A model generated the notes under the pieces. It was not told the DNA's origin. It worked only from the letters and a program-made list of their open reading frames with translations, and ran no database searches. Made by a program: the position numbers and the translations under genes. A DNA stretch of 64,000 nucleotides from an uncultured Erythrobacter sp. (GTDB lineage Bacteria; Pseudomonadota; Alphaproteobacteria; Sphingomonadales; Sphingomonadaceae), in contig NZ_OY284433.1 of the NCBI RefSeq assembly GCF_958304185.1, positions 124,001-188,000 on the forward strand. The letters are read 5' to 3'. Positions 1-64,000 of the stretch are shown in pieces (position 1 is the first letter of the stretch; every line of letters begins with the position of its first letter).

Positions 1-657
1 TACACCTTCGACGAGAAGTTCGTGATGCTGCCGCTGAAGGACGCCCAGCAGTTGTTGCTGATGGGCGATTCTGTCGCGCAGATCGAGGTGACGGTGGATG
101 ACCCGGACAAGGTCGGCGAGATCCTCGCGCCCGTCTCCGCGCGGCTCACCGGCAAGGCCCTGATCGCGGACTGGAAGACAATGAACTCCGCCCTGTTCGA
201 AGCCTTGCAGGTCGAGCGGGTGGCGATGTTCTTTGCGCTGTCGTTCATGGTTTTGGTCGCGGCGTTCAACATTCTGTCCAGCCTCGTCATGCTGGTGCGC
301 GCCAAGACTCGCGACATCGCGATCATGCGCACGATGGGCGCAACGCGGCGCAGCCTGCTCAAGATCTTCGTCACCACCGGCACCACGGTGGGCGCGATCG
401 GGACGATGACGGGGCTGGCACTCGGCGCGATCATCCTGTTCTTCCGCGAGCCGATTGTCGATTTCATCGCCTTTGCCACCGGACAGGAGATCTGGGACCC
501 GCAGGTGCGGTTCCTCTCGACCCTGCCATCGCGCACCGATCCTTGGGAAGTCTTCGGCATTGTCATGCTGGCGCTAGGGATGAGCTTCCTCGCGACGCTC
601 TACCCCGCGCTCAAGGCAGCGAACACCGATCCCGTCCAGGTGCTGCGTTATGAGTAG
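1..657 (+). CDS. lolC: Lipoprotein-releasing ABC permease LolC/LolE, 3' part
   Basis: Inner-membrane permease of the LolCDE complex, which extracts lipoproteins from the inner membrane for delivery to LolA. The gene enters from the left edge, so only about the last 218 residues are seen. They hold the end of the periplasmic domain and three hydrophobic segments (around [19 protein letters not shown], the segment after the [13 protein letters not shown] loop, and the last one before [18 protein letters not shown]). The cytoplasmic [11 protein letters not shown] loop and the final [10 protein letters not shown]-like tail are typical of the FtsX/LolC permease family. Its stop overlaps the lolD start by 8 bases, as expected for a coupled permease/ATPase pair. 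LolC and LolE cannot be separated from this fragment; many alphaproteobacteria carry one hybrid protein. Confidence 0.9.
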
Positions 658-1342
658 TCCTCTCGTCACTGGCGCACCGATCGTGTCCCTGCGCGGATTG
701 AAGCGCGCCTTCGAACAGGGCGGGCAGCGGATCGAAGTGCTGCGCGGCATCGATCTCGACATCATGCCGGGTGAGATCGTCGCCCTGCTAGGCCCGTCGG
801 GTTCCGGCAAATCGACCATGCTGCAAGCTGTCGGTCTGCTCGAAGGCGGGTTCGAAGGCTCGATCAGCGTGGCGGGCGAACGTGCCGAAGACCTCGCCAG
901 TGATCAGCGCACCCGATTGCGGCGTGAACATCTCGGCTTCGTGTACCAGTTCCACCACCTGCTGCCCGATTTTAGCGCGCGCGAGAATGTGGAGATGCCG
1001 CAGATGATCCTCGGCGTAGCGCGGGCAGAGGCAGAGGCGCGGGCTGACAGCCTGCTCACCAGCCTCGGCCTCGGCCAGCGCCTGACCCACCGCCCCAGCC
1101 AGCTTTCGGGCGGGGAGCAACAGCGTGTCGCCGTCGCCCGCGCGCTCGCCAACCGGCCGACGCTGGTGCTGGCGGACGAGCCGACCGGCAACCTCGATGA
1201 AGTCACTGCCGATAATGTGCTGGCAGAGTTTCTCGCGCTGGTGCGGGGTGAGGGCAGCGCGGCGCTGGTCGCGACCCATAACGAACGCCTCGCGGCCAAA
1301 ATGGACCGGGTGGTGCGCCTCAAGGAAGGTGTGCTCGCCTAA
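650..1342 (+). CDS. lolD: Lipoprotein-releasing ABC ATPase LolD
   Basis: ATPase that powers the LolCDE lipoprotein extractor. The 230-residue protein has a complete ABC cassette: Walker [10 protein letters not shown] at residues 48-56, Q-loop Gln100, signature LSGGEQ at 152-157, and Walker B LVLADEP with the catalytic Glu at about 172-178. The length is normal for LolD. The ATG sits inside the end of the permease gene (8-base overlap), which argues for translational coupling and for this partner rather than another MacB-type exporter. The FtsE/MacB-like ATPases share these motifs, so the assignment rests mainly on the adjoining LolC/E-type permease. Confidence 0.92.
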
Positions 1343-1366
1343 GCGCTTTAACAGGGGATCACGGAC

Positions 1367-1846
1367 ATGACGACGATTGCCGACTTCACCGTCACCACCA
1401 ACCGGGGTGAGCCCCTCGACCTCAAGGACAAGCTCGGCACAGTGCTGCTGGTGGTCAATACCGCGAGCAAGTGCGGCTTCACCCCGCAGTATGACGGGCT
1501 CGAAAAGCTGTTCCAGCAATACAAGGATCAGGGCTTCGAAGTGCTAGGCTTCCCCTGCAACCAGTTCGGCGGTCAGGAACCCGGCAATGCCGACGAGATT
1601 GCTGAATTCTGCAAGGTCAATTTCGGCGTCACCTTCCCGCTGATGGCCAAGATTGATGTCAACGGCACCAAGGCTTCGCCGCTGTATGACTGGATGAAGA
1701 CCTCGGCCAAGGGGCTGATGGGGTCGACCTCGATCAAGTGGAATTTCACCAAGTTCCTGATCGGCCGGGATGGCAACGTGGTGAAGCGCTACGGCCCGAC
1801 TGACGCGCCGGAAAAGATCGCGCGGGATATCGAAGCGCTGCTTTAG
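1367..1846 (+). CDS. Glutathione peroxidase family protein (Cys type)
   Basis: Thiol peroxidase that reduces hydroperoxides in the cytoplasm. The 159-residue protein has the glutathione peroxidase fold signatures: NTASKCGFTPQY with the peroxidatic Cys36 (a cysteine, not selenocysteine), the FPCNQFGGQEPG motif with the conserved Gln, and WNFTKFL with the catalytic Trp/Asn. A second Cys in FPCNQF is the usual resolving position of bacterial and plant-type enzymes, which often use thioredoxin rather than glutathione; that preference is an inference from the family. It lies 24 bases after lolD in the same direction and may be co-transcribed. No signal peptide is visible. Confidence 0.93.
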   Translation: MTTIADFTVTTNRGEPLDLKDKLGTVLLVVNTASKCGFTPQYDGLEKLFQQYKDQGFEVLGFPCNQFGGQEPGNADEIAEFCKVNFGVTFPLMAKIDVNGTKASPLYDWMKTSAKGLMGSTSIKWNFTKFLIGRDGNVVKRYGPTDAPEKIARDIEALL

Positions 1847-1853
1847 CCCTAAA

Positions 1854-1924
1854 TCGTCGCCCCGGCCCCGAGCCGGGGTCGGTCTGAAATTGTGACCGAT
1901 CCCGGATCAAGTCCGGGACGACGA
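1854..1924. repeat. Intergenic inverted repeat, 'CCGGACTTGATCCGGG' family, copy 1
   Basis: Between the peroxidase gene and dnaE lie two diverged, inverted copies of the same unit. The left arm begins TCGTCGCCCCGG and itself folds (CCCCGGC at 1860-1866 against GCCGGGG at 1872-1878). The right arm is GATCCCGGATCAAGTCCGGG followed by ACGACGA. The same core appears again at 9508-9526, which shows it is a dispersed element and not a gene-specific terminator. There is no T-run after the hairpin. Confidence 0.7.
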
Positions 1925-1982
1925 GAGTTTCCTGTGGAAGCCACCCTTGGCGCTGACGGAACGATTGCGCATATCTGCGTCC

Positions 1983-4900
1983 ATGCCCTTTGCTCCCTTC
2001 GTCCCCCTGCGCGTGCTCTCGTCCTATTCGATGCTCGAAGGGGCGATTGATCCCAAGGACATTGCCAAGCTGGCGAAGGAGCGTGGTTATCCCGCGATCG
2101 CCATTTGCGACCGCAACGGGCTTTACGGGATCATGGCCTTCGCTGCCGCCTGCAAGAGCGAAGGCGTGCAGCCGATCATCGGCGCGATGCTGGGCGTGGC
2201 GCGGGATGATGAGCGCGGCGGGGTGGATTACCTCGCTCTGTTTGCGCAGGACGATGCGGGCTATGACAACCTGTGCTATCTGGTCTCCTCCGCCCACCTC
2301 GACCGGCCGCTGGAACGCGATCCCCACGTCACGCTCGCCGACCTTGAGGGTCGCACCGCGGGTCTGATCGCGCTGACCGGCGCGGGCGAGGGTGGGCTGA
2401 CGCGGCTGCTGGCAGAGGGCCAGCATGAGGCCGCCGCGAGGCTCGCTGACCGGCTGGAGGCGCTGTTTCCGGGGCGGCTCTATATCGAACTCGCGCGCCA
2501 CGGCGATCCGGTGTGCGAACGGGCGGAGGACGCGCTGATCGACCTCGCCTATGCGCGAGGCCTGCCGCTGGTTGCCACCAACCCGGCCAACTTTGCCGAG
2601 CCGCATATGCACAAGGCGCATGACGCGATGCTGTGCATCGCGAACTCGACCCAGATCGACGCGGATGATCGCCCGCGCTCCAACCCGCAGGCTTTCGTCA
2701 AGTCGGCGGCAATGATGGAGGAGGCTTTTGCCGACTTGCCCGAAGCGACCGCCAACACCCTCGTCATCGCCCAGCGCTGCGCCTTCGCGCCGCCCTATCG
2801 CAAGCCGATCCTGCCCAGCCTTGCCGGCGATCTTTCGGGTGAGGCGCGGATGCTGGCAGAGGACTCGCGCGCCGGGCTTGAGGCGCGACTGGCGGCCTAT
2901 CCCGATCTCACCGAGGAGGAGCGCAAGGTCTACTTCGACCGCCTCGAATTCGAGATCAACGTCATCGTCAACATGGGCTTTCCCGGTTACTTCCTGATCG
3001 TGGCCGACTTCATCAAGTGGGCCAAGGATCAGGGCATTCCGGTGGGGCCGGGGCGCGGTTCGGGTGCGGGCTCGGCGGTAGCGTGGGCGCTGACCATCAC
3101 CGACCTTGATCCGATCAAGCTCGGCCTGCTGTTCGAACGTTTCCTCAACCCCGAACGCGTTTCGATGCCCGACTTCGATATCGACTTCTGCGAAACGCGG
3201 CGCGGCGAGGTGATCCGCTATGTGCAGGCCAAGTACGGCAGCGATCACGTCGCGCAGATCATCACTTTCGGCAAGCTGAAGGCCCGCGCAGTACTGCGCG
3301 ATTGCGGGCGGATCTTGCAGATGAGCTATGGTCAGGTCGACCGGCTATGCAAGATGGTGCCGAACCACCCGACCGACCCCTGGCCGCTGCCGCGCGCGCT
3401 GAACGGGGCGGCGGATTTCCGGCGGGAGTATGACAACGACAAGGACGTGAAGCGCCTCGTTGACTTGGCGATGCAACTGGAGGGCTTGCCCCGCAACTCA
3501 TCGACCCACGCAGCGGGTGTCGTGATCGGGGATCGTCCGCTGGCGCAATTGGTGCCGCTGTATCGCGATCCGCGTTCCGATATGCCGGTGACGCAGTTCG
3601 ACATGAAATATGTCGAATCCTCAGGCTTGGTGAAGTTCGACTTCCTCGGCCTGAAGACCCTGTCGGTGCTGCGCAAAGCGGTCGATCTGCTCGAAGCGCG
3701 CGGCATCACCATTGATCTTGGCGCGCTGCCGCTGGACGACGCACAGGTCTATAACCTGATGCAGACCGGCAATACGGTGGGCGTGTTCCAGCTGGAATCC
3801 GAAGGGATGCGCCGCACGCTGAAGGCGGTGAAGCCGACCAATTTCGGCGACATCATCGCGCTCGTCTCGCTCTACCGGCCCGGCCCGATGGACAACATCC
3901 CGCTGTTCGGCCAGCGCAAGGCGGGCGTGGTGCCGATCGAGTACCCGCACCCCAAGCTCGAAGGCATCCTCGCCGAAACCTACGGTATCTTCGTCTATCA
4001 GGAACAGGTGATGCAGGCCGCGCAGGTGCTGGCGGGCTATTCGCTCGGCGATGCAGACTTGCTGCGCCGCGCGATGGGCAAGAAGGTGCAGGCCGAAATG
4101 GACGCCCAGCGCGGGCGGTTCTGTGAAGGCTGCAAGGAAAACTCGGGCATCGACGCCAAGCGCGCCAACGAGCTGTTCGACTTGATCGACAAGTTCGCAG
4201 GCTACGGCTTCAACAAGTCCCACGCCGCCGCCTATGCGCTGCTCGCCTACCAGACGGCGTGGCTGAAGGCGCATTACCCCGAGGAGTTCTTCGCCGCCTC
4301 GATGTGCTTTGATATGCACCAGTCGGAGAAGCTCAACGTCTTTGTCGATGACGCCCGCCGCTATCCCAACGGGCACGGCGGGGTTGAGGTGCTGGCGCCG
4401 TGCATCAATGCCAGCGAGGCCGAGTTCACCGTCGAGCAGACCGATCACGGCTACGCGGTGCGCTATGCGCTCGCGGGCATCCGCAATGTTGGCGAAAAGG
4501 CGATGGAGGCGATCGTGGCCGAGCGTGCGGCGAACGGGCCCTTCGCCAGCCTCAAGGACCTGTTTGAACGGGTGCCACAAGGCACCATGAACCGCCGCCA
4601 GCTTGAAGGCCTGATCTGCGCAGGCGCGTTTGACGGGCTGGAGCCCAATCGCGCGCTGCTGTTCGCCAATGCCGACCTGCTGATGGCAGTGGCAGATGCC
4701 GCGATCCGCGAACGCTCCAGCGGCCAGGTCGGGCTGTTTGGCGGCGATGCGGGGCCGGCGGAAGATCTGCGCCTCCAGCCGTGCGAGCCGTGGTCGCGCA
4801 CCGACCGGATGGCGAAAGAGCGCGAGAATTTCGGCTTCTATTTCTCGGCCCACCCGGTGCAGCAGTTCCGCGATGTCGCCTCGGCCAATGGCGCGCGCAC

Positions 4901-5483
4901 CTATCAGAGCCTGATGGAAGCAGGCGCGCCTGCGGGCGGGCGCGGGTCGGCGGTGATGGCGGTGATGGTCGAGGGCATCACCAAGGCGCGCACGCGCAAG
5001 GGCGGCACCTTTGTGCGGGCGGATTTCTCCGACAGCTCGGGGCAGTTTTCAGCTGCCTGCTTCGAAGAGGCGCTAGTGCCGCAGTTCGAACGTTGGGCGG
5101 CGGATGGCGAATGCCTGCTGCTGACCGTGGAGCTGGACGCGCCAAGTCCGGACGAGCCGCCCCGCCTCACCGTGCGCGGCGCGCGACCGCTGGCGGCAGT
5201 GGTCGGGGCAACGGCGATGGAGCTTTCGGCCGATATTTCATCGGTCGAAGCCTTGCGCGAACTCCAGATCGAACTTGCTGCCGCGCAGGGCGAGCGCCCG
5301 ACCGGCTCTGGCGAAGTGCTGGTGCGGCTGATGCTGGCGGACGGCGATCAGGTGCAGATGCGGCTCGGCAGCAATTTCGTGCTGAACGGCGAGCTGGCCG
5401 AACGGCTGGCGGCGGTCGAGGGTATCGCCAAGGTTGCGTTGGTGCCGCTCAAGAAGCGCGGGAACCTGCGGCTGGTTGCCTGA
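1983..5483 (+). CDS. dnaE: DNA polymerase III subunit alpha
   Basis: Replicative DNA polymerase catalytic subunit. With the ATG at 1983 it has 1166 residues, normal for DnaE1, and an N-terminus (PFVPLRVLSSYSMLEGA) that begins directly with the PHP domain. An in-frame TTG at 1947 would add 12 unlikely residues. Visible landmarks: the PHP domain (about 1-270); the polymerase core with GPGRGSGAGSAVAWAL and the catalytic SMPDFDIDF acidic cluster; the fingers region with FNKSHAAAYALLAYQTAW; and a C-terminal OB-fold region (MAVMVEGITKARTRKGG). It is not the error-prone ImuC/DnaE2 paralogue by context, since no imuA or imuB is adjacent. No clear Shine-Dalgarno sequence precedes the chosen start, so the exact start is less certain than the identity. 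Confidence 0.96.
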   Translation: MPFAPFVPLRVLSSYSMLEGAIDPKDIAKLAKERGYPAIAICDRNGLYGIMAFAAACKSEGVQPIIGAMLGVARDDERGGVDYLALFAQDDAGYDNLCYLVSSAHLDRPLERDPHVTLADLEGRTAGLIALTGAGEGGLTRLLAEGQHEAAARLADRLEALFPGRLYIELARHGDPVCERAEDALIDLAYARGLPLVATNPANFAEPHMHKAHDAMLCIANSTQIDADDRPRSNPQAFVKSAAMMEEAFADLPEATANTLVIAQRCAFAPPYRKPILPSLAGDLSGEARMLAEDSRAGLEARLAAYPDLTEEERKVYFDRLEFEINVIVNMGFPGYFLIVADFIKWAKDQGIPVGPGRGSGAGSAVAWALTITDLDPIKLGLLFERFLNPERVSMPDFDIDFCETRRGEVIRYVQAKYGSDHVAQIITFGKLKARAVLRDCGRILQMSYGQVDRLCKMVPNHPTDPWPLPRALNGAADFRREYDNDKDVKRLVDLAMQLEGLPRNSSTHAAGVVIGDRPLAQLVPLYRDPRSDMPVTQFDMKYVESSGLVKFDFLGLKTLSVLRKAVDLLEARGITIDLGALPLDDAQVYNLMQTGNTVGVFQLESEGMRRTLKAVKPTNFGDIIALVSLYRPGPMDNIPLFGQRKAGVVPIEYPHPKLEGILAETYGIFVYQEQVMQAAQVLAGYSLGDADLLRRAMGKKVQAEMDAQRGRFCEGCKENSGIDAKRANELFDLIDKFAGYGFNKSHAAAYALLAYQTAWLKAHYPEEFFAASMCFDMHQSEKLNVFVDDARRYPNGHGGVEVLAPCINASEAEFTVEQTDHGYAVRYALAGIRNVGEKAMEAIVAERAANGPFASLKDLFERVPQGTMNRRQLEGLICAGAFDGLEPNRALLFANADLLMAVADAAIRERSSGQVGLFGGDAGPAEDLRLQPCEPWSRTDRMAKERENFGFYFSAHPVQQFRDVASANGARTYQSLMEAGAPAGGRGSAVMAVMVEGITKARTRKGGTFVRADFSDSSGQFSAACFEEALVPQFERWAADGECLLLTVELDAPSPDEPPRLTVRGARPLAAVVGATAMELSADISSVEALRELQIELAAAQGERPTGSGEVLVRLMLADGDQVQMRLGSNFVLNGELAERLAAVEGIAKVALVPLKKRGNLRLVA

Positions 5484-5492
5484 GCGGACACG

Positions 5493-5519
5493 AAAAAGGG
5501 GGCGGATCGCTCCGCCCCC
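5493..5519 (-). terminator. Intrinsic terminator of the OmpA-family gene
   Basis: A perfect 9-bp stem, GGGGGCGGA (5498-5506) and TCCGCCCCC (5511-5519), with a four-base loop lies between convergent dnaE and the OmpA gene. On the minus strand the stem is followed by TTTTT (AAAAA at 5493-5497 on the plus strand), so it is a rho-independent terminator for the leftward gene. On the plus strand it lacks a U-tract but could still slow dnaE transcription. Confidence 0.8.
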
Positions 5520-5549
5520 CTCTCCTTCATCCGTCAGACGGAGTGAGAA

Positions 5550-6692
5550 TTACATCCCCGAACCCGGGCCGTAGCTCACTTCGACGCGGCGGTTCTGCGC
5601 TTCGCGCACGCCATCAGCGGTCGGCACGCGCGGCTGGCTTTCACCAAACGCTTCGCCCGAAATCTGACCCGAAGGCACGCCGCGACCGGTCATGTAGCTG
5701 CGCACGGCTTCGTTACGCCGTCCGGCGAGTGCCATGTTGTACTGCGCGCTCCCGGCCTTGTCGGTGTGACCGGCAAGCATCACGCGCGCCATGCCGCAAT
5801 TGGCATAGGCGGTGACCGCGTTGTTCAGGATCGTCGAAGCTTCGGGCGAGATGTCCGAACGGTCGAAGTCGAAGAACACGATGTACGGGCCGGTGTTGCA
5901 CGCGGCCTTGGGCGGCGGCGGGGGAGCGACCGGACGCGGCGGGGGCGGGGGTGCCATCACCGGCGGCGGGGGCGGGGGGGCTGCCACCGGAGCCGGCGCG
6001 GGGCGACCACCGAAGTTGTAGGTCAGGCTCGCCAGCACCGAATGGGCCGAGTAATCCGCGCGCAGATCGCGGCCATTGGCGGCCTGCAAATCGAAATTGT
6101 CCGCGACGAAGTAACGGTACTTCACGCCGAGGTCGACATTGTCGGTCACCGCAAGGCGCGCGCCGGCCAGCAGCTGCCACGCGAAATCGGTCGCGCTGTC
6201 GTCAATCACGGTGCCAACGCCAGCCACTTCGACCGGGAGCTTCATGTTGGCAATACCAACGCCGCCGCCGCCGAAGACCTGGAAGCCGTCATCATTGCCG
6301 AATTCGACCAGCGCATTGACCATGCCGCTGTAGATTTCGAGATCGCGTGAGTTCTGGACCCGCGTGCCCGAAGGAACGGTCAGGCCGCCCGGCAGGATCG
6401 CCGAGTTGACCACGGTGAGGCCTTCATAGCCTGCGCGCTTGTAGCCGCCTTCAGCTTCGAGCCGGAACGCGCCGAAATCGTAACCGATCACCACATCGCC
6501 ATCGATGCCGAGATTGGTGTCGGCAAAGGCCGCGTTATTGTAGGTGTCGTTGCCGGTGTCGATGTCGACATCGACCTGATCGTCGAAGCTGACGCCGCCA
6601 TTGATGCCGATATAGGCTTGGCCTTCACGTGCGGATGCGGGCGCGGCGACGATCATCGCGGCGCCTGCCATGAGAATTGCAGTCTTTTTCAT
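5550..6692 (-). CDS. OmpA-family outer-membrane protein with N-terminal beta-barrel
   Basis: Outer-membrane porin anchored to peptidoglycan. The ATG at 6692 gives 380 residues starting MKKTAILMAGAAMIVAAPASA, a clear Sec signal peptide; the longer frame upstream has no signal. A beta-barrel region (about 22-240) is followed by a proline-rich linker (runs such as APPPPPPVMAPPPPP) and a C-terminal OmpA domain: FFDFDRSDIS, LAGHTDKAGSAQYNMALAGR and NRRVEVSYG with the usual Asp and Arg that hold diaminopimelate. It is a single-gene unit: convergent with dnaE, with its own terminator, and with a long upstream region carrying a palindrome at 6741-6760. The protein is probably abundant, judging from family behaviour. 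Confidence 0.93.
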   Translation of the reverse strand: MKKTAILMAGAAMIVAAPASAREGQAYIGINGGVSFDDQVDVDIDTGNDTYNNAAFADTNLGIDGDVVIGYDFGAFRLEAEGGYKRAGYEGLTVVNSAILPGGLTVPSGTRVQNSRDLEIYSGMVNALVEFGNDDGFQVFGGGGVGIANMKLPVEVAGVGTVIDDSATDFAWQLLAGARLAVTDNVDLGVKYRYFVADNFDLQAANGRDLRADYSAHSVLASLTYNFGGRPAPAPVAAPPPPPPVMAPPPPPRPVAPPPPPKAACNTGPYIVFFDFDRSDISPEASTILNNAVTAYANCGMARVMLAGHTDKAGSAQYNMALAGRRNEAVRSYMTGRGVPSGQISGEAFGESQPRVPTADGVREAQNRRVEVSYGPGSGM

Positions 6693-6740
6693 TGTTTTAA
6701 TCTCTCGAAAAGGGATGCCCGGGGCTAACTGGCGCCGCTC

Positions 6741-6760
6741 TGTGCCACAGCTGTGACACA
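6741..6760. promoter_or_regulatory. 20-bp near-perfect palindrome upstream of the OmpA gene
   Basis: TGTGCCACAGCTGTGACACA reads almost the same on both strands: 18 of 20 positions are symmetric and the central CACAGCTGTG is perfect. It lies 49 bases before the OmpA start codon, in the 247-bp region shared with the divergent acyl-CoA synthetase gene. Its size and place suit a dimeric repressor or activator site, but I cannot name the protein. A hairpin in the 5' leader is the alternative. Confidence 0.4.
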
Positions 6761-6839
6761 CGGGTATTGAGAGCGGCGAGTGGGATAGTGTCGCGATGGT
6801 CGGAATGTTTCATGACATCGGGACGAAACGTGTCAGCGA

Positions 6840-6869
6840 TTGGGCGAACCGATTGCCAAGGCCTATAAG
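6840..6869 (+). promoter_or_regulatory. Candidate sigma-70 promoter of the acyl-CoA synthetase operon
   Basis: TTGGGC (6840-6845) and TATAAG (6864-6869) are separated by 18 bases, ahead of the 6940 start. The -10 box matches TATAAT at five of six positions; the -35 matches in its TTG part. The predicted leader is about 60 bases long. This is pattern matching only. Confidence 0.4.
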
Positions 6870-6939
6870 CAAAGGCATGAACATAGCCTGTGCGGTTTCT
6901 GCGCCGCAAAATTAATTCAAAATGGGAGAGAGACAGACA

Positions 6940-8547
6940 ATGGCCGGAACCAGGCTCGGGGCAATGCAGGACTGGACCATGCGGGTGACCGCGGTGATCG
7001 AACACGCCGCGCGTGAGGCGCCGGAACGCGAGATCGTCAGCCGTTGGGCCGACGGAAGTGAGACGCGCACGAACTGGGCAGGCATCCGCCGCGATGCGTT
7101 GAAGATGGCGCAGGCCTTGCAGCGCTTGGGCCTGAGGCCCGGTGACAAGGTCGCCAGCCTTGCCATGAACCACTCGCGCCACCTCGTCAGCTGGTATGGC
7201 GTCGCTGGGATGGGCGGGGTGCTCCACACCGTGAACCCGCGCCTGTTCGACGATCAGCTGGACTACATCGTCAATCACGCCGAAGACCGGGTGCTGTGCT
7301 ACGACGCGGCCTTCCAGCCAATCGTCGACCGGATGCGCGAGCGGTGGACCACAGTCGAGCATTACATCTGCTACGATAACGGCGAACATTCCCCCGCCTT
7401 CGAGGACTGGATCGGCGCGGAGGATGGCGATTTCGAGTGGGTCTCGGGGCCCGAAACCGATCCCTGCATGATCTGCTACACCTCTGGCACCACGGGCAAT
7501 CCCAAGGGCGTGCAATACGAGCACCGCTCGACGGTGCTGCACGCGATGGCGGGGCTTCAGCCTTCGTGCTTCAATTTCAGCGCGGCTTCGGTCATGCTGC
7601 CGGTGGTGCCGATGTTCCACGCCGCAAGCTGGGGGCTGCCCTATGCGGGCGCGATGGCGGGGATCAAGTTCGTGTTCTCGGCGGTGAACGATCCCGCCGT
7701 GCTCCACGATTTGATGCTGCGTGAAGGCGTGACGGACAGCGCGGGCGTGCCGACGGTCTGGCTGGCGCACTTCCAGTATTGCGACCGCGAGGGCCTCGAC
7801 CTGCCGCCCCTGAAGGCCGCCACCATCGGCGGTTCGGCGGCGCCGAAGTTCATGATTGAGCGATTGCTCAAGAACGGCACCCGCGTTCAGCACGCCTGGG
7901 GGATGACGGAAACCAGCCCGATCGGCACTGTGGGTGGGCCGACCTGGGACTGGGACAGCCTCACGCTGGAACAGAAAATCGAGAAGACCGCCATGCAGGG
8001 CCGTCCGATCTTCGGCGTCCAGCTGCGCACGGTTGACCTTAGCGACATGGCGACCGAGCTGCCGCGTGACGGCAAGACTTCGGGCGCGCTCCAGATCCGC
8101 GGGCCGTGGGTGATCAAGCGGTACTTCAAGGCGGAAAAGGACGCGGTCGGCAATGACGGCTGGTTCGACACCGGCGATGTCGGCATCATCCATCCCGATG
8201 GCACGCTGCAACTGACCGACCGCACCAAGGACGTGATCAAGTCTGGCGGCGAGTGGATCAGTTCGGTCGAGCTGGAGAACGCGGCTTGCGGGCATCCCGC
8301 CGTGGCTGAGGCGGCCTGCATCGGCATCTACCACCCCAAGTGGGACGAGCGCCCGGTGCTGTTCGTGGTCAAGAAGGCGGGCGCCGAAGTCTCGGGCGAT
8401 GAGATCGTCGAACACCTGAAGCCGCTGATCGCCAAGTGGTGGCTGCCGGATGCGGTGGAATTCGTCGACGACATCCCGCACACAGCGACTGGCAAGATTT
8501 CTAAGAAGGACCTGCGCGACCGCTTTGCGGATTACACGCTTGGCTGA
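6940..8547 (+). CDS. AMP-forming acyl-CoA synthetase (medium/long-chain fatty acid type)
   Basis: Activates a fatty acid to its acyl-CoA through an acyl-adenylate. The start at 6940 is preferred over the in-frame ATG at 6922 because GGAGAG lies 9 bases upstream; this gives 535 residues. ANL-superfamily motifs are complete: the P-loop [17 protein letters not shown], the WGMTETSP adenine motif, WFDTGDVG, the hinge [17 protein letters not shown], and the catalytic lysine in [16 protein letters not shown] near the C-terminus. The overall sequence resembles the FadD-like and methylthiopropionyl-CoA ligase (DmdB) branch, so chain length and substrate are uncertain. It heads an operon with an acetyltransferase and a DUF1330 protein, each overlapping its predecessor. 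Confidence 0.88.
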
Positions 8548-9058
8548 CCTGACCATCCGGCCTGCGCTCGCGAGCGATGTGCAGGCCGTTTGCGACATCT
8601 ACGCGTTTCACGTCGCGCACAGCACGGCGACCTTCGACACAGTTGCGCCTGATGCGGCAACTTGGGCGGAGAAGATTGCGGCTGTGACAGCCCGTGGCTG
8701 GCCGTTTCTTGTCGCCGAGCGAGACGGGGCGGTGCTTGGCTATTGCTACGCCACCCAATTCCGCGACCGTGCCGCCTATGCGCGCACCTGCGAGGACAGC
8801 ATCTATATTGCGGAGGATGCGCGCGGGGGAGGGGTGGGTTCGGCCTTGGTCGCTGCCCTGGTTGCTGCGGCGCAGGCGAGTGGCTTCGAGCAGATGATAG
8901 CGGTGATCGGCGGGGGCGAGCCTGCCTCGATTGCGCTCCACGCCAAGTGCGGCTTCGTGCACGCGGGGCGGATGCGCAATGTCGGCTTCAAGTTCGGGCG
9001 CAGGCTCGATACGGTCTATATGCAATGCGATCTGACGATGGAGCGACATGAACGATGA
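8540..9058 (+). CDS. GNAT acetyltransferase, phosphinothricin-acetyltransferase-like
   Basis: N-acetyltransferase of the PAT/YwnH branch of the GNAT fold, which acetylates amino-acid-like amines such as phosphinothricin or methionine sulfoximine. The likely start is the TTG at 8540, overlapping the previous stop by 8 bases and leading straight into the conserved LTIRPALASDVQAVCDIY; that gives 172 residues. The acetyl-CoA loop appears as EDARGGGVGSALVAAL, followed by GFEQMIAVIGGGEPASIALH and a typical C-terminal GFKFGRRLDTVYMQ. The family predicts small-molecule acetylation, and the true substrate here is unknown. It is coupled to the upstream acyl-CoA synthetase and the downstream DUF1330 gene. 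Confidence 0.85.
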   Translation: MADLTIRPALASDVQAVCDIYAFHVAHSTATFDTVAPDAATWAEKIAAVTARGWPFLVAERDGAVLGYCYATQFRDRAAYARTCEDSIYIAEDARGGGVGSALVAALVAAAQASGFEQMIAVIGGGEPASIALHAKCGFVHAGRMRNVGFKFGRRLDTVYMQCDLTMERHER

Positions 9059-9492
9059 CCTGCGAAACCTATATCGACCCCTCACCGGTGAACTTTCAGG
9101 CCTTCAAGGATCTGCCGCGCGATACGCCGATCAATATGCTCAACCTGCTGCTGTACCGCGATCTGGCGGAATATCCCGAGGGCCACGAGCACGCCGGCAA
9201 GGGCTGGAGCGGCAAGCGCGCCTATGAGGAATATGGCAAGACCAGCGGTCCGATCTTCCAGCGCGTCGGCGGCAGCATCCTGTGGCGCGGGACTTTCCAG
9301 ACAGTTGTGACCGGCCCCGAGGGCGAGCGTTGGCACGACGGCTTTGTCGCGCAGTACCCCAATGCGGGTGCCTTCTTCGCGATGTTGAAGGACCCCGAGT
9401 ATCAGCAGGCCGTGGTCAACCGCACCGCCGCGCTGGTGGATAGCCGCTTGGTGCGGTTTGCGCCGGGAGAGGTAGGGGAGGGGTTCGGGTGA
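9055..9492 (+). CDS. DUF1330 domain protein
   Basis: Small cytoplasmic protein of 145 residues with the DUF1330 ferredoxin-like dimeric fold. The visible signatures are INMLNLLLYRDLAEY near the start, a middle SGPIFQRVGGSILWRG strand pair, and WHDGFVAQYPNAGAFFAML followed by DPEYQQAVVNRTAALVDSRL, the most conserved DUF1330 stretch. No catalytic role is established for the family. The ATG overlaps the acetyltransferase stop (ATGA), so it is the third gene of a coupled operon. Context with acyl-CoA metabolism does not reveal a specific task. Confidence 0.85.
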   Translation: MTCETYIDPSPVNFQAFKDLPRDTPINMLNLLLYRDLAEYPEGHEHAGKGWSGKRAYEEYGKTSGPIFQRVGGSILWRGTFQTVVTGPEGERWHDGFVAQYPNAGAFFAMLKDPEYQQAVVNRTAALVDSRLVRFAPGEVGEGFG

Positions 9493-9507
9493 TAGCTTTA
9501 ATCGTCT

Positions 9508-9526
9508 CCCCGGACTTGATCCGGGG
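9508..9526. repeat. Intergenic inverted repeat, 'CCGGACTTGATCCGGG' family, copy 2
   Basis: CCCCGGACTTGATCCGGGG is a perfect 7-bp inverted repeat with a CTTGA loop, in the 60-bp gap between convergent genes. The core is the reverse complement of the right arm of the element at 1854-1924, so the two are copies of one family. It may act as a bidirectional terminator-like hairpin, but no T-run follows. Confidence 0.7.
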
Positions 9527-9552
9527 CCCCGCTGTGCCCTTACATTGAGAGG

Positions 9553-10650
9553 TCACAGCAGCCGCAACTGCCCGCCCACCTCCGGCGCCCGGAACCGCGA
9601 GCAATCCAGCTCAAACCGCGCCTTGCCAATCCCCGCCCGCTTGCACGCCAGTTTGAACCGCGCGCGGATCAAATCGGCCCACACGCCTTGCGGGTTGAAG
9701 CGGCTGTGGAAGTTCGGGTCATTGTCCCGACCCCCAAAGGCATTGGCGCGCATTTCGCGCACGATGCTCATCACCTTGCCCGCACGCTCAGGGTAGTGGA
9801 CGGCGAGCCACTCGCGGAACAGCGGCGCGACTTCGTGGGGGAGGCGCAGGGGGATCCAGTTGACGCTACGCACCCCCAGCCGCGCCACTTCGGCAATGGT
9901 GGCTTCGATGAATTCATCGGTGATCGCCGGGATGATGGGCGAGATCGAGCAGTGCACCGGCACGCCGAGTTCGACCATCCGCCCGAGCGCTGCGAGCCGT
10001 TTGGCAGGCGCAGCGCAGCGCGGTTCGAGCTTGGCGGACAGGACGGGGTCTAGGCTCGTCACCGAGATCGACACCGCCACCAGCTTCTCGCGCGCCAGTG
10101 CCGTCAGCAGGTCGGCATCGTCCAGCACCCGGTCGGACTTGGTGGTGATGGTCACGGGGTGGCGGGCCTCCAGACACACTTCCAGCACTTGGCGCGTGAT
10201 GCGGTAATCGCGCTCAATCGGCTGATAGGGATCGGTGTTGGTGCCCATCGCGATCGGCTTGGGGCGGTAGCCGCGCTTCGCCAGCGTCGCCTTGAGCAAT
10301 TCGGCCGCGTTAGGCTTGGCGAATAGCCGCGTCTCGAAATCGAGGCCGGGGGAGAGGTCGTGGAAGGCGTGGGTCGGCCGCGCAAAGCAATATACGCAGC
10401 CATGCTCGCACCCGCGATAGGCATTGATCGAGCGGTCGAACGGCACATCGGGTGATTGGTTGAAGGTGAGGATCGACTTGGGCCGCTCCTCGATCACCGT
10501 GGTGCGCAGTTTGACGGGTGGGCCGTCGAGGGTTTGCATATGATCGCGCCAGTCGCCATCGACCTCGCGCTCCGCCAGCCCGAAGCGGGTGGGGACCGCC
10601 GCCGATTGCGCGCCGCGGCCTTTGATCGGAGTGTGTTCCACGTGGAACAT
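9553..10650 (-). CDS. Radical SAM protein, PA0069 family (SplB-like)
   Basis: A 365-residue radical SAM enzyme of unknown substrate. The cluster-binding motif CEHGCVYC is present, with Cys81, Cys85 and Cys88 in the CX3CX2C spacing that holds the [4Fe-4S] cluster used to cleave S-adenosylmethionine. The lead-in KGRGAQSAAVPTRF and FNQSPDVPFDRSINAYRG are characteristic of the PA0069 family; the AMGTNTDPYQPIERDYRITR segment is also typical. The ATG at 10650 and the next codons (MFHVEH) lie inside a perfect 16-bp parS-like palindrome, and no Shine-Dalgarno sequence is evident. The spore-photoproduct-lyase likeness is structural and does not show DNA repair activity. Confidence 0.9.
   Translation of the reverse strand: MFHVEHTPIKGRGAQSAAVPTRFGLAEREVDGDWRDHMQTLDGPPVKLRTTVIEERPKSILTFNQSPDVPFDRSINAYRGCEHGCVYCFARPTHAFHDLSPGLDFETRLFAKPNAAELLKATLAKRGYRPKPIAMGTNTDPYQPIERDYRITRQVLEVCLEARHPVTITTKSDRVLDDADLLTALAREKLVAVSISVTSLDPVLSAKLEPRCAAPAKRLAALGRMVELGVPVHCSISPIIPAITDEFIEATIAEVARLGVRSVNWIPLRLPHEVAPLFREWLAVHYPERAGKVMSIVREMRANAFGGRDNDPNFHSRFNPQGVWADLIRARFKLACKRAGIGKARFELDCSRFRAPEVGGQLRLL
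10634..10649. promoter_or_regulatory. parS-like centromere site (ParB binding)
   Basis: TGTTCCACGTGGAACA is a perfect 16-bp palindrome matching the conserved chromosomal parS consensus (TGTTYCACGTGRAACA) at every position. It overlaps codons 1-6 of the radical SAM gene (10650 leftward). ParB/Spo0J binds such sites and loads the chromosome-segregation complex. It is the only perfect match I saw in the window. Confidence 0.75.
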
Positions 10651-10680
10651 TTACGGAACATCGTGGTGTTATACAACCCT

Positions 10681-10761
10681 CGTCATCCCAGCGGAAGCTG
10701 AACCCTCAGGCGGCAAATGCCGTCCGAGCCGCCCTAGGCCCCAGCTTATGCTGGGGTGACG
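10681..10761. repeat. Intergenic inverted repeat, 'GTCACCCCAGC' family
   Basis: Arms CGTCATCCCAGCGGAAGCTG (10681-10700) and CAGCTTATGCTGGGGTGACG (10742-10761) are inverted copies differing at three positions. A second, inner pairing (GGCGGC with GCCGCC) lies between them. The element fills most of the 119-bp gap between the radical SAM gene and moaB. It is a different family from the repeat at 1854 and 9508. Confidence 0.65.
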
Positions 10762-10769
10762 TGAGAGGG

Positions 10770-11300
10770 CTAAACTTCCTTCAACCGCGGCATCAGCTCG
10801 ACAAAATTGCAGGGCCGGTTGCGGCTGTCGAGCTGCTCCGAGAGAATCCCGTCCCAGCCGTCCTTCACCGCGCCGTTCGATCCGGGCAGGGCAAAGATAT
10901 AGGTGCCGCGTGCCACCACCGCGCAGGCGCGGGATTGCACGGTGCTGGTGCCGATGCTCTTGAAACTCAGCCAGCGGAACAGCTCGCCAAAGCCGGGAAT
11001 GTCGCGCGCGCCTTCAATCAAGCTAAGCGCTTCGGGGGTGACATCGCGGCCCGTCAGACCCGTACCGCCCGTGCTCACCACAGCGTCGATGGACGGATCG
11101 TCGATCCAAGCATTGAACTGGGCAGCGAGCAGCTTCGCGTCATCCTTCACGATCATCCGCGCCGCAAGATTATGCCCCGCACCCGTCACCCGCGCCGCCA
11201 GAATATCGCCCGAGGTGTCGGTTTCCGGCGTGCGCGTGTCCGATACGGTCAGGACGGCAATGTTGATCGGCTTGAAAACCCGGCTCTCGTCAATCGCCAC
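10770..11300 (-). CDS. moaB: Molybdenum cofactor biosynthesis protein MoaB
   Basis: MoaB/MogA-type protein that adenylylates molybdopterin before metal insertion. The 176-residue sequence has the MoCF-binding fold with TVSDTRTPETDTSGD near the N-terminus, the VVSTGGTGLTGRDVTPEAL nucleotide/pterin loop, and FALPGSNGAVKDGWD near the end. Length and motifs are normal. It is the last gene of a leftward operon (UDG-like protein, lytic transglycosylase, moaB), starting 14 bases after the slt stop. No other molybdopterin gene is in the window, so the partners lie elsewhere. Confidence 0.92.
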   Translation of the reverse strand: MAIDESRVFKPINIAVLTVSDTRTPETDTSGDILAARVTGAGHNLAARMIVKDDAKLLAAQFNAWIDDPSIDAVVSTGGTGLTGRDVTPEALSLIEGARDIPGFGELFRWLSFKSIGTSTVQSRACAVVARGTYIFALPGSNGAVKDGWDGILSEQLDSRNRPCNFVELMPRLKEV

Positions 11301-11314
11301 TCTATCCGCTCCCG

Positions 11315-13072
11315 TTACGGCTCCAATCGGGCCGAGCGGGTCGTAGCAGCCTGCGGAAATTCGGGCCAGCGCCCTTGCGCCAGCGCTCGGCGGCTGGGCG
11401 ATTGCACGCCGGCCGCACGCTCATACATCCAGTAATTGCGCATCACGATCGCGACATAGCCGCGCGTTTCCCAATAGGGGATCGATTCCATCCACAGCAG
11501 CGGATCGCCCTGATCGTTGATCTCGGAATTCCAGCGTCCGACCGGAGTGAGGCCCGCGTTATAGGCCGCCATGATCTTGGGCAGCACGCCGCCGGTCGCG
11601 GGATGATCGCGCAGCATGGCAAGATGCCGCTGGCCATAGGCGAGGTTGACCTGCGGGTCGTTCAAATCCTCGTAGCTCGCGCCAAGGCTCAGCCTGCCCG
11701 AATGATCGCGCGCCGTGCCGGGCATGATCTGCATCAACCCGCGCGCATTGGCGGGGCTGACGGCCGAGGCGCGGAAGTTCGACTCTTGCAAGGCGTGGGC
11801 GAAGGCCAGCGCCGGGTCGACCTGCCACCCGCCGACCGGCTGCCAATGCGCAACCGGGAAGCGCAGGCTCGGGTCGCTGCGGGTGCCATAAGGCGCGTTG
11901 TGCGCCATGAACAACTGGGTCGAGGGCAGGCCCATCTCGCGCGCTAGCCGGGCGAGGGCACTATACTGGTAGGCCGGGCCGATCTGCGCTTCGTGGCGCA
12001 GCACTTCATCCGCCAGGCTGGGCCGCCCGATTTCCGCGAGGGCGGAGGCCACACGGACATTGGGCCGCTGGGCGAGCTGTGCCCAATCGTCACGGCTGAA
12101 CGGCGGCGGCGGGGCATGAGCGGGCAGTTCGACCCCGAGCTGATCGGCGGCGAGCATCCCGTAGAGTGTCTCATTCATTTGCGCCGCGGCAGACAGGTGC
12201 TGCTGCGCCTGCTCAGGCTCCCGGCATCGTACCAGCGCCCGGTGCGCCCAATAATGCCCGGCGGCGGCCAGCTCGACATTGGAAGCACTACCCGCCACCC
12301 GCGAAAACGCGTCTCCGGCAAGCGAGCAATACCCCAGCCGCCACGATGACAGCCCTTCGACCCACGCGCCTTCCGCGACCCACTCGCCCGAGCCTTCGGC
12401 CACGGTGCGCGCCAGTTCCAGCGCGGCGTTGTCATTATTCTCAATATAGTGGCTCCACGCCACGCGCTGACGCCATTCGGCCCGCGCGTCGCTTGAGAGC
12501 ATCGGGTCGATTTCGGCGAGCAGGCGCTGCGCTTCGCCCGGGTTATCGGCCTTGATCGCTTCGAGGATCAGGCTCGCAGTGGCGCTCGGCATGGTGCCGT
12601 CGTTGACGGAGCGCGGCAGGATCCGCTTGGGCGCATAGGGCTGGCGCGCGAAGCCCTGTTCGCTCGGCAGGGGCGGCAGGTAGGTGACCCCGCGCTTGGC
12701 CCCCATCTTCGCGAGCTGCTGCGCCTGCGGGAGATCGGTGCCAGCGGCAAACCAGCTGGCGATCTGCTCGGCGGACACCTTGGGGCTGTTGGCGTGGGTA
12801 TAGAATTCAGCGCGCGCGGCCTGGGTCAGCACGCCTTCGGGCCGCTGGGCCAGCAGGTTTTCGACCACATCCCACTGTTCAGCATCGATGGCGGTGAAGA
12901 CCTGCCGATAGGCATTGCGTTCCTCAGCCGTCAGCACCGGAGCAATGGCTGTCTCGGCCGGTGTCGCACCGTTCCAGCGCGCGACCAGATCGCCCGATTG
13001 CGCGGCGAGTGGCGCAGGCAGGGCCGCCGCGGCCAGCATCGTCGCGGTCAGCACGCGCAGGCGAAGTTTCAT
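11315..13072 (-). CDS. Soluble lytic murein transglycosylase (Slt-type)
   Basis: Periplasmic enzyme that cleaves peptidoglycan glycan strands with formation of 1,6-anhydromuramic ends. From the ATG at 13072 it has 585 residues, starting with a signal peptide (KLRLRVLTATMLAAAALPA). A long helical superhelix region precedes a C-terminal SLT domain: ALQESNFRASAVSPANARG with the catalytic Glu, GLMQIMPGTA, and MAAYNAG. The 13072 start overlaps the preceding stop by four bases (ATGA). An ATG at 13087 with GGAG 9 bases upstream is a plausible alternative and would add five residues. It sits in an operon with a DNA-repair-like gene and moaB, with no obvious shared pathway. Confidence 0.9.
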   Translation of the reverse strand: MKLRLRVLTATMLAAAALPAPLAAQSGDLVARWNGATPAETAIAPVLTAEERNAYRQVFTAIDAEQWDVVENLLAQRPEGVLTQAARAEFYTHANSPKVSAEQIASWFAAGTDLPQAQQLAKMGAKRGVTYLPPLPSEQGFARQPYAPKRILPRSVNDGTMPSATASLILEAIKADNPGEAQRLLAEIDPMLSSDARAEWRQRVAWSHYIENNDNAALELARTVAEGSGEWVAEGAWVEGLSSWRLGYCSLAGDAFSRVAGSASNVELAAAGHYWAHRALVRCREPEQAQQHLSAAAQMNETLYGMLAADQLGVELPAHAPPPPFSRDDWAQLAQRPNVRVASALAEIGRPSLADEVLRHEAQIGPAYQYSALARLAREMGLPSTQLFMAHNAPYGTRSDPSLRFPVAHWQPVGGWQVDPALAFAHALQESNFRASAVSPANARGLMQIMPGTARDHSGRLSLGASYEDLNDPQVNLAYGQRHLAMLRDHPATGGVLPKIMAAYNAGLTPVGRWNSEINDQGDPLLWMESIPYWETRGYVAIVMRNYWMYERAAGVQSPSRRALAQGRWPEFPQAATTRSARLEP

Positions 13073-13878
13073 TGTGGGGGCGACCATTGCGTCCATCTCC
13101 GCCAGAATCGGGCTTTAAGCCGGGGCAAGTCCATCAGGGAATCGAGCGTTTCGCTCACGATTACCGGGACTTTGCCACCGGTATGGTTGATTTCGCGTAA
13201 AGGATGTTCTGCCTCATTCGCGCCGAGCATCGGAGCAAGGCCGGTGCCGAAGGCGATCACCCGCGCCGGACGCACCAGGCTGATGTGATGGAGGGTCACC
13301 GCGTCCATCCCGCCCGCCGCCAGCATCGCCAGATCGGCCATCGGCGTATGGCAGGGCAGGGCGGCGGCGATATAGACCGCGCTTTCGTTCACTCCGATCG
13401 CGGCGAGGATATTGGCGAGCAGGCGTCCTTGCGGGCCGGACAGCAGACGGTCGCGGTCGGCTTCCTCGGGCTGTGGCACCAGCACCATCAGCGCTGCATC
13501 AGCTTCGCCGCGCGGCGCAATCCGGGGAAAAGCGCGCGCGGTGTCGATCCCCTGCGCCGTCATCCACCAGTCGCGGAAAGCGGCGAAATCCTGCGGCGGC
13601 GATTCGCCCAGGAGATCGCGGCGTTGCGTTGCGGGCGGTGATGAGGGCGCGGCGGGCAAATCGCGAGCGGCGACGGATTCGCTGGCTGGGCCGGGTGCCT
13701 GAGCCGAACTTGTGCGCGTCATCCCGGCGGCTTTGGTATCTGCGGCAGGCTTGGCCGTAGGCACCTCCGCCAACCACGCCGTAGCGTCATCCGCATAGTC
13801 GCAATCGACCCCCGCCGCGTGCCACCAGGCAAGCGCCGCTTCGAATTCGCGCGCTATTGTAAGGTCGGGCCGGCTCAT
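13069..13878 (-). CDS. Uracil-DNA glycosylase superfamily-like protein, divergent
   Basis: A 269-residue protein with an N-terminal low-complexity Ala/Pro linker (about 40-95) and a C-terminal region that resembles family 4/5 uracil-DNA glycosylases: LMVLVPQPEEADRDRLLSGP, GRLLANILAAIGV and VYIAAALPCHTP, in the right order. The usual GEAPG motif is replaced by LVPQPEE, and the four cluster cysteines of family 4 enzymes are not evident, so activity is doubtful. It heads the slt-moaB operon and lies next to the divergent ETF-QO gene. I would treat it as a glycosylase-fold protein of unproven function. Confidence 0.6.
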   Translation of the reverse strand: MSRPDLTIAREFEAALAWWHAAGVDCDYADDATAWLAEVPTAKPAADTKAAGMTRTSSAQAPGPASESVAARDLPAAPSSPPATQRRDLLGESPPQDFAAFRDWWMTAQGIDTARAFPRIAPRGEADAALMVLVPQPEEADRDRLLSGPQGRLLANILAAIGVNESAVYIAAALPCHTPMADLAMLAAGGMDAVTLHHISLVRPARVIAFGTGLAPMLGANEAEHPLREINHTGGKVPVIVSETLDSLMDLPRLKARFWRRWTQWSPPQ

Positions 13879-14004
13879 TGAGGGGTCATGCTATCCATCG
13901 CGGGTCTTGACTGTCCCCGAGGGTGTTAGCAAGTGGACAATCAAGGCATATCGCCAGACTGTGTGGCCTGCGCGCCCAATACCAACAAGGATCAGGAAAG
14001 CCCC

Positions 14005-15654
14005 ATGATCGAACGTGAATCAATGCCCTGCGATGTCGTGATCGTCGGGGGCGGTCCTGCGGGGCTGGCAGCTGCGATCCGTCTGAAGCAGATCAACGCA
14101 GACCTCGAAGTGATCGTGCTGGAAAAGGGCTCCGAAATCGGGGCGCATATCCTGTCAGGCGCAGTGGTCGATCCCAAGGCTTTGGACGAGCTGCTGCCCG
14201 AATGGCGCGAACAGGGCTGTCCGATGGCGCAAACCCCGGTCACGGACAACTGGCACTGGGTGCTGTCGAAGACCGGCAAAACCTCGATCCCGCACGCGGT
14301 CATGCCGCCGCTGATGAGCAACCACGGCTGCTACACCGGCTCGCTCGGCAATCTGACCCGCTGGTTGGCCGAACAGGCCGAGGGGCTGGGCGTGATGGTG
14401 TTCCCCGGCTTCCCCGCGGCCGATGTGATGATTGACGAGGAAGGCCGCGTTGCCGGCGTCATCACGCAGGACATGGGCGTCGCCGCCGACGGCAGCCACA
14501 AGGGCGATTACACCCCCGGCATGGAAATCCACGCCAAGTACACCGTCTTTGCAGAAGGCGCGCGCGGCAACCTGACCAAGCGGATGAAGGCGAAATTCGA
14601 TCTTGAGGCGAACTGCCAGCCGCAGGTCTATGGCCTCGGCATCAAGGAGCTGTGGGACATTGATCCCAAGAAACACAAGCCGGGCCGCGTGATCCACACG
14701 CAGGGCTGGCCGCTGACAGAAAGTGAAAGCTGGGGCGGGGGCTTCCTCTACCATCAGGCGAACGGTCAGGTGGCCTTGGGCTTCGTGACCGCGCTCGATT
14801 ACAAGAACCCCTGGGTCTCGCCCTATCAGGAGTTCCAGCGGTGGAAGAACCACCCTGCGATCCGCGAATACTTGGAGGGCGGCAAGCGGGTGAGCTATGG
14901 CGCGCGGGCGATCAATGAAGGCGGCTGGCAGTCGGTGCCCAAGCTCGCCTTCCCCGGTGGCGCGCTGATCGGCTGCGCGGCGGGCTTTGTGAACGTGCCC
15001 CGGATTAAGGGCAGCCACACCGCGATGAAGAGCGGGATGCTGGCGGCTGAAAGCATCGCGGCGGCGATTGCGGCGGGTCACGAGAAGACCGAGCTGATGG
15101 ACTACGACACGGCGGTCCGCTCCAGCTGGATCGCGACTGAATTGAAGGTCGTCCAGAACGCCGAGCCTGCGGTCGCCAAGTTCGGCGGCGATATCGGCAC
15201 GGTGCTGGCGGGCATCGACATGTGGATGCGCACATTGAAGATCGGCCTGCCGATTTCGATGAAGCACCACAGCGACTACACGATGACCGGCCGCGCTGAT
15301 CTGTATCCGAAGATCGACTACCCCAAACCCGACGGCGTGATCACCTTCGACCGCCTCACTAACGTCGCATATAGTTACACCAACCATGCCGAGGATCAGC
15401 CCTGCCACTTGCAGGTTGCCGACCTGCAATTGCAGAAGGTAAGCGAACTCGGCGTCTTCGGCGGGCCGTCGGCGCGCTACTGCCCGGCAGGGGTCTATGA
15501 GTGGCTGACGGATGAGAAGACCGGCGAACCCAAGTTCCAGATCAACTCGCAGAACTGCGTCCACTGCAAGACCTGCGACATCAAGGACCCCAACCAGAAC
15601 ATCAACTGGGTAACGCCGGAAGGCGGCGGCGGCCCGAACTATCCGAATATGTGA
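14005..15654 (+). CDS. Electron-transfer flavoprotein:ubiquinone oxidoreductase
   Basis: Inner-membrane-associated flavoprotein that passes electrons from ETF (fatty-acid and amino-acid dehydrogenases) to ubiquinone. The ATG at 14005 has AGGAAAG at a good distance and gives 549 residues, the family length; the longer frame from 13933 adds an unlikely leader. The N-terminal FAD site is CDVVIVGGGPAGLAAAI. The C-terminus holds the [4Fe-4S] ligands in INSQNCVHCKTCDIKDP followed by INWVTPEGGGGPNY. The ETF subunits themselves are not in this window. It is divergent from the UDG-like gene. Confidence 0.96.
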   Translation: MIERESMPCDVVIVGGGPAGLAAAIRLKQINADLEVIVLEKGSEIGAHILSGAVVDPKALDELLPEWREQGCPMAQTPVTDNWHWVLSKTGKTSIPHAVMPPLMSNHGCYTGSLGNLTRWLAEQAEGLGVMVFPGFPAADVMIDEEGRVAGVITQDMGVAADGSHKGDYTPGMEIHAKYTVFAEGARGNLTKRMKAKFDLEANCQPQVYGLGIKELWDIDPKKHKPGRVIHTQGWPLTESESWGGGFLYHQANGQVALGFVTALDYKNPWVSPYQEFQRWKNHPAIREYLEGGKRVSYGARAINEGGWQSVPKLAFPGGALIGCAAGFVNVPRIKGSHTAMKSGMLAAESIAAAIAAGHEKTELMDYDTAVRSSWIATELKVVQNAEPAVAKFGGDIGTVLAGIDMWMRTLKIGLPISMKHHSDYTMTGRADLYPKIDYPKPDGVITFDRLTNVAYSYTNHAEDQPCHLQVADLQLQKVSELGVFGGPSARYCPAGVYEWLTDEKTGEPKFQINSQNCVHCKTCDIKDPNQNINWVTPEGGGGPNYPNM

Positions 15655-15670
15655 TCGCACCCCACAATCC

Positions 15671-15776
15671 TTCGTCATTGCGAGCGCAGCGAAGCAATCC
15701 AGCATCGAACCTTGCGATATGATGCAATGTTGGAAACTGGATTGCCGCGTCGCCTTCGGCTCCTCGCAATGACGAA
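15671..15776. repeat. Intergenic inverted repeat, 'CATTGCGAG...GCAATCCAG' family
   Basis: The left arm starts TTCGTCATTGCGAG and ends GCAATCCAG (15671-15702). The right arm is its imperfect inverse, beginning CTGGATTGC (15737) and ending CTCGCAATGACGAA (15776). The arms share 14 and 9 bases at their ends and differ in the middle, so this is an old or composite element. It fills the gap between the ETF-QO gene and ispE, and its right end contains the ATG used for ispE. Confidence 0.75.
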
Positions 15777-16590
15777 AGTTGGAAGCTTGCCCATTACCGA
15801 AACCGCCTACGCCAAGATCAACCTCGCGCTGCATGTCCGCAGGCGGCGGGAGGACGGGTATCACGAGCTTGAGACCCTGTTCGCCTTCGTCGATGCGGGC
15901 GATGTGCTGAGCGCAGCGCCCGCCGCTGCCGATAGCGTCACCACCCTGGGCGAGTTTGCGGGCGGGCTGGACAATCCCTTCGACAACCTCGTTGCCCGCG
16001 CGCTCGCCGCTCTCCCGCGCCCGCAAGGCCTCGCGGTGACGCTGGAGAAGAACCTCCCCGTCGCGGCTGGCCTTGGCGGCGGGTCGGCGGATGCGGGGGC
16101 GGTGTTTCGGATTGTCGAGGCGCTCCACGGCTTGCCGGAGGACTGGCAGGCGCGCGCGGCGAAGCTCGGCGCGGATGTGCCCGCCTGCGTGCTCAGCCGC
16201 ACCCATATCGGGCTTGGCACCGGCACCGACCAGCTTGCCGTGGAAGACGACCTCGCCGGAACCCCCGCGCTGCTGGTCAACCCGCGCGTGCCGCTTTCCA
16301 CCGGCCCGGTGTTCAAGGCGTGGGATGGGGTGGATCGCGGGGCGCTGCCCGATGGCCCTGCGAGCCGGATCGCAAGGGAAGGGCGCAACGATCTCGAAGC
16401 GCCCGCCATTTCGCTCTGCCCGGTGATCGCTGAGGTGTTGGCGGCACTGGCCGAGACCAAGCCGTGGCTCGCACGGATGTCCGGCTCGGGCGCGACCTGC
16501 TTCGCGCTCTATGACACCGCCGACGGCCGCGATGCGGCGGCAGCGGCGATGCCGCGCGAGTGGTGGACAATGGCAGGGCGGTTGCGGTGA
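15769..16590 (+). CDS. ispE: 4-diphosphocytidyl-2-C-methyl-D-erythritol kinase
   Basis: GHMP kinase that phosphorylates CDP-methylerythritol in the MEP isoprenoid pathway. Motifs: TAYAKINLALHV at the N-terminus with the substrate Lys, the ATP loop PVAAGLGGGSADAGA, and the C-terminal ARMSGSGATCFALYD. From the ATG at 15769 it has 273 residues. That ATG is part of the right arm of the upstream inverted repeat; the next possible start is a TTG at 15787, a few codons before the conserved domain. The frame open further upstream (to 15712) runs through the repeat and is not credible as protein. Confidence 0.93.
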   Translation: MTKVGSLPITETAYAKINLALHVRRRREDGYHELETLFAFVDAGDVLSAAPAAADSVTTLGEFAGGLDNPFDNLVARALAALPRPQGLAVTLEKNLPVAAGLGGGSADAGAVFRIVEALHGLPEDWQARAAKLGADVPACVLSRTHIGLGTGTDQLAVEDDLAGTPALLVNPRVPLSTGPVFKAWDGVDRGALPDGPASRIAREGRNDLEAPAISLCPVIAEVLAALAETKPWLARMSGSGATCFALYDTADGRDAAAAAMPREWWTMAGRLR

Positions 16591-16602
16591 CACCTTCCAA
16601 TT

Positions 16603-16697
16603 CCGTTCGCCCTGAGCTTGTCGAAGGGCTGCATTTTTCTTCGTTGGGCCCGCGTGAAGCAAGAAGGACAGTGCTTCGACAAGCTCAGCACGGACGG
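16603..16697. repeat. Intergenic inverted repeat, 'CTGAGCTTGTCGAAG' family
   Basis: CTGAGCTTGTCGAAG in the left arm (beginning CCGTTCGCC at 16603) is repeated inverted as CTTCGACAAGCTCAG in the right arm, which ends GGACGG at 16697. The arms are about 28 bases with a few differences. The element fills the gap between ispE and the next gene. It is a fourth repeat family, distinct from those at 1854, 10681 and 15671. Confidence 0.75.
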
Positions 16698-16708
16698 GGT
16701 TTGGGGTG

Positions 16709-17425
16709 ATGAGCGAAGCCTTCCGCCAACTCGGCACGCCCACCCCCGGCGGGATCGTCTGCACTGCTGACCATGCCTCGAACCATGTGCCTGCCGACAT
16801 TGACCTCGGCATCCCAGCGCATCTGCTGCACGAGCACATCGCGGTCGACATCGGCACCGCAGCGATCGCCGAGCTGCTCGCGCGCGACCACACCATCCCC
16901 GCCCATATCGCTGCCGTCAGCCGTCTCGTCTGCGACTTGAACCGTGAGGAGACCGCACCCGGCCTCGTTCCCGAAGCCAGTGACGGGCACCCGATCCCCG
17001 GCAATGTCGGCGCGGACAGGGAAGGGCGGCTCAACCGCTTTCACCGCCCCTATCACACCGCGTTCGAACAATGGCTGGCCGCTGCCGAGCCCGCGCTGAT
17101 CCTCTCGCTCCACTCCTTCACCCCGCGCCTCGCCAGCCGGGACGAGCCGCGTCCGTGGCAGGTGGGCGTGCTCTACAATCAGGACGACCGTGCCGCCCGC
17201 ATAGCCATCCCGCTGCTCGCGGCCGAGGGGCTGAATGTCGGCGACAATCTCCCCTATTCGGGGCGCGATCTCAATTACACCATGAACCGTCACGCCGAAG
17301 CGCGGGGCCGCGCCTACCTTGGGATCGAGCTGCGCCAAGATCTCGTCCAGACCGCTGAGACCCACACCCGCTGGGCGGCATTGTTGGCGAATATTGCGCA
17401 AAGGGTTGCGTCAGCGCTCGCCTGA
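16709..17425 (+). CDS. N-formylglutamate amidohydrolase family protein
   Basis: Predicted Zn-dependent hydrolase of the N-formylglutamate deformylase family, which in histidine degradation releases glutamate from formylglutamate. The 238-residue protein carries VCTADHASNHVP near the N-terminus, SRLVCDLNREE, GNVGADREGRLNRFHRPYH and a LSLHSFTP segment, all conserved in this family. It starts at the ATG 16709, just after a GGGG stretch and the 16603-16697 repeat. No other hut gene is nearby, so the physiological substrate may be a different N-acylated amino acid. It precedes ilvD by 42 bases. Confidence 0.88.
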   Translation: MSEAFRQLGTPTPGGIVCTADHASNHVPADIDLGIPAHLLHEHIAVDIGTAAIAELLARDHTIPAHIAAVSRLVCDLNREETAPGLVPEASDGHPIPGNVGADREGRLNRFHRPYHTAFEQWLAAAEPALILSLHSFTPRLASRDEPRPWQVGVLYNQDDRAARIAIPLLAAEGLNVGDNLPYSGRDLNYTMNRHAEARGRAYLGIELRQDLVQTAETHTRWAALLANIAQRVASALA

Positions 17426-17467
17426 AGGCAGGGGACGTTTCACAAATTGCCTTCAACGGGAAATCTT

Positions 17468-19189
17468 ATGTCGCAGAAGTTTGACAAGTCGAAGCTCCCC
17501 AGCCGCCACGTCTCGGTCGGCCCGGAGCGCGCGCCGCACCGTTCGTATTACTACGCGATGGGCATGACCGAGGAAGAAATCGCCGCGCCCTTCGTCGGCG
17601 TGGTCAGCGCGGGCAACGACTCGGCCCCCTGCAACACCACCCTGAACGCGCAGGCCGATATCTGCCGCGCGGGCGTGATCGCGGGCGGCGGCACCCCGCG
17701 TCGGTTCAACACCATTACCGTCACTGACGGGATCGCGATGGGCCATCAAGGGATGAAATCCTCGCTGATCAGCCGCGAGATTATCGCAGACTCTATCGAG
17801 GTTTCGGTCAGAGGCCATTGTTATGACGCGCTTGTTGGGTTCGCCGGGTGCGACAAGAGCCTGCCTGGCATGATGATGGCGATGTTGCGCCTCAACGTGC
17901 CGAGCATCTTCGTCTATGGCGGCTCGATCCTCCCCGGCACCCACCGCGGCAACGATGTGACCGTAGTCGATGTGTTCGAGGCGGTTGGGCAATATGCTGC
18001 GGGCAACTGCCCCTTGCAGGAGCTCATCGCGCTCGAAAAGGTCGCTTGCCCCGGACATGGCGCCTGCGGGGGCCAGTTCACCGCCAACACTATGGCCTGC
18101 GTCGGCGAGGCGATTGGCCTCAGCCTGCCCAACAGCAACATGGCGCCCGCGCCCTACCGATCGCGTGATGATATCGCGGTGGCCGCTGGCAAGCAGGTGA
18201 TGGAGCTCGTCGCCCGCAATCTGCGACCGCGCGACATCTGCACGCGTGAGGCCTTCATGAACGCCGCCCGCGTCGTGGCGGCTACGGGCGGTTCCACCAA
18301 CGCCGCGCTCCACCTGCCCGCAATGGCGAGTGAGGCGGGGATTCATTTCGATCTGTTCGACGTCGCTGAAGTCTTTAAATCAACGCCTTACATTGCAGAC
18401 TTGAAGCCCGGTGGTAAGTATGTCGCCAAGGACATGCACGAGGCCGGCGGGGTCTATATGGCGATGAAGACGCTGCTCGATGGCGGGTTCATCGACCCCA
18501 ACCCGATCACCGTCACCGGCAAGACCATCGGCGAGAACCTGGAAGAGATCACCTGGAACCCCGATCAGAAGGTGTTCTACGATGTGAAGACCCCGATCAC
18601 GCCGACCGGCGGCGTCGTGGGCCTCAAGGGTAGCCTCGCGCCTGATGGGGCTATCGTGAAGGTCGCGGGGATGGCGCGCCTGCAATTCTCCGGCCCTGCG
18701 CGGGTGTTCGATTGCGAGGAAGATGCCTTCGCCGCCGTCGAAAAGCGCGACATTGCCGAGGGCTGCGTGATCGTGATCCGCTACGAAGGGCCCAAGGGCG
18801 GCCCCGGGATGCGCGAGATGCTCTCCACCACCGCCGCGCTCTATGGGCAGGGCATGGGTGAGAAGGTTGCACTGATCACCGACGGGCGGTTCTCTGGCGC
18901 CACACGCGGTTTCTGCATCGGCCATGTTTGCCCGGAGGCTGCCGACGGCGGCCCCATCGGCCTGATCGAGGATGGCGACATTATCAGCATCGATGCCGAA
19001 GCTGGCACCATCGAACTCGACGTGCCCGAGGACGTGCTGGCCGAGCGGCGCAAGGCCTGGCAGCCGCGCACTAACGACTACCAGTCGGGCGCCTTGTGGC
19101 GTTACAGTCAGGTCGTCGGATTGGCCCGCTACGGCGCCCTCACCCATCCCGGCGCAAAGGCGGAGACCCATGTGTTTGCGGATATCTAG
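17468..19189 (+). CDS. ilvD: Dihydroxy-acid dehydratase
   Basis: Iron-sulfur dehydratase of valine and isoleucine synthesis, converting 2,3-dihydroxy-isovalerate or -methylvalerate to the 2-oxo acid. The 573-residue protein has the cluster and active-site motifs [24 protein letters not shown] and [17 protein letters not shown], and the C-terminal [17 protein letters not shown]. The start at 17468 ([19 protein letters not shown]) fits the family; seven upstream codons are unlikely to be used. Its last 20 bases overlap the start of a small lipoprotein gene. Confidence 0.96.
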
Positions 19190-19517
19190 CACGCTGGCGA
19201 CTTTCGCCTTGCTCGCAGGTTGCGGCGCGGCAGAAAGCCCGCCGCCGCCCGGCGACGAGGTCGAATGCGCTATCGGCGCAGGCGCGGCGCTTACGCCCGT
19301 CTGCACGCTGGAGCTGGCGGGGAATGACGTCATTCTCCACCATCCCGACGGTGGCTTCAGGCGGCTGACCCGTGATCCTGCCACCGGAGTGCTTGCGCCG
19401 CGTGACGGTGCCGAGGTGCTGGTGCCCGAACAGGGCGGGGCTGCCGCAGAGGCCTTTGCCATCGGCGCAGATCGCTATCTGATCCCGCGCACGCTGCTCG
19501 ATCCGCCGCCGAAGTGA
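19170..19517 (+). CDS. Small predicted lipoprotein
   Basis: A 115-residue protein beginning [19 protein letters not shown]: a short hydrophobic stretch and the lipobox LLAGC, so the mature protein should be lipid-anchored at Cys18. The rest is hydrophilic, with a [19 protein letters not shown] segment whose two cysteines could pair. The ATG at 19170 lies inside the end of ilvD with GGAG just upstream, and the stop overlaps the next start (GTGA). I do not recognise the family, and the position between ilvD and nnrDE gives no functional clue. Confidence 0.75.
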
Positions 19518-20902
19518 CCGCCGCACCGGTCCTTACCGCCGCCCAGATGCGCGCAGCCGAACAGGCGCTGTTCGATGCGGGCACCAGCGTTTCAGAATTG
19601 ATGGAGATCGCCGCAGGGGGCGCAGCAGAGTGGATCCGCCGGATCGCCGCCGGACGCGCGGTGACGGTTCTGTGCGGCCCCGGCAATAATGGCGGGGACG
19701 GCTATGTCATCGCCCGCCGCCTGCGCGAAGCGGGCAATGCGGTGGCAGTGATCGCTCCGCTCGACCCGGCAACCGACGCCGCCAAAGAGGCGCGGCGGCG
19801 GTGGGACGGGCCAGTCAGCACTGCGGGAGGGGCTGGGGCTGATGTGTTTGTCGACTGTCTATTCGGCTCCGGCCTCGCGCGGCCTTTGGTGGCCGAGCAC
19901 GCGTTGCTGCTCCGCGATCTGGCGGCGCGGCATCGGCACAAGGTGGCGGTCGATGTGCCCTCAGGCATTGCCAGCGATAGCGGCGCGGTGCTGAACGAGC
20001 GGCTGCCCGACTATGACCTGACCCTCGCGCTGGGCGCGTGGAAGTTTGCGCATTGGAGCCTGCCGGGCCGGGCGCTGATGGGGCAGATGCGGCTTGTGCC
20101 GATCGGGATCGCGCCGGTGGAGGGCGCAGCGCAGTTGGTCGAACGGTCGCGCCTCAGCGCGCCAGCGGCGGATAGTCACAAATATCGGCGCGGGCTGCTC
20201 GGCATCGTTACCGGCGAAATGCCGGGGGCGAGTCTGCTGTCCGCGACCGCTGCCCAACGCTCGGGCGCGGGCTATGTGAAGCTCTTCGCCAGTGACGCCG
20301 ATCCGCGCACGCCGCCCGATGTGGTGACCGACGCTGCTCCGCTCGCCGAAGCGCTGGCCGATCCGCGCATCGCCGCCGTGCTGGTCGGGCCGGGGTTGGG
20401 GCGGGATGAGGCGGCGCGTGGAAGGCTCGAAGCAGCATTGGCGCAGGCCCCCGCACTGGTGCTGGATGCCGATGCGCTGATGTTGCTCACCCCCGCGATG
20501 CTCGCCCGCGATGTGCCAAGGCTCGCCACACCGCATGATGGCGAGCTTGAGGCTTTGTGCCGCAGCTTTGGCGTCATCGCGGAAACCCGCTGCGGCCGCG
20601 CGTTGGCACTGGCGAGGATCAGCGGCATGGTTGTGCTGGCCAAGGGGCCGGACAGCATCATCGCCGCGCCTGACGGCCGCCTCGCGCTCGGGCAGCCCGC
20701 GCCAAGCTGGCTGTCGGTGGCGGGGACGGGCGATGTGCTCGCCGGGATCGCAGCGAGCCGAATGGCGAACGGGGCCGATCCCTTTACCGCCGCCTATGAG
20801 GCGTTGTGGCTCCACGGCGAGGCCGCACGGCGGGCCGGGGCGGCTTTCAGGCCGACGCAGCTTGCCGAAAGGGTGTCCGAGGCGCTAGCGGCCTGCCTGT
20901 GA
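19514..20902 (+). CDS. nnrD: Bifunctional NAD(P)HX epimerase/dehydratase
   Basis: Metabolite-repair enzyme that restores hydrated NADH and NADPH. The 462-residue protein combines an N-terminal YjeF epimerase domain (about 1-210; CGPGNNGGDGYVIARRL, DCLFGSGL and AVDVPSGI) with a C-terminal ADP-dependent dehydratase domain (KYRRGLLGIVTGEMPGAS, VGPGLG, VLDADAL, and WLSVAGTGDVLAGIAAS near the end). It starts with GTG at 19514, overlapping the lipoprotein stop by four bases, and ends overlapping the next gene's GTG. The fusion is the standard bacterial arrangement (nnrE plus nnrD activities in one chain). Confidence 0.93.
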   Translation: MTAAPVLTAAQMRAAEQALFDAGTSVSELMEIAAGGAAEWIRRIAAGRAVTVLCGPGNNGGDGYVIARRLREAGNAVAVIAPLDPATDAAKEARRRWDGPVSTAGGAGADVFVDCLFGSGLARPLVAEHALLLRDLAARHRHKVAVDVPSGIASDSGAVLNERLPDYDLTLALGAWKFAHWSLPGRALMGQMRLVPIGIAPVEGAAQLVERSRLSAPAADSHKYRRGLLGIVTGEMPGASLLSATAAQRSGAGYVKLFASDADPRTPPDVVTDAAPLAEALADPRIAAVLVGPGLGRDEAARGRLEAALAQAPALVLDADALMLLTPAMLARDVPRLATPHDGELEALCRSFGVIAETRCGRALALARISGMVVLAKGPDSIIAAPDGRLALGQPAPSWLSVAGTGDVLAGIAASRMANGADPFTAAYEALWLHGEAARRAGAAFRPTQLAERVSEALAACL

Positions 20903-22095
20903 CCGATCTTGAACCCATCATCCGCCTCGCCGCCAAGGGCGATGGCGTGACCGTCTCCGGCCGCCATATCGCGGGCGGCGTGACCGGCGACATGGTGGAC
21001 GGGGCTGGCACAATCACGCCGGGCCCGCACCACATCGCGCCCGCCTGCCGCCATTTCGGCGTGTGCGGCGGGTGCCTGTTGCAGCACGCGGACGACACGG
21101 CGCTCGCCGAGTTTGTCGCGGGCCGGGTCGTGAACGCCGCGCGCGGACAAGGTCTGGAACCGGCAGAGGTGCTCCCTGTCCACCTCTCCCCGCCGCAGAC
21201 GCGCCGCCGCGCGGGCCTCCATGGGCTGCGCACGGCCAAGGGCGCCGTTTTGGGCTACCGCGAGGGCGGATCGCACCGCGTGGTCGATCTCGCCGAATGC
21301 CCGGTGCTGCACCCATCGCTCACCGCACTCATCGTGCCGCTCCGGCGGTTTGTGGCGGCGCATGGGCCGAAGGGGATGGTCGGGATCGACCTGACCTTGG
21401 CGGATCAGGGCGTGGAAGCGTGCCTGACGCACTTCCCGATCGAAGGGCTCGGCCCGACCGAGGCGGCGCTTGATTTCGCACGTAATCAAGGCCTTGCGCG
21501 CCTTTCCTTCGATCAAGGCTATGGTCCCGAGACGGTGTGGGAGCCTGAACCGGCGACGGTGACTTTGTCCGGCGTGCCGGTGAGCCTCCCGCCCGGCGCC
21601 TTCCTTCAGGCGACCCATGATGCCGAGCGTGTGATGGCCACCGATGCTGCCGAATGGCTGGCGGGTTCGCGGGTTGTCGCTGACTTGTTCGCAGGGCTCG
21701 GCACCTTCGCCTTTGCGCTGCGAAGGGGAAGTAAGGTGCTGGCGGTTGAGGCGGAACGCGCCGCGCATCTCGCGTGCAAGGCGGCCGGGGCGATGAGTGG
21801 GGGCCGAGTGCTGGCGCTCCACCGCGATCTGTTCCGTTCCCCGCTCCAGCCTGAGGAGCTGAACCGCTTCGACGCTGTTTTGCTCGATCCGCCGCGCGCC
21901 GGCGCCCCTGCTCAGGTGGCGGAAATCGCGGCGAGCACGGTTTCGCGGGTGGTCTATGTCAGCTGCAATCCCTCAAGCTGGGCGCGCGACGCGGCGGTGC
22001 TGGCAGAGGCAGGGTTCCGACTTGCGAAGCTGCGCCCGGTTGGTCAATTCCGCTGGTCTACCCATGTCGAATTGGTAAGCTATTTCGAGCGTTAA
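20899..22095 (+). CDS. 23S rRNA (uracil-5-)-methyltransferase, RumA/RlmD type
   Basis: Class I SAM-dependent RNA m5U methyltransferase. Starting from the GTG at 20899 (GTGA overlap with nnrD) it has 398 residues. An N-terminal iron-sulfur site is suggested by CRHFGVCGGCLLQH and a later AECPVL cysteine. The catalytic part shows LPPGAFLQATHDAERVM, the SAM loop DLFAGLGTFAFALR, LLDPPRAGAP and YVSCNPSSWARDA with the nucleophilic Cys. The general family is secure, but which uridine (1939, 747 or tRNA 54) is methylated cannot be told. It ends convergently against the XrtA cluster, sharing a TTAA stop overlap. Confidence 0.88.
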   Translation: MTDLEPIIRLAAKGDGVTVSGRHIAGGVTGDMVDGAGTITPGPHHIAPACRHFGVCGGCLLQHADDTALAEFVAGRVVNAARGQGLEPAEVLPVHLSPPQTRRRAGLHGLRTAKGAVLGYREGGSHRVVDLAECPVLHPSLTALIVPLRRFVAAHGPKGMVGIDLTLADQGVEACLTHFPIEGLGPTEAALDFARNQGLARLSFDQGYGPETVWEPEPATVTLSGVPVSLPPGAFLQATHDAERVMATDAAEWLAGSRVVADLFAGLGTFAFALRRGSKVLAVEAERAAHLACKAAGAMSGGRVLALHRDLFRSPLQPEELNRFDAVLLDPPRAGAPAQVAEIAASTVSRVVYVSCNPSSWARDAAVLAEAGFRLAKLRPVGQFRWSTHVELVSYFER

Positions 22096-22883
22096 GCGCG
22101 CAAGCTTTCAAGGATTTGAGCTTCAAGCCACGCCCGATGCTCCGGCTCGACATAGGCGTGGCCTGCCCCTTCGCAACGGCAGATGCGTGGGTCGGCTTTG
22201 TCCCATGCGGCTTCGAACACTTGCGCGGTGCGGTCTGCCGTGGCGACGAGGATGCGCACCGATCCGGTGAAGCCTCCTAGCCCGGCCGCCATGTCCTGCG
22301 CCAAGCTTGACGGCGGCGGGGGCGGACGTAGGGCGTGGGCGATGCCCCGCGCCAGTTTGCCGAGGTTTACGCCGCCGCCCAGCAGCCGCATGACTTCGCG
22401 CGGGTTTTTCAGCTTTTCGAGATAGCGCGCGCGGATCGCGGCGGGGGGCGGGGTATCGTCTACCGCACCGTGGCTTTCGTCCTGCTCGATGGTCCAGGGG
22501 TTCGAAAGCACCAGCCCATCGCAGCCAGTACCGCCCGCCAGCATCAGCGCCGAGGCCGCATCGCAATTGCCGAAAGCCACCACCCGCGCGAGCTGCGGTG
22601 TCATCGCGCGAAAAGCATCAACGGCGCAGGCGATGTCCTTGGCGGAATGGCGGAACCCGCGGTTCTCGCCTTCGCTGTCGCCGATGCCGCGGCGGTCGAA
22701 CCGGAACACCGGGAAGCCAGCGAGGGCAATCCGCGCGGCCATCTCGGCTTGGCCGCCAAATGCGCCCGAGCGGATCTCGTTGCCGCCGCTGATAATCAGC
22801 AGCCCGGTCGTCCCCGGCGCCGTGTCGAGCGTGCCGGCGAGTGTCAGGCTGCCGCAACCGAAGGTGTGAGAAAGCCGCGTCAT
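22092..22883 (-). CDS. Exosortase A system-associated hydrolase 1 (alpha/beta hydrolase)
   Basis: Alpha/beta-hydrolase of the family that accompanies XrtA loci (TIGR03100 type). The true start is the ATG at 22883 (ATGA overlap with the preceding gene), giving 263 residues. Visible features: the GGNEIRSGAFG oxyanion strand, the FRFDRRGIGDSEG turn, and the nucleophile elbow FGNCDAAS with Cys107 where serine is usual. A possible acid lies in ATADRTAQ and the catalytic His in GAGHAYVEPEH. It is last in the leftward operon GNAT, ACP, hydrolase 2, hydrolase 1. The natural substrate is unknown; a thioesterase or acyl-transfer role on the ACP is my inference. Confidence 0.85.
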   Translation of the reverse strand: MTRLSHTFGCGSLTLAGTLDTAPGTTGLLIISGGNEIRSGAFGGQAEMAARIALAGFPVFRFDRRGIGDSEGENRGFRHSAKDIACAVDAFRAMTPQLARVVAFGNCDAASALMLAGGTGCDGLVLSNPWTIEQDESHGAVDDTPPPAAIRARYLEKLKNPREVMRLLGGGVNLGKLARGIAHALRPPPPPSSLAQDMAAGLGGFTGSVRILVATADRTAQVFEAAWDKADPRICRCEGAGHAYVEPEHRAWLEAQILESLRA

Positions 22884-23569
22884 AGCGCTGAATTCCCTAT
22901 AGTTTCGGCGATGATCGCGGCGAGACGATCGGCTTGCCCCGCGTCCTCGTCGGGCTCGGCGCGCAGCCATAGGCCGGGGCCGCCGACCATGCTTTGCGCA
23001 ATGTCGGACTGGCCCGGGCCGAGCGCCGGTTCGGCGGTTTCGAGTTTGCGGAACATCGCCGGACCGATGGGCCAGCCGCCTAGCACCAGACCGCTCTCGC
23101 GACCTTGCGCCAGAAGTCCTTCCGAGGTTTCGGCCATTCCGGCCTCGCGGGCGGAAATGGTGCGCGCGCGGATCATGCCTCGCAGCAGCTTGGGGCCGGT
23201 TTGTGCGGCATAGTGCCAGCCGGGCAGCATCGCCGGAGCGACCAGCGCGCCCGCCCGGATCGCCAACACATGGTTCGCGCCAAGCGCTTCTGCCGCTGCT
23301 GCCATACCTGCACGCCAGCCTGCAAGTGTTTGATGTTGGAGCGGAGCGAGGCTCTCGTTGCACCCCGGCAGATCGGGCAGCAGGCTGTCGATTCCCGCCG
23401 CATCCAGCCGCCGCATCACCTCGATCGTGAAGCGCCGCAGCTTGTTCGCCTCGTCAAACCATGCCGGGCAGACCAGCACGCGCACCGCGCGGCCGCGGTC
23501 GAAGGCGACCAGCAATTCCTCAGACGGCGGTCCGCCATCGGGTGCCGGATGGTTCCACGTGAAGATCAC
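22880..23569 (-). CDS. Exosortase A system-associated hydrolase 2-like protein, no usual nucleophile
   Basis: A 229-residue alpha/beta-hydrolase-like protein resembling the second hydrolase of XrtA loci (TIGR03101 type): LVCPAWFDEANKLRR, AAGIDSLLPDLPGCNES and LAIRAGALVAPAM follow the order of that family. The nucleophile elbow reads AIRAGAL, with no Ser, Cys or Asp at the expected point. As I recall, family members also have Arg-x-Gly here, so the loss is probably a family trait and not decay. The start is a GTG at 23569; the stop overlaps the hydrolase 1 ATG. Likely a scaffold, an unusual hydrolase or a binding partner of the ACP pathway. Confidence 0.7.
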   Translation of the reverse strand: MIFTWNHPAPDGGPPSEELLVAFDRGRAVRVLVCPAWFDEANKLRRFTIEVMRRLDAAGIDSLLPDLPGCNESLAPLQHQTLAGWRAGMAAAAEALGANHVLAIRAGALVAPAMLPGWHYAAQTGPKLLRGMIRARTISAREAGMAETSEGLLAQGRESGLVLGGWPIGPAMFRKLETAEPALGPGQSDIAQSMVGGPGLWLRAEPDEDAGQADRLAAIIAETIGNSAL

Positions 23570-23602
23570 CCGACGGGCACCCTGCGAGGGGTCAAGACCA
23601 CC

Positions 23603-23899
23603 CTAGCGGGGATCGAGCTTCGCGCGCGCAAACGCCAGCAGCCCGCCATAGGTTTCCAGCATTTCGCCATCGACGTCGTCATCCTCGATCACGATGCCGA
23701 GCCGGTCTTCCATCTCAGTCAGCAATCCGGCGACCGCCATCGAATCCAGCTCGGGCAGATGGCCGAACAACCCCGATTCCGGACCGAAGGCAGCGGCCTG
23801 CGCCGGGTCGAGCCCCAGCACGTCGGCGATCAATGCCTTGAGTTCGCTATCGAGCGCGGCCTCGCCTGCTGCGCTATCGATGTTCGGAATGGTGGTCAT
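23603..23899 (-). CDS. Acyl carrier protein of the XrtA locus
   Basis: A 98-residue acidic helical protein with the phosphopantetheine attachment site ELDSMAV (Ser53), inside the usual four-helix pattern (ALIADVLGLDP before it and LLTEMEDRLGIVIEDDDVD after it). It should carry an acyl or amino-acyl group as a thioester. It is not the fatty-acid AcpP: the sequence around Ser is ELDSM rather than DSLD, and it is encoded between the GNAT protein and hydrolase 2. The divergent AMP-forming ligase is the probable loading enzyme, by analogy with ligase/ACP pairs; that pairing is inference. Confidence 0.88.
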   Translation of the reverse strand: MTTIPNIDSAAGEAALDSELKALIADVLGLDPAQAAAFGPESGLFGHLPELDSMAVAGLLTEMEDRLGIVIEDDDVDGEMLETYGGLLAFARAKLDPR

Positions 23900-23990
23900 T
23901 AGTGCCCAAATCCCTGTGTCTGGCCGTGGCGGCGGGGCTTAGCCATGCGCGGGGCCGGGTGCAAGCACTGCGGGTCCGTAGGTGCGTGCC

Positions 23991-24977
23991 TCAGGCGCCG
24001 CTACGGCGCAGCAGACGCTTTGCGAGCGGGGGCCAGCTTTTCGGCTGTGCCGGGTCGAGACAATCGACGCGGAAACGTGGACGCACGTCCTCCATCCAGT
24101 CGGCCTTGTAGCCCTGATCGCCGGTGCCGAAGTCCACGAGGTTGACGTGGTCCACATCAATGACGTGCTGGAACAGCGCTGCTGTCAGCGTGGTGCCCGC
24201 GGACAGTGGCCTGTGGCTCTCAAGATGGGCGAGCTTATGGATATAAGCAATTGAATTTTCGACCGTCCAGCATTGCGCGGCGACTGCGATACCCTCGGCC
24301 CGGGCCACCCCCAGCCGCAGTCGTCCGGCTGCGCCTTCTGCCTCGGCAAAGGCTCGTAGCATGGCGGGCTGATCCTCAGCGGGTTTCCAGCTTGCGGCAT
24401 AGATCGCTTCATAATCGGCCCAGACGCCTGCGTCGAACTGGGTGAGCACCTCCACCTCGACCTTCTTCGCCTTGCGTTTGAGCGTCGTGCGAAGCTGGCC
24501 GGGGCGGCTTTCCCAATACTCGGCAAAGCTGCGCCCGCGCACGGGCAGGATGTGATTGATATCGCAGGGCTCCACTGCGACCTTCCATCCAGCGTTGCGG
24601 AATGCGCGCGTGAGCCGGTCCGCTGAACCATCTTCGCCCGGAACGGGTTCGAGTGTCACCCGATAGCCGCGCGTCTTCAATTGCCGTGCAATCGCTTCGA
24701 GCAACCGGTCGCCCGCCGCACCCGCCGGGGCAAGCTCGCGCCAGGTAAAGCTGTACCAGTTGCGCAGCGGTGCGATTCGCCCCGCATCTTCCGTCAGGGC
24801 CAAGGCGGCGGCGCTATCGGCATCGCTGGCCATCGCGATCAGCGGCACAAGCCCGGTCTCGGCCAGCAGCGCGAACCACTCGGCACGGTCGAACGGCGCG
24901 GGGGTGCCGCTGCCTGCTCCATTCGCGCTCAACGCTTGCAAGACGTTAACGCTATCGTGATACCGCGCTTCGATCAC
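23991..24977 (-). CDS. GNAT/FemAB-type acyltransferase of the XrtA locus
   Basis: Predicted N-acyltransferase with the FemAB-like double GNAT fold. The GTG at 24977 is chosen as the start because the frame open to 25115 runs deep into the divergent ligase gene; this gives 328 residues. Typical elements are PFDRAEWFALLAET, NWYSFTWRELAP, the SRPGQLRTTLKRKAKKVEV segment, a central YAASWKP, and FGTGDQGYKADWMED near the C-terminus. It opens the leftward operon with the ACP and two hydrolases. A reasonable guess is transfer of an ACP-bound acyl group to an amine. It differs from the second FemAB protein of the locus at 34976. Confidence 0.8.
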   Translation of the reverse strand: MIEARYHDSVNVLQALSANGAGSGTPAPFDRAEWFALLAETGLVPLIAMASDADSAAALALTEDAGRIAPLRNWYSFTWRELAPAGAAGDRLLEAIARQLKTRGYRVTLEPVPGEDGSADRLTRAFRNAGWKVAVEPCDINHILPVRGRSFAEYWESRPGQLRTTLKRKAKKVEVEVLTQFDAGVWADYEAIYAASWKPAEDQPAMLRAFAEAEGAAGRLRLGVARAEGIAVAAQCWTVENSIAYIHKLAHLESHRPLSAGTTLTAALFQHVIDVDHVNLVDFGTGDQGYKADWMEDVRPRFRVDCLDPAQPKSWPPLAKRLLRRSGA

Positions 24978-24998
24978 TGTAGAAGAATGCTCCTGACT

Positions 24999-26546
24999 AT
25001 GCCGCACCAGCCCGATCCCGCCTTGCGCCCGCTTGACCACCTTGCCGAACTGGCGGGGGCGGCGGGCCGTGGCGCTAGGCCTGCGCTGGTGCTGCGCGAG
25101 GTCACGCTTAACCACAATCAGTTAAGACAGCGTGTCGCGCGGCTCGCCGGATGGCTGGCCGAGAGGGTGCCGGACAAGGGTGCGCGGGTGGCAAGCTGGG
25201 CGGCCAAGGGCGAAATCACCTGCCTGCTGCCGCTCGCTGCCGCGCGGGCAGGGCTGGTGCATGTGCCGATCAATCCGCTGCTGAAACGCGCGCAGGCCGC
25301 GCACATTCTTGCCGATAGCGGCGCGATGCTGGTGATCGGGACGGGCTCGCGGCTTGCCTCGCTGGAGCCGGGCGATTTGCCTGCGGGCTGCGCTGCGCTG
25401 GGTGAGGCTGAGGCGCTGGCGGCGGCTGAGGCTGCTGATCGAGAATTGGGGCCGTCCAAGGCCGATCCGGCGGAGCTGGCGGCGATCCTCTACACTTCGG
25501 GCTCGACCGGGCGGCCCAAGGGCGTGATGCTCAGCCATGCCAATATGTGGCTCGGCGCGGTGAGCGTGGCGCATTATCTTGGGTTGGCGGAGGACGACGT
25601 GACGCTGGCGGTGTTGCCGCTGTCGTTCGATTACGGGCAGAACCAGTTGCTCAGCACTTGGTATGCGGGCGGGTGTGTGGTGCCGCTCGATTTCCTGTTC
25701 CCCAAAGATGTGGCCAAGGCCTGCACCAAGCATGGCGTGACGACGCTGGCCGCTGTCCCACCCCTGTGGGTGCAACTGACCGAGATCGACTGGCCCGAGG
25801 ACGCGCGTGCGCCTTTGCGGCGGCTCACAAATAGCGGCGGGGCCTTGACCGTGGATCTGGTGCGATCCTTGCGCGGCCTGTTCCCGGAGGCGCGCGTGTT
25901 TCCGATGTACGGTCTGACCGAGGCGTTTCGTTCGACTTTCCTCGATCCGTCGCTCGTAGATTCTCATCCAACGTCAATGGGTAAAGCCATTCCCTTCGCA
26001 GAGATTCTCGTTATCAATGATGCCGGAGATGTCGCTGCCGATGACGAGGAGGGCGAATTGGTTCATTGCGGGCCGCTGGTCGCGCAAGGCTATTGGCAAG
26101 ACCCGGAGCGGACAGCGGAGCGCTTCAAGCCTGCGCCTGCCTCCTCGGCCTATGGCGGGATGGCGGTGTGGTCGGGTGACCGGGTGCGGCGTTCTGCCGA
26201 TGGCTTGCTATATTTCGCCGGACGCCGCGATGCGATGATCAAGAGCGCGGGCAACCGCATCAGCCCGCAGGAAATCGAGGAGGCGGCACTGGCCTCTGGC
26301 CTGGCCGCCGAGGCGGTCGCGTTGGGCGTGGCTCATCCGCGCCTCGGTCAGGCGGTGCATCTGGTGGTTCGCGGCGCCGCAGACGAAGCGGCGCGCGCGG
26401 AATTGCCAAAGCGGCTTCAGCGCGACCTGCCCAATTTCATGCAACCCCAGCACATCCATTGGCGCGAGACGATGCCGCTTAATCCCAATGGCAAGATCGA
26501 CCGCACCGCCTTGCAGGCCCAGCTCAATCAGGAATTTGCCCAATGA
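24999..26546 (+). CDS. Acyl-CoA/acyl-ACP ligase (AMP-forming), exosortase A-associated
   Basis: ANL-family ligase of the XrtA-associated type (TIGR03098). From the ATG at 24999 it has 515 residues; an ATG at 24987 would add four. Motifs: the P-loop AILYTSGSTGRPKGVMLSHA, FPMYGLTEAFRS, the WSGDRVRRSADGLLYFAGR hinge region with MIKSAGNRISPQEIEEAA, and the catalytic Lys in MPLNPNGKIDRTAL. It probably activates a carboxylate and loads it on the ACP encoded just across the divergent promoter. Its stop overlaps the start of the PLP decarboxylase (ATGA). Only about 20 bases separate the two divergent starts, so each promoter must overlap the neighbour's gene; TTGCAA at 24936 with GATACC 17 bases later is a weak candidate. 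Confidence 0.87.
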   Translation: MPHQPDPALRPLDHLAELAGAAGRGARPALVLREVTLNHNQLRQRVARLAGWLAERVPDKGARVASWAAKGEITCLLPLAAARAGLVHVPINPLLKRAQAAHILADSGAMLVIGTGSRLASLEPGDLPAGCAALGEAEALAAAEAADRELGPSKADPAELAAILYTSGSTGRPKGVMLSHANMWLGAVSVAHYLGLAEDDVTLAVLPLSFDYGQNQLLSTWYAGGCVVPLDFLFPKDVAKACTKHGVTTLAAVPPLWVQLTEIDWPEDARAPLRRLTNSGGALTVDLVRSLRGLFPEARVFPMYGLTEAFRSTFLDPSLVDSHPTSMGKAIPFAEILVINDAGDVAADDEEGELVHCGPLVAQGYWQDPERTAERFKPAPASSAYGGMAVWSGDRVRRSADGLLYFAGRRDAMIKSAGNRISPQEIEEAALASGLAAEAVALGVAHPRLGQAVHLVVRGAADEAARAELPKRLQRDLPNFMQPQHIHWRETMPLNPNGKIDRTALQAQLNQEFAQ

Positions 26547-27769
26547 AGCCCGTCGGTCCGATCCCTGCCGGTTACGAAACCATCGAAGGCGAACTCGCCA
26601 TCGGCGGCAAGCGCGCGAGCGAATTGGTGGCCGAGGCGGGGCGCACCCCGCTGTTCGTCTATTCGCGCACACATCTTGATGCCCGTGTGGCGGAGTTGCG
26701 TGCGGCGCTGCCCGCGCGGGTCGGGTTGAATTACGCAGTCAAGGCGAACCCGCACCTCGCAGTGATCGGCCATATGGCGCCGTTGGTCGATGGTTTCGAC
26801 ATTGCCTCCTCTGGCGAGCTGGCACTGTGCGTCGCGGTTGGGATTGATCCCCGCCGCATCAGCTTTGCTGGGCCGGGGAAGCGTGATGATGAGCTGGAGG
26901 CCGCGATTGCAGCAGGCGTGACGCTCAATTGCGAAAGCGAGGGGGAGGGCGCGCGGGCGATCGCCACCGGCCAGCGGCTTGGCAAGGCGCCGCGCATCGC
27001 GATCCGGGTGAACCCCTCATTCGAAATGAAGGGTTCGGGCATGAAAATGGGCGGCGGGGCCAAGCAATTCGGCATCGATGCCGAACGTGTGCCCGATCTC
27101 GCCCGACACCTGATCGGCGAAGGGGCCGAGTGGCGCGGCCTTCACATCTTCACCGGCAGCCAGACGCTCAGCGCAGACGCGATCATCGAAGCGCAGGGCA
27201 ATGTGCTCGAACTGGCCGCTGAACTTGCCGACGCGATTGGTCACGGCCTGACCAAGCTGAATATGGGCGGGGGCTTGGGGATTCCCTATTTCCCGGGCGA
27301 CACGCCGGTCGATCTGCCGCGCGTCGGTGCGGCTTTGGCTGAACATGTGGCCAATTTGCCGCCTGTCCTCGCGGATACCGAGCTGTGCATCGAACTCGGG
27401 CGCTATCTCGTTGGCGAGGCGGGCGTGTACTTGACCCGCATCATTGACCGCAAGGTTAGCCACGGGGTGACTTACCTTGTGACAGACGGCGGGCTGCATC
27501 ATCAGCTTGCCGCCTCAGGCAATTTCGGCACGGTGGTGCGGCGCAATTATCCGTCAGCCATTGCAACGCGTTACGGGGCTGAGGCGACCGAGGAAGTCAA
27601 CATCGTCGGTTGCTTGTGCACCCCGCTTGATCGGCTCGCCGACAATGCCGCGATGCCTCACGCCGATGTGGGCGATCTGGTCGCGGTCTTCTGCGCCGGG
27701 GCTTACGGGGCGACCGCCTCGCCCAGTGCTTTCCTCGGTCACGGCCCGGCAGCCGAACTGCTGGTCTGA
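26543..27769 (+). CDS. PLP-dependent decarboxylase, exosortase A-associated
   Basis: Fold-III pyridoxal-phosphate decarboxylase related to diaminopimelate and ornithine decarboxylases, of the XrtA-locus type (TIGR03099). The 408-residue protein has the PLP lysine in NYAVKANPHLAV (Lys67), the phosphate-binding NMGGGLGIPYF, the substrate-side Cys in VGCLCTPLDRLAD and the C-terminal FCAGAYGATASPSAF. It would release CO2 from a basic or dicarboxylic amino acid to give an amine. Coupled to the ligase by an ATGA overlap, it completes the ligase/ACP/decarboxylase set. A housekeeping LysA role cannot be excluded by sequence alone, but the context argues against it. Confidence 0.87.
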   Translation: MKPVGPIPAGYETIEGELAIGGKRASELVAEAGRTPLFVYSRTHLDARVAELRAALPARVGLNYAVKANPHLAVIGHMAPLVDGFDIASSGELALCVAVGIDPRRISFAGPGKRDDELEAAIAAGVTLNCESEGEGARAIATGQRLGKAPRIAIRVNPSFEMKGSGMKMGGGAKQFGIDAERVPDLARHLIGEGAEWRGLHIFTGSQTLSADAIIEAQGNVLELAAELADAIGHGLTKLNMGGGLGIPYFPGDTPVDLPRVGAALAEHVANLPPVLADTELCIELGRYLVGEAGVYLTRIIDRKVSHGVTYLVTDGGLHHQLAASGNFGTVVRRNYPSAIATRYGAEATEEVNIVGCLCTPLDRLADNAAMPHADVGDLVAVFCAGAYGATASPSAFLGHGPAAELLV

Positions 27770-27967
27770 CGCGCTACAACAACCTGCGTTAATCCCCGCA
27801 AACCCGCTGTCCCATCGCGGGATAGGGCCGGATTTGGCGCTGTATAACTAACCAGATGTTCACCATTTCCAGCGACAAGAACCCCCATAACCGGGCGGTC
27901 TGTGTTGCAGGTCGCTCCTGCGCTGATACGCGCCGCCCGGCAAGAACTGGCCAAGGATCTTCGACCG

Positions 27968-28609
27968 ATGTTGTACCGTCTGCCCCCGATGCGTCTCGCA
28001 GCTCTTGGCGTCAGCGCTGCCTTGCTGGCAGCCTGCACCACTGGAGGCACGGAGCTGCCCTCGGCCAGCTATGGTGACGGCAGTGTCGCCCCGTCCGAAG
28101 AATACACCATCGGCCCGCTCGACGAGATCACTATTCACGTCTGGCGCAACCCCGAACTGAGCGCCGACAAGGTGCGCGTGCGCCCCGATGGGCGGCTGAC
28201 GATCCCGCTGGTGCAGGACATCCCGGCCGTGGGCAAGACCGCGACCCAGTTGCAGGATTACATCGCGGGCGAGCTGGCGAAGTATATCGAACAGCCGATT
28301 GTCTCGGTGATCGTCAACACGCCTGAAGGCAATTTCACCCAGCAGGTGCGTATCATCGGCGCGACCGGGCAGCCGGCGTCCCTGCCGTACCGTGCCAACA
28401 TGACCGTGCTTGACGCGATGATCGCGGTGGGCGGGCTCAATGAATTTGCAGCGGGCAACCGTGCCAAGCTAATCCGCCTCGATCACGAGACTGGCACCCA
28501 GGTCGAATACCGGCTGCGGCTGTCAGACCTGATCCGCAAGGGCGATTCGACGGCGAACGTGATGCTCAAGCCGGGTGACACGATCATCATCCCCGAGAGC
28601 CGGTTCTAA
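27968..28609 (+). CDS. Polysaccharide export lipoprotein (EpsE/Wza-like)
   Basis: Periplasmic/outer-membrane lipoprotein of the polysaccharide export (OPX/Wza) family used in XrtA loci (TIGR03027 type). The ATG at 27968 follows AAGGA by about 11 bases and gives 213 residues. A signal peptide ends in the lipobox LLAAC (Cys23). The poly-export domain covers about 40-120 (YTIGPLDEITIHVWRNPEL, RVRPDGRLTIPLV), and one SLBB-like domain follows (RIIGATGQP to GDTIIIPESRF). It is too short to span the outer membrane like Wza, as is usual for this branch. It starts the export module after a 198-bp gap that probably holds a promoter I could not pin down. Confidence 0.92.
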   Translation: MLYRLPPMRLAALGVSAALLAACTTGGTELPSASYGDGSVAPSEEYTIGPLDEITIHVWRNPELSADKVRVRPDGRLTIPLVQDIPAVGKTATQLQDYIAGELAKYIEQPIVSVIVNTPEGNFTQQVRIIGATGQPASLPYRANMTVLDAMIAVGGLNEFAAGNRAKLIRLDHETGTQVEYRLRLSDLIRKGDSTANVMLKPGDTIIIPESRF

Positions 28610-28624
28610 GGGGCGCGCTGGGGG

Positions 28625-30145
28625 ATGAGCGAGATCTTCGACGAGCTGCGCGCGGCGCTGTGGTCGGTATGGCACCGGCGCTGGATCGCGATTGCGACCG
28701 CCTGGGGCGTGTGCGTGCTGGGGTGGCTGGTGGTCAGCATGATCCCCAACAGCTACGAATCCAAAGCGCGCGTCTATGTCGACGTGCAGGATGTGCTCTC
28801 CAAGCAGCTCGGCATTGCCGGGGACGGCAAGGAAGAGATCATGCGCGTGCGCCAAACGCTGTCGAGCGCCAAGAACCTCGAAAAGGTCATCACCTCGACC
28901 CGGTTGGGCGAAGGCATCACCGAACGCGGCGCGCTGGATTCGATGATTGGCGAACTCGAGAAGAAGGTTACCGTCACCAGCGAGCAGGATAACCTGTTCG
29001 AAATCACTGCCGCCATCGGCCGGGGCGATCTATCCGATGCCGAGAACGCCGTGCTGGCGCGCGATGTGGTGCAGAAGCTGCTCGACATCCTGCGCGAAGA
29101 GCACGTGATCGGCAACCGCACCGGGATCAGCACCGCGATTGGCGATCTCGACCGCCAGCTGGACGAGCGCAAGCTTGAGCTTGAGCAGGCCGAACAGCGC
29201 CGTCTGGCGTTCGAGGCGCAATATCCCGATCTGGTCGGCGGCTCGGATAGCCTGTCCACCAAGGTTCAGCAGGCCCGCACCGAAGTGCGCAATGTCGATG
29301 CCGATTTGGCAGCGGCGGAGAGCGGCCTCGCGGCAATCTCGTCGCAGCTGGCCGCTACGCCGCGCTCGATTGCGGGCGGGCCGCAGGCGACCGGCCCGCG
29401 CGCCGCCCTGCAACAGGCGCAGACCCAGCTGGCAGAGCTGCGCTCGCGCGGACTGACCGACAGCCACCCCGACGTGGTTTCCACCACCAAGCAGGTCGCT
29501 ATCCTCGCGCGGCAGGCCGCTGCCGCGGGCGACGATGCGGGCGGCACGCCGAACCCGGCCTATGCCTCGCTGATCGCGATCAAGAGCGAGCGTCAAGCCA
29601 CCGTCGAAGCTCTCCAGGCGCGCCGCGCCGCGCTGCAAAGCAACTTTGCCGCGCTGATGGCGAGCCAGGCGAGCGAGCCTGCGGTCGCCGCCGAAGCCAA
29701 CCGCATCAGCCGCGATTACGACGTGCTGCGCCAGAATTACGAAAAGCTGCTGCAAGACCGCGAGGCGCTGCGCACGCGCGGCAAGGTCGAGGACAAGGCC
29801 AGCCAGTTCCGGTTTGACGTCATCCAGCAGCCCGGTGTCCCGCAAAAGCCGGCCGCACCCAACCGTCCGCTGTTGCTGTTCGGCGTGCTGATCGTCGGGA
29901 TCGGGGCAGGGGTCGCTGCGGCCTATGCGCTGGCGCAGCTCAAATCCAGCTTCGCCACGCCGCAGAAGCTGGAGCGCACCTTCGATCTGCCGGTGATCGG
30001 ATCAATCTCGCTGACGGTGTCAGAGGCCGCACGCGCGATCGAAAAGCGCCGGTTGATGCAGTTCGCTGGAGCCTGCGCAGGGCTCGGCATGATGTTTGTG
30101 ATCCTTCTCGCCATCGAGGTCGTCTCGATCGGGTCGATAGCGTGA
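28625..30145 (+). CDS. XrtA system polysaccharide chain-length determinant (Wzz/EpsF-like)
   Basis: Inner-membrane polysaccharide co-polymerase (TIGR03007 type). The 506-residue protein has an N-terminal membrane segment (about 18-36, AIATAWGVCVLGWLVVSMI), the periplasmic Wzz domain beginning YESKARVYVDVQDVLSK, a long coiled-coil region (about 165-400, many Ala/Glu/Arg heptads such as RQLDERKLELEQAEQRRL), a second membrane segment near 415-440 preceded by QQPGVPQKPAAPNRP, and a third hydrophobic stretch at the very end. The Pro-rich motif before the second segment is a Wzz hallmark. It works with the tyrosine autokinase encoded next, and the stop is 16 bases before that gene. Confidence 0.9.
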   Translation: MSEIFDELRAALWSVWHRRWIAIATAWGVCVLGWLVVSMIPNSYESKARVYVDVQDVLSKQLGIAGDGKEEIMRVRQTLSSAKNLEKVITSTRLGEGITERGALDSMIGELEKKVTVTSEQDNLFEITAAIGRGDLSDAENAVLARDVVQKLLDILREEHVIGNRTGISTAIGDLDRQLDERKLELEQAEQRRLAFEAQYPDLVGGSDSLSTKVQQARTEVRNVDADLAAAESGLAAISSQLAATPRSIAGGPQATGPRAALQQAQTQLAELRSRGLTDSHPDVVSTTKQVAILARQAAAAGDDAGGTPNPAYASLIAIKSERQATVEALQARRAALQSNFAALMASQASEPAVAAEANRISRDYDVLRQNYEKLLQDREALRTRGKVEDKASQFRFDVIQQPGVPQKPAAPNRPLLLFGVLIVGIGAGVAAAYALAQLKSSFATPQKLERTFDLPVIGSISLTVSEAARAIEKRRLMQFAGACAGLGMMFVILLAIEVVSIGSIA

Positions 30146-30161
30146 GGATGGGGGCCGAAGC

Positions 30162-31151
30162 ATGACCGATCAGGGGAAGATCAACCGCGAAGGCGCACGG
30201 CCAGCATCGCTGTTCGAGCGCGCTGACGCTACGTTCGGGCTAGGCCCGGTGCGCACCCCGCCAGTGCCGCCGGTTCCGCCGGTGCCCGAAGCACTGCGCC
30301 GCGCGCCTGCTCCGCAGCCCGTCTCGGAAGCGCCCATCGCGCCGCAGCCTGTGGCTTTCGCCAAGCCCGAGCCTGCCGCAACGCCCGCTGCGCCTCAGCC
30401 CGAAGCGCCGCGCGCTGTCGCCTTTGGCGGGCCAATGGTCCACATCGACCGCGAGCATCTGCGCGATGGCGGACTGATCGTGCCGGAAGACCCGGTGACC
30501 GGCCTTCTCGAAGAGTTCCGCATCGTCAAGCGTGAGCTGCTCGCCGATGCTCGTGCCGGGGCTAGCGCACTCGCCCGCCGCATTCTCGTGTGTTCGCCCC
30601 ATCCGGGTGAGGGCAAGACCTATTGCGCCACCAACCTCGCCATCGCGCTCGCCGCCGAGCGCGGGCTTGAGGTGCTGCTGGTCGATGCCGATGTGGTGAA
30701 GCCTTCGGTGGCGCTGCGCCTCGGGATCGATGTTGAGCAAGGCCTGATGGATGCGCTCGCCGATCCGTCTATCCGGCCAGAAAGCCTTGTGATCCGCACC
30801 GATATCGAAGGCCTGTTCGTCCTGCCCGCGGGCACGGCGACTTCGCTCGATGCCGAATACCTGGCCAGTGCGCGCACCGGCGAAGTGCTCGACCGGCTGA
30901 CGCAGGGTGCGCCGGACCGGATCGTGATTTTCGACACCCCGCCTGCGCTCGCCGCCTCGCCCGCCGCCGAATTGGCCCAGCACGTCGGGCAAGCGCTGCT
31001 GGTGGTGCGCGCCGATGAGACCAGTCGCGCCGCTCTGGAAGACGCGCAGCAGCTGCTGTCGGCCTGCGGCGACATCAAACTGCTTCTGAATGCCGCGCGC
31101 TACAGCCCTTCGGGGCGGCGCTTCGGCACCTATGGCACCAAGGGGAAATGA
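30162..31151 (+). CDS. XrtA-associated tyrosine autokinase (BY-kinase)
   Basis: Cytoplasmic BY-kinase that pairs with the chain-length protein (TIGR03018 type). The 329-residue protein has a Pro/Ala-rich N-terminal segment (about 30-86, repeated PPVPPVP) and then the ATPase domain: Walker A SPHPGEGKT at 145-153, Walker A' LLVDADVVKPS, and Walker B IVIFDTPPALAAS. The C-terminal tail, where autophosphorylated tyrosines usually cluster, has only two tyrosines (RYSPSGRR and TYGTKGK), so signalling through a tyrosine cluster may be weak or absent. The stop overlaps the next ATG by four bases. Confidence 0.9.
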   Translation: MTDQGKINREGARPASLFERADATFGLGPVRTPPVPPVPPVPEALRRAPAPQPVSEAPIAPQPVAFAKPEPAATPAAPQPEAPRAVAFGGPMVHIDREHLRDGGLIVPEDPVTGLLEEFRIVKRELLADARAGASALARRILVCSPHPGEGKTYCATNLAIALAAERGLEVLLVDADVVKPSVALRLGIDVEQGLMDALADPSIRPESLVIRTDIEGLFVLPAGTATSLDAEYLASARTGEVLDRLTQGAPDRIVIFDTPPALAASPAAELAQHVGQALLVVRADETSRAALEDAQQLLSACGDIKLLLNAARYSPSGRRFGTYGTKGK

Positions 31152-32824
31152 AGATGCGTGCCCGCCCATTCGCAGCCGCATGGCTGGCTGTCGGCCTCGT
31201 CGCCGCAGCCGCCTCTCCGGCTTATGCTCAGTCTCAGGGCCAGGGATCCGGCCAAGGACAAGGTCAAGGTCAGGGTGGCGACACCCCCGGCCAGCGCGGC
31301 AACCGCGTGGTCCAGCCCTATATCGAGGTTGGGCAGATCGTCTCGGCTGAGATCAGCCCCGGCAATGATGTCGTCACCTTCACGCAAGTTGCGGTGGGCG
31401 TGGACATCAACGTGCAGGGCCGCAACAGCGGCGCGGCGGTCTCGCTGCGTTATGAACGCAACATCGGCTACGGCGATGACAGCGTCGACACCAACACCAT
31501 CAGCGGGGTCGCACGCGGCACGCTGGCGCTGGTGCCGAACACGCTGAGCCTTGAAGCGGGCGCGCTTGCCTCGCGCAGCCGGATCGACGCGGGCGGCGGC
31601 ACCACCGCCAACCCACTGGCGCGTGAAGATGCCGAAAGCCGGATCTACAGTTTCTATGCAGGGCCAAGCCTCAACACCCGCGTCGGCGATGTCGATGTGC
31701 AGGGCGTGGCGCGGGTCGGGTACAACCGCTTCGAGGCCGATGATGCGCTGGTAACGCAAGCGGGCAACACCATCGATGTGTTCGATGACAGCGTGACCTA
31801 CCTAGGCCAGCTGCGCGCCGGGGTTAGTCCTGGCGAGGTTCTGCCGGTGGGTCTGGCGGTCACGGCAGGCGGTTTTCAGGAAGATATCGGCAATCTCGAT
31901 CAGCGGGTCCGCGATCTGTTCGTTCGCGGTGATGTGACCCTGCCGGTGTCGCGCACGCTCGCTCTCGTGGCGGGTGCGGGTTACGAGGACGTCGAGATTT
32001 CGAGCCGCGATGCGCTGCGCGATGCCAATGGCGTGCCGGTGATTGGCTCCGATGGCCGCTTTGTCACCGATCCCAATGCCCCGCGCCGGATCGCCTTCGA
32101 TGTCGACGGCCTGCTGTGGGATGTCGGCGTGCTGTGGCGGCCGTCCTCGCGCACCAGCCTTCAGGCTTCGGTCGGGCGGCGGTACGACTCCACCACCTAT
32201 TACGGAACCTTCACCTACGTCCCCAGCCAGCGCAGCGCCTTTGCCGTGTCGGCCTATGACGGGGTGAGCGGCGTCGGCGGCACGCTCAACAATGCGCTGG
32301 CGGGCCTTTCGAGCGACTTCGAAGCGATCCGCAACCCGGTAACGGGTGATTTCGGCGGGCTGGTGAGCGGCACTGAAGGTCAGGCGCTGATCGGCGGCGT
32401 CGGCTCGACCCGCTCGGCAGCGTTCCGTGGGCGCGGCGTGCGGGCTTCGTATCAGCGCACGATGGGCCGCACCGTGGCGGCACTCGGCGCGGGCTATGAC
32501 CGGCGCACCTTCATCGCTGCGGCCGGGACGGTGCTCGCACCGGTGAACGGGCTGACGGACGAAAGCTACTACGTGATCGGCGGTCTCACCCGCCAGATCG
32601 GGCAGGACGCGAACATAACCACCAATGCCTACGTCAACTGGTTCAACGCGGCCGGTAACAACAACGACGTGACGGCGATGGGCGCTTCGGCGGCCTACAA
32701 CCAGTCAATCACCCAGCGGCTTGTGGGCCGGGCAGCGATCGCGGTCGATTACTTCGACAGCGAATTCACCGCTCAGGACTTCGCCTTTGCCACCGCGCTG
32801 GTTGGCCTGCGCTACAATTTCTGA
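31148..32824 (+). CDS. PEP-CTERM/XrtA-associated outer-membrane beta-barrel protein
   Basis: A 558-residue predicted outer-membrane barrel (TIGR03016 type) that may form the exit pore for the polysaccharide. A signal peptide (about 1-27, ending ASPAYA) is followed by a Gln/Gly repeat (QGQGSGQGQGQGQGG) and then alternating strands with frequent Tyr, Val and Gly (VSLRYERNIGYGDDS, RVGYNRFEADDA, SYQRTMGRTVAALGAGYDRR). The last residue is Phe (LVGLRYNF), the C-terminal signature for barrel assembly. Automatic pipelines sometimes give this family unrelated names. The pore role is inferred from position between the kinase and the ATPase. Confidence 0.85.
   Translation: MKMRARPFAAAWLAVGLVAAAASPAYAQSQGQGSGQGQGQGQGGDTPGQRGNRVVQPYIEVGQIVSAEISPGNDVVTFTQVAVGVDINVQGRNSGAAVSLRYERNIGYGDDSVDTNTISGVARGTLALVPNTLSLEAGALASRSRIDAGGGTTANPLAREDAESRIYSFYAGPSLNTRVGDVDVQGVARVGYNRFEADDALVTQAGNTIDVFDDSVTYLGQLRAGVSPGEVLPVGLAVTAGGFQEDIGNLDQRVRDLFVRGDVTLPVSRTLALVAGAGYEDVEISSRDALRDANGVPVIGSDGRFVTDPNAPRRIAFDVDGLLWDVGVLWRPSSRTSLQASVGRRYDSTTYYGTFTYVPSQRSAFAVSAYDGVSGVGGTLNNALAGLSSDFEAIRNPVTGDFGGLVSGTEGQALIGGVGSTRSAAFRGRGVRASYQRTMGRTVAALGAGYDRRTFIAAAGTVLAPVNGLTDESYYVIGGLTRQIGQDANITTNAYVNWFNAAGNNNDVTAMGASAAYNQSITQRLVGRAAIAVDYFDSEFTAQDFAFATALVGLRYNF
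31235..31276 (+). repeat. Hexanucleotide repeat encoding a Gln-Gly tract
   Basis: Inside the outer-membrane barrel gene, just after the signal peptide, the codons alternate CAR and GGN (seven units of about six bases with one TCC interruption). The array codes for the Gln-Gly repeat. It is in frame, so gain or loss of one unit would change the length by two residues without a frameshift. Confidence 0.6.
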
Positions 32825-32839
32825 CGGGATAAGCGGCTC

Positions 32840-34012
32840 ATGTACGAACAATTCTACGGCTTCAGCGGGCGACCCTTCCAACTCACCCCCGACCCGCAGT
32901 TCTATTTCGAGAGCACCAGCCACAAGAAGGCGATGAGCTATCTTGGCTATGGCCTGGCGCAGGGTGAGGGCTTCATCGTCATCACCGGTGAGGTCGGCGC
33001 GGGCAAGTCGACGCTGGTCGCCCATCTGATGGAGCGGATTGATCCGGCGGCGCTGACGGTGGCGCAGGTCGTGACCTCCGCGCTCGATGGGGCCGAGGTG
33101 GTCCATGTGGTGGCGCAGGCGTTTGGTCTTCACGTCGAAGGGCAGGACAAGGCCGGGGCGCTGGGCGCGATCGAACGCTTCCTCCAGGACGAAGCGCGCG
33201 CTGGTCGCCGCTGCCTGCTGGTGGTCGACGAGTGCCAGAACCTTGAACTGACCGCGCTGGAAGAGCTGCGGATGCTTTCCAACTTCCAGCTCGGCGCGCA
33301 TCCTTTGCTGCAAAGCCTGCTGCTCGGCCAGCCCGAGTTCCGTCGCATGGTGGCGCATCATCCGGGGCTGGAACAGCTGCGCCAGCGGATCATCGCCTCA
33401 CACCACCTCGAAGCGCTGGATGCCGGCGAAGTCGAACATTACGTGCGCCACCGGCTCGGCCATGTCGGGTGGGACAATCGCCCGATGTTCGATGCTGGGC
33501 TGCTCGAAAGCCTCTATCGCCACACCGGCGGGATTCCGCGCCGGGTCAATCAGGTGATGAACCGTCTGTTGCTGCTGGGCGCTATTGAGGAATGCGATAC
33601 GCTAAGCCTCGCCATGCTCGACGATGTGATCGCCGAAATGGCGGAGGACCAGAACCGCGGCGCGCGCGGCGCGAGCGATCTGCGCTCCGCGCCTGCCGCT
33701 GCGCCTCAGCAAGCCGCTCCGGTCGCGCAGGGCAGCCTGCCTGCGACCGAAGTCGCTGCGCTGCTGGCCGAACGTGACGCCCGCACCGCAGAGCTTGAAG
33801 CCGCGATCAGCGAATTGCAGGCCGCCGGGATGGGCCAGGGTGCCGACGGCGAGGCGCTTTCGCCCGAGGAAGCCCACATCGCCGAGGCCCGCTTTGCCAC
33901 CGCGCTCGAGCGGATCGAGGCGCGGCTCGAGGAGCAGGAGCAATCCTTCCGCCATGTGCTCACCATGCTGATCGAGTGGCTTGAGGAAGACCCGTCGCGC
34001 GAGGCGGCGTAA
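32840..34012 (+). CDS. XrtA-associated AAA ATPase (ExeA/GspA-like)
   Basis: A 390-residue ATPase of the ExeA family in its XrtA-linked form (TIGR03015 type). It begins MYEQFYGFSGRPFQLTPDP, the typical ExeA N-terminus, then Walker A GEVGAGKST at residues 50-58, Walker B CLLVVDECQNL near 130, and an arginine-finger region with HHPGLEQLRQRI. The last 130 residues are Ala/Glu-rich with a coiled-coil look, and no peptidoglycan-binding domain is present. It probably energises secretion or assembly at the envelope. It lies 15 bases after the barrel gene and 4 bases before the deacetylase gene. Confidence 0.9.
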   Translation: MYEQFYGFSGRPFQLTPDPQFYFESTSHKKAMSYLGYGLAQGEGFIVITGEVGAGKSTLVAHLMERIDPAALTVAQVVTSALDGAEVVHVVAQAFGLHVEGQDKAGALGAIERFLQDEARAGRRCLLVVDECQNLELTALEELRMLSNFQLGAHPLLQSLLLGQPEFRRMVAHHPGLEQLRQRIIASHHLEALDAGEVEHYVRHRLGHVGWDNRPMFDAGLLESLYRHTGGIPRRVNQVMNRLLLLGAIEECDTLSLAMLDDVIAEMAEDQNRGARGASDLRSAPAAAPQQAAPVAQGSLPATEVAALLAERDARTAELEAAISELQAAGMGQGADGEALSPEEAHIAEARFATALERIEARLEEQEQSFRHVLTMLIEWLEEDPSREAA

Positions 34013-34016
34013 CGCC

Positions 34017-34979
34017 ATGAACGCCCCCTTTCAGCCTCTCTCTGAACGGCTTGCAACCGGCGCCAGTCTTGGCGCTGCGCAGGGCATCGTGAACGGCCTG
34101 TCGGTCGATGTCGAAGACTGGTTCCAGGTCGGCGCTTTCGAGAACGTCATCGCGCGCGGCGAGTGGGATAGCATCAAGACCCGCGTGGAGGACAATGTCT
34201 ACCGCGTGATCGATCTGTTCGCCGAAGCCGATGTCAGCGCGACGTTCTTCACGCTGGGCTGGGTGGCCAAGCGCCACCCTAACATGATCCGCCGCATCGC
34301 CGACGCAGGCCATGAACTCGCCAGCCACGGCTATGACCATGCGCGGGTGTTCACCATGGACCGCCCGGGCTTTGCCGAGGACATCCGCAAGGCGCGCACC
34401 ATCATTGAGGATTGTTCGGGCGTGGCGGTCACCGGCTACCGCGCGCCGAGCTTCTCGATCGACAGCCGCACCCCTTGGGCCTTCGCCGAACTGGCCGAAC
34501 AGGGTTACGCCTATTCCTCCAGTGTCGCCCCGGTGGCGCATGATCACTATGGCTGGCCCGAAGCGCCGCGCTTTGCCTTCAAGCCACTGCCATGGTCGCC
34601 GATGATCGAACTGCCGGTGACCACCGCGATGCTGGGCGGGCGGCGGGTGGCGGCTGGCGGGGGCGGGTTCTTCCGGGTGCTGCCTTACGCCTTCTCGCGC
34701 TGGGCGATCCGGCAGGTCAACCGCTCCGAAGGCCGCCCGGCGGTGTTCTATTTCCACCCGTGGGAGGTCGATCCCGATCAGCCGCGCGTCGATCATGCAC
34801 CGCTGCGGTCGCGCTTCCGGCACTATACGGGCCTCGGCAAGATGGCGGGCAAGCTGCGCGAATTGGTCCACGATTTTCGCTGGGGCCGGATGGATCTGGT
34901 CGCTCACCGCGAGGCAGCGCGGGCCGAGGATCTCGATCTGCCAAGCCCTGACGCAGCGACGGCGGATATCGCGGCATGA
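34017..34979 (+). CDS. XrtA-associated polysaccharide deacetylase (DUF3473)
   Basis: Metal-dependent NodB-type deacetylase with the C-terminal DUF3473 extension found in XrtA loci (TIGR03006 type). From the ATG at 34017 it has 320 residues. The motif NGLSVDVEDWFQV gives the catalytic Asp pair (31 and 34), and AGHELASHGYDHARV supplies the metal-binding His residues. TGYRAPSFSID and the C-terminal FYFHPWEVDPDQPR complete the set. It would deacetylate N-acetyl sugars of the exopolysaccharide. No signal peptide is evident, so it probably acts on intermediates on the cytoplasmic side. The stop overlaps the FemAB gene start. Confidence 0.92.
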   Translation: MNAPFQPLSERLATGASLGAAQGIVNGLSVDVEDWFQVGAFENVIARGEWDSIKTRVEDNVYRVIDLFAEADVSATFFTLGWVAKRHPNMIRRIADAGHELASHGYDHARVFTMDRPGFAEDIRKARTIIEDCSGVAVTGYRAPSFSIDSRTPWAFAELAEQGYAYSSSVAPVAHDHYGWPEAPRFAFKPLPWSPMIELPVTTAMLGGRRVAAGGGGFFRVLPYAFSRWAIRQVNRSEGRPAVFYFHPWEVDPDQPRVDHAPLRSRFRHYTGLGKMAGKLRELVHDFRWGRMDLVAHREAARAEDLDLPSPDAATADIAA

Positions 34980-36037
34980 ACGCCCCGGTGAAAGCCGGAA
35001 CGAGTGCGCGCGCCCTTGATTTCCGCGACGCACAGGATGTGCGCCGTATCGAAGGCTTCCTCGCCGAAGCGGGCGCGAGCCTGTTTCACCGCCCGGCATG
35101 GCTGCAAGCGGTCGAAACTGGCAGCGGCCAACGCGCGGCCGGACTGGTGGCGGAACGGATGGGCGTGGTAACGGGCTGTCTGCCGCTGACCGAAGTGCGC
35201 TCAGCTCTGTTCGGCAAGGCGCTGGTATCGAGCGGGTTCGGCGTAGGCGGCGGGATCATCGCAACAAGCGCCGAAGCTGCGGGCGTACTTGCGGCTGCGG
35301 CACAGGGTCACGCGATGCGCGGCGGCTTTGCCGGGATAGAACTGCGGGGCGGGGCTATCCCTGACGGCTGGGAAACGTGGTCAGATAAGCATTGCGGTTT
35401 CGAACGCGCGCTTGCGGTGGATGACGAAGCGGAACTGCTCGCCATTCCGCGCAAGGCCCGCGCTGAAGTGCGCAAGGGGCTGAGCTTTGGCCACCGTGTC
35501 ACGGTGGGGCGAAGTGCGTCTGACCTGACGGCGCATTACGCCTGCTACAGTGAAAGCGTGCGCAATCTCGGCACCCCGGTGTTTCCGAAGGGCCTGTTCG
35601 CAGCGATGCTGGAGGCGTTTCCGGACAGCAGCGACATCCTGACCGTGTGGCACGGCGATACCCCCCTCGCGAGCGTGCTCAGCTTCTACCACAATGGCGC
35701 TGTGCTGCCCTTCTGGGGCGGCGGCGCACTCGCTGCTCGGGCTGCCCGCGCCAACGAGGTGATGTATTACGAGTTGATGCTTCACGCCCGCCGGCAGGGG
35801 ATGACCCGGTTCGATTTCGGGCGCTCCAAGACGGGCAGCGGGCCGTTTGCCTTCAAGAAGAACTGGGGCTTTGCGCCTGATCCGCTGACCTACGGCGCAT
35901 GGACCGCGCCCGGTCAGCCACCCCGTAATATCGACCCGACCGATGCCAGTTATTCCCGCAAGATCGAGCTCTGGAAGAAACTGCCGCTCCCCATCGCCAA
36001 CACGCTAGGGCCGTGGATCGCGCGCGGGCTCGCGTGA
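34976..36037 (+). CDS. FemAB family protein, XrtA/PEP-CTERM-associated
   Basis: A 353-residue double-GNAT-fold protein (TIGR03019 type) related to the FemAB peptidyltransferases and mycosporin-like acyltransferases. Visible: LFHRPAWLQAVETGSG near the N-terminus, IPRKARAEVRKGLSFG, YACYSESVRNLGTPVFPKGLF, VLSFYHNGAVLPFWGGG, and the C-terminal FDFGRSKTGSGPFAFKKNWGF, highly typical of the family. It could add an amino-acyl or acyl group to an amino sugar freed by the neighbouring deacetylase; that link is inference. Coupled by ATGA to the deacetylase, with its stop overlapping the glycosyltransferase start. Confidence 0.9.
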   Translation: MNAPVKAGTSARALDFRDAQDVRRIEGFLAEAGASLFHRPAWLQAVETGSGQRAAGLVAERMGVVTGCLPLTEVRSALFGKALVSSGFGVGGGIIATSAEAAGVLAAAAQGHAMRGGFAGIELRGGAIPDGWETWSDKHCGFERALAVDDEAELLAIPRKARAEVRKGLSFGHRVTVGRSASDLTAHYACYSESVRNLGTPVFPKGLFAAMLEAFPDSSDILTVWHGDTPLASVLSFYHNGAVLPFWGGGALAARAARANEVMYYELMLHARRQGMTRFDFGRSKTGSGPFAFKKNWGFAPDPLTYGAWTAPGQPPRNIDPTDASYSRKIELWKKLPLPIANTLGPWIARGLA

Positions 36038-37257
36038 TGGGCGAGATCCTGTTTCTCGCCCACCGGGTGCCATTCCCGCCCGACCGGGGCGACCGTATCC
36101 GCTCGCATCACTTGCTGAAGGCGCTGGCGCGGCTCGCCCCGGTTCACGTCGGGTGCTTTGTCGAAGGGCCGGGCGAGAGCGAGGCGGCGCTCGCCGCCAT
36201 GACCGCCAGTTATTGCATCGCGCCGCGCACCAAGCCGCTACCGCTCGCCGGAGCAGAGGCGGTTCTGGCAGGCAAGCCCGTGAGCCTGACCGCATTCCAT
36301 TCGCGCAAGCTGGAACGCTGGGTGCGCGAGACCATCGCGGCGCGGGATATTGCGGCCATCCTCGTGTTCTCCGGCCAGATGGGGCAATATGTCCCGGCGG
36401 ATTTCCAGGGCCGCGTGGTGATCGACCTGTGCGATGTCGATAGCGCCAAGTTTGCAAGCTACGCCGCAGCGGGTGAGCGCGTCTGGCTCAACACGCGTGA
36501 GGCGCGGTTGCTGGCGGTGGAGGAAGAACGGCTTGGCGGCCGCGCCGATGCGACGCTTCTGATAACCGAGGCCGAGGCCGCGCTCTATCGCAGCCGATTG
36601 GCCGCGCCCGGCGAAGTAAATGTGCAGGTGATCGGCAACGGGATCGACGCCGCGTTCTTCGACCCTGCCGCCGTGCTCCCGCATCCGGTGATCGCAGACC
36701 TGCCGGGGCCGCATTTCGTCTTCACCGGCCAGATGGACTACCGCCCCAACGAACAGGCCGCGCTCTGGGTGATTGAGGCGCTGATGCCGAAACTGCGCGC
36801 GCGTTTCCCGCAGGCGATGTTCCATGTCGTGGGGCGCAACCCTACGGGCAAGCTCATGGCCCACCACGGCACCCCCGGCGTGCAGGTGTGGGGCGAGGTG
36901 CCCGACGTGCGACCCTTCATCGCTGCCGCCGATGCCGTGCTTGCCCCGCTGTTGATTGCGCGGGGGGTGCAGAACAAGGTGCTCGAGGCGATGGCGATGG
37001 CCAAGCCCGTGGTGCTGACGCCCGATGCGGCAACCGGCATTGCCGCCACCGACGGTGAGGATTGGCTCGTCTGTCCGCCCGATCCTGCCACCATATGCGC
37101 CCGCATCGCAGCGCTGCTGCGTGATCCCGAGGCTCCTGCCCGGATCGGCGCGGCAGCGCGGCGGTTCGTGCTCGACCATCACGGTTGGGACGCGATGCTG
37201 GCTCCGCTCGCCGGATTGATCGGCATGGCGGACGAGGGGCAGCGCCATGCCGCCTGA
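36037..37257 (+). CDS. XrtA/PEP-CTERM system glycosyltransferase
   Basis: GT-B-fold glycosyltransferase of family 4 type in its XrtA-linked form (TIGR03087). The start at 36037 (MGEILFLAHRVPFPPDRGD) shares one base with the preceding TGA and gives 406 residues. The C-terminal half has the donor-binding site: VIGNGIDAAFFDP, FTGQMDYRPNEQAALW, FHVVGRNPTG, ARGVQNKVLEAMAMAKPVV with the E-x7-E-like pattern, and TPDAATGI. It should transfer a sugar to a lipid-linked oligosaccharide on the cytoplasmic face. The last 11 bases overlap the exosortase gene. Confidence 0.9.
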   Translation: MGEILFLAHRVPFPPDRGDRIRSHHLLKALARLAPVHVGCFVEGPGESEAALAAMTASYCIAPRTKPLPLAGAEAVLAGKPVSLTAFHSRKLERWVRETIAARDIAAILVFSGQMGQYVPADFQGRVVIDLCDVDSAKFASYAAAGERVWLNTREARLLAVEEERLGGRADATLLITEAEAALYRSRLAAPGEVNVQVIGNGIDAAFFDPAAVLPHPVIADLPGPHFVFTGQMDYRPNEQAALWVIEALMPKLRARFPQAMFHVVGRNPTGKLMAHHGTPGVQVWGEVPDVRPFIAAADAVLAPLLIARGVQNKVLEAMAMAKPVVLTPDAATGIAATDGEDWLVCPPDPATICARIAALLRDPEAPARIGAAARRFVLDHHGWDAMLAPLAGLIGMADEGQRHAA

Positions 37258-38251
37258 GGCCGCCGCTTTGCCTTCACCGCCCCCATTGGAAAGCCTTCCG
37301 GTTGCATGGCGCGGCCCGCTTGGCGCGCTGGCATTAGCGGCGGCGGTGTTGATCGCGGTGACAGCGCAAAGCTGGGGCGCGATGCTGCACCAGTGGTGGA
37401 ATATCGACACCTATAATCACCTGCTGCTGGTTCCTTTCATCACCGCTTGGCTGGTGGGGCTGAAGGAGGAAGAACTCGCCGCGGTCACGCCGCAGCCATT
37501 CTGGCCGGGCCTTATCAGCGTCGCAGCGGCGCTGAGCTTGTGGTGGGTTGGCGAGACACGCGGCATCAACTTTATCGCGCAAGTGGGCGCGGTGGCCGCG
37601 TTGCAAGCGGCGGTTATCACTGTGCTCGGCCTGCGGGTCAGCCTGCTGCTCGCCCTGCCGCTGGCCTTTGCGAGCTTTCTCGTGCCCTTCGGCGACGAGA
37701 TCATCCCGCCGCTACAAACCGTGACCGCCGAGATCGCTATTGCGCTCACTCACCTGAGCGGCGTGCCCGCGCGCATTGAGGGCATCCACATCCACACCCC
37801 CGCCGGCCTGTTCATTGTCGCCGAGGCGTGCTCCGGGGTGAAATTCCTCGTCGCGATGGTGACGCTCGCCGTGCTGGTATGCTTCACCCGCTTTGAGCGT
37901 TGGAGCCGCCGCGCGGCCTTCCTCGCCGCCTGCATCATCGTCCCGATCCTTGCGAACGGCGTGCGCGCCTGGGCGACGATCTATGTCGCGCAGTTTATCG
38001 GGGCCGAGCAGGCCACTGGCTTCGACCATATCGTCTATGGCTGGATTTTCTTCGCCATCGTGCTCGCCGCTTTGCTCGGCGGAGCATGGCGCTTCTTCGA
38101 GCGGGAGCCTGAAGCCTATGGCTGGTCCACCGCCGCGATTGCCGACTGGTCGCTGATCGCCCGCGCCGAGACCTTGCGCTTTGCGCCCACCAGCGCCGGG
38201 CTCGCGATCATTGCCCTGGCGGCGATTGCCGCGCTGGCTGCGCTGCTCTAG
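37247..38251 (+). CDS. xrtA: Exosortase A
   Basis: Polytopic inner-membrane cysteine transpeptidase that recognises and processes C-terminal PEP-CTERM sorting signals. The 334-residue protein has about eight hydrophobic segments and the three catalytic landmarks: Cys195 in FIVAEACSGVKF, Arg240 in ILANGVRAWATIY and His261 in GFDHIVYGWIFF. The chain ends in a hydrophobic stretch right after this core, so the EpsI/DUF3485 domain that is often fused to XrtA is absent, and no separate EpsI gene follows. The start overlaps the glycosyltransferase by 11 bases. The flanking genes fix the subtype as A. Confidence 0.94.
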   Translation: MPPEAAALPSPPPLESLPVAWRGPLGALALAAAVLIAVTAQSWGAMLHQWWNIDTYNHLLLVPFITAWLVGLKEEELAAVTPQPFWPGLISVAAALSLWWVGETRGINFIAQVGAVAALQAAVITVLGLRVSLLLALPLAFASFLVPFGDEIIPPLQTVTAEIAIALTHLSGVPARIEGIHIHTPAGLFIVAEACSGVKFLVAMVTLAVLVCFTRFERWSRRAAFLAACIIVPILANGVRAWATIYVAQFIGAEQATGFDHIVYGWIFFAIVLAALLGGAWRFFEREPEAYGWSTAAIADWSLIARAETLRFAPTSAGLAIIALAAIAALAALL

Positions 38252-38262
38252 GCGGCAAGACC

Positions 38263-40161
38263 ATGTGCGGGATTGCCGGGATCTTCCATGCCGAGACGCC
38301 CAAGCCGGTTGACCCGTCGCGGGTTGAGCGGATGTGCGACGCGCTGGCCCATCGCGGGCCTGATGGGGCAGGGGTGTGGACCGATCAGGGCGTGGGCCTC
38401 GGCCATCGCCGCCTGTCGATTATCGACCTCGCCGGTTCTCCGCAGCCGATGCACACGCCCGATGGTCGCGCGGTGATCGTCTTCAACGGCGAGATCTACA
38501 ATTTCCGCGAATTGCGCCGCGAGCTGGAGCAGGCCGGGTTCATGTTCCGAACTTCGGGCGATACCGAGGTGATCCTTGCTGCGTGGCAGCGCTGGGGGGT
38601 GGACTGCCTCAAACGGCTCGACGGGATGTTCGCCTTCGCGCTGTATGACCGCGACAAGCGCCAGCTGTTCCTCGCGCGTGACCGGTTCGGGGTGAAACCG
38701 CTATTCTATGCGCCGCTGTCGGATGGCAGCATCGCCTTTGCTTCGGAGCTGAAGGGGCTGCTCGCGCATCCGCAGCTGCGCCGCCGGATCAATCCGCAGG
38801 CGATCGAGGCTTACATGACGTGGGGCTATGTCCCCGATACGCATTCAATTCTGGCCGGGGTGGAGAAGCTCCCAGCTGGGCATTTCTGGCTGCTGGAACA
38901 GGGCCGCGCGCCTGGCCGTCCGCAGCGGTGGTGGGACATTGACTTCACGCAGCGAGAGCGTGGGAGCGAGGCCGATCTCTCCGCACAGCTCGTCCACCTG
39001 CTGCGCGAAGGGGTGCGTTCGCGCATGGTGTCGGACGTGCCGCTGGGCGCGTTTCTCTCGGGCGGGGTGGATAGCTCCGGCGTGGTTGCGCTGATGAGCG
39101 AGGCTAGCAGCCAGCCGGTGCAGACCTGCTCAATTGGCTTCGATGTCGCCGCCTATGACGAGACCAGCTATGCCCGGCAGGTCGCCGCCAAGTTCGGCGC
39201 CGATCATGCCGAGCGGATTGTTGCCACCGACGATTTCAGCGCCATTGACCAACTTGCCGCGATGTTCGACGAGCCCTTCGCTGATGCCTCGGCTCTGCCG
39301 ACATGGCGCGTCTGCCAGCTGGCGCGCGAGCGGGTGACGGTGGCGCTTTCGGGCGATGGCGCGGACGAAGCGTTTGGCGGATACCGCAGGCAGGTGTTCC
39401 ACCACCACGAGGAACGCGCACGCTCCATCCTGCCCGCTAGCCTGCGCGCGCCCTTGTTTGGGACATTGGGCCGGGCATGGCCCAAAGCCGACTGGGCCCC
39501 GCGCCCCCTGCGCGCCAAGGCAACCCTGCTGGCCCTCGCCGAGAGCGGTGAGGAAGGTTACGCGCGCGGGCTTTCCGTTACGCTGCCGGATGCGCGCCGT
39601 GCGCTCTATTCGGACAGCTTCACCGCCAGCCTCGAAGGCTTCCGCGGCGAGGATGAGCTGATCGCCCTGATGCGCGCCGCGCCGGGCCGCTCAGGCCTCG
39701 ACCGCGCGCAATATGCTGATCTGATGTTCTGGATGCCGGGCGATATCCTCACCAAGGTCGACCGCACCAGCATGGCGGTGAGCCTCGAAGCGCGCGAGCC
39801 GCTGCTGGATCACCGCTTGGTGGAGTTTGCCGCGAGGCTGCCAGAAGGGATGCGGGTCAAGGGTAGCACTGGCAAATACCTGCTCAAGAAGTCGCTCGAA
39901 CGCTATCTGCCGCATGATATTCTCTACCGCCCCAAGCAGGGCTTCGTGACCCCGATTGCAGAATGGCTGCGCGGGCCGCTCGCGGGCGCGGCGCGGGGGA
40001 TCGGGGCGAGCGGCGGTCTGGCGCAGACCGGGTTCTTCGACCCGCAGGCGATTGGTGCGATGGCCGAGGCACATATCGCGGGACGCGCGGACCATTCGCG
40101 CACGCTGTGGCAATTGCTGATGCTGGAGAAGTCGCTGACGCAGTTGGGGGTGAGCAGTTAG
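38263..40161 (+). CDS. XrtA/PEP-CTERM system amidotransferase (asparagine synthase-like)
   Basis: Class II glutamine amidotransferase of the asparagine-synthase fold, in its XrtA-locus version (TIGR03108 type). The 632-residue protein has the nucleophile Cys2 in MCGIAGIF, RHRGPDGAGVW-like and NGEIYNFRELR glutaminase motifs, and the synthetase PP-loop GAFLSGGVDSSGVVAL. The C-terminal KVDRTSMAVSLEAREPLLDHR stretch (in two shorter parts) is typical. It probably amidates a uronic or amino-acid group of the exopolysaccharide or its precursor rather than making free asparagine; that is inference from context. It is the last recognisable gene of the locus. Confidence 0.9.
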   Translation: MCGIAGIFHAETPKPVDPSRVERMCDALAHRGPDGAGVWTDQGVGLGHRRLSIIDLAGSPQPMHTPDGRAVIVFNGEIYNFRELRRELEQAGFMFRTSGDTEVILAAWQRWGVDCLKRLDGMFAFALYDRDKRQLFLARDRFGVKPLFYAPLSDGSIAFASELKGLLAHPQLRRRINPQAIEAYMTWGYVPDTHSILAGVEKLPAGHFWLLEQGRAPGRPQRWWDIDFTQRERGSEADLSAQLVHLLREGVRSRMVSDVPLGAFLSGGVDSSGVVALMSEASSQPVQTCSIGFDVAAYDETSYARQVAAKFGADHAERIVATDDFSAIDQLAAMFDEPFADASALPTWRVCQLARERVTVALSGDGADEAFGGYRRQVFHHHEERARSILPASLRAPLFGTLGRAWPKADWAPRPLRAKATLLALAESGEEGYARGLSVTLPDARRALYSDSFTASLEGFRGEDELIALMRAAPGRSGLDRAQYADLMFWMPGDILTKVDRTSMAVSLEAREPLLDHRLVEFAARLPEGMRVKGSTGKYLLKKSLERYLPHDILYRPKQGFVTPIAEWLRGPLAGAARGIGASGGLAQTGFFDPQAIGAMAEAHIAGRADHSRTLWQLLMLEKSLTQLGVSS

Positions 40162-40204
40162 TCCGCATGATGCTGTTGTCATGGCGGGATCATCACGGAC
40201 AAAG

Positions 40205-40228
40205 TTGACAAGATTGACAGGGTGTCAA
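40205..40228. promoter_or_regulatory. Spaced TTGACA/TGTCAA hexamers downstream of the XrtA locus
   Basis: TTGACA at 40205 and 40214 and the inverted TGTCAA at 40223 begin exactly 9 bases apart; a further TTGACA is at 40286. They lie in the 265-bp gap between convergent genes (40162-40426), which is strikingly AT-rich between about 40230 and 40290. I see no terminator hairpin with a T-run and no credible gene in the gap. The array could be a protein-binding site or a remnant of an insertion; evidence is the pattern only. Confidence 0.3.
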
Positions 40229-40426
40229 GCGCTGATTTTCACAAAAAATATCGCAATATCAATTTATTGGTCCGAAAAATCGAAGTTGACACTTTGCCCA
40301 AAAAGGGGGGGCCACGCCTGAGCAATCAAGCTGAACCATGGTTCGTCCGACAATGGGAAGGAGCAGCGCAAGATTTACGTGCAGCGGGCCGAGTAGGAAA
40401 TACCAGCCAACGGAGAACGGGCAGCC

Positions 40427-41542
40427 TTACCCGTCCGCCCCGTGGCCAAGCGCCATATACTCATCGCTCTGCATCTCGTTCAGTCGGCTGACCGTCCGCT
40501 CGAACTCGAACGCTCCGTCGCCTGCCTGATACAGCGCTTCCGGCTCGGCAGCGGCGGTCACGAACAGCTTCACGCGGTGTTCGTAGAGCGCGTCGATCAG
40601 CTTGGTGAAGCGGATCGCCTCGTTGCGGTTCTCCGGCCCCATGCGTGGGATGCCGACCAGAATCACGGTGTGAAAGCTGCGAGCAACAGCGAGATAGTCC
40701 GCCGCGCCCCGGTTCTCCCCGCACAGCTTCTTGAAGCTGAACACGCCGACGCCTTTGAGGCTTTTGGGCACATGGAGCGTGCGCCCCCCGCCCAGATCGA
40801 GCGTGCCGCTGGGCACATGGGCAGCGTCCTCGGGTTCAAAGTCTGTGAGGCGGAAGAACGCCTCGCGCACCTGTGCTGTGGCGCTATCACCAATCGGCGC
40901 GTGCCATGTCGTAAGGTCGCCGATCCGGTCGAGCCGGTAATCGGTCGGGCCGTTCAGCGACAGCACGTCCATCTCACGCTCGACCAGATCGATGAAGGGG
41001 AGGAACAGCGAGCGGTTGAGCCCGTCCTTGTAGAGATCGCGCGGCGGGCGGTTGCTGGTGGTGACGATCACTGTGCCCGCCTCCATCAGCGCTGTGAAGA
41101 ACCGGCCCATGATCGCGGCATCAGCGGTGTTGTTCACCACCATTTCGTCGAACGCGAGGCAGCGCACTTCCTCGGACAGGCGCGCGGCGACCGCGATCAG
41201 CGGGTCCTTCAACTGCGCCTTGCGCGCCTCGGCGATGCGGCGGTCGACTTCGAGCATGAAGGCGTGGAAGTGCACCCGCCGCTTGGCCGGAATGGCGAGC
41301 GTCTGGACGAACAGGTCCATCAGCATCGACTTGCCGCGCCCCACGCCGCCCCAGATGTAGAGGCCGCGAGGGGGTGAGGGCTTCTTGCCGAACAGCTTAC
41401 CCAGCAGCCCGCCCGCTGGCGCCTCGGCCTCCAGCGCAGTCTGGAGCGCGGCCAGCTTTTCCGCCGCTGCGCGCTGATCCGGGTCTGCGCGAAGCTCGCC
41501 GCTGGCGATCAGCGCATCGTAACGGGCCAGCAGCCCGCTCAC
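40427..41542 (-). CDS. zapE: Cell division ATPase ZapE (AFG1-like)
   Basis: P-loop ATPase of the AFG1/ZapE family, which associates with the Z-ring and, in mitochondria, with membrane-protein quality control. The 371-residue protein has Walker A GGVGRGKSMLMD, a following HFHAFMLEVDRRI motif, Walker B CLAFDEMVVNN, and the sensor region VTTSNRPPRDLYKDGLNRS, highly conserved in this family. The start is the GTG at 41542, overlapping the thioesterase stop by four bases. Its order after sdhB and paaI is one I recall from related bacteria. It ends facing the XrtA locus. Confidence 0.94.
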   Translation of the reverse strand: MSGLLARYDALIASGELRADPDQRAAAEKLAALQTALEAEAPAGGLLGKLFGKKPSPPRGLYIWGGVGRGKSMLMDLFVQTLAIPAKRRVHFHAFMLEVDRRIAEARKAQLKDPLIAVAARLSEEVRCLAFDEMVVNNTADAAIMGRFFTALMEAGTVIVTTSNRPPRDLYKDGLNRSLFLPFIDLVEREMDVLSLNGPTDYRLDRIGDLTTWHAPIGDSATAQVREAFFRLTDFEPEDAAHVPSGTLDLGGGRTLHVPKSLKGVGVFSFKKLCGENRGAADYLAVARSFHTVILVGIPRMGPENRNEAIRFTKLIDALYEHRVKLFVTAAAEPEALYQAGDGAFEFERTVSRLNEMQSDEYMALGHGADG

Positions 41543-42036
41543 ACGCGCGAGCGCATCTTGCGCACGATGCCTGAATAGCTGGCGATGATCTCCTCACTCC
41601 CGTCATCGCGGGGCTGAGTCGCAAAGCCGCGCAGGAACAGCATCCGCCCGGTCTCGCGCACGATCTCGCTGACGGCGTCGAGCGGACGCGTGGGATCGCC
41701 GGCACCCACGAATTGCGTCGAGAGTTCGACCGTGACCGAAGGCCCCGCCTCACCGCTGCCGTTGATATGCATGGCTGCGAACAGGGCGATGTCGATCAAG
41801 CCCAGCGTCACCGCGCCGTGGATGTTGTCACCCAGATTGGTGTGGCGGCGTTCGGGGAACATCCGCAGGCGGCATTTGTCGCCCTCCTTGCGCACCCGCA
41901 TATCGCCGAGAACAGCGGTGTTGAACCGCGTCCGGTCGACCAGGTTCCAGCTGTGCCAGCCAGCCTCACCGCCGCACTCCTCGGGGGCGAGGGGGTGGTG
42001 ATCGAACGGCGCGTTGATGGGTTCGCTGGTTGCCAT
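41539..42036 (-). CDS. PaaI-family hotdog thioesterase
   Basis: A 165-residue hotdog-fold protein of the PaaI/YdiI thioesterase family. The core HTNLGDNIHGAVTLGLIDIA carries the conserved catalytic region (GxxxHGG-like, with Asp/Glu after the helix), and VTVELSTQFVGAGDPTRPL is the typical second strand. It should hydrolyse an acyl- or aryl-CoA, but which one is not visible. It lies 32 bases after sdhB and overlaps zapE (GTGA), forming a three-gene leftward operon. Confidence 0.85.
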   Translation of the reverse strand: MATSEPINAPFDHHPLAPEECGGEAGWHSWNLVDRTRFNTAVLGDMRVRKEGDKCRLRMFPERRHTNLGDNIHGAVTLGLIDIALFAAMHINGSGEAGPSVTVELSTQFVGAGDPTRPLDAVSEIVRETGRMLFLRGFATQPRDDGSEEIIASYSGIVRKMRSRV

Positions 42037-42068
42037 GTCTGCGCGCCTGTCCGGTCAGTCTGCGAGGA

Positions 42069-42848
42069 TCAGATCGCGCGCTCTGCCATCATCTTCTTGG
42101 TTTCGGCGATCGCCTTGGCGGGGCTGAGGCCCTTGGGGCACACATTCGCGCAGTTCATGATGGTGTGGCAGCGGTAGAGGCGGAAGGGGTCTTCCAGATC
42201 ATCCAGCCGCTCGCCGGTCATCTCGTCGCGGCTATCCGCCAGCCAGCGATAGGCCTGAAGCAGGATCGCAGGACCAAGGAACTTGTCAGAATTCCACCAG
42301 TAGCTCGGGCACGAGGTCGAGCAGCAGGCGCACAGGATGCACTCGTAGAGCCCATCCAGCTGCTCGCGCTGTTCGGGCGATTGCAGCCGCTCCTTGCCGC
42401 TCGGCGTCGGGGTGACGGTTTGGAGCCACGGACGGATCGAGGCGTATTGCGCGTAGAAGTGCGTGAAGTCCGGCACCAGGTCCTTGATCACGTCCATGTG
42501 CGGCAGCGGCGTGATGCGGATCTCGCCCTTCAGATCCTCGATCGCGGTGGTGCAGGCGAGGCCATTCTTGCCGTTCATGTTCATCGAACACGACCCGCAG
42601 ATCCCTTCGCGGCACGAGCGGCGGAAGGTCAGGGTGGGGTCGATCTCGTTCTTGATCTTGAACAGCGCGTCCAGCACCATCGGCCCGCATTCGTCGAGGT
42701 TGATCTCGAACTTGTCGTAGCGCGGGTTCTGGCCGGAGTCGGGATCATAGCGATAGACCTTGAACGCCTTCACGCGCCCGCCCGATGCCTTGTGCACCTT
42801 GCCAGCGGCATTGATCTTGGAATTCTTGGGGAGAGTGAAGGTCGCCAT
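42069..42848 (-). CDS. sdhB: Succinate dehydrogenase iron-sulfur subunit
   Basis: Iron-sulfur subunit of complex II. The 259-residue protein has all three cluster sites: [2Fe-2S] in [15 protein letters not shown] with a later Cys in GLACTTA, [4Fe-4S] in [15 protein letters not shown], and [3Fe-4S] in [14 protein letters not shown]. Length is normal. The usual upstream partners sdhC, sdhD and sdhA are missing: the next gene upstream is divergent and unrelated. The operon continues with paaI and zapE. A possible promoter lies at 42876-42903. Confidence 0.96.
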
Positions 42849-42875
42849 GAACTGATCCCGTTTCGATTTGCACCC

Positions 42876-42903
42876 TATCTAACGCCATTGTCCCCCGGCG
42901 CAA
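42876..42903 (-). promoter_or_regulatory. Candidate promoter of the sdhB operon
   Basis: On the minus strand TTGCGC (42903-42898) and TAGATA (42881-42876) are 16 bases apart, and the -10 box ends 28 bases before the sdhB start. Alphaproteobacterial housekeeping promoters often show TTG and TA-rich boxes like these. Its presence supports sdhB being transcribed without an upstream sdhA. Pattern evidence only. Confidence 0.3.
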
Positions 42904-43091
42904 GCGGGCGGTGGCTGGCAATTGTTGCAGGCTTTCGCACAGATGTTGAGCGCAGCACGGGACCGCTGTTGGAGACACATGAGACACTGTCCAGAAGAAC
43001 AAATCTTCCCCCCTCAGCCCGCGCGCTGCCCATGCTTGGGCTGAACGGGAAAAAGCGGGGAACTGGCGAGACATGGGGCGCTTTAACAGGC

Positions 43092-43838
43092 ATGGATAAT
43101 GTAGGACAGCGGGCGCCGAGCCCGCCAAGGATCGCGTGTGTTTTCGGCGCTTCGGGCGGGATCGGCCGCGCGCTGTGCGAAGCGCTGGCGGTTGGCGGGA
43201 CCGAGATGATTTATGCCGGAACGCGGGCCGGGCAGGGGCCTGAGGGCGCGGGAATCCGGCCCTTCGCCTTCGATCTGAAGGACGAGGCCAGTATCGCCGC
43301 AGCCGCCGAAGCGATGCGCGCTGAGCCCCCCGAATTGGTGATCGCAGCAACCGGCGTGCTGACGTTGGCCGATGGCACCGGGCCGGAGCGGACCTACAAG
43401 CGCCTCGATCCCGCCGCGATGGCCGAGGTGCTGGCTTTGAATACCATCGGCCCGGCGCTGATCGCCAAGCATATGCTGGGGATCATGCCGCGCGGGCGGG
43501 CCTTCACCTTCGCGGCGCTTTCGGCGCGGGTCGGGTCGATTTCGGACAACCGGCTCGGCGGATGGCATTCCTACCGGGCGAGCAAAGCGGCGCTCAACAT
43601 GCTGCTCAGGAATTTCGCGCTGGAAATGGCGCGCACCCATCCTGACAGCGTGATCGTCGGCCTGCATCCGGGAACGGTCGATAGCGGGTTGTCCCAGCCG
43701 TTTCAGTCGGGCCTTGCCGAGGGTCAGCTGACCACTCCGCAAGATGCCGCCACCAATCTGCTCCGCGTACTCGCCAGTCTGACGCCCGAAGATTCCGGCC
43801 GGGTGTTTGATTTCTGTGGGGCAGAAGTCCCCGCCTGA
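43092..43838 (+). CDS. Short-chain dehydrogenase/reductase
   Basis: NAD(P)-dependent oxidoreductase of the classical SDR family, 248 residues from the ATG at 43092. The cofactor loop is CVFGASGGIGRALCEAL. An IAATGV motif takes the place of NNAG, and the catalytic Ser and Tyr-Lys pair appear as FAALSARVG and YRASKAAL. The frame is open far upstream to 42030, opposite sdhB, but that part is an antisense artefact. The substrate is not predictable; CsgA-like SDRs with the AATG motif are the nearest type I can recall. It is followed 70 bases later by a methyltransferase gene. Confidence 0.87.
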   Translation: MDNVGQRAPSPPRIACVFGASGGIGRALCEALAVGGTEMIYAGTRAGQGPEGAGIRPFAFDLKDEASIAAAAEAMRAEPPELVIAATGVLTLADGTGPERTYKRLDPAAMAEVLALNTIGPALIAKHMLGIMPRGRAFTFAALSARVGSISDNRLGGWHSYRASKAALNMLLRNFALEMARTHPDSVIVGLHPGTVDSGLSQPFQSGLAEGQLTTPQDAATNLLRVLASLTPEDSGRVFDFCGAEVPA

Positions 43839-43908
43839 GCACAAAGCACAGCTTTCCTTGCGCCAGCATCGGGCTAAACCCAAGGTTGAGCGGGAAGGGG
43901 AGCAACGC

Positions 43909-44541
43909 ATGGGGATCACCAGCTGGTACGAGGCGAACGTCATGCCGCGCCTGATCACTTGCGCCTGTTCGCAAGGGCAGGTGATGAAGCGGCGCTCTGC
44001 CGTGGTGCCACTGGCGCGCGGAGATGTGTTCGAGCTGGGCTGTGGCGGCGGGATCAATCACGCGTTCTACGATCCCAAAGCGATCACCTCCTATGCCGGG
44101 ATCGACCCGCATGAGGGCTTGCTCGATGGCGCGCGGGCGGCGGCGCGGGCCAAGGGCTGGGTGGCCGATCTCAGGCAAGGGTGGGGCGAGGCGATCCCCT
44201 TCGATGACGCCAGCTTCGACTGCGTGGTCTGCACCTTTACGCTCTGCTCGGTGAGCGATCCGGCCCAGGTGATGCGCGAGCTGCGCCGCATCCTGCGTCC
44301 CGGCGGGCAAGCGCTGTTCCTCGAACATGGCCGCGCGCCCGATAGCGATGTGCGGCGCTGGCAGGAGCGGATCGAACCGGTCTGGAAGCGCCTCGCGGGC
44401 GGTTGCCACCTGACCCGGCCGATTGCGGGCGCGCTTACAGGCGCAGGCTTTGCGGTCGAGACTTTGGGTGAAGGCTACACCCCCAAGGCCCCGCGCTTTG
44501 CGGGATGGATGGAGTGGGGCATCGCCCGCAAGCCGCAATAG
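43909..44541 (+). CDS. Class I SAM-dependent methyltransferase (UbiE-like)
   Basis: A 210-residue methyltransferase starting at the ATG 43909, preceded by AAGGGGAG. Motif I is VFELGCGGGINHAFYD, an acidic residue follows in YAGIDPHEGLLD, and the post-I and motif II regions are EAIPFDDASFDCVVCTFTLC and ELRRILRPGGQALFLEHGRA. The pattern is close to the phospholipid N-methyltransferase/UbiE group, and GITSWYEANVMPRLI at the start is common in small methyltransferases of this type. The substrate is unknown. It converges on the RNase E gene, with a strong hairpin between them. Confidence 0.85.
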   Translation: MGITSWYEANVMPRLITCACSQGQVMKRRSAVVPLARGDVFELGCGGGINHAFYDPKAITSYAGIDPHEGLLDGARAAARAKGWVADLRQGWGEAIPFDDASFDCVVCTFTLCSVSDPAQVMRELRRILRPGGQALFLEHGRAPDSDVRRWQERIEPVWKRLAGGCHLTRPIAGALTGAGFAVETLGEGYTPKAPRFAGWMEWGIARKPQ

Positions 44542-44545
44542 CAAA

Positions 44546-44573
44546 GGGCGGGAGAGGTTGCCCGCTCCCGCCC
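44546..44573. terminator. Hairpin between convergent methyltransferase gene and rne
   Basis: GGGCGGGAG (44546-44554) pairs perfectly with CTCCCGCCC (44565-44573) across a 10-base loop. It sits 5 bases after the methyltransferase stop and 30 bases from the end of rne. No T-run follows on either strand, so it may slow or end transcription in both directions or protect the 3' ends. Confidence 0.5.
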
Positions 44574-44602
44574 CATGAATGCTTGGCCTGACCGGCGAGC
44601 GC

Positions 44603-47422
44603 TTACTCGCCGAAGGTGCGCTGCCACCAACCGCGGCGCGGCTTGGCATCGCCATCGGCTTCGGCATCGGCCTTGGGCGTAGTGGCCGGAGCCGCTTCAA
44701 CCACTGCCGGTTCGGTTGCTTCTGCGGTTTCGGCCGGTTCGGCATCGGCCACCTTGGCCTTGCGCGGCGCACGCTTGCGCTTGGGCTTTTCGGCCGGCGC
44801 TTCGGCGGGAGCCTCTGCGGCGACATCGGCAGCCTCGGCTGCAATTTCCGGCGCGAGCTCGGCTGCCACTTCGGCAACCGGAACCGCTTCCTTCTTCTTG
44901 CGCGGAGCACGGACGCGCTTGGGCTTTTCCGCCGGAGCAGCTTCGGCCACTTCGATTTCGGGCACATCGGCGGCAACCTCAGCCTCGGCCGGTGCGGCCG
45001 CTACTTCGGCTGCGGCTGCGGGCTCACCGTCATCCTGCGCTTCGCTGCCATCGCTGTCAGCATCACCATCGGAGCCGCCTTCGCTGCCCTCGTAGGTGCC
45101 ATCACGACGCTTGCGCCCACGACCACCACGGCGGCGGCGTTTCTTGGGGCGGCCTTCGCTATCGGTCGCGCCGTCATTGCCGCCTTCGGTGCCGTTGTCA
45201 TCGTTGCCATCGGCGTTGCGGGCTTCGCCATTGTCGTCGTCATCTTCGCCAGCTTCAGCGCCGTCTTCGGAGCCTTCGCCCTCGGCGCCTTCGCCTTCAT
45301 CGCCGCGATTGCGGTTGCGACCACCACGGCGGCGGCGACGCTTCTTCTTGTTGCGGCCGCCTTCGTCATCATTGTCGGCGCGTTCGCGGCGCGGTTGGCG
45401 GGGCTCACGCTCCTCAACCTCTTCCTCGGCGAAGTCTTCTTCTTCCTCGGGCAGTTCATCTTCCGGCTCATCGTCGATGATCGGTTCGAACTTGGGCGCA
45501 AAGGCCGGGCGCGGGCCTGCGCTGGAGACGCTCATCTTGGCGCCTTCATCCTCGCCTTCGGGCACGACTTCGACGCTGACGCCGTAACGCTGCTCGATTT
45601 CGACCAGATCGCCGCGCTTTTCGTTGAGCAGATAGATCGCCGCTTCGGTGCTTGCACCCAGCCGGATCAGCGTGCCCTTACCGCGCGCCGCTTCGTCCTC
45701 GATCAGACGCAGCGCTGAAAGACCCGCCGACGATGCGGTGCGGACAAGCCCGGTGCCATCGCAATGCGGGCAAGCGCGCGTGGTCGCTTCCAGCACGCCG
45801 GTGCGCAGGCGCTGGCGGCTCATTTCCATCAGCCCGAAGCTGGAGATGCGGCCAACCTGGATGCGCGCGCGATCATTCTTGAGCGCGTCCTTCATCGCCT
45901 TTTCGACCTTACGGACGTTGGAGGGGTACTCCATGTCGATAAAGTCGATCACGACCAGACCCGCCATGTCGCGCAGGCGCAGTTGGCGGGCGATTTCCTT
46001 GGCTGCTTCAAGGTTGGTGTGAAGCGCGGTCGCTTCGATCCCATGTTCCTTGGTCGAGCGGCCGGAGTTGATGTCGATCGAGACCAGCGCCTCGGTCGGG
46101 TTGATGATGAGATAGCCGCCCGATTTGAGCTGCACCATCGGATCATACATCGCGCGCAGCTGATCTTCCGCGCCGTAACGCTGGAACAACGGCACCGGAT
46201 CGGAATAGGCCTTCACCCGCCGGGCGTGGCTGGGCATCAGCATCTTCATGAAGGCCTTGGCCGACTTGTAGCCGTCCTCGCCTTCAACGACGACTTCCTC
46301 GATTTCCTTGTTGTAGATGTCGCGGATCGCTCGCTTGATCAGGTCGCTGTCCGAATGGATCAGCGCGGGCGCGACCGAGGCGAGGGTGTTCTCGCGGATC
46401 TCGTCCCACACGCGGGCGAGGTAATCGAAGTCACGCTTGATCTCGGGCTTGGTGCGGCTCATGCCGGCGGTGCGCACGATCAGGCCCATCGACTTGGGCA
46501 GCTTGAGATCGGAGACCATGTCCTTCAAGCGCTTGCGATCGCTGGTCGAGCTGATCTTGCGGCTGATCCCGCCGCCGCTGGAGCTGTTGGGCATCAGCAC
46601 GGTGTAACGACCGGCGAGGCTGAGATAGGTGGTCAGCGCTGCACCCTTGTTGCCGCGTTCTTCCTTGACGACCTGCACCAGCAGCACCTGGCGGCGCTGG
46701 ATAACGTCCTGGATTTTGTAGCGGCGACGCAGTGCCATGCGCTTGGCGCGCACTTCGTCGACCTGCTTGGCGCGGCTGCGGCCACCCTTGCTATTGGCAC
46801 CGTTATCGCCGCCCTTGCTGCCCTGACGGCGGCGGCCCCGGCGACCACGACCGCGATCCTGATCCGAGCCATCGGCGTTTTCTTCGCCGTTCTGATCATC
46901 GTCGCCATTGTCGGCGTCGTCATCCGAACCGTCTTCGTCGCCCGAATTGTCGTCAGATTCGCCGCCTTCGAAGGTGGCGACATCGTCCTTGTCGGAGGTG
47001 TCGACTTCCTCGACGCCGTTTTCGGCAAAGTCTTCGGCGAGGGATTCGCCGCTTTCTTCTTCGGCGTCATATTCGTCGCCGGGGGAGATGCCTTCATCTT
47101 CCTCTTCAGCGCGCAGACGTTCTTCTTCTTCCGCCGCCTCGGCCTCTTCAGCCAGCAGCGCGTCGCGATCAGCCTTGGGAATCTGGTAGTAGTCGGGGTG
47201 GATTTCGCTGAAGGCGAGGAAGCCGTGGCGATTGCCGCCAAAGTCGACAAAGGCCGCCTGTAGCGATGGTTCGACGCGGGTTACCTTGGCGAGGTAGATA
47301 TTGCCTTTAATCTGCTTGTGTTCGGCAGATTCGAAATCGAATTCCTCAATCCGGTTGCCCTGCAGAACCGCCACCCGTGTTTCTTCCGGGTGGCGCGCAT
47401 CGATTAGCATGCGCGTTGACAT
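44603..47422 (-). CDS. rne: Ribonuclease E
   Basis: Essential endoribonuclease that starts mRNA decay and matures rRNA and tRNA. From the ATG at 47422 (MSTRMLIDARHPEETRVAVL) it has 939 residues. The S1 domain (about 35-300) is interrupted by a long acidic then basic insertion (about 90-235). The catalytic DNase I-like part includes LVSIDINSGRSTKE and VVIDFIDM, and the Zn-link is CPHCDGTG. A long disordered C-terminus follows with Glu/Asp-rich and Arg-rich stretches, two copies of PAEKPKRxRAPRK, and the terminal RRGWWQRTFGE. The insertion and the tail are typical of alphaproteobacterial RNase E. It is divergent from the amidase gene across a 426-bp gap. Confidence 0.95.
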   Translation of the reverse strand: MSTRMLIDARHPEETRVAVLQGNRIEEFDFESAEHKQIKGNIYLAKVTRVEPSLQAAFVDFGGNRHGFLAFSEIHPDYYQIPKADRDALLAEEAEAAEEEERLRAEEEDEGISPGDEYDAEEESGESLAEDFAENGVEEVDTSDKDDVATFEGGESDDNSGDEDGSDDDADNGDDDQNGEENADGSDQDRGRGRRGRRRQGSKGGDNGANSKGGRSRAKQVDEVRAKRMALRRRYKIQDVIQRRQVLLVQVVKEERGNKGAALTTYLSLAGRYTVLMPNSSSGGGISRKISSTSDRKRLKDMVSDLKLPKSMGLIVRTAGMSRTKPEIKRDFDYLARVWDEIRENTLASVAPALIHSDSDLIKRAIRDIYNKEIEEVVVEGEDGYKSAKAFMKMLMPSHARRVKAYSDPVPLFQRYGAEDQLRAMYDPMVQLKSGGYLIINPTEALVSIDINSGRSTKEHGIEATALHTNLEAAKEIARQLRLRDMAGLVVIDFIDMEYPSNVRKVEKAMKDALKNDRARIQVGRISSFGLMEMSRQRLRTGVLEATTRACPHCDGTGLVRTASSAGLSALRLIEDEAARGKGTLIRLGASTEAAIYLLNEKRGDLVEIEQRYGVSVEVVPEGEDEGAKMSVSSAGPRPAFAPKFEPIIDDEPEDELPEEEEDFAEEEVEEREPRQPRRERADNDDEGGRNKKKRRRRRGGRNRNRGDEGEGAEGEGSEDGAEAGEDDDDNGEARNADGNDDNGTEGGNDGATDSEGRPKKRRRRGGRGRKRRDGTYEGSEGGSDGDADSDGSEAQDDGEPAAAAEVAAAPAEAEVAADVPEIEVAEAAPAEKPKRVRAPRKKKEAVPVAEVAAELAPEIAAEAADVAAEAPAEAPAEKPKRKRAPRKAKVADAEPAETAEATEPAVVEAAPATTPKADAEADGDAKPRRGWWQRTFGE

Positions 47423-47848
47423 TGAATATTCTCCATGCGTCCGGCCTTGCCCGCAATGGGGCATGAAGGGGACGCGCATTATGTGGTGAACCGGCCTGCG
47501 TGATAGCTGTGCCGGAAGGGGAAATCGCGCTTTGGCCGCCAGCGGCGCTCAGTGCGAAGCTCGTGTCTGCAATGTGGAACGTGCGGCCGAGCGCCGCATC
47601 TTGACCCGCGAGGACACGCACGCGCTGTTTGCGCATTGTGCTCATCGATCGGGAAAAACGTTCTGTCACTACATCAACCTGTACTGGGCCGGGTGCGAGA
47701 AATGGTGGTGCCCCGGCGCAAGAGGATCGCAGGTGGAGCGCAAAGTGCGCCGTGATGCAACCTCTCTGGCAATACCGCTAGCACTGTGGGGCAAACCCCG
47801 CAACTCTATTGCGCTGGCAGGCGGCAAGACCGTAAGCACCTTACCATC
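47423..47848. other. 426-bp divergent intergenic region, probable rne leader
   Basis: The gap between rne (leftward) and the amidase gene (rightward) must hold both promoters. Its length suits a long 5' untranslated rne leader, through which RNase E is autoregulated in several bacteria. I see small stem-loops (for example GCGCAAAGTGCGC near 47740 and GGGGCAAACCCC near 47790) and a leftward reading frame of about 107 codons from 47669, overlapping the rne start out of frame. No tRNA, riboswitch or convincing promoter could be identified by eye. Confidence 0.4.
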
Positions 47849-48748
47849 ATGAGTTTTCGCACTCTTCTGCTGATCGTATTTCTGGCACCGATTGCCGTGC
47901 TTGGCGGGGCGAGCGTGCTGGGTCTGACGATCCCGGTGCCCGAATGGGGACGCGATTATGTGCTGCGATTTGCGCTCGAAAGTGAGGGCGCGAATATCGA
48001 CTTGCCACCGGTTGAGGGCCCCGATGATCCCTCGCGTCCGCTGGTGGTGATCGACGCTGGGCATGGCGGGCGCGATCCGGGTGCAATCGGCACCGATCCC
48101 GAGGGGCGCAAGGTCAACGAAAAGGACATCACCCTCGCCATCGCACTTGCTGTGCGGGACGAATTGCTGCGGCAAGGCGGGATCCGGGTGGCGCTGACCC
48201 GCGCGGATGACCGCATCGTGCCGCTGCCTTACCGGCCAGAGATCGCGCGCTTGCTCGATGCGGACCTGTTCATTTCGATCCATGCCGATTCCGCCGGAGA
48301 GCGCGCCGATGTCAGCGGGGCGAGCATCTACACCTTGTCCGATGACGCATCGAGCGAGGCGGCGGCGCGCTTTGCCGCGCGCGAAAACGATGCGGACCGA
48401 TTGAATGGCATCACGATTGATGGGCAAAGCGCGGCGGTCAGCACGATCCTGGTTGAGCTGTCGCAGCAGCGCACGCAGGAAGACGCGCTCGAATTTGCCG
48501 GCCTCGTGCTGCGTGAGGGATCGAGCAAGCTCGCCTTTGTCCCACAGCCCAAGCGCGCCGCCGGGCTGGTGGTGCTGCGGGCACCCGACGTGCCCTCGGT
48601 GCTGTTCGAGAGCGGCTTTGTCACCAACCTCACTGATCGCGCGCGGTTGACCACGGCTGAGGGGCGGGCCGAATATGCCGGCGTGCTGGCGCGCGCCATC
48701 CGGGTCTATTTCGCGCGGCGGCGCGATCCTGTGGCGGACGGCGAATAG
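47849..48748 (+). CDS. N-acetylmuramoyl-L-alanine amidase
   Basis: Zn-dependent peptidoglycan amidase of the Amidase_3 (AmiC-like) family, which cuts the stem peptide from muramic acid at division. The 299-residue protein starts at the ATG 47849 with an N-terminal membrane or signal segment (FRTLLLIVFLAPIAVLGGA). The catalytic domain shows VVIDAGHGGRDPGAIG (Zn His), NEKDITLAIALAV (Zn Glu), DLFISIHADS (second Zn His) and VLFESGFVTN with the catalytic Glu. The AMIN domain of AmiC is absent. It is followed 54 bases later by the PBP1A gene, the same order I recall for related alphaproteobacteria. Confidence 0.93.
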   Translation: MSFRTLLLIVFLAPIAVLGGASVLGLTIPVPEWGRDYVLRFALESEGANIDLPPVEGPDDPSRPLVVIDAGHGGRDPGAIGTDPEGRKVNEKDITLAIALAVRDELLRQGGIRVALTRADDRIVPLPYRPEIARLLDADLFISIHADSAGERADVSGASIYTLSDDASSEAAARFAARENDADRLNGITIDGQSAAVSTILVELSQQRTQEDALEFAGLVLREGSSKLAFVPQPKRAAGLVVLRAPDVPSVLFESGFVTNLTDRARLTTAEGRAEYAGVLARAIRVYFARRRDPVADGE

Positions 48749-48802
48749 GATGGGAAATCGGCTAGCCTTGGCCAATCCCCGCGTGCTAGTTGCCGCGCGT
48801 CC

Positions 48803-51337
48803 ATGACTGAGCCGACCGCCTCACCTGTCGCCGAACCCGGCGCGCCCTCCACCTGGGCTTACCTGCGCTACCGCGTGAACCGCGATTTGGGCGGGGCGCT
48901 GGCGTGGTTCCGTGAGCGTTGGCGGCAGAGCTTCTGGTTCAAGCTGGTCGCGGGCGCATTTGGCGTGTTCCTCGCGCTGTGGATCGCGGTGTTCGTGTGG
49001 CTAGCCAGCGACCTGCCCGAAGCCGAAACACTGCTGACCTATGAAACCCCGCTCCCCACGGTGGTGCGCGGCTATGACGGCGAGATCGTCCACACCTATG
49101 CGCGTGAGCGGCGGGTGCAGCTGCAATATGCCGATTTCCCGCAAAAGCTGATCGAGTCCTATCTCGCTGCCGAGGACAAAACCTTCTTCAGCCACGGCGG
49201 GGTTGATTTCCTCGGCACGGCCAATGCGGTGTTCGATTATGCCACCAAATTTGGCTCTGGCGAGCGCGCAGTGGGCGGGTCGACCATCACCCAGCAGGTC
49301 GCCAAGAATCTCCTGCTGGGAGACGAATACTCCGTTACGCGCAAGCTCAAAGAAATGATCCTCGCCGGCCGCATCGAACAGGTGTTGACCAAGCAGGAGA
49401 TCCTTGAACTCTACCTCAACGAAATCCCGCTCGGGCGGCGCAGCTTTGGCGTGCAGGCGGCATCGCGCGCCTATTTCGACAAGGATGTCGACGCGCTTGA
49501 ACTGCACGAGATGGCCTTCCTTGCGATCCTGCCCAAGGCGCCGGAACGCTATGGCCGCAAGGGTCAGGAAGATGCTGCGCTGGAGCGGCGCAATTTCGTC
49601 CTTACCCAGATGGAAGAGAACGGCTTCATCACTGGCTCGCAGCGCCGGGCGGCTGCGGCGCAGCCCTTGGGCCTCGTCACGCAGCGGCGTGAGCGGAGCG
49701 TTGATGCGGGCTACTTCTTAGAAGAAGTCCGCCGCGAATTGATCACGCGGTTTGGCGAGACGGTGGAGACCGGGCCGAACTCGGTCTATGCAGGCGGGCT
49801 GTGGGTGCGCACTTCGCTTGATCCGCAGATGCAGACCGCTGCCCGCGATGCGCTGCGCGAAGGCCTGCTGCGCTATCACGGTGGGCGCGCTTGGGCAGGG
49901 CCGATTGCGACACTCGATGTCAGCGCCGGCAATTGGGCAAGCCAGCTGCAAAGCTCGCCGCTCGGGATCAATTACAAGGACTGGCGCATTGGCGTCGTCA
50001 CCAGCCGCAGCGGGCAATCGGCACGGATCGGATTTGCCGATGGCAAGGAAGCACCGCTTGGCAATCTACCCAACGCGCTGAAAGCAGGCGACGTTATTGC
50101 CGCCAATCCCAGCGGCAATGGCTGGAACGTACGCACCGTGCCTGAAGCGCAAGGCGCGCTGGTGGTCGAGAGTGCGCAGACCGGGCGGGTGCTGGCGATG
50201 CAGGGCGGGTTCGATCACCGCCTGTCGGACTTCAACCGCGCGACGCAGGCGATGCGTCAGCCGGGTTCGACTATCAAGCCCTTCGTCTATGCCGCCGGGC
50301 TCGATACCGGCATGACGCCCTCGACCCAGGTCGATAACAATCGCTTCTGCTATTATCAGGGCGCCAATCTCGGCGAGAAATGCATTCGCGGCTCGGGCAG
50401 CGGCGGGCAGCATCCGATGCGCTTCGGGCTCGAGCAGTCGCAGAACATCATGACCGTGCAGATCGGCATGACCGCGGGCATGAACAATGTCGTCAAGGGC
50501 ATCGAGAAGCTCGGCATTGGCAAGTTCCCGGCCTATCCTTCGACCGCGCTGGGCGCAGGCGAGACGACGCTGGTCAAGATGGTTGCCGCTTACAGCGCGC
50601 TGGCCAATCACGGGCGGCTCAATCCGCCGACCGTGATCGACTATGTGCAGGACCGCCGCGGCAAGGTGCTGTGGCGCGCCGACAACCGCGATTGCCGCGG
50701 CTGCAACATGGCGAAATGGGATGGCAAGCCGATGCCGCGCTTCGGCGTGCGCGGCGCGCAGGCGATGGATGCGCGCACCGCGTTTCAGGTGATGCATATG
50801 CTGCGCGGCGCGGTCAGCCGTGGGACCGCGACGGTGCTCAATCCGCTGAACCTGCCACTGTTCGGCAAGACCGGCACCACCACCGGCCCCAAGGACGTAT
50901 GGTTCATCGGCGGCACGCAGCAGATGATCGCAGGCGCCTATATCGGTTTCGACCAACCCCGGAACATGGGCGGCTATGCCTTTGGCGGCACGATTGCCGC
51001 GCCAATCATCAAGAGCCTGATCGAGAAGACCAAGCCCAAGTGGTCCGACCTTCCCGCCGTGGCGCCTGCGGGCGTGCGGATGGTGCGGGTTGACCGCCGC
51101 TCGGGCAAGCGCGTGTTCGATGGCTGGCCGACCGATGACCCGCGATCTGCGATTATCTGGGAAGCCTTCAAGCCCGACACTGAGCCAGAGCGTTACACCC
51201 GGCAGGACGCCATCGCGGCCAAGCGCAACGAAATCCTCGCGCTGATCCGCGCCGGGCGGCAGAATGCCGAAAGCGCGGTAGTCGACGAGCCTGCTCCGGA
51301 ACCAGTCGAATTCATCGAAGAAGGCGGGGTTGACTGA
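48803..51337 (+). CDS. Penicillin-binding protein 1A (bifunctional)
   Basis: Class A PBP that polymerises glycan strands and cross-links peptides. The 844-residue protein has a cytoplasmic tail, one membrane anchor (about 49-70), a GT51 domain with the catalytic Glu in LAAEDKTFFSHGGVDF and a second motif GGSTITQQVAKNLLL, and a transpeptidase domain with SxxK in RQPGSTIKPFVY, SxN in EQSQNIMTVQ and KTG in FGKTGTTTGPKDVWF. All catalytic motifs are intact. Adjacent to the amidase gene, it forms a cell-wall pair. Confidence 0.95.
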   Translation: MTEPTASPVAEPGAPSTWAYLRYRVNRDLGGALAWFRERWRQSFWFKLVAGAFGVFLALWIAVFVWLASDLPEAETLLTYETPLPTVVRGYDGEIVHTYARERRVQLQYADFPQKLIESYLAAEDKTFFSHGGVDFLGTANAVFDYATKFGSGERAVGGSTITQQVAKNLLLGDEYSVTRKLKEMILAGRIEQVLTKQEILELYLNEIPLGRRSFGVQAASRAYFDKDVDALELHEMAFLAILPKAPERYGRKGQEDAALERRNFVLTQMEENGFITGSQRRAAAAQPLGLVTQRRERSVDAGYFLEEVRRELITRFGETVETGPNSVYAGGLWVRTSLDPQMQTAARDALREGLLRYHGGRAWAGPIATLDVSAGNWASQLQSSPLGINYKDWRIGVVTSRSGQSARIGFADGKEAPLGNLPNALKAGDVIAANPSGNGWNVRTVPEAQGALVVESAQTGRVLAMQGGFDHRLSDFNRATQAMRQPGSTIKPFVYAAGLDTGMTPSTQVDNNRFCYYQGANLGEKCIRGSGSGGQHPMRFGLEQSQNIMTVQIGMTAGMNNVVKGIEKLGIGKFPAYPSTALGAGETTLVKMVAAYSALANHGRLNPPTVIDYVQDRRGKVLWRADNRDCRGCNMAKWDGKPMPRFGVRGAQAMDARTAFQVMHMLRGAVSRGTATVLNPLNLPLFGKTGTTTGPKDVWFIGGTQQMIAGAYIGFDQPRNMGGYAFGGTIAAPIIKSLIEKTKPKWSDLPAVAPAGVRMVRVDRRSGKRVFDGWPTDDPRSAIIWEAFKPDTEPERYTRQDAIAAKRNEILALIRAGRQNAESAVVDEPAPEPVEFIEEGGVD

Positions 51338-51379
51338 TCTTGCGTGGAACCGGTCGCGGGGCTGGCGGGTTAGTGTGCC

Positions 51380-51928
51380 ATGACCAGCACCCGCACCCGC
51401 TTCACCCCCTTCGCCGCGCTCGCCCTGATCGGGCTCGCCGCGATGACCGTCACCTCCGCTTCGGCTGAACTGCCCAAAGGTGCGAAGGCCCCCGCCTTTG
51501 CCACCCGCGCCGCGCTCGCCGGGTCGGAGTTCGGCTTCACGCTCAGTGCTGCCTTGGCCAAGGGGCCGGTGGTGCTCTATTTCTACCCAAAGGCCTTCAC
51601 CAGCGGTTGCACGCTGGAAGCCAATGCCTTTGCCGCCGCGATGCCGCAGTTCAAGGCGGCGGGCGCGAGCGTCATCGGGATGTCGAACGACGATATTGCT
51701 ACCCTCAAGCGCTTCAGCCGCGAAGAATGCCGTGATGCCTTCCCGGTCGGCGTCGCCTCGGCCAAGATCATGGCGGCTTATGATGTGGCCGGCAGTGGCT
51801 CGGGCTATGCCAGCCGCACATCTTACGTGATCGCGCGCGACGGCAGCATCGTCGCCGTGCATTCCGCCGCCGACTATCGCGGCCACGTCGAAAAGACCTT
51901 GGCGGCGGTGCGCGCGCTCAAGAAGTAG
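51380..51928 (+). CDS. Exported peroxiredoxin (AhpC/TSA, Bcp-like)
   Basis: Thiol peroxidase of the AhpC/TSA superfamily, 182 residues. Unlike cytoplasmic Bcp it starts with a signal peptide (about 1-29, FAALALIGLAAMTVTSASA), so it should act in the periplasm. The peroxidatic site is FYPKAFTSGCTLEA (PxxxTxxC with Cys). A candidate resolving Cys lies in REECRDAFPVG. The electron donor in the periplasm is unknown. It follows PBP1A by 42 bases. Confidence 0.88.
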   Translation: MTSTRTRFTPFAALALIGLAAMTVTSASAELPKGAKAPAFATRAALAGSEFGFTLSAALAKGPVVLYFYPKAFTSGCTLEANAFAAAMPQFKAAGASVIGMSNDDIATLKRFSREECRDAFPVGVASAKIMAAYDVAGSGSGYASRTSYVIARDGSIVAVHSAADYRGHVEKTLAAVRALKK

Positions 51929-51938
51929 GGCCCCGGGG

Positions 51939-51953
51939 AGCGGCGCAGCCGCT
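51939..51953 (+). terminator. Weak hairpin after the peroxiredoxin gene
   Basis: AGCGGC (51939-51944) and GCCGCT (51948-51953) form a 6-bp stem with a GCA loop, followed by only TTTA. It lies 11 bases after the peroxiredoxin stop and may end that transcript before prfB. The short U-tract makes the call weak. Confidence 0.3.
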
Positions 51954-52017
51954 TTACAATCGCGCGCGCAGCGCTAAGCGGGGCCGACTTTTTAAGAGCA
52001 TCACTGAAGGATAGACG

Positions 52018-53145
52018 ATGCGGGCCGAAGGCCAGGCTTACATCAACCGGATCGAAGCGGCGCTGGCGCTGGTGCGCCTGTCGCTCGATTGGGATCGCGC
52101 GCTGCGGAGGCTCGACGAGTTGAATGCGCGCGTGCAGGACCCCAACCTGTGGGACAACCCCAAGCAAGCCCAAGCGATCAGCCGTGAGCAGAAGACGCTT
52201 GAGACGGCGGTGAACACCGTGAACGAAATCGCCGCCGAAATGGCGGATGCCGTCGAATTCATCGAAATGGGTGAGGCTGAGGGCGAAGACGCGATTGTCG
52301 AGGATGGCTTGGCAACCCTGCAACGGCTCGCCGACCGGGCGGATGCCGACAAGGTGCAAGCGCTCCTTTCGGGCGAGGCTGACGGCAATGACACCTATCT
52401 CGAAATCCATGCCGGGGCCGGCGGGACCGAGAGCCAGGACTGGGCCGAAATGCTGTTCCGGATGTATGGTCGCTGGGCCGAACGGCGCGGGTTCAAGGTT
52501 GAAACGGTCGAATATCAGGCGGGCGAACAGGCCGGGATCAAGTCGGCGACCCTGCATATCAAGGGTGACGGCGCCTATGGCTATGCCAAGACCGAAAGCG
52601 GCGTCCACCGTCTGGTTCGCATCAGTCCCTATGACAGCAGCGCCCGCCGCCACACCAGCTTTTCGAGCGTGTGGGTCTATCCGGTGATCGACGATTCCTT
52701 CGAGATCGACATCAATCCCGCCGACCTCAAGATCGACACCTACCGCGCGTCGGGCGCTGGCGGGCAGCACGTCAACACCACCGATTCCGCAGTGCGTATC
52801 ACCCACCAACCCTCCGGCATCGTGGTCGCCAGCCAGCAGGACCGCAGCCAGCACAAGAACCGCGAAATCGCGATGAATATGCTGAAGGCGCGGCTTTACG
52901 AGGCGGAGATGCGTTCGCGCGAGGAAGCCGCCAGCGCTGAACACTCGGCCAAGAGCGACATTGGCTGGGGCCACCAGATCCGCTCCTACGTCTTGCAGCC
53001 CTATCAGATGGTCAAGGACCTGCGCACCGGCGTGGTCTCGACCGCCCCTGACGCTGTGCTCGATGGCGCAATCGATCCGTTCATCTCGGCGGCGCTTGCC
53101 CAGCGGGTGACGGGCGAGAAGGTCGAGATCGAGGACGTGGAGTAA
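52018..53145 (+). CDS. prfB: Peptide chain release factor 2
   Basis: Release factor reading UAA and UGA. The 375-residue protein has the GGQ loop in ASGAGGQHVNTTDSAVRI for peptidyl-tRNA hydrolysis and a codon-recognition region RISPYDSSARRHTSF, where SPY replaces the SPF of enteric RF2. RF1 would carry PxT here. The reading frame is continuous from the ATG at 52018, preceded by GAAGGA; there is no in-frame UGA near codon 25, so the autoregulatory frameshift of many prfB genes is absent. The next gene begins 5 bases after the stop. Confidence 0.94.
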   Translation: MRAEGQAYINRIEAALALVRLSLDWDRALRRLDELNARVQDPNLWDNPKQAQAISREQKTLETAVNTVNEIAAEMADAVEFIEMGEAEGEDAIVEDGLATLQRLADRADADKVQALLSGEADGNDTYLEIHAGAGGTESQDWAEMLFRMYGRWAERRGFKVETVEYQAGEQAGIKSATLHIKGDGAYGYAKTESGVHRLVRISPYDSSARRHTSFSSVWVYPVIDDSFEIDINPADLKIDTYRASGAGGQHVNTTDSAVRITHQPSGIVVASQQDRSQHKNREIAMNMLKARLYEAEMRSREEAASAEHSAKSDIGWGHQIRSYVLQPYQMVKDLRTGVVSTAPDAVLDGAIDPFISAALAQRVTGEKVEIEDVE

Positions 53146-53150
53146 GCGCG

Positions 53151-53879
53151 ATGCGGCGCCTCGCTGTCTGGTCTGGTTTGGGAGTGGGCGCAGCACTGCT
53201 GCTGGCCGGGTGCGATGGCATAGCGCCTGTCACCGGCGATACGGCCGCAGGTGAAGTGAGCTTCCCCAAGCCTGATCGCCCTGTCGCCAAAGTCGTCTCC
53301 AACCAGTTCTCCAACGAAGACGCGCGTGACGAGCGTAACGAAGCACAAGTGGTCATGGACCTCGCCGACCTTCGCTCCGGCATGACCGTTGCTGATATCG
53401 GCGCGGGTGAGGGGTACTACACCGTGCGCTTGGCTGAGCGGGTCGGCGCAGACGGGCGCGTGCTGGCGCAGGACATCAGCCGCGAAGCGCTCGACCGGCT
53501 CGGCCGACGAGTGGAGCGCGAGCGGCTCGAGAATATCTCGATCAAGTTCGGTGATGCCGACAATCCGCAGCTTCCGCCCGACAGTTTCGACCGTATCTTC
53601 ATGGTCCATATGTACCACGAGGTGACCGATCCTTACGCCTTCCTGTGGAACATGTGGCCTGCGTTGAACGCCGGGGGGCAGATCGTGGTCGTGGAAAGCG
53701 ACAGCCCGGTTGGCCGCCACGGCCTGCCGCATACGCTGCTGTTCTGCGAGTTCGAAGCGGTCGGCTATGTGCTGGTCGAGTATATTGAACGCCCGGATAT
53801 CAAGGGCTATTTCGCACGCTTTCAGCGCGGCACCAAACGCACCGCGCCTGATGCGATCAAGGTCTGCGAGGCAGGCTGA
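53151..53879 (+). CDS. Lipoprotein with SAM-methyltransferase fold
   Basis: A 242-residue protein that begins with a lipoprotein signal (AALLLAGC, Cys about residue 21) and then a class I methyltransferase domain: MTVADIGAGEGYYTVRLAER (motif I), VLAQDISREALDRL (acidic residue after strand 2), FDRIFMVHMYHEVTDP and NAGGQIVVVES. The methyltransferase motifs are well preserved, yet S-adenosylmethionine is not expected outside the cytoplasm. Either the lipobox is fortuitous, an internal start is used, or the fold has another role. It lies 5 bases after prfB. Confidence 0.8.
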   Translation: MRRLAVWSGLGVGAALLLAGCDGIAPVTGDTAAGEVSFPKPDRPVAKVVSNQFSNEDARDERNEAQVVMDLADLRSGMTVADIGAGEGYYTVRLAERVGADGRVLAQDISREALDRLGRRVERERLENISIKFGDADNPQLPPDSFDRIFMVHMYHEVTDPYAFLWNMWPALNAGGQIVVVESDSPVGRHGLPHTLLFCEFEAVGYVLVEYIERPDIKGYFARFQRGTKRTAPDAIKVCEAG

Positions 53880-53897
53880 GGGCGCAAACGCGTGAGG

Positions 53898-53926
53898 TTG
53901 CGAGGCGAGGCCGCCCCGACTATGGC
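53898..53926 (+). promoter_or_regulatory. Candidate promoter of the nitronate monooxygenase gene
   Basis: TTGCGA (53898-53903) and TATGGC (53921-53926) are exactly 17 bases apart, in the 92-bp gap before the TTG start at 53972. The arrangement fits a sigma-70-type promoter with a leader of about 40 bases. Pattern evidence only. Confidence 0.3.
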
Positions 53927-53971
53927 AAGGTTACGTAAGAAAGCGCGGGTTTCGCGCAAAGGGGATTTTCA

Positions 53972-55375
53972 TTGTTCAAGGGATTGAGCCCGATCGTTTA
54001 TGGCGGTCGTGAAGTCTGGCCGCTGGTGGAAGGCGGCAAGGGCGTATCTGCCACCAATCATGCGAGTTCCGGCGCTTGGGCCGCTGCTGGCGGGATTGGC
54101 ACGGTCAGCGCGGTCAATGCTGACAGCTATGACGATGACGGTAATCCCATCCCGCAAATCTACCACGGCCGCACCCGTGAAGAACGGCATCAGGAGCTGA
54201 TCCGCTACGCCATCGACGGCGCGACCACGCAGGTCAAACAGGCCTATGAAATCGCGAACGGCAAGGGCGCGATCAACATCAACGTGCTGTGGGAAATGGG
54301 CGGGGCGCAGGCCGTGCTCGAAGGCGTATTGGAAAACACCCGCGGCATGGTGACCGGCGTCACCTGCGGGGCGGGGATGCCTTACAAGCTGGCGGAGATC
54401 GCGGCGCGCTTTAACGTCTGCTATCTGCCGATCGTGAGTTCAGGCCGCGCCTTCCGCGCGCTGTGGAAGCGGTCCTATCACAAGGTGCCCGAGCTGATGG
54501 CGGCGGTGGTTTATGAAGACCCGTGGCTGGCGGGCGGGCACAATGGCCTCTCCAACGCCGAAGACCCGACCAAGCCGGAAGACCCCTATCCACGCGTCAA
54601 AGTGCTGCGCGACATGATGCGCGCCGAGGGCGTCAGCGATGACGTGCCGATCGTGATGGCGGGCGGGGTCTGGTACCTGCGCGAATGGAACGACTGGATC
54701 GACAATCCCGAGCTTGGCAAAATCGCCTTCCAGTTCGGCACGCGGCCCTTGCTGACGCAGGAGAGCCCGATCCCGCAGATCTGGAAAGACCTGCTGCGCA
54801 CCGTCGAACCAGGCGATGTGCTGCTCCACAAGTTCTCCCCCACCGGCTTCTATTCGAGCGCGGTGAAGACCCCGTTCCTGTATGACCTGATGCACCGTTC
54901 AGAGCGCCAAGTGCCTTACTTCAAGCGCGGCGTGGAAGACGGCACGGTGCAGCTCGGCGAAGACGGCAGGGCCCGCAGTTTCTGGGTCAAGCCCGAGGAC
55001 AAGGCCAAGGCCGAAATGTGGATGCGCGCGGGTCATACCGAGCCGCTCAAGACCCCTGATGACACGATCGTGTTCGTCACGCCCGATGCACGCGACACCA
55101 TCCGCAAGGATCAGCAGGATTGCATGGGCTGCCTGTCGCATTGCGGTTTTTCGAGCTGGAAAGACCACGACGATCACACCACCGGGCGTCTGGCCGACCC
55201 GCGCAGCTTCTGCATCCAGAAGACCTTGCAGGACATCGCCCACGGCGATGATCCCGACAACAACCTCGCATTCGCGGGCCATGCGGCCTACCGGTTCAAG
55301 ACCGATCCGTTCTTCTCCAACGGCTACACGCCAAGCGTGGGCGAGCTGGTCGAGCGGATCTTGACGGGGGATTAG
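53972..55375 (+). CDS. Nitronate monooxygenase / 2-nitropropane dioxygenase family
   Basis: FMN-dependent TIM-barrel oxidoreductase that oxidises alkyl nitronates such as propionate 3-nitronate. The TTG at 53972 has AAAGGGGA at a suitable distance and leads into FKGLSPIVYGGREVWPLVEGG; the protein has 467 residues. Visible features: ATNHASSGAWAAAGGIGTVS, the FMN-binding IVMAGGVWYLREW and FQFGTRPLLTQESP, and a Cys-rich DCMGCLSHCGFSSW near the C-terminus. It is longer than classic nitronate monooxygenases (about 350 residues), and belongs to a longer bacterial branch whose substrate is unproven. Confidence 0.85.
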   Translation: MFKGLSPIVYGGREVWPLVEGGKGVSATNHASSGAWAAAGGIGTVSAVNADSYDDDGNPIPQIYHGRTREERHQELIRYAIDGATTQVKQAYEIANGKGAININVLWEMGGAQAVLEGVLENTRGMVTGVTCGAGMPYKLAEIAARFNVCYLPIVSSGRAFRALWKRSYHKVPELMAAVVYEDPWLAGGHNGLSNAEDPTKPEDPYPRVKVLRDMMRAEGVSDDVPIVMAGGVWYLREWNDWIDNPELGKIAFQFGTRPLLTQESPIPQIWKDLLRTVEPGDVLLHKFSPTGFYSSAVKTPFLYDLMHRSERQVPYFKRGVEDGTVQLGEDGRARSFWVKPEDKAKAEMWMRAGHTEPLKTPDDTIVFVTPDARDTIRKDQQDCMGCLSHCGFSSWKDHDDHTTGRLADPRSFCIQKTLQDIAHGDDPDNNLAFAGHAAYRFKTDPFFSNGYTPSVGELVERILTGD

Positions 55376-55380
55376 GCCGA

Positions 55381-55998
55381 ATGGGTCGCCGCACAGAGCG
55401 ACACGAATGGGCAGATCACCCTGAGCTGCTGACGTCGCTAAGGACGCCTTGGGATAAGTTTCGCAAGGCTGACTGGAACTTCAGCCGCTATGAATATGAG
55501 GTCTCCAAGCGACCCTGCCACATTGAGGACGTAAGTTTCGCAGCGCTCGATTTTTGTGTATCGTTAACTGCGCTGCGAGACTGGACGAAAACAGCTTTAG
55601 CTAAAGACTGCCGTGCAGGGCGTCGTACGTTGCCTTCAGGGCTCGGTAATCTGGACGACTGGCAGCAGTTCTTAGGGGGAGCAATCCCATGGCTGTCTGC
55701 TATCGAGGCGATCGCAAACACCACGAAGCATGGCAAGTATCGCGATGATGGCTGGCCGAAGGGGATTGCTATGCTGGCCACATTTGTACCTCCTCATCTC
55801 GAGGAGGAGAAAGATAACTGTCAGGACGGACTCGCGCTCTTTAATTTCATGCAACGATATTGGGACGTAGCTTGGTGGGACATCGCGCTTCGTCAGCATG
55901 GTCAGAAAGAGGCTACGCCGGGTAATGTGGCTTTCCGTGAAGCTCTAGACGCATGGCAGACGCTACTGACTGATTGCGGGTTCAACGCCAGAGATTAA
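55381..55998 (+). CDS. Hypothetical protein, low-GC orphan
   Basis: A 205-residue soluble protein I do not recognise. It has no signal peptide or membrane segment. Notable are Trp-rich parts (RYWDVAWWDIALR) and an IANTTKHGKY motif; N-x-x-K-H motifs occur in several uncharacterised helical families. Codon use differs from all neighbours: many TTA/TTG/CTA, GTA, GCT and AAA codons, and clearly lower GC. It starts 5 bases after the preceding stop, and its own stop TAA shares the TTAA with the convergent dehydrogenase stop. Recent acquisition by horizontal transfer is the simplest reading. Confidence 0.7.
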   Translation: MGRRTERHEWADHPELLTSLRTPWDKFRKADWNFSRYEYEVSKRPCHIEDVSFAALDFCVSLTALRDWTKTALAKDCRAGRRTLPSGLGNLDDWQQFLGGAIPWLSAIEAIANTTKHGKYRDDGWPKGIAMLATFVPPHLEEEKDNCQDGLALFNFMQRYWDVAWWDIALRQHGQKEATPGNVAFREALDAWQTLLTDCGFNARD

Positions 55999-57008
55999 CC
56001 CCACACCAGCGCCGTCAGCACCTGATCGGGCGGGCGGTGGCCGTCGGCCCACATTCGGATATTGGCGATCACCTTGTGACCCGAATCCTCGCGGCCCTCG
56101 GCCGTGGCGCTGCCGATGTGGGGGAGGGTCATGACGTTGGGGTGCGCGATCAGGCGCGGGTCGACGTGGGGCTCGTCCGGGTACACGTCGAGCCCGGCGC
56201 CTGCGAGATGCCCCGATTCCAGCGCAGCAATCAGCGCTTCCTGATCGATCAATTCGCCGCGCGCGGTGTTGATGATGCTGCTGCCCGGCTTCATCAGCGC
56301 GATCCGGCGCGCGTCGATCAGGTGGCGGGTGTCCTCGGTCAGCGGGCAGTGCAGGGTGAGAATGTCAGCCTCGGCCATCAGCGCATCGACATCGCCGACA
56401 TAGCGCACGCCCAGCATCCGCTCGAGCGCTTCGGGCAGCGGCTTGCGGTTATAATAGGCGATCTCAAGCCCGAAGGCGCGGGCACGGTGGGCGACGGCCT
56501 GACCGATGCGGCCCATGCCGATGATGCCGAGCACCTTGCCCGCCAGCTTGCGTCCGAGCAGGCCTGACGGCGCCCAGCCGGTCCACTTGCCGCTGCGCAC
56601 GAGGCCCGTGCCTTCGCGAATCCGGCGGGGCACGCCGATGATCCCGGCCATGGCGATATCAGCCGTGTCATCGGTGAAGACGCCCGGGGTGTTGGTGACG
56701 AGGATCTTGCGCGCGGCGGCGGCAGGCAGGTCGATATGCTCGGTGCCAGCGCCGAAATTGGCGATCAGGCCCAGCCGCTCGCCAGCACCGGCGATCAGAT
56801 CGGCGTCGATCCGGTCGGTCACGGTCGGCACCAGCACATCGCAATCCCGCATCGCCTTGGCCAGTTGCTCGCGGGTGAGCGGCACATCGCTTGCGTTCAG
56901 CACCACATCGAACAGCTCGCACATCCGCGCTTCGACCTCCGGCATCAGGTGGCGGGTGACGATCACGCGCGGGACATTGGCGAGTGGACGGGTGGGGCGC
57001 TGGGTCAT
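55995..57008 (-). CDS. D-2-hydroxyacid dehydrogenase (glyoxylate/hydroxypyruvate reductase type)
   Basis: NAD(P)-dependent oxidoreductase of the D-isomer-specific 2-hydroxyacid dehydrogenase family, 337 residues. It has the nucleotide-binding GIIGMGRIGQAVAHRARAFG, the catalytic Arg in INTARGELID, Glu in GLDVYPDEPHVD and His in TLPHIGSAT. The substrate-side loop NFGAGTEHIDL is typical of glyoxylate reductases. The Arg residues of YNRKP after the second strand may favour NADPH; this is an inference. The stop overlaps the stop of the orphan gene in a shared TTAA. Confidence 0.9.
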   Translation of the reverse strand: MTQRPTRPLANVPRVIVTRHLMPEVEARMCELFDVVLNASDVPLTREQLAKAMRDCDVLVPTVTDRIDADLIAGAGERLGLIANFGAGTEHIDLPAAAARKILVTNTPGVFTDDTADIAMAGIIGVPRRIREGTGLVRSGKWTGWAPSGLLGRKLAGKVLGIIGMGRIGQAVAHRARAFGLEIAYYNRKPLPEALERMLGVRYVGDVDALMAEADILTLHCPLTEDTRHLIDARRIALMKPGSSIINTARGELIDQEALIAALESGHLAGAGLDVYPDEPHVDPRLIAHPNVMTLPHIGSATAEGREDSGHKVIANIRMWADGHRPPDQVLTALVWG

Positions 57009-57104
57009 GGCTGACGGGCTAATGCCACAGGGCCTTCGCGGTCAAGGCGCGGATGCACAGGCGCTGCTTGAATCCGCAGGGGCTAACGCGCTATCGCATC
57101 GGCT

Positions 57105-57602
57105 ATGCAGGGATTCCGTTTCTTCTCGACGCTCGGCCTAATGCTGATGCTGGCCGCAACCTTCATGATCGCGCCGCTCAGCGCGCAGGACCGGACGCTG
57201 CCCTATTGGGCGAGCCTGCGGTACGAGAAGGTCAATATGCGCGTGGGGCCGAGCGCGGAATATCCCGTCACCTGGGTCTATCTGCGGCAGGGTCTGCCGG
57301 TGAAGGTGGTGCGGGTGCGCGAGGGCTGGCGTCTGGTCGAGGACCATGAAGGCACGCAGGGCTGGGTTGCCTCGAGCCAACTCGATCCGGCGCGGGGCGG
57401 GTTGGTGATCGGAGCGGGGCTCGCCGAAGTGCGCGCCGAGCCCAGCACAGCGGCGGAAGTGAAGTGGCGGGCCGAACCGGGCGTGGTGACCAAGCTCAAG
57501 GCGTGCCGTACGGGCTGGTGCGAGGTCGATATTGCCGGGCGAAAGGGCTGGATCAGCGCGGCGCGCCTGTGGGGCTCTGACACGCTGCCGGGCGACGAAT
57601 AA
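57105..57602 (+). CDS. Exported SH3-domain protein
   Basis: A 165-residue protein with a signal peptide (about 1-28, LGLMLMLAATFMIAPLSAQ) and two bacterial SH3 domains: the first around KVNMRVGPSAEYPVTWVYL to GTQGWVASSQL, the second around LAEVRAEPSTAAEVKWRAEP to GRKGWISAARLWG. Such proteins bind peptidoglycan or partner proteins in the periplasm. Two cysteines in KACRTGWCEVD could form a disulfide. Divergent from the hydroxyacid dehydrogenase gene, with a 96-bp gap. Confidence 0.88.
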   Translation: MQGFRFFSTLGLMLMLAATFMIAPLSAQDRTLPYWASLRYEKVNMRVGPSAEYPVTWVYLRQGLPVKVVRVREGWRLVEDHEGTQGWVASSQLDPARGGLVIGAGLAEVRAEPSTAAEVKWRAEPGVVTKLKACRTGWCEVDIAGRKGWISAARLWGSDTLPGDE

Positions 57603-57622
57603 GGCCGCCCGGCGCGCGCCAA

Positions 57623-58819
57623 TCAGATCAGTTCGACCGCAACCGCCGTCGCTTCCCCGCCGCCGATGCACAGTGAGGCGACGCCGCGTGTCTTGCCCTG
57701 CTGCTTCAGCGCATTGAGCAGCGTGACAATAATCCGCGTGCCGCTCGCCCCGATCGGGTGACCGAGCGCGGTGCCGCCGCCGTTCACGTTGATCTTGTCG
57801 TGCGGGATGCCGAGGTCACGCATTGCGAACATCGCGACGCAGGCGAAGGCCTCGTTCACCTCGAACAGATCAACATCGTCCACGCCCCAGCCAGCGCGGG
57901 CCAGCACCTTCTGGATCGCCGGGATCGGCGCGGTGGTGAACTGCGACGGCGCATGGGCGTGGGACGCAATCGCGACCACGCGGGCGACTGGGACAAGGCC
58001 CTTGGCCTCGGCAATGCTGGCACGGGTGAGGACTACGGCGGCTGCGCCGTCCGAAATCGAGCTGGAGGTCGCGGCGGTGATCGTCCCATCCTTGGCGAAA
58101 GCGGGCTTCAGCTGCGGGATCTTGTCGGGGCGGCCCTTGCCGGGGGCTTCGTCGTGTTCAACCACGACATCACCGGCGCGGGTCGAAACCGTGACCGCGA
58201 CCACTTCGTCAGCGAATGCGCCGCTGGCAATCGCGCGGTTGGCACGGGCGAGCGATTCGATCGAATAGGCGTCCATATCCTCGCGGGTCATCTGGTAGGC
58301 ATTGGCGGTGTCCTGCGCGAAGGTGCCCATCGCGCGGCCGGGTTCATAGGCATCTTCCAGCCCATCGAGGAACATATGGTCATAGGCCGTGTCATGCCCG
58401 AGCCGCGCGCCCGAGCGGTGCTTTTTGAGGAGGTAGGGCGCATTGGTCATGCTCTCCATGCCGCCTGCGACCACCATGTCGACAGTCCCGCTGGCGAGCG
58501 CCTCGCTGCCCATGATCACGGTCTGCATACCGCTGCCGCAGACCTTGTTGACGGTCGTCGCCTCGACCGAAAGCGGCAAGCCCGCCTTGATCGCTGCCTG
58601 ACGCGCCGGTGCCTGGCCGAGCCCGGCGGGCAGCACGCAGCCCATATAGGCGCGGTCGATCTCCTCGCCCGCCACGCCCGCGCGCTCAACCGCAGCCTTG
58701 ACCGCAACAGCGCCGAGATCGGTTGCCGAAACCTCGGAAAGCGCACCCTGCATCGCGCCCATCGGGGTGCGGGCGTAGGAGAGGATCACGATCGGATCAT
58801 TGGGGGAGAGCTGGTTCAT
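57623..58819 (-). CDS. Acetyl-CoA C-acyltransferase (thiolase)
   Basis: Thiolase that either condenses two acetyl-CoA or cleaves 3-ketoacyl-CoA. The ATG at 58819 has AAGGA seven bases upstream and gives 398 residues; an ATG at 58840 would add seven. Catalytic residues are visible: the nucleophile Cys in TVNKVCGSGMQTVIMG, His in GGGTALGHPIGASG, the second Cys in ASLCIGGGEATA, and the NEAFACVAMFAM loop. The GMGRIG-free NAPYLLKKHRSGARLGHD loop is of the biosynthetic acetoacetyl-CoA thiolase type, but the direction of use cannot be decided from sequence. Divergent from the aldehyde dehydrogenase gene. Confidence 0.93.
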   Translation of the reverse strand: MNQLSPNDPIVILSYARTPMGAMQGALSEVSATDLGAVAVKAAVERAGVAGEEIDRAYMGCVLPAGLGQAPARQAAIKAGLPLSVEATTVNKVCGSGMQTVIMGSEALASGTVDMVVAGGMESMTNAPYLLKKHRSGARLGHDTAYDHMFLDGLEDAYEPGRAMGTFAQDTANAYQMTREDMDAYSIESLARANRAIASGAFADEVVAVTVSTRAGDVVVEHDEAPGKGRPDKIPQLKPAFAKDGTITAATSSSISDGAAAVVLTRASIAEAKGLVPVARVVAIASHAHAPSQFTTAPIPAIQKVLARAGWGVDDVDLFEVNEAFACVAMFAMRDLGIPHDKINVNGGGTALGHPIGASGTRIIVTLLNALKQQGKTRGVASLCIGGGEATAVAVELI

Positions 58820-58983
58820 GGCTAAGTCCTTGTGTGACATAGGAGCGTGTTCTGACGGCGGATGTAATGCTGCAATGCGTCAAACGCAATCGCGGCCAAG
58901 GTCGAAGCGCCTTGCCTTGACCACGCCTTTGCGCGAGAACGCGTCGCAAATGAAAACGCATCTATGTCTCACGGGAGAATGAC

Positions 58984-60414
58984 ATGGCCGATGATCGCCG
59001 CGATGAACTTGAAGCCCTGCTTGCGCGCCAGCGCGCCGCCTTCACCGCCTCGCGCCCCGAGCCGCTGTCGCAGCGCAAGGACCGCATCCGCCGCGCTATG
59101 GCGCTGGTGAAGGACCACGGCGAGGCATTCGCCAAGGCGATGAGCGCCGATTTCGGCAACCGCTCCTACGCGCAGTCAATGCTGACCGACATTGCCGCCA
59201 CGGTTGGCGCGGGCAATCATGCACTCAAGCATCTGGACGCCTGGGCCAAGCCTGAGAAGCGCAAGGTGCAGTTCCCGCTCGGCCTGCTGGGGGCCAAGGC
59301 CGAGGTGCGTTACGAACCCAAGGGCGTGATCGGCATTCTCTCGCCGTGGAACTTCCCGGTGCAGCTGGCTTTCGGCCCGCTGATGCAGGTGCTGGCTGCG
59401 GGCAACCGGGCGATGATCAAGCCGTCCGAATTCACCGAGCGCACCAGCGAGTTGATGGCAGAGCTGGTGGCAGAGTATTTCGCGCCTGAGGAAGTCGCTG
59501 TCGTCACTGGCAGCCCCGAAGTCGCCGCCGCGTTCTCCTCGCTGCCGTTTGATCATCTGGTCTTCACCGGATCGACCGCCACCGGCCGCCGCGTGATGCA
59601 GGCTGCGGCAACGAACCTGGTGCCGGTGACGCTTGAACTGGGCGGGAAGTCGCCCGTCATCATGGGCCGCAGCGCCGATTTCGCCAAGGCGGGGGAGCGG
59701 ATTGCGCTCGGCAAGATGATGAACGCAGGGCAAATCTGCCTCGCACCCGATTATCTGATGGTGCCCGAAGACAAGCAGGACGAGGCTGTGGCAGGCGTCG
59801 TCGGCGCGGCCAGCGCGATGTATCCCACTCTGCTCGACAATGACGATTACGCGTCAATCGTATCCGACCGCCATTTCGAGCGCTTGCAGGGCCTCGTCGC
59901 CGACGCCAAGGACAAAGGCGCCGAGGTGATCGAGGTCAACCCGGCGGGCGAGGATTTCGCCAACTCCAACCAGCGCAAGATGCCGCTCACGATCCTCAAG
60001 AATGTGAACGACGGCATGGCGGCGATGCAGGAGGAAATCTTCGGTCCCGTCCTGCCGGTCATGACCTACAAAGCGGTCGATCAGGCGGTGGATTACATCA
60101 ACGAGCATGACCGCCCGCTCGGCCTCTATTACTTCGGTGAGGATAAGGGCGAGCAGGAGCGCGTGCTGACCCGCACCATCTCGGGCGGGGTGACCACCAA
60201 TGACGTGGTGTTCCACGTGTCGATGGAAGACCTGCCGTTCGGCGGGGTCGGCCCGTCGGGAATGGGGAGCTATCACGCGATCGAGGGCTTCCGCGAATTC
60301 AGCCACGCACGCGCGGTCTATCACCAGCCCAAGATCGACATCGCCAAGCTCGCCGGCATGAAGCCACCCTATGGCAAGGCGACCGAGAAGGCTGCGGCGA
60401 ACATGATGAAATGA
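58984..60414 (+). CDS. Coniferyl aldehyde dehydrogenase-type aldehyde dehydrogenase
   Basis: NAD(P)-dependent aldehyde dehydrogenase of the class-3-like branch that contains coniferyl aldehyde dehydrogenase (CalB), 476 residues. Key parts: GVIGILSPWNFPVQLAFGPL, the FTGSTATGRRVM coenzyme loop, TLELGGKSPVIM with the general-base Glu, and NAGQICLAPDYLMV with the catalytic Cys. The C-terminal PFGGVGPSGMGSYHAIEGF is typical. A lignin-aldehyde substrate is a family label and not shown by the context. The stop overlaps the next gene's ATG. Confidence 0.9.
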   Translation: MADDRRDELEALLARQRAAFTASRPEPLSQRKDRIRRAMALVKDHGEAFAKAMSADFGNRSYAQSMLTDIAATVGAGNHALKHLDAWAKPEKRKVQFPLGLLGAKAEVRYEPKGVIGILSPWNFPVQLAFGPLMQVLAAGNRAMIKPSEFTERTSELMAELVAEYFAPEEVAVVTGSPEVAAAFSSLPFDHLVFTGSTATGRRVMQAAATNLVPVTLELGGKSPVIMGRSADFAKAGERIALGKMMNAGQICLAPDYLMVPEDKQDEAVAGVVGAASAMYPTLLDNDDYASIVSDRHFERLQGLVADAKDKGAEVIEVNPAGEDFANSNQRKMPLTILKNVNDGMAAMQEEIFGPVLPVMTYKAVDQAVDYINEHDRPLGLYYFGEDKGEQERVLTRTISGGVTTNDVVFHVSMEDLPFGGVGPSGMGSYHAIEGFREFSHARAVYHQPKIDIAKLAGMKPPYGKATEKAAANMMK

Positions 60415-61652
60415 AGGCGCTCGCCGCCGCGCTGGCTGTGCTTCTGGCTCAGATTCCGGCGGTCTCGCTCGGTGCTGAGGAGCCACCTGCGTGGCGCGCG
60501 GTCGATCCTGCGACGGGCGCTATCGCGGACGTCGCAGGGCTGGAACAGCTGGCGCGCGACTTTCCTGACAGCGCTAATGTGCGGCTGCGGTTCCTTAATG
60601 CGCAGCTCCAGGCAGGTGATGGGGACGCTGCGCTGGTCAGCCTGCGTTGGCTCGTGGAGCGTGGGCACCAGTTCGGTGAGCGGGCGCGGGGGCAGATCCC
60701 CGACCTGATCGGAGCGGCACAGGCCGAAGCTGCGCGCGAGTTGCTGGCGGGCGTGCCGCAGATGATCGCCGCCAGCACTGTCTTCGCCGAGGTGCAGGCT
60801 GAGGCGGGATTGATCGAGAGCGTGTTCGTCGCGCCGAACGGTGTAGAAGCGTTGGCCACCTCGGTTTCCCGCCGGTCCGTCTTTGTTAGCCTGCCGGGTG
60901 ACGCGTGGAAAGAGCTGCCAATCCCCGGCGCTTTTGCCCTGTCGGGTATCGTCTCGGCCTCCGATGGGCGCACGGGCTGGATCGCTTCGGGCAATATCGA
61001 CGGTTCACCCGCCGATCCCGAGCGGTTCTCCGGCTTGATCGGATTGACCGGCGAACCCAGTGAGTTTCGCCGTATTCCTGCTCCGGAAGGTGTGGCGGTC
61101 TCCGACCTTGCAGTTGGGCTGGACGGCACGGTTTACGCCAGCGATCCGCAAGGCGGCGGGGTCTATCGCGCTCGCGCCGATGCACCTGCGCTCGAGCCGC
61201 TGATCGCCCCCGGCATCTTACGCTCGCCCCAAGGGCTGGCGGTCAGCGCGGATGGGGCGCGGCTTTATGTCAGCGATTACCGCTATGGCCTCGCAGTGAT
61301 CGACCTCGCCAACGGCGCGCTCACGCGGCTATCCAGCGATGTTCCGGCCGCGCTTGACGGGGTGGATGGGCTGTGGCTGCATGGCCGCGAGCTGATTGCG
61401 GTGCAGAACGGCACCAGCCCGATGCGGATCAGTGCCTTCGCTCTTTCTGAGGACGGCACCCGCATCATCGGACACCGCATCCTGGAACAAGCGCACCCCG
61501 ATTGGACCGAGCCCTTGGGCGGCAGCGTCGCCAAAGGAGCGCTCTACTACGTCGCGACCGGCCAATGGGACCGTTACGACCAAGGGCGCCTGCGCGATGG
61601 TATGACCGCCATCCCCAGCGTGATCCGGCGCCTGCCGCTTGCCCCGCGCTGA
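60411..61652 (+). CDS. Exported beta-propeller-like protein of unknown function
   Basis: A 413-residue protein with a signal peptide (about 1-22, ALAAALAVLLAQIPAVSLG). The N-terminal third looks like tetratricopeptide-type helices (LRFLNAQLQAGDGDAALVSL), and the rest has the repeated strand pattern of an SMP-30/NHL-type propeller: VSDLAVGLDGTVYASDPQGG, SPQGLAVSADGARLYVSDYR and LDGVDGLWLHGRELIAVQNG. Propellers of this kind bind or hydrolyse small molecules, or serve as scaffolds. No gluconolactonase metal ligands are evident. ATGA overlap with the aldehyde dehydrogenase gene indicates co-expression. Confidence 0.75.
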   Translation: MKALAAALAVLLAQIPAVSLGAEEPPAWRAVDPATGAIADVAGLEQLARDFPDSANVRLRFLNAQLQAGDGDAALVSLRWLVERGHQFGERARGQIPDLIGAAQAEAARELLAGVPQMIAASTVFAEVQAEAGLIESVFVAPNGVEALATSVSRRSVFVSLPGDAWKELPIPGAFALSGIVSASDGRTGWIASGNIDGSPADPERFSGLIGLTGEPSEFRRIPAPEGVAVSDLAVGLDGTVYASDPQGGGVYRARADAPALEPLIAPGILRSPQGLAVSADGARLYVSDYRYGLAVIDLANGALTRLSSDVPAALDGVDGLWLHGRELIAVQNGTSPMRISAFALSEDGTRIIGHRILEQAHPDWTEPLGGSVAKGALYYVATGQWDRYDQGRLRDGMTAIPSVIRRLPLAPR

Positions 61653-61656
61653 ATGA

Positions 61657-61740
61657 CCTGTCGCAACCTTTGTTCGATTTCCTGCAACATACCTGAGGGG
61701 TTTTCCGCGAGTCGCAGGCTTGCGCCCCGCGTGCGACAGG
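61657..61740. promoter_or_regulatory. Inverted repeat and candidate promoter before the nuo operon
   Basis: CCTGTCGCA (61657-61665) and TGCGACAGG (61732-61740) are a perfect 9-bp inverted pair, 66 bases apart, in the 115-bp gap before nuoA. The right arm lies between TTGCGC (61720-61725) and TAGGGC (61743-61748), which are 17 bases apart and could be the -35 and -10 boxes of the nuo promoter. The pairing could be two half-sites for a regulator or a large stem in DNA or RNA. Confidence 0.3.
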
Positions 61741-61767
61741 CTTAGGGCGACGAACGGGATTAACAGC

Positions 61768-62154
61768 TTGGACATCGTCGTGGTCGACCTCAGTCAGTAT
61801 CTGCCGATACTGTTATTCGTGCTCGTGGCTTTCGGGCTCTCGATCCTGTTTGTGGTCGCGCCCATGGCGGTGTCGCGCCTCACGGGCACCCACAATCCCG
61901 ATGCGGAAAAGCTCTCCGAGTATGAATGCGGCTTTCCCGCGTTCGAGGATGCGCGCAGCCAGTTTGACGTGCGCTTCTATCTGGTCGCGATCAGCTTTAT
62001 CGTGTTCGACCTCGAAGCAGCCTTCCTGTTCCCCTGGGCGGTGAGCCTGGGTGAGACGGGCTGGGTGGGCTGGAGCGGCATGATGGTGTTCCTGTTCATC
62101 CTCGCCGTCGGGCTTGCTTATGAATGGAAGAAAGGGGCGTTGGACTGGGAATGA
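61768..62154 (+). CDS. nuoA: NADH-quinone oxidoreductase subunit A
   Basis: Membrane subunit of complex I. Starting at the TTG 61768 it has 128 residues; a GTG at 61780 ([13 protein letters not shown]) is an equally credible start and gives the more usual N-terminus. Three membrane segments are visible: [36 protein letters not shown] and [14 protein letters not shown]. The conserved loop [20 protein letters not shown], with its Cys, marks NuoA clearly. First gene of the nuo operon, coupled to nuoB by an ATGA overlap. Confidence 0.95.
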
Positions 62155-62729
62155 ATACCATCGTTACTCCTCCCCAAGGATTGCCCGATATTTCCGCGCT
62201 GACCACCGCCGCTGGCGGTGAGGTGCGGCAGCCGGACGCGTCCTATTTCACCGCGATGCAGACCGAGGTGAATGACAAGGGTTTCCTTGTCACCTCGACC
62301 GAGGACCTGTTCCAATGGGCGCGCACCGGATCGCTGTGGTGGATGACCTTCGGGCTCGCCTGCTGCGCGGTCGAGATGATCCACGTCAACATGCCGCGTT
62401 ATGACATGGAGCGCTTCGGCGCGGCCCCGCGCGCCTCCCCGCGCCAGTCGGACGTGATGATCGTCGCCGGAACGCTGTGCAACAAGATGGCCCCGGCGCT
62501 GCGCAAGGTCTATGACCAGATGTCCGATCCCAAATATGTGATCAGCATGGGCAGCTGCGCCAATGGCGGCGGCTATTACCACTATTCCTATTCCGTTGTG
62601 CGTGGCTGTGACCGGATCGTGCCGGTCGACATCTACGTTCCCGGTTGCCCGCCGACCGCCGAGGCGCTGCTTTACGGCGTCATGCAGTTGCAGCGGAAGA
62701 TCCGCCGCGTGGGGACGATTGAGCGGTGA
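62151..62729 (+). CDS. nuoB: NADH-quinone oxidoreductase subunit B
   Basis: Peripheral-arm subunit of complex I that holds cluster N2, the last iron-sulfur centre before ubiquinone. The 192-residue protein has the N2 ligands: the adjacent Cys pair in [12 protein letters not shown], Cys in [16 protein letters not shown] and Cys in [15 protein letters not shown]. The arginine-rich quinone-side loop [17 protein letters not shown] is also present. Starts at 62151, overlapping nuoA, and its stop overlaps the GTG of a small membrane protein gene. Confidence 0.96.
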
Positions 62730-62971
62730 TTAAGTACTTGCTTGTGGAGCCGCTGTTTGCGGCGATCTTTATTGGCCTGTTCGTGGCAATCGTTTCCGCG
62801 CTGATCTGGCTTGGTGAAGCGGCGGGCTGGTTGTCAGAATTTTGGGATAGCTACGGCGGGTTGGTCCTGCAATTGGGCGCTTGGGCCGTGGGCATCACTT
62901 TTGTCCTCTTGGCATTTTTGCGACTGGTGGCGCTATTGTCCGGGGCGCTGACAAAGAAGGAATCGGAATGA
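62726..62971 (+). CDS. Small two-helix membrane protein inserted between nuoB and nuoC
   Basis: An 81-residue protein with two hydrophobic helices: about 8-29 ([20 protein letters not shown]) and about 47-72 ([20 protein letters not shown]), joined by an acidic/aromatic turn and ending in a Lys/Glu tail (ALTKKESE). It starts with GTG overlapping the nuoB stop (GTGA) and ends overlapping the nuoC start (ATGA), so it is translated as part of the operon. I know no standard complex I subunit of this form at this place. A supernumerary subunit, an assembly factor or an unrelated insertion are all possible. Confidence 0.75.
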
Positions 62972-63750
62972 TGGTGCACCATTCCGCCCCGAAATTCGCC
63001 TCGAATGAAGGCGTGATTGACGCGATCAGCGAAAGCATCAGCGTGTGGCTGATCGGTGCAGCCGAAGCCCACGGCGAAGTCAGCTTTCGCGTGAAACGCG
63101 ACGATATCGCCCGCGTGCTCCAAACATTGCGCGATGATCATGCTTATCAGCAGCTGATGGAGATTGCGGGCGTCGATTACCCCGACCGGGCCGAACGCTT
63201 CGAAGTCGTCTACATGCTCCAGAGCCTGACCAAGAACCACCGCGTGATGGTCAAATGTTCGGCGAGCGAAGACACGCCGGTGCCGACCGTCACCACGCTG
63301 TGGCCCAACGCAGGCTGGCTCGAACGCGAAGTGTTCGACATGTACGGCGTCACCTTTGCGGGCAACCCGGACCTGCGCCGCATCCTCACCGATTATGGCT
63401 TCGAAGGCCACCCGTTCCGCAAGGACTTCCCGATGACGGGCTACACCGAACTGCGTTACTCCGAGGAGGAAAAGCGGGTGGTGTATGAACCCGTCGAACT
63501 GGCGCAGGAAATGCGCAGCTTCGACTTCCTCAGCCCCTGGGAAGGCGCGGATTACGAACTGCCCGGCGATGAAAAATCGCGCGGTGCGCCGACGGTGAAT
63601 GATGTGAAGACCACGGAAAAGCCCAGTCAGACCGGGGCAGGTGCTGCGGCCAATGCCAACGCCGAGAAGCGTACTTCGGCTGCGCAGAAGGCTAGCACCC
63701 AAGACGCCCCCGGTGCGCCCGATCCCACCTCGAAGGAGGGCGGAAAGTGA
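62968..63750 (+). CDS. nuoC: NADH-quinone oxidoreductase subunit C
   Basis: Peripheral-arm complex I subunit (30-kDa type). The 260-residue protein has the family core: [38 protein letters not shown], and [21 protein letters not shown]. After residue 200 there is an Ala/Lys/Thr-rich tail of about 60 residues that lies outside the conserved core. Two ATGs are adjacent at the start (62968 and 62971), with AAGGAA just upstream; the first overlaps the preceding stop. It is separate from nuoD. Confidence 0.95.
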
Positions 63751-64000
63751 CCATGCAACGCGAAGAATCGCTCACCACCACGGGCGAGGTCATCTCCAAC
63801 TACACGATCAACTTCGGCCCCCAGCACCCGGCTGCGCACGGCGTGCTGCGGATGGTGATGGAGCTTGACGGCGAAGTGATCGAGCGGATCGATCCGCATA
63901 TCGGCCTGCTTCACCGTGGCACCGAAAAGCTGATCGAGCACAAGACCTACCTGCAAGCGCTGCCGTACTTCGACCGGCTCGATTACTGTTCGCCGCTGGC
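63747..64000 (+). CDS. nuoD: NADH-quinone oxidoreductase subunit D, 5' part
   Basis: Complex I 49-kDa subunit that forms the quinone site with NuoB; only the first 84 codons are in the window. The visible sequence holds the family landmarks [17 protein letters not shown] and [17 protein letters not shown]. The start is taken as the GTG at 63747, because AAGGAGG (63733-63739) lies seven bases before it and it overlaps the nuoC stop (GTGA); an ATG at 63753 is the alternative. The gene runs out of the right edge. Confidence 0.95.

Follow-up and report, generated by a model that had tools for sequence, protein, structure and literature searches.

Within the 64,000-nucleotide stretch of DNA that was analyzed (the window), from a genome of the Erythrobacter/Porphyrobacter type, positions 22092 to 40161 hold an exosortase A (XrtA) locus of 16 adjacent genes, four of them leftward and facing 12 that run rightward. 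A preliminary description of the sequence had claimed a 16-gene XrtA/PEP-CTERM exopolysaccharide locus, and all 16 genes were found where it had placed them; the Cys195/Arg240/His261 triad that it had reported for the exosortase is likewise present in the translated protein, which is the sole PF09721 match in the genome. The genes and their neighbors are as follows, with paired values giving profile score and cut-off in bits.

20806..22095, plus strand: flanking RlmD-like 23S rRNA methyltransferase; RlmD NCBIfam scores 190.4 and 138.8 bits, both below cut-off
22092..22883, minus strand: alpha/beta hydrolase TIGR03100 (hyd1), 202.8/168.45 bits; start estimated
22880..23569, minus strand: diverged hydrolase-like protein (hyd2); TIGR03101 28.8 bits, below the cut-off of 202.75
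23603..23899, minus strand: acyl carrier protein (ACP), 98 amino acids; PF00550 28.3/20.8 bits; pantetheine-site motif ELDSM
23991..24977, minus strand: GNAT/FemAB-like acyltransferase; PF13480 56.3/22 bits, no NCBIfam match; start estimated
24999..26546, plus strand: AMP-forming ligase TIGR03098, 627.1/592.35 bits
26543..27769, plus strand: PLP decarboxylase TIGR03099, 580.8/478.45 bits
27968..28609, plus strand: Wza-type export lipoprotein TIGR03027, 212.5/180 bits; open reading frame opens at 27902, start estimated
28625..30145, plus strand: chain-length determinant TIGR03007, 289/278.85 bits
30162..31151, plus strand: tyrosine autokinase, TIGR03018-like, 184.8 bits, below the cut-off of 230.65
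31148..32824, plus strand: outer-membrane protein, TIGR03016-like, 45.2 bits, below the cut-off of 90.85
32840..34012, plus strand: XrtA-associated ATPase TIGR03015, 338.8/324.5 bits
34017..34979, plus strand: polysaccharide deacetylase TIGR03006, 415.1/276.2 bits; start estimated
34976..36037, plus strand: FemAB-family protein TIGR03019, 316.5/260.35 bits
36040..37257, plus strand: glycosyltransferase TIGR03087, 381.9/316.65 bits; open reading frame opens at 36013, start estimated
37247..38251, plus strand: exosortase A, 334 amino acids, without a fused EpsI domain; TIGR03109 302.4/208 bits
38263..40161, plus strand: asparagine-synthase-like amidotransferase TIGR03108, 954.3/816.9 bits
40427..41542, minus strand: flanking zapE (NCBIfam profile search)
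41539..42036, minus strand: flanking hotdog-fold protein; TIGR00369 below cut-off
42069..42848, minus strand: flanking sdhB (NCBIfam profile search)

Eleven of the 14 NCBIfam XrtA models named in the preliminary description scored above their curated cut-offs (TIGR03100, TIGR03098, TIGR03099, TIGR03027, TIGR03007, TIGR03015, TIGR03006, TIGR03019, TIGR03087, TIGR03109, and TIGR03108), so that most genes did not fail them, and TIGR03101, TIGR03018, and TIGR03016 matched below theirs. Profile searches of NCBIfam and Pfam gave no XrtA-specific match for the ACP or the GNAT protein, which matched Pfam families only (PF00550 and PF13480). The starts of hyd1 (~22883), GNAT (~24977), Wza (~27968), the deacetylase (~34017), and the glycosyltransferase (~36040) were re-estimated from model and homolog boundaries. 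Among the flanks previously described as housekeeping genes, the RlmD-like methyltransferase, zapE, and sdhB stand, and the supposed paaI is a hotdog-fold protein. The RlmD-like gene also marks the site of the locus in other genomes. The description of the locus as nearly complete holds for the 22092 to 40161 block only: PrsK (461.7/300 bits), PrsR (665.6/502.6 bits), and an XrtA-type priming sugar transferase (EpsB_2, TIGR03013; 500.4/393.35 bits) lie ~300 kb from that block at C1:461.6-467.9 kb, where a PrsT-like TPR protein adjoining PrsR scored below cut-off (83.4/312.2 bits). EpsI (PF11984) had no match in this genome (G000) or in any of four genomes of the genus and was present in 6 of the 15 genomes searched. 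An EpsI domain, fused or separate, occurs in many relatives.

Gene order was compared in 57 named relatives with full flanks (80 loci, less 23 left out for short flanks). The 11-gene order from the decarboxylase to the amidotransferase was identical in all 57, each of which also had zapE, the hotdog-fold gene, and sdhB. Because this order is shared throughout, the XrtA locus is a core feature of the clade and ordinary as such, and because order and flanks are both kept, the grouping of the genes is not due to chance. The same gene order speaks against recent acquisition of an inert block, and that reading was rejected. The XrtA of Erythrobacter ramosus (L006), a cultured species, is 93% identical to the one studied here. 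A genome survey covered 199 genomes from one GTDB family, 129 with XrtA and 70 without XrtA over cut-off. Hyd1 scored above cut-off in 121 of the 129 and 6 of the 70, and carries a Cys within the nucleophile-elbow motif G-x-C-D-[AG], a motif found in the query and in 8 of 8 loci. Hyd2 has Arg where the nucleophile of G-x-S-x-G is expected (the placement of the motif is our own), as seen both in the query and in all 8 loci compared, and is probably not catalytic. The Asp-Ser pair of the ACP was kept in all 18 loci having an ACP match.

A candidate client of XrtA, for which the preliminary description had named none, lies 1.44 Mb from the locus, beside ruvB. It is a 481-amino-acid Ser/Gly-rich protein (G000:C1:1608533-1609978, minus strand) whose C-terminal end consists of VPAPP, a hydrophobic helix, and RRK, and it was the one protein in its genome above the TIGR02595 cut-off (16.8 bits against 16). 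Homologs of its N-terminal part occurred in 79 of the 199 family genomes. Thirty homologs were retrieved, all adjoining ruvB; 27 carried the VPAPP tail, and three ran off their sequence stretch, with tail matches in their genomes at E values of 2e-22 to 4e-19. A tail profile (A1) was built from 23 of the 27 tails (L096, L104, L107, and L111 were left out). At an E value of ≤1e-5, the tail was matched in 76 of the 79 genomes with a client homolog, and in 113 of the 129 genomes with XrtA compared to 5 of the 70 without (Fisher 9e-31, a value that ignores shared ancestry); the match was missing at this threshold in 16 of the 129. Leaving out the 23 profile-building genomes gave 90/106 compared to 5/70, and in 11 genera of mixed XrtA state the tail was present in 15 of 16 members with XrtA and 4 of 13 without. 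The putative assignment of this client to XrtA is well supported by co-occurrence.

Client genes controlled by PrsR are expected to carry a −24/−12 (sigma-54) box. With up to two mismatches allowed, such boxes were not above chance at the client locus (5 compared to 6.0 expected), the XrtA locus (27 compared to 33.4), or the Prs locus (11 compared to 12.5), and the best matches upstream of 24 client genes did not exceed those in base-shuffled sequence, except in L096 and L114 (3 to 4% of shuffles). Alignment of 26 client upstream regions revealed a conserved element, [TC][GA]GTTAA..., then [GA]TTG, ~100 to 125 bp upstream of the client start. A looser pattern (TGG[CT], 8 to 9 bases, TGC) was found in 20 of the 26, in 19 at the conserved element and in L096 elsewhere. 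Sigma-54 spacing is GG-N10-GC; because the spacing in the conserved element is GG-N11-GC, it was not classed as a sigma-54 box. Genome-wide, an exact copy occurred at the client only, and copies with one mismatch at 6 sites compared to 14 for a reversed-pattern control; in neither the window nor the Prs locus did the element exceed chance.

An alternative hypothesis is that XrtA here is an ordinary multi-client enzyme, whose additional PEP-CTERM clients have diverged beyond the reach of the profiles, the ruvB-linked protein being merely the most conserved among them. Short C-terminal tails are difficult to detect, TIGR02595 matches at E ≤ 0.1 ranged from 0 to at least 40 per genome with XrtA (at least 10 in 19 of the 129; up to 40 candidates were scored in each genome), and within the genus there were three in G041, two in G180, and none in G121, where A1 at E ≤ 0.1 matched two, three, and one proteins, respectively. 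We nevertheless consider this rather unlikely: the genome studied here has the one TIGR02595 protein, no PEPxxWA-type client above cut-off (NF035944), and one A1 match at E ≤ 0.1 among the 37 of 46 candidates scored, and the median number of TIGR02595 matches was two in genomes with XrtA compared to at least 32 in 37 genomes whose sole exosortase match was a weaker one. The ruvB-linked protein could also be membrane anchored and part of the same surface program, yet uncut by XrtA, so that co-occurrence would reflect shared function. The departure of VPAPP from PEP and a score below the PF07589 cut-off (14.1/20.7 bits) fit such a protein, as does G172, which has lost XrtA and keeps the client, and therefore the client can outlive XrtA. 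However, the motif, helix, and basic cluster of the tail are arranged as in known clients and sit at the extreme C-terminal end, and the tail is more strongly conserved (10 columns invariant among 23 tails) than the N-terminal part (32 to 57% identity outside the genus); we consider an uncut protein quite improbable.

The ACP, ligase, and decarboxylase pose a separate question. Against PDB sequences, the decarboxylase scored 218.6 bits with BtrK and 136 bits with the best annotated diaminopimelate decarboxylase, and in 20 of 20 loci it has the motif C-T-P-x-D where diaminopimelate decarboxylases have C-E-x-x-D (CTP is also found in BtrK and 6knh, CE in 2p3e and 3vab). Diaminopimelate decarboxylase was rejected as its identity on score and motif. 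The nearest solved relatives of the ligase are amino acid adenylation domains and aminoacyl-carrier ligases (PDB search). Possibly, although we lean against it, this trio is an unrelated conserved pathway that merely neighbors the exosortase operon. In G062 and G058, where the exosortase is absent, it is still found flanked by rlmD and zapE, and the decarboxylase is above cut-off in 41 of the 70 genomes without XrtA over cut-off; some of the same genes thus occur in genomes without XrtA over cut-off, and at the same site without the exosortase part, and the preliminary description is to that extent qualified. The locus is two modules, the ACP-ligase-decarboxylase being separable from the exosortase part. 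However, the decarboxylase is above cut-off in 124 of the 129 genomes with XrtA, comes first in the conserved gene order, ahead of wza, in all 57 relatives, and, like the ligase, is labeled exosortase A system-associated in NCBIfam. These names overstate the link to exosortase, and because the trio also occurs without one, its product need not go to the XrtA-linked polysaccharide.

The locus resembles the exosortase A/PEP-CTERM (EpsH) system in its XrtA with a Cys/Arg/His triad, exopolysaccharide export genes, PrsK/PrsR, and TIGR03013 transferase, and in a client with a signal-like N-terminal end, a Ser-rich middle, and a C-terminal motif-helix-basic tail. It differs in having one convincing client, fixed at ruvB and with VPAPP instead of PEP, in the EpsI not found in the genome, and in the division of its components between two loci. 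Haft et al. (2006; PMC1569441) reported that 16 of 19 genomes had at least four PEP-CTERM matches and that client sets evolve fast. In Aquincola floc formation, which involves PepA and PrsT, a single PEP-CTERM protein, PepA, is described as important for holding exopolymer to cells, its gene being RpoN dependent and upstream of prsT (PMC9850573). The client here is instead at ruvB, and the sigma-54 box was not found. In butirosin biosynthesis, glutamate bound to BtrI as a thioester (BtrI-S-glutamate) is decarboxylated by BtrK (PMC7857480). The decarboxylase here is nearest BtrK in the PDB, shares C-T-P-x-D with it, and adjoins an ACP and an amino-acid-type ligase. That ligase is an AMP-forming enzyme resembling A-domains, whereas BtrJ is an ATP-grasp enzyme.

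The computations establish the gene content, the exosortase triad, the client tail and how it co-occurs with XrtA, the independence of the modules, and the similarity to BtrK. We propose an exopolysaccharide exporter coupled to XrtA with one main client, the polymer probably being decorated by an aminoacyl-ACP kit, an explanation that as a whole we hold to be moderately likely. The first module (Wza, chain-length protein, tyrosine kinase, outer-membrane protein, ATPase, deacetylase, FemAB protein, glycosyltransferase, XrtA, and amidotransferase, with the hydrolases) would export and edit exopolysaccharide and carry XrtA. XrtA most likely cleaves the C-terminal tail of the ruvB-linked client and probably passes the cut end to polysaccharide or a lipid carrier, so that a glycosylated client would contribute to a mucin-like protein-polysaccharide surface layer. 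In the second module, a dicarboxylic amino acid, for example glutamate or aspartate, is most likely loaded onto the ACP via its side-chain carboxylate and decarboxylated there, like BtrK acting on BtrI. GNAT/FemAB-type transferases could then move the resulting amino-acyl group to sugars that the deacetylase has freed. We further speculate, at a low likelihood, that XrtA in this family is largely a dedicated, near one-client enzyme that welds the mucin-like Ser/Gly/Thr-rich ruvB-linked protein to an exopolysaccharide decorated with an omega-amino acyl group, which a BtrK-type kit makes on an ACP. The resulting surface glycopolymer would then be built on a protein backbone of its own and draw on chemistry known to date from an antibiotic pathway. 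Many fast-evolving clients per genome make exosortase function hard to test; a predominant orthologous client and a single exosortase in a culturable group would offer a clean enzyme-substrate pair, and the aminoacyl-ACP reading would assign a specific reaction, open to testing, to the ligase and decarboxylase now labeled "exosortase-associated."

The XrtA (exosortase A) locus lies within a 3.29-Mb genome whose contig C1 contains the window at positions 124001-188000. The preliminary description listed sixteen genes, and all were found as it described. Its expectation that they would match XrtA models held for 11 of the 14 NCBIfam models named, with hydrolase 2, the tyrosine kinase and the outer-membrane protein below cut-off; the acyl carrier protein (ACP) and the PF13480 acyltransferase (GNAT) passed Pfam models and no XrtA-specific one. 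The exosortase carries its Cys/Arg/His triad (C195, R240, H261) and is the genome's sole PF09721 match; among the best 80 of 271 relatives, its closest named counterpart is from Erythrobacter ramosus (93% identity, residues 1-316). Those 271 came from a scan of named genomes, and gene order was compared in the 57 of the best 80 that have full flanks, leaving out 23 with short ones. From decarboxylase to amidotransferase, the genes stand in the same order in 57/57, and zapE, the hotdog gene and sdhB are all present in each of the 57. Because order and flanking genes are constant throughout, the locus is a core feature of the clade.

Two details of the locus concern its leftward genes. Hydrolase 1 (TIGR03100) has Cys in its nucleophile motif in the query and 8/8 loci, and hydrolase 2 (window 22880-23569), by our own placement of the motif, has Arg at the corresponding position in the same set; hydrolase 2 thus looks like a pseudoenzyme kept beside hydrolase 1. 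The estimated starts of the divergent GNAT and ligase genes (window 24977-24999) are ~20 bp apart, so that, unless these starts are wrong, each promoter has to extend into coding sequence.

On C1, the locus and a second cluster with further exosortase-system genes are placed as follows:

C1:146,092-164,161, four genes leftward and twelve rightward: XrtA locus
C1:461.6-467.9 kb cluster: PrsR, 665.6 bits (cut-off 502.6)
C1:461.6-467.9 kb cluster: PrsK, 461.7 bits (cut-off 300)
C1:461.6-467.9 kb cluster: XrtA-type sugar transferase TIGR03013, 500.4 bits (cut-off 393.35)
C1:461.6-467.9 kb cluster: TPR protein, 83.4 bits, under the PrsT cut-off of 312.2

A PF02397 search of the genome gave two priming sugar transferases, one of them lying in the C1:461.6-467.9 kb cluster. 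The second (C1:1295690-1296253) has, by eye, nucleotidyltransferase-like and sugar dehydratase-like neighbors, and is perhaps a separate surface polysaccharide locus. EpsI (PF11984) had no match in this genome or in three others searched in the genus (0/4), and was found in 6 of 15 genomes searched. Exosortase frames of more than 500 aa, as an EpsI fusion would be, occur in 3/57 named relatives (lengths counted from match start) and, by manual count, make up 111/129 listed XrtA open frames in a 199-genome sample of the family.

Searched with the PEP-CTERM model TIGR02595, the genome yields a single match over cut-off (16.8 bits) and another below it (E 2). The former corresponds to the C-terminal tail of a protein of 481 aa ending VPAPPMTILFGLAAAAILGRRKFLG (C1:1608533-1609978, minus strand), which we propose as an XrtA client. 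Its N-end is signal-like by eye and its middle Ser/Gly-rich; the whole protein had no NCBIfam match up to E 10 and scored below cut-off against PF07589. Homologs of its first 120 residues occur in 79/199 family genomes. Among 30 fetched homologs, a VPAPP tail closes the frame in 27 (26 with a stop, one reaching the end of its stretch just past the tail); the other three run off their stretches, and their genomes carry tail matches of E 2e-22 to 4e-19. The ruvB gene adjoins all 30, and aconitase, a neighbor in our genome, is seen in 12/30 of these short stretches. An alignment of 26 client upstreams shows a conserved element of approximately TGGTTAAC-N3-ATTGC, ~100-125 bp before the start (at L170:7072-7087, minus strand, and upstream of client homologs). 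Many copies include ATGGTTAA, which is the CtrA half-site TTAACCAT in reverse; within the window and at the Prs locus, the element did not exceed chance.

A profile of 23 of the 27 VPAPP tails, searched over the same 199 genomes at E<=1e-5, matched 113/129 genomes with XrtA over cut-off (TIGR03109) versus 5/70 without; excluding the 23 tail donors, the counts are 90/106 versus 5/70. The five exceptions are G070 (a stop inside the client N-part match; 200 contigs), G117 and G135 (87% and 77% complete), G193 (XrtA match merely partial) and G172. All five carry hydrolase 1 over cut-off, so that the locus is probably still there or was until recently. When the comparison is restricted to 11 genera of mixed XrtA state (genus labels entered by hand) to reduce the effect of ancestry, the tail is found in 15/16 XrtA-encoding members versus 4/13 others, all four belonging to those five exceptions. 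Counting against the client reading, 16 XrtA-encoding genomes lack a tail match at E<=1e-5, and some of these are rich in ordinary PEP-CTERM matches (36 in G005, 33 in G052).

Client number was estimated with TIGR02595 at E<=0.1, scoring up to 40 candidates per genome. The median is 2 in the 129 XrtA-encoding genomes (104 with <=4, including 14 with none, and 19 with >=10), 32 in 37 genomes with just a weaker exosortase match, many of them probably another exosortase type, and 0 in 33 genomes without a match. Within the genus, TIGR02595 gives 1 in our genome, 3 in G041, 2 in G180 and 0 in G121, and the tail profile at E<=0.1 gives 1, 2, 3 and 1, respectively. As these counts vary, "one client" holds for our genome and "few" for the group. 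In contrast to our single match over cut-off, Haft et al. 2006 (PMC1569441) report a range of 1-65 per genome, with a median of 8 and at least 4 in 16/19 genomes.

The locus divides into two modules, the second a trio of ACP, AMP-forming ligase (TIGR03098) and PLP decarboxylase (TIGR03099). Twenty regions were picked around the decarboxylase: 8 came from XrtA-encoding genomes, 9 from genomes lacking any exosortase match and 3 from genomes whose match is weak. Both hydrolases and ACP occur in 7/7 XrtA regions of sufficient length (L153 being too short) and GNAT in 6/7. The other 12 regions have the ligase in 12/12, ACP in 11/12, GNAT in 2/12 and both hydrolases in 1/12, namely G172. Across genomes, hydrolase 1 is over cut-off in 121/129 XrtA-encoding versus 6/70 others, and the decarboxylase in 124/129 versus 41/70. 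In G062, the trio stands alone between rlmD and zapE, within ~25 bases on either side by match ends; G058 is similar, with a weak ATPase match (residues 324-382, 41% identity, E 1.5e-6) left in between. In G172, the wza match joins the end of the amidotransferase gene directly, and everything between, XrtA included, is missing. The junction (G172:C1:337700-357600, ~7883-8794 of that stretch) is an in-place deletion where the wza front meets the amidotransferase gene end. Given this deletion and the weak ATPase match in G058, loss of the exosortase part with the trio retained is plain in G172 and likely in G058. G172 is a natural exosortase-loss mutant that still keeps the client in its genome.

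The closest solved relative of the decarboxylase is BtrK (218.6 bits, against 136 for the best annotated DAP decarboxylase). A C-T-P-x-D motif is present in our locus and in 20/20 loci; BtrK and 6knh show C-T-P at that position, and 2p3e and 3vab show C-E-x-x-D. Although deposited as a probable DAP decarboxylase, 6knh is taken here for SbnH because the adjacent entry 6knk is so named in PMC7857480. According to the same paper, BtrK decarboxylates BtrI-S-glutamate to a gamma-aminobutyrate thioester, and the substrates of SbnH and AcsE are citryl-conjugated amino acids. In a PDB sequence search, the ligase resembled amino-acid adenylation domains and aminoacyl-carrier ligases, and the D-S site of the ACP is kept in 18/18 loci. 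The ligase would load an amino acid via its side-chain carboxylate, since decarboxylation must remove a free alpha-carboxylate. The PF13480 transferases and deacetylase in the locus suggest that the acyl acceptor may sit on the polysaccharide.

The XrtA locus as such is already known. An exosortase-associated amidotransferase is named in a mutant table of an exosortase/Sphingomonad paper (PMC11340318), and cyanoexosortase B is the subject of PMC12188702. A search of open-licence PubMed Central found no report of the client or the BtrK link, and nothing on exosortase in Erythrobacter or PEP-CTERM in Novosphingobium. The variant merits testing for its candidate client, low client number, missing EpsI and detachable BtrK-like kit.
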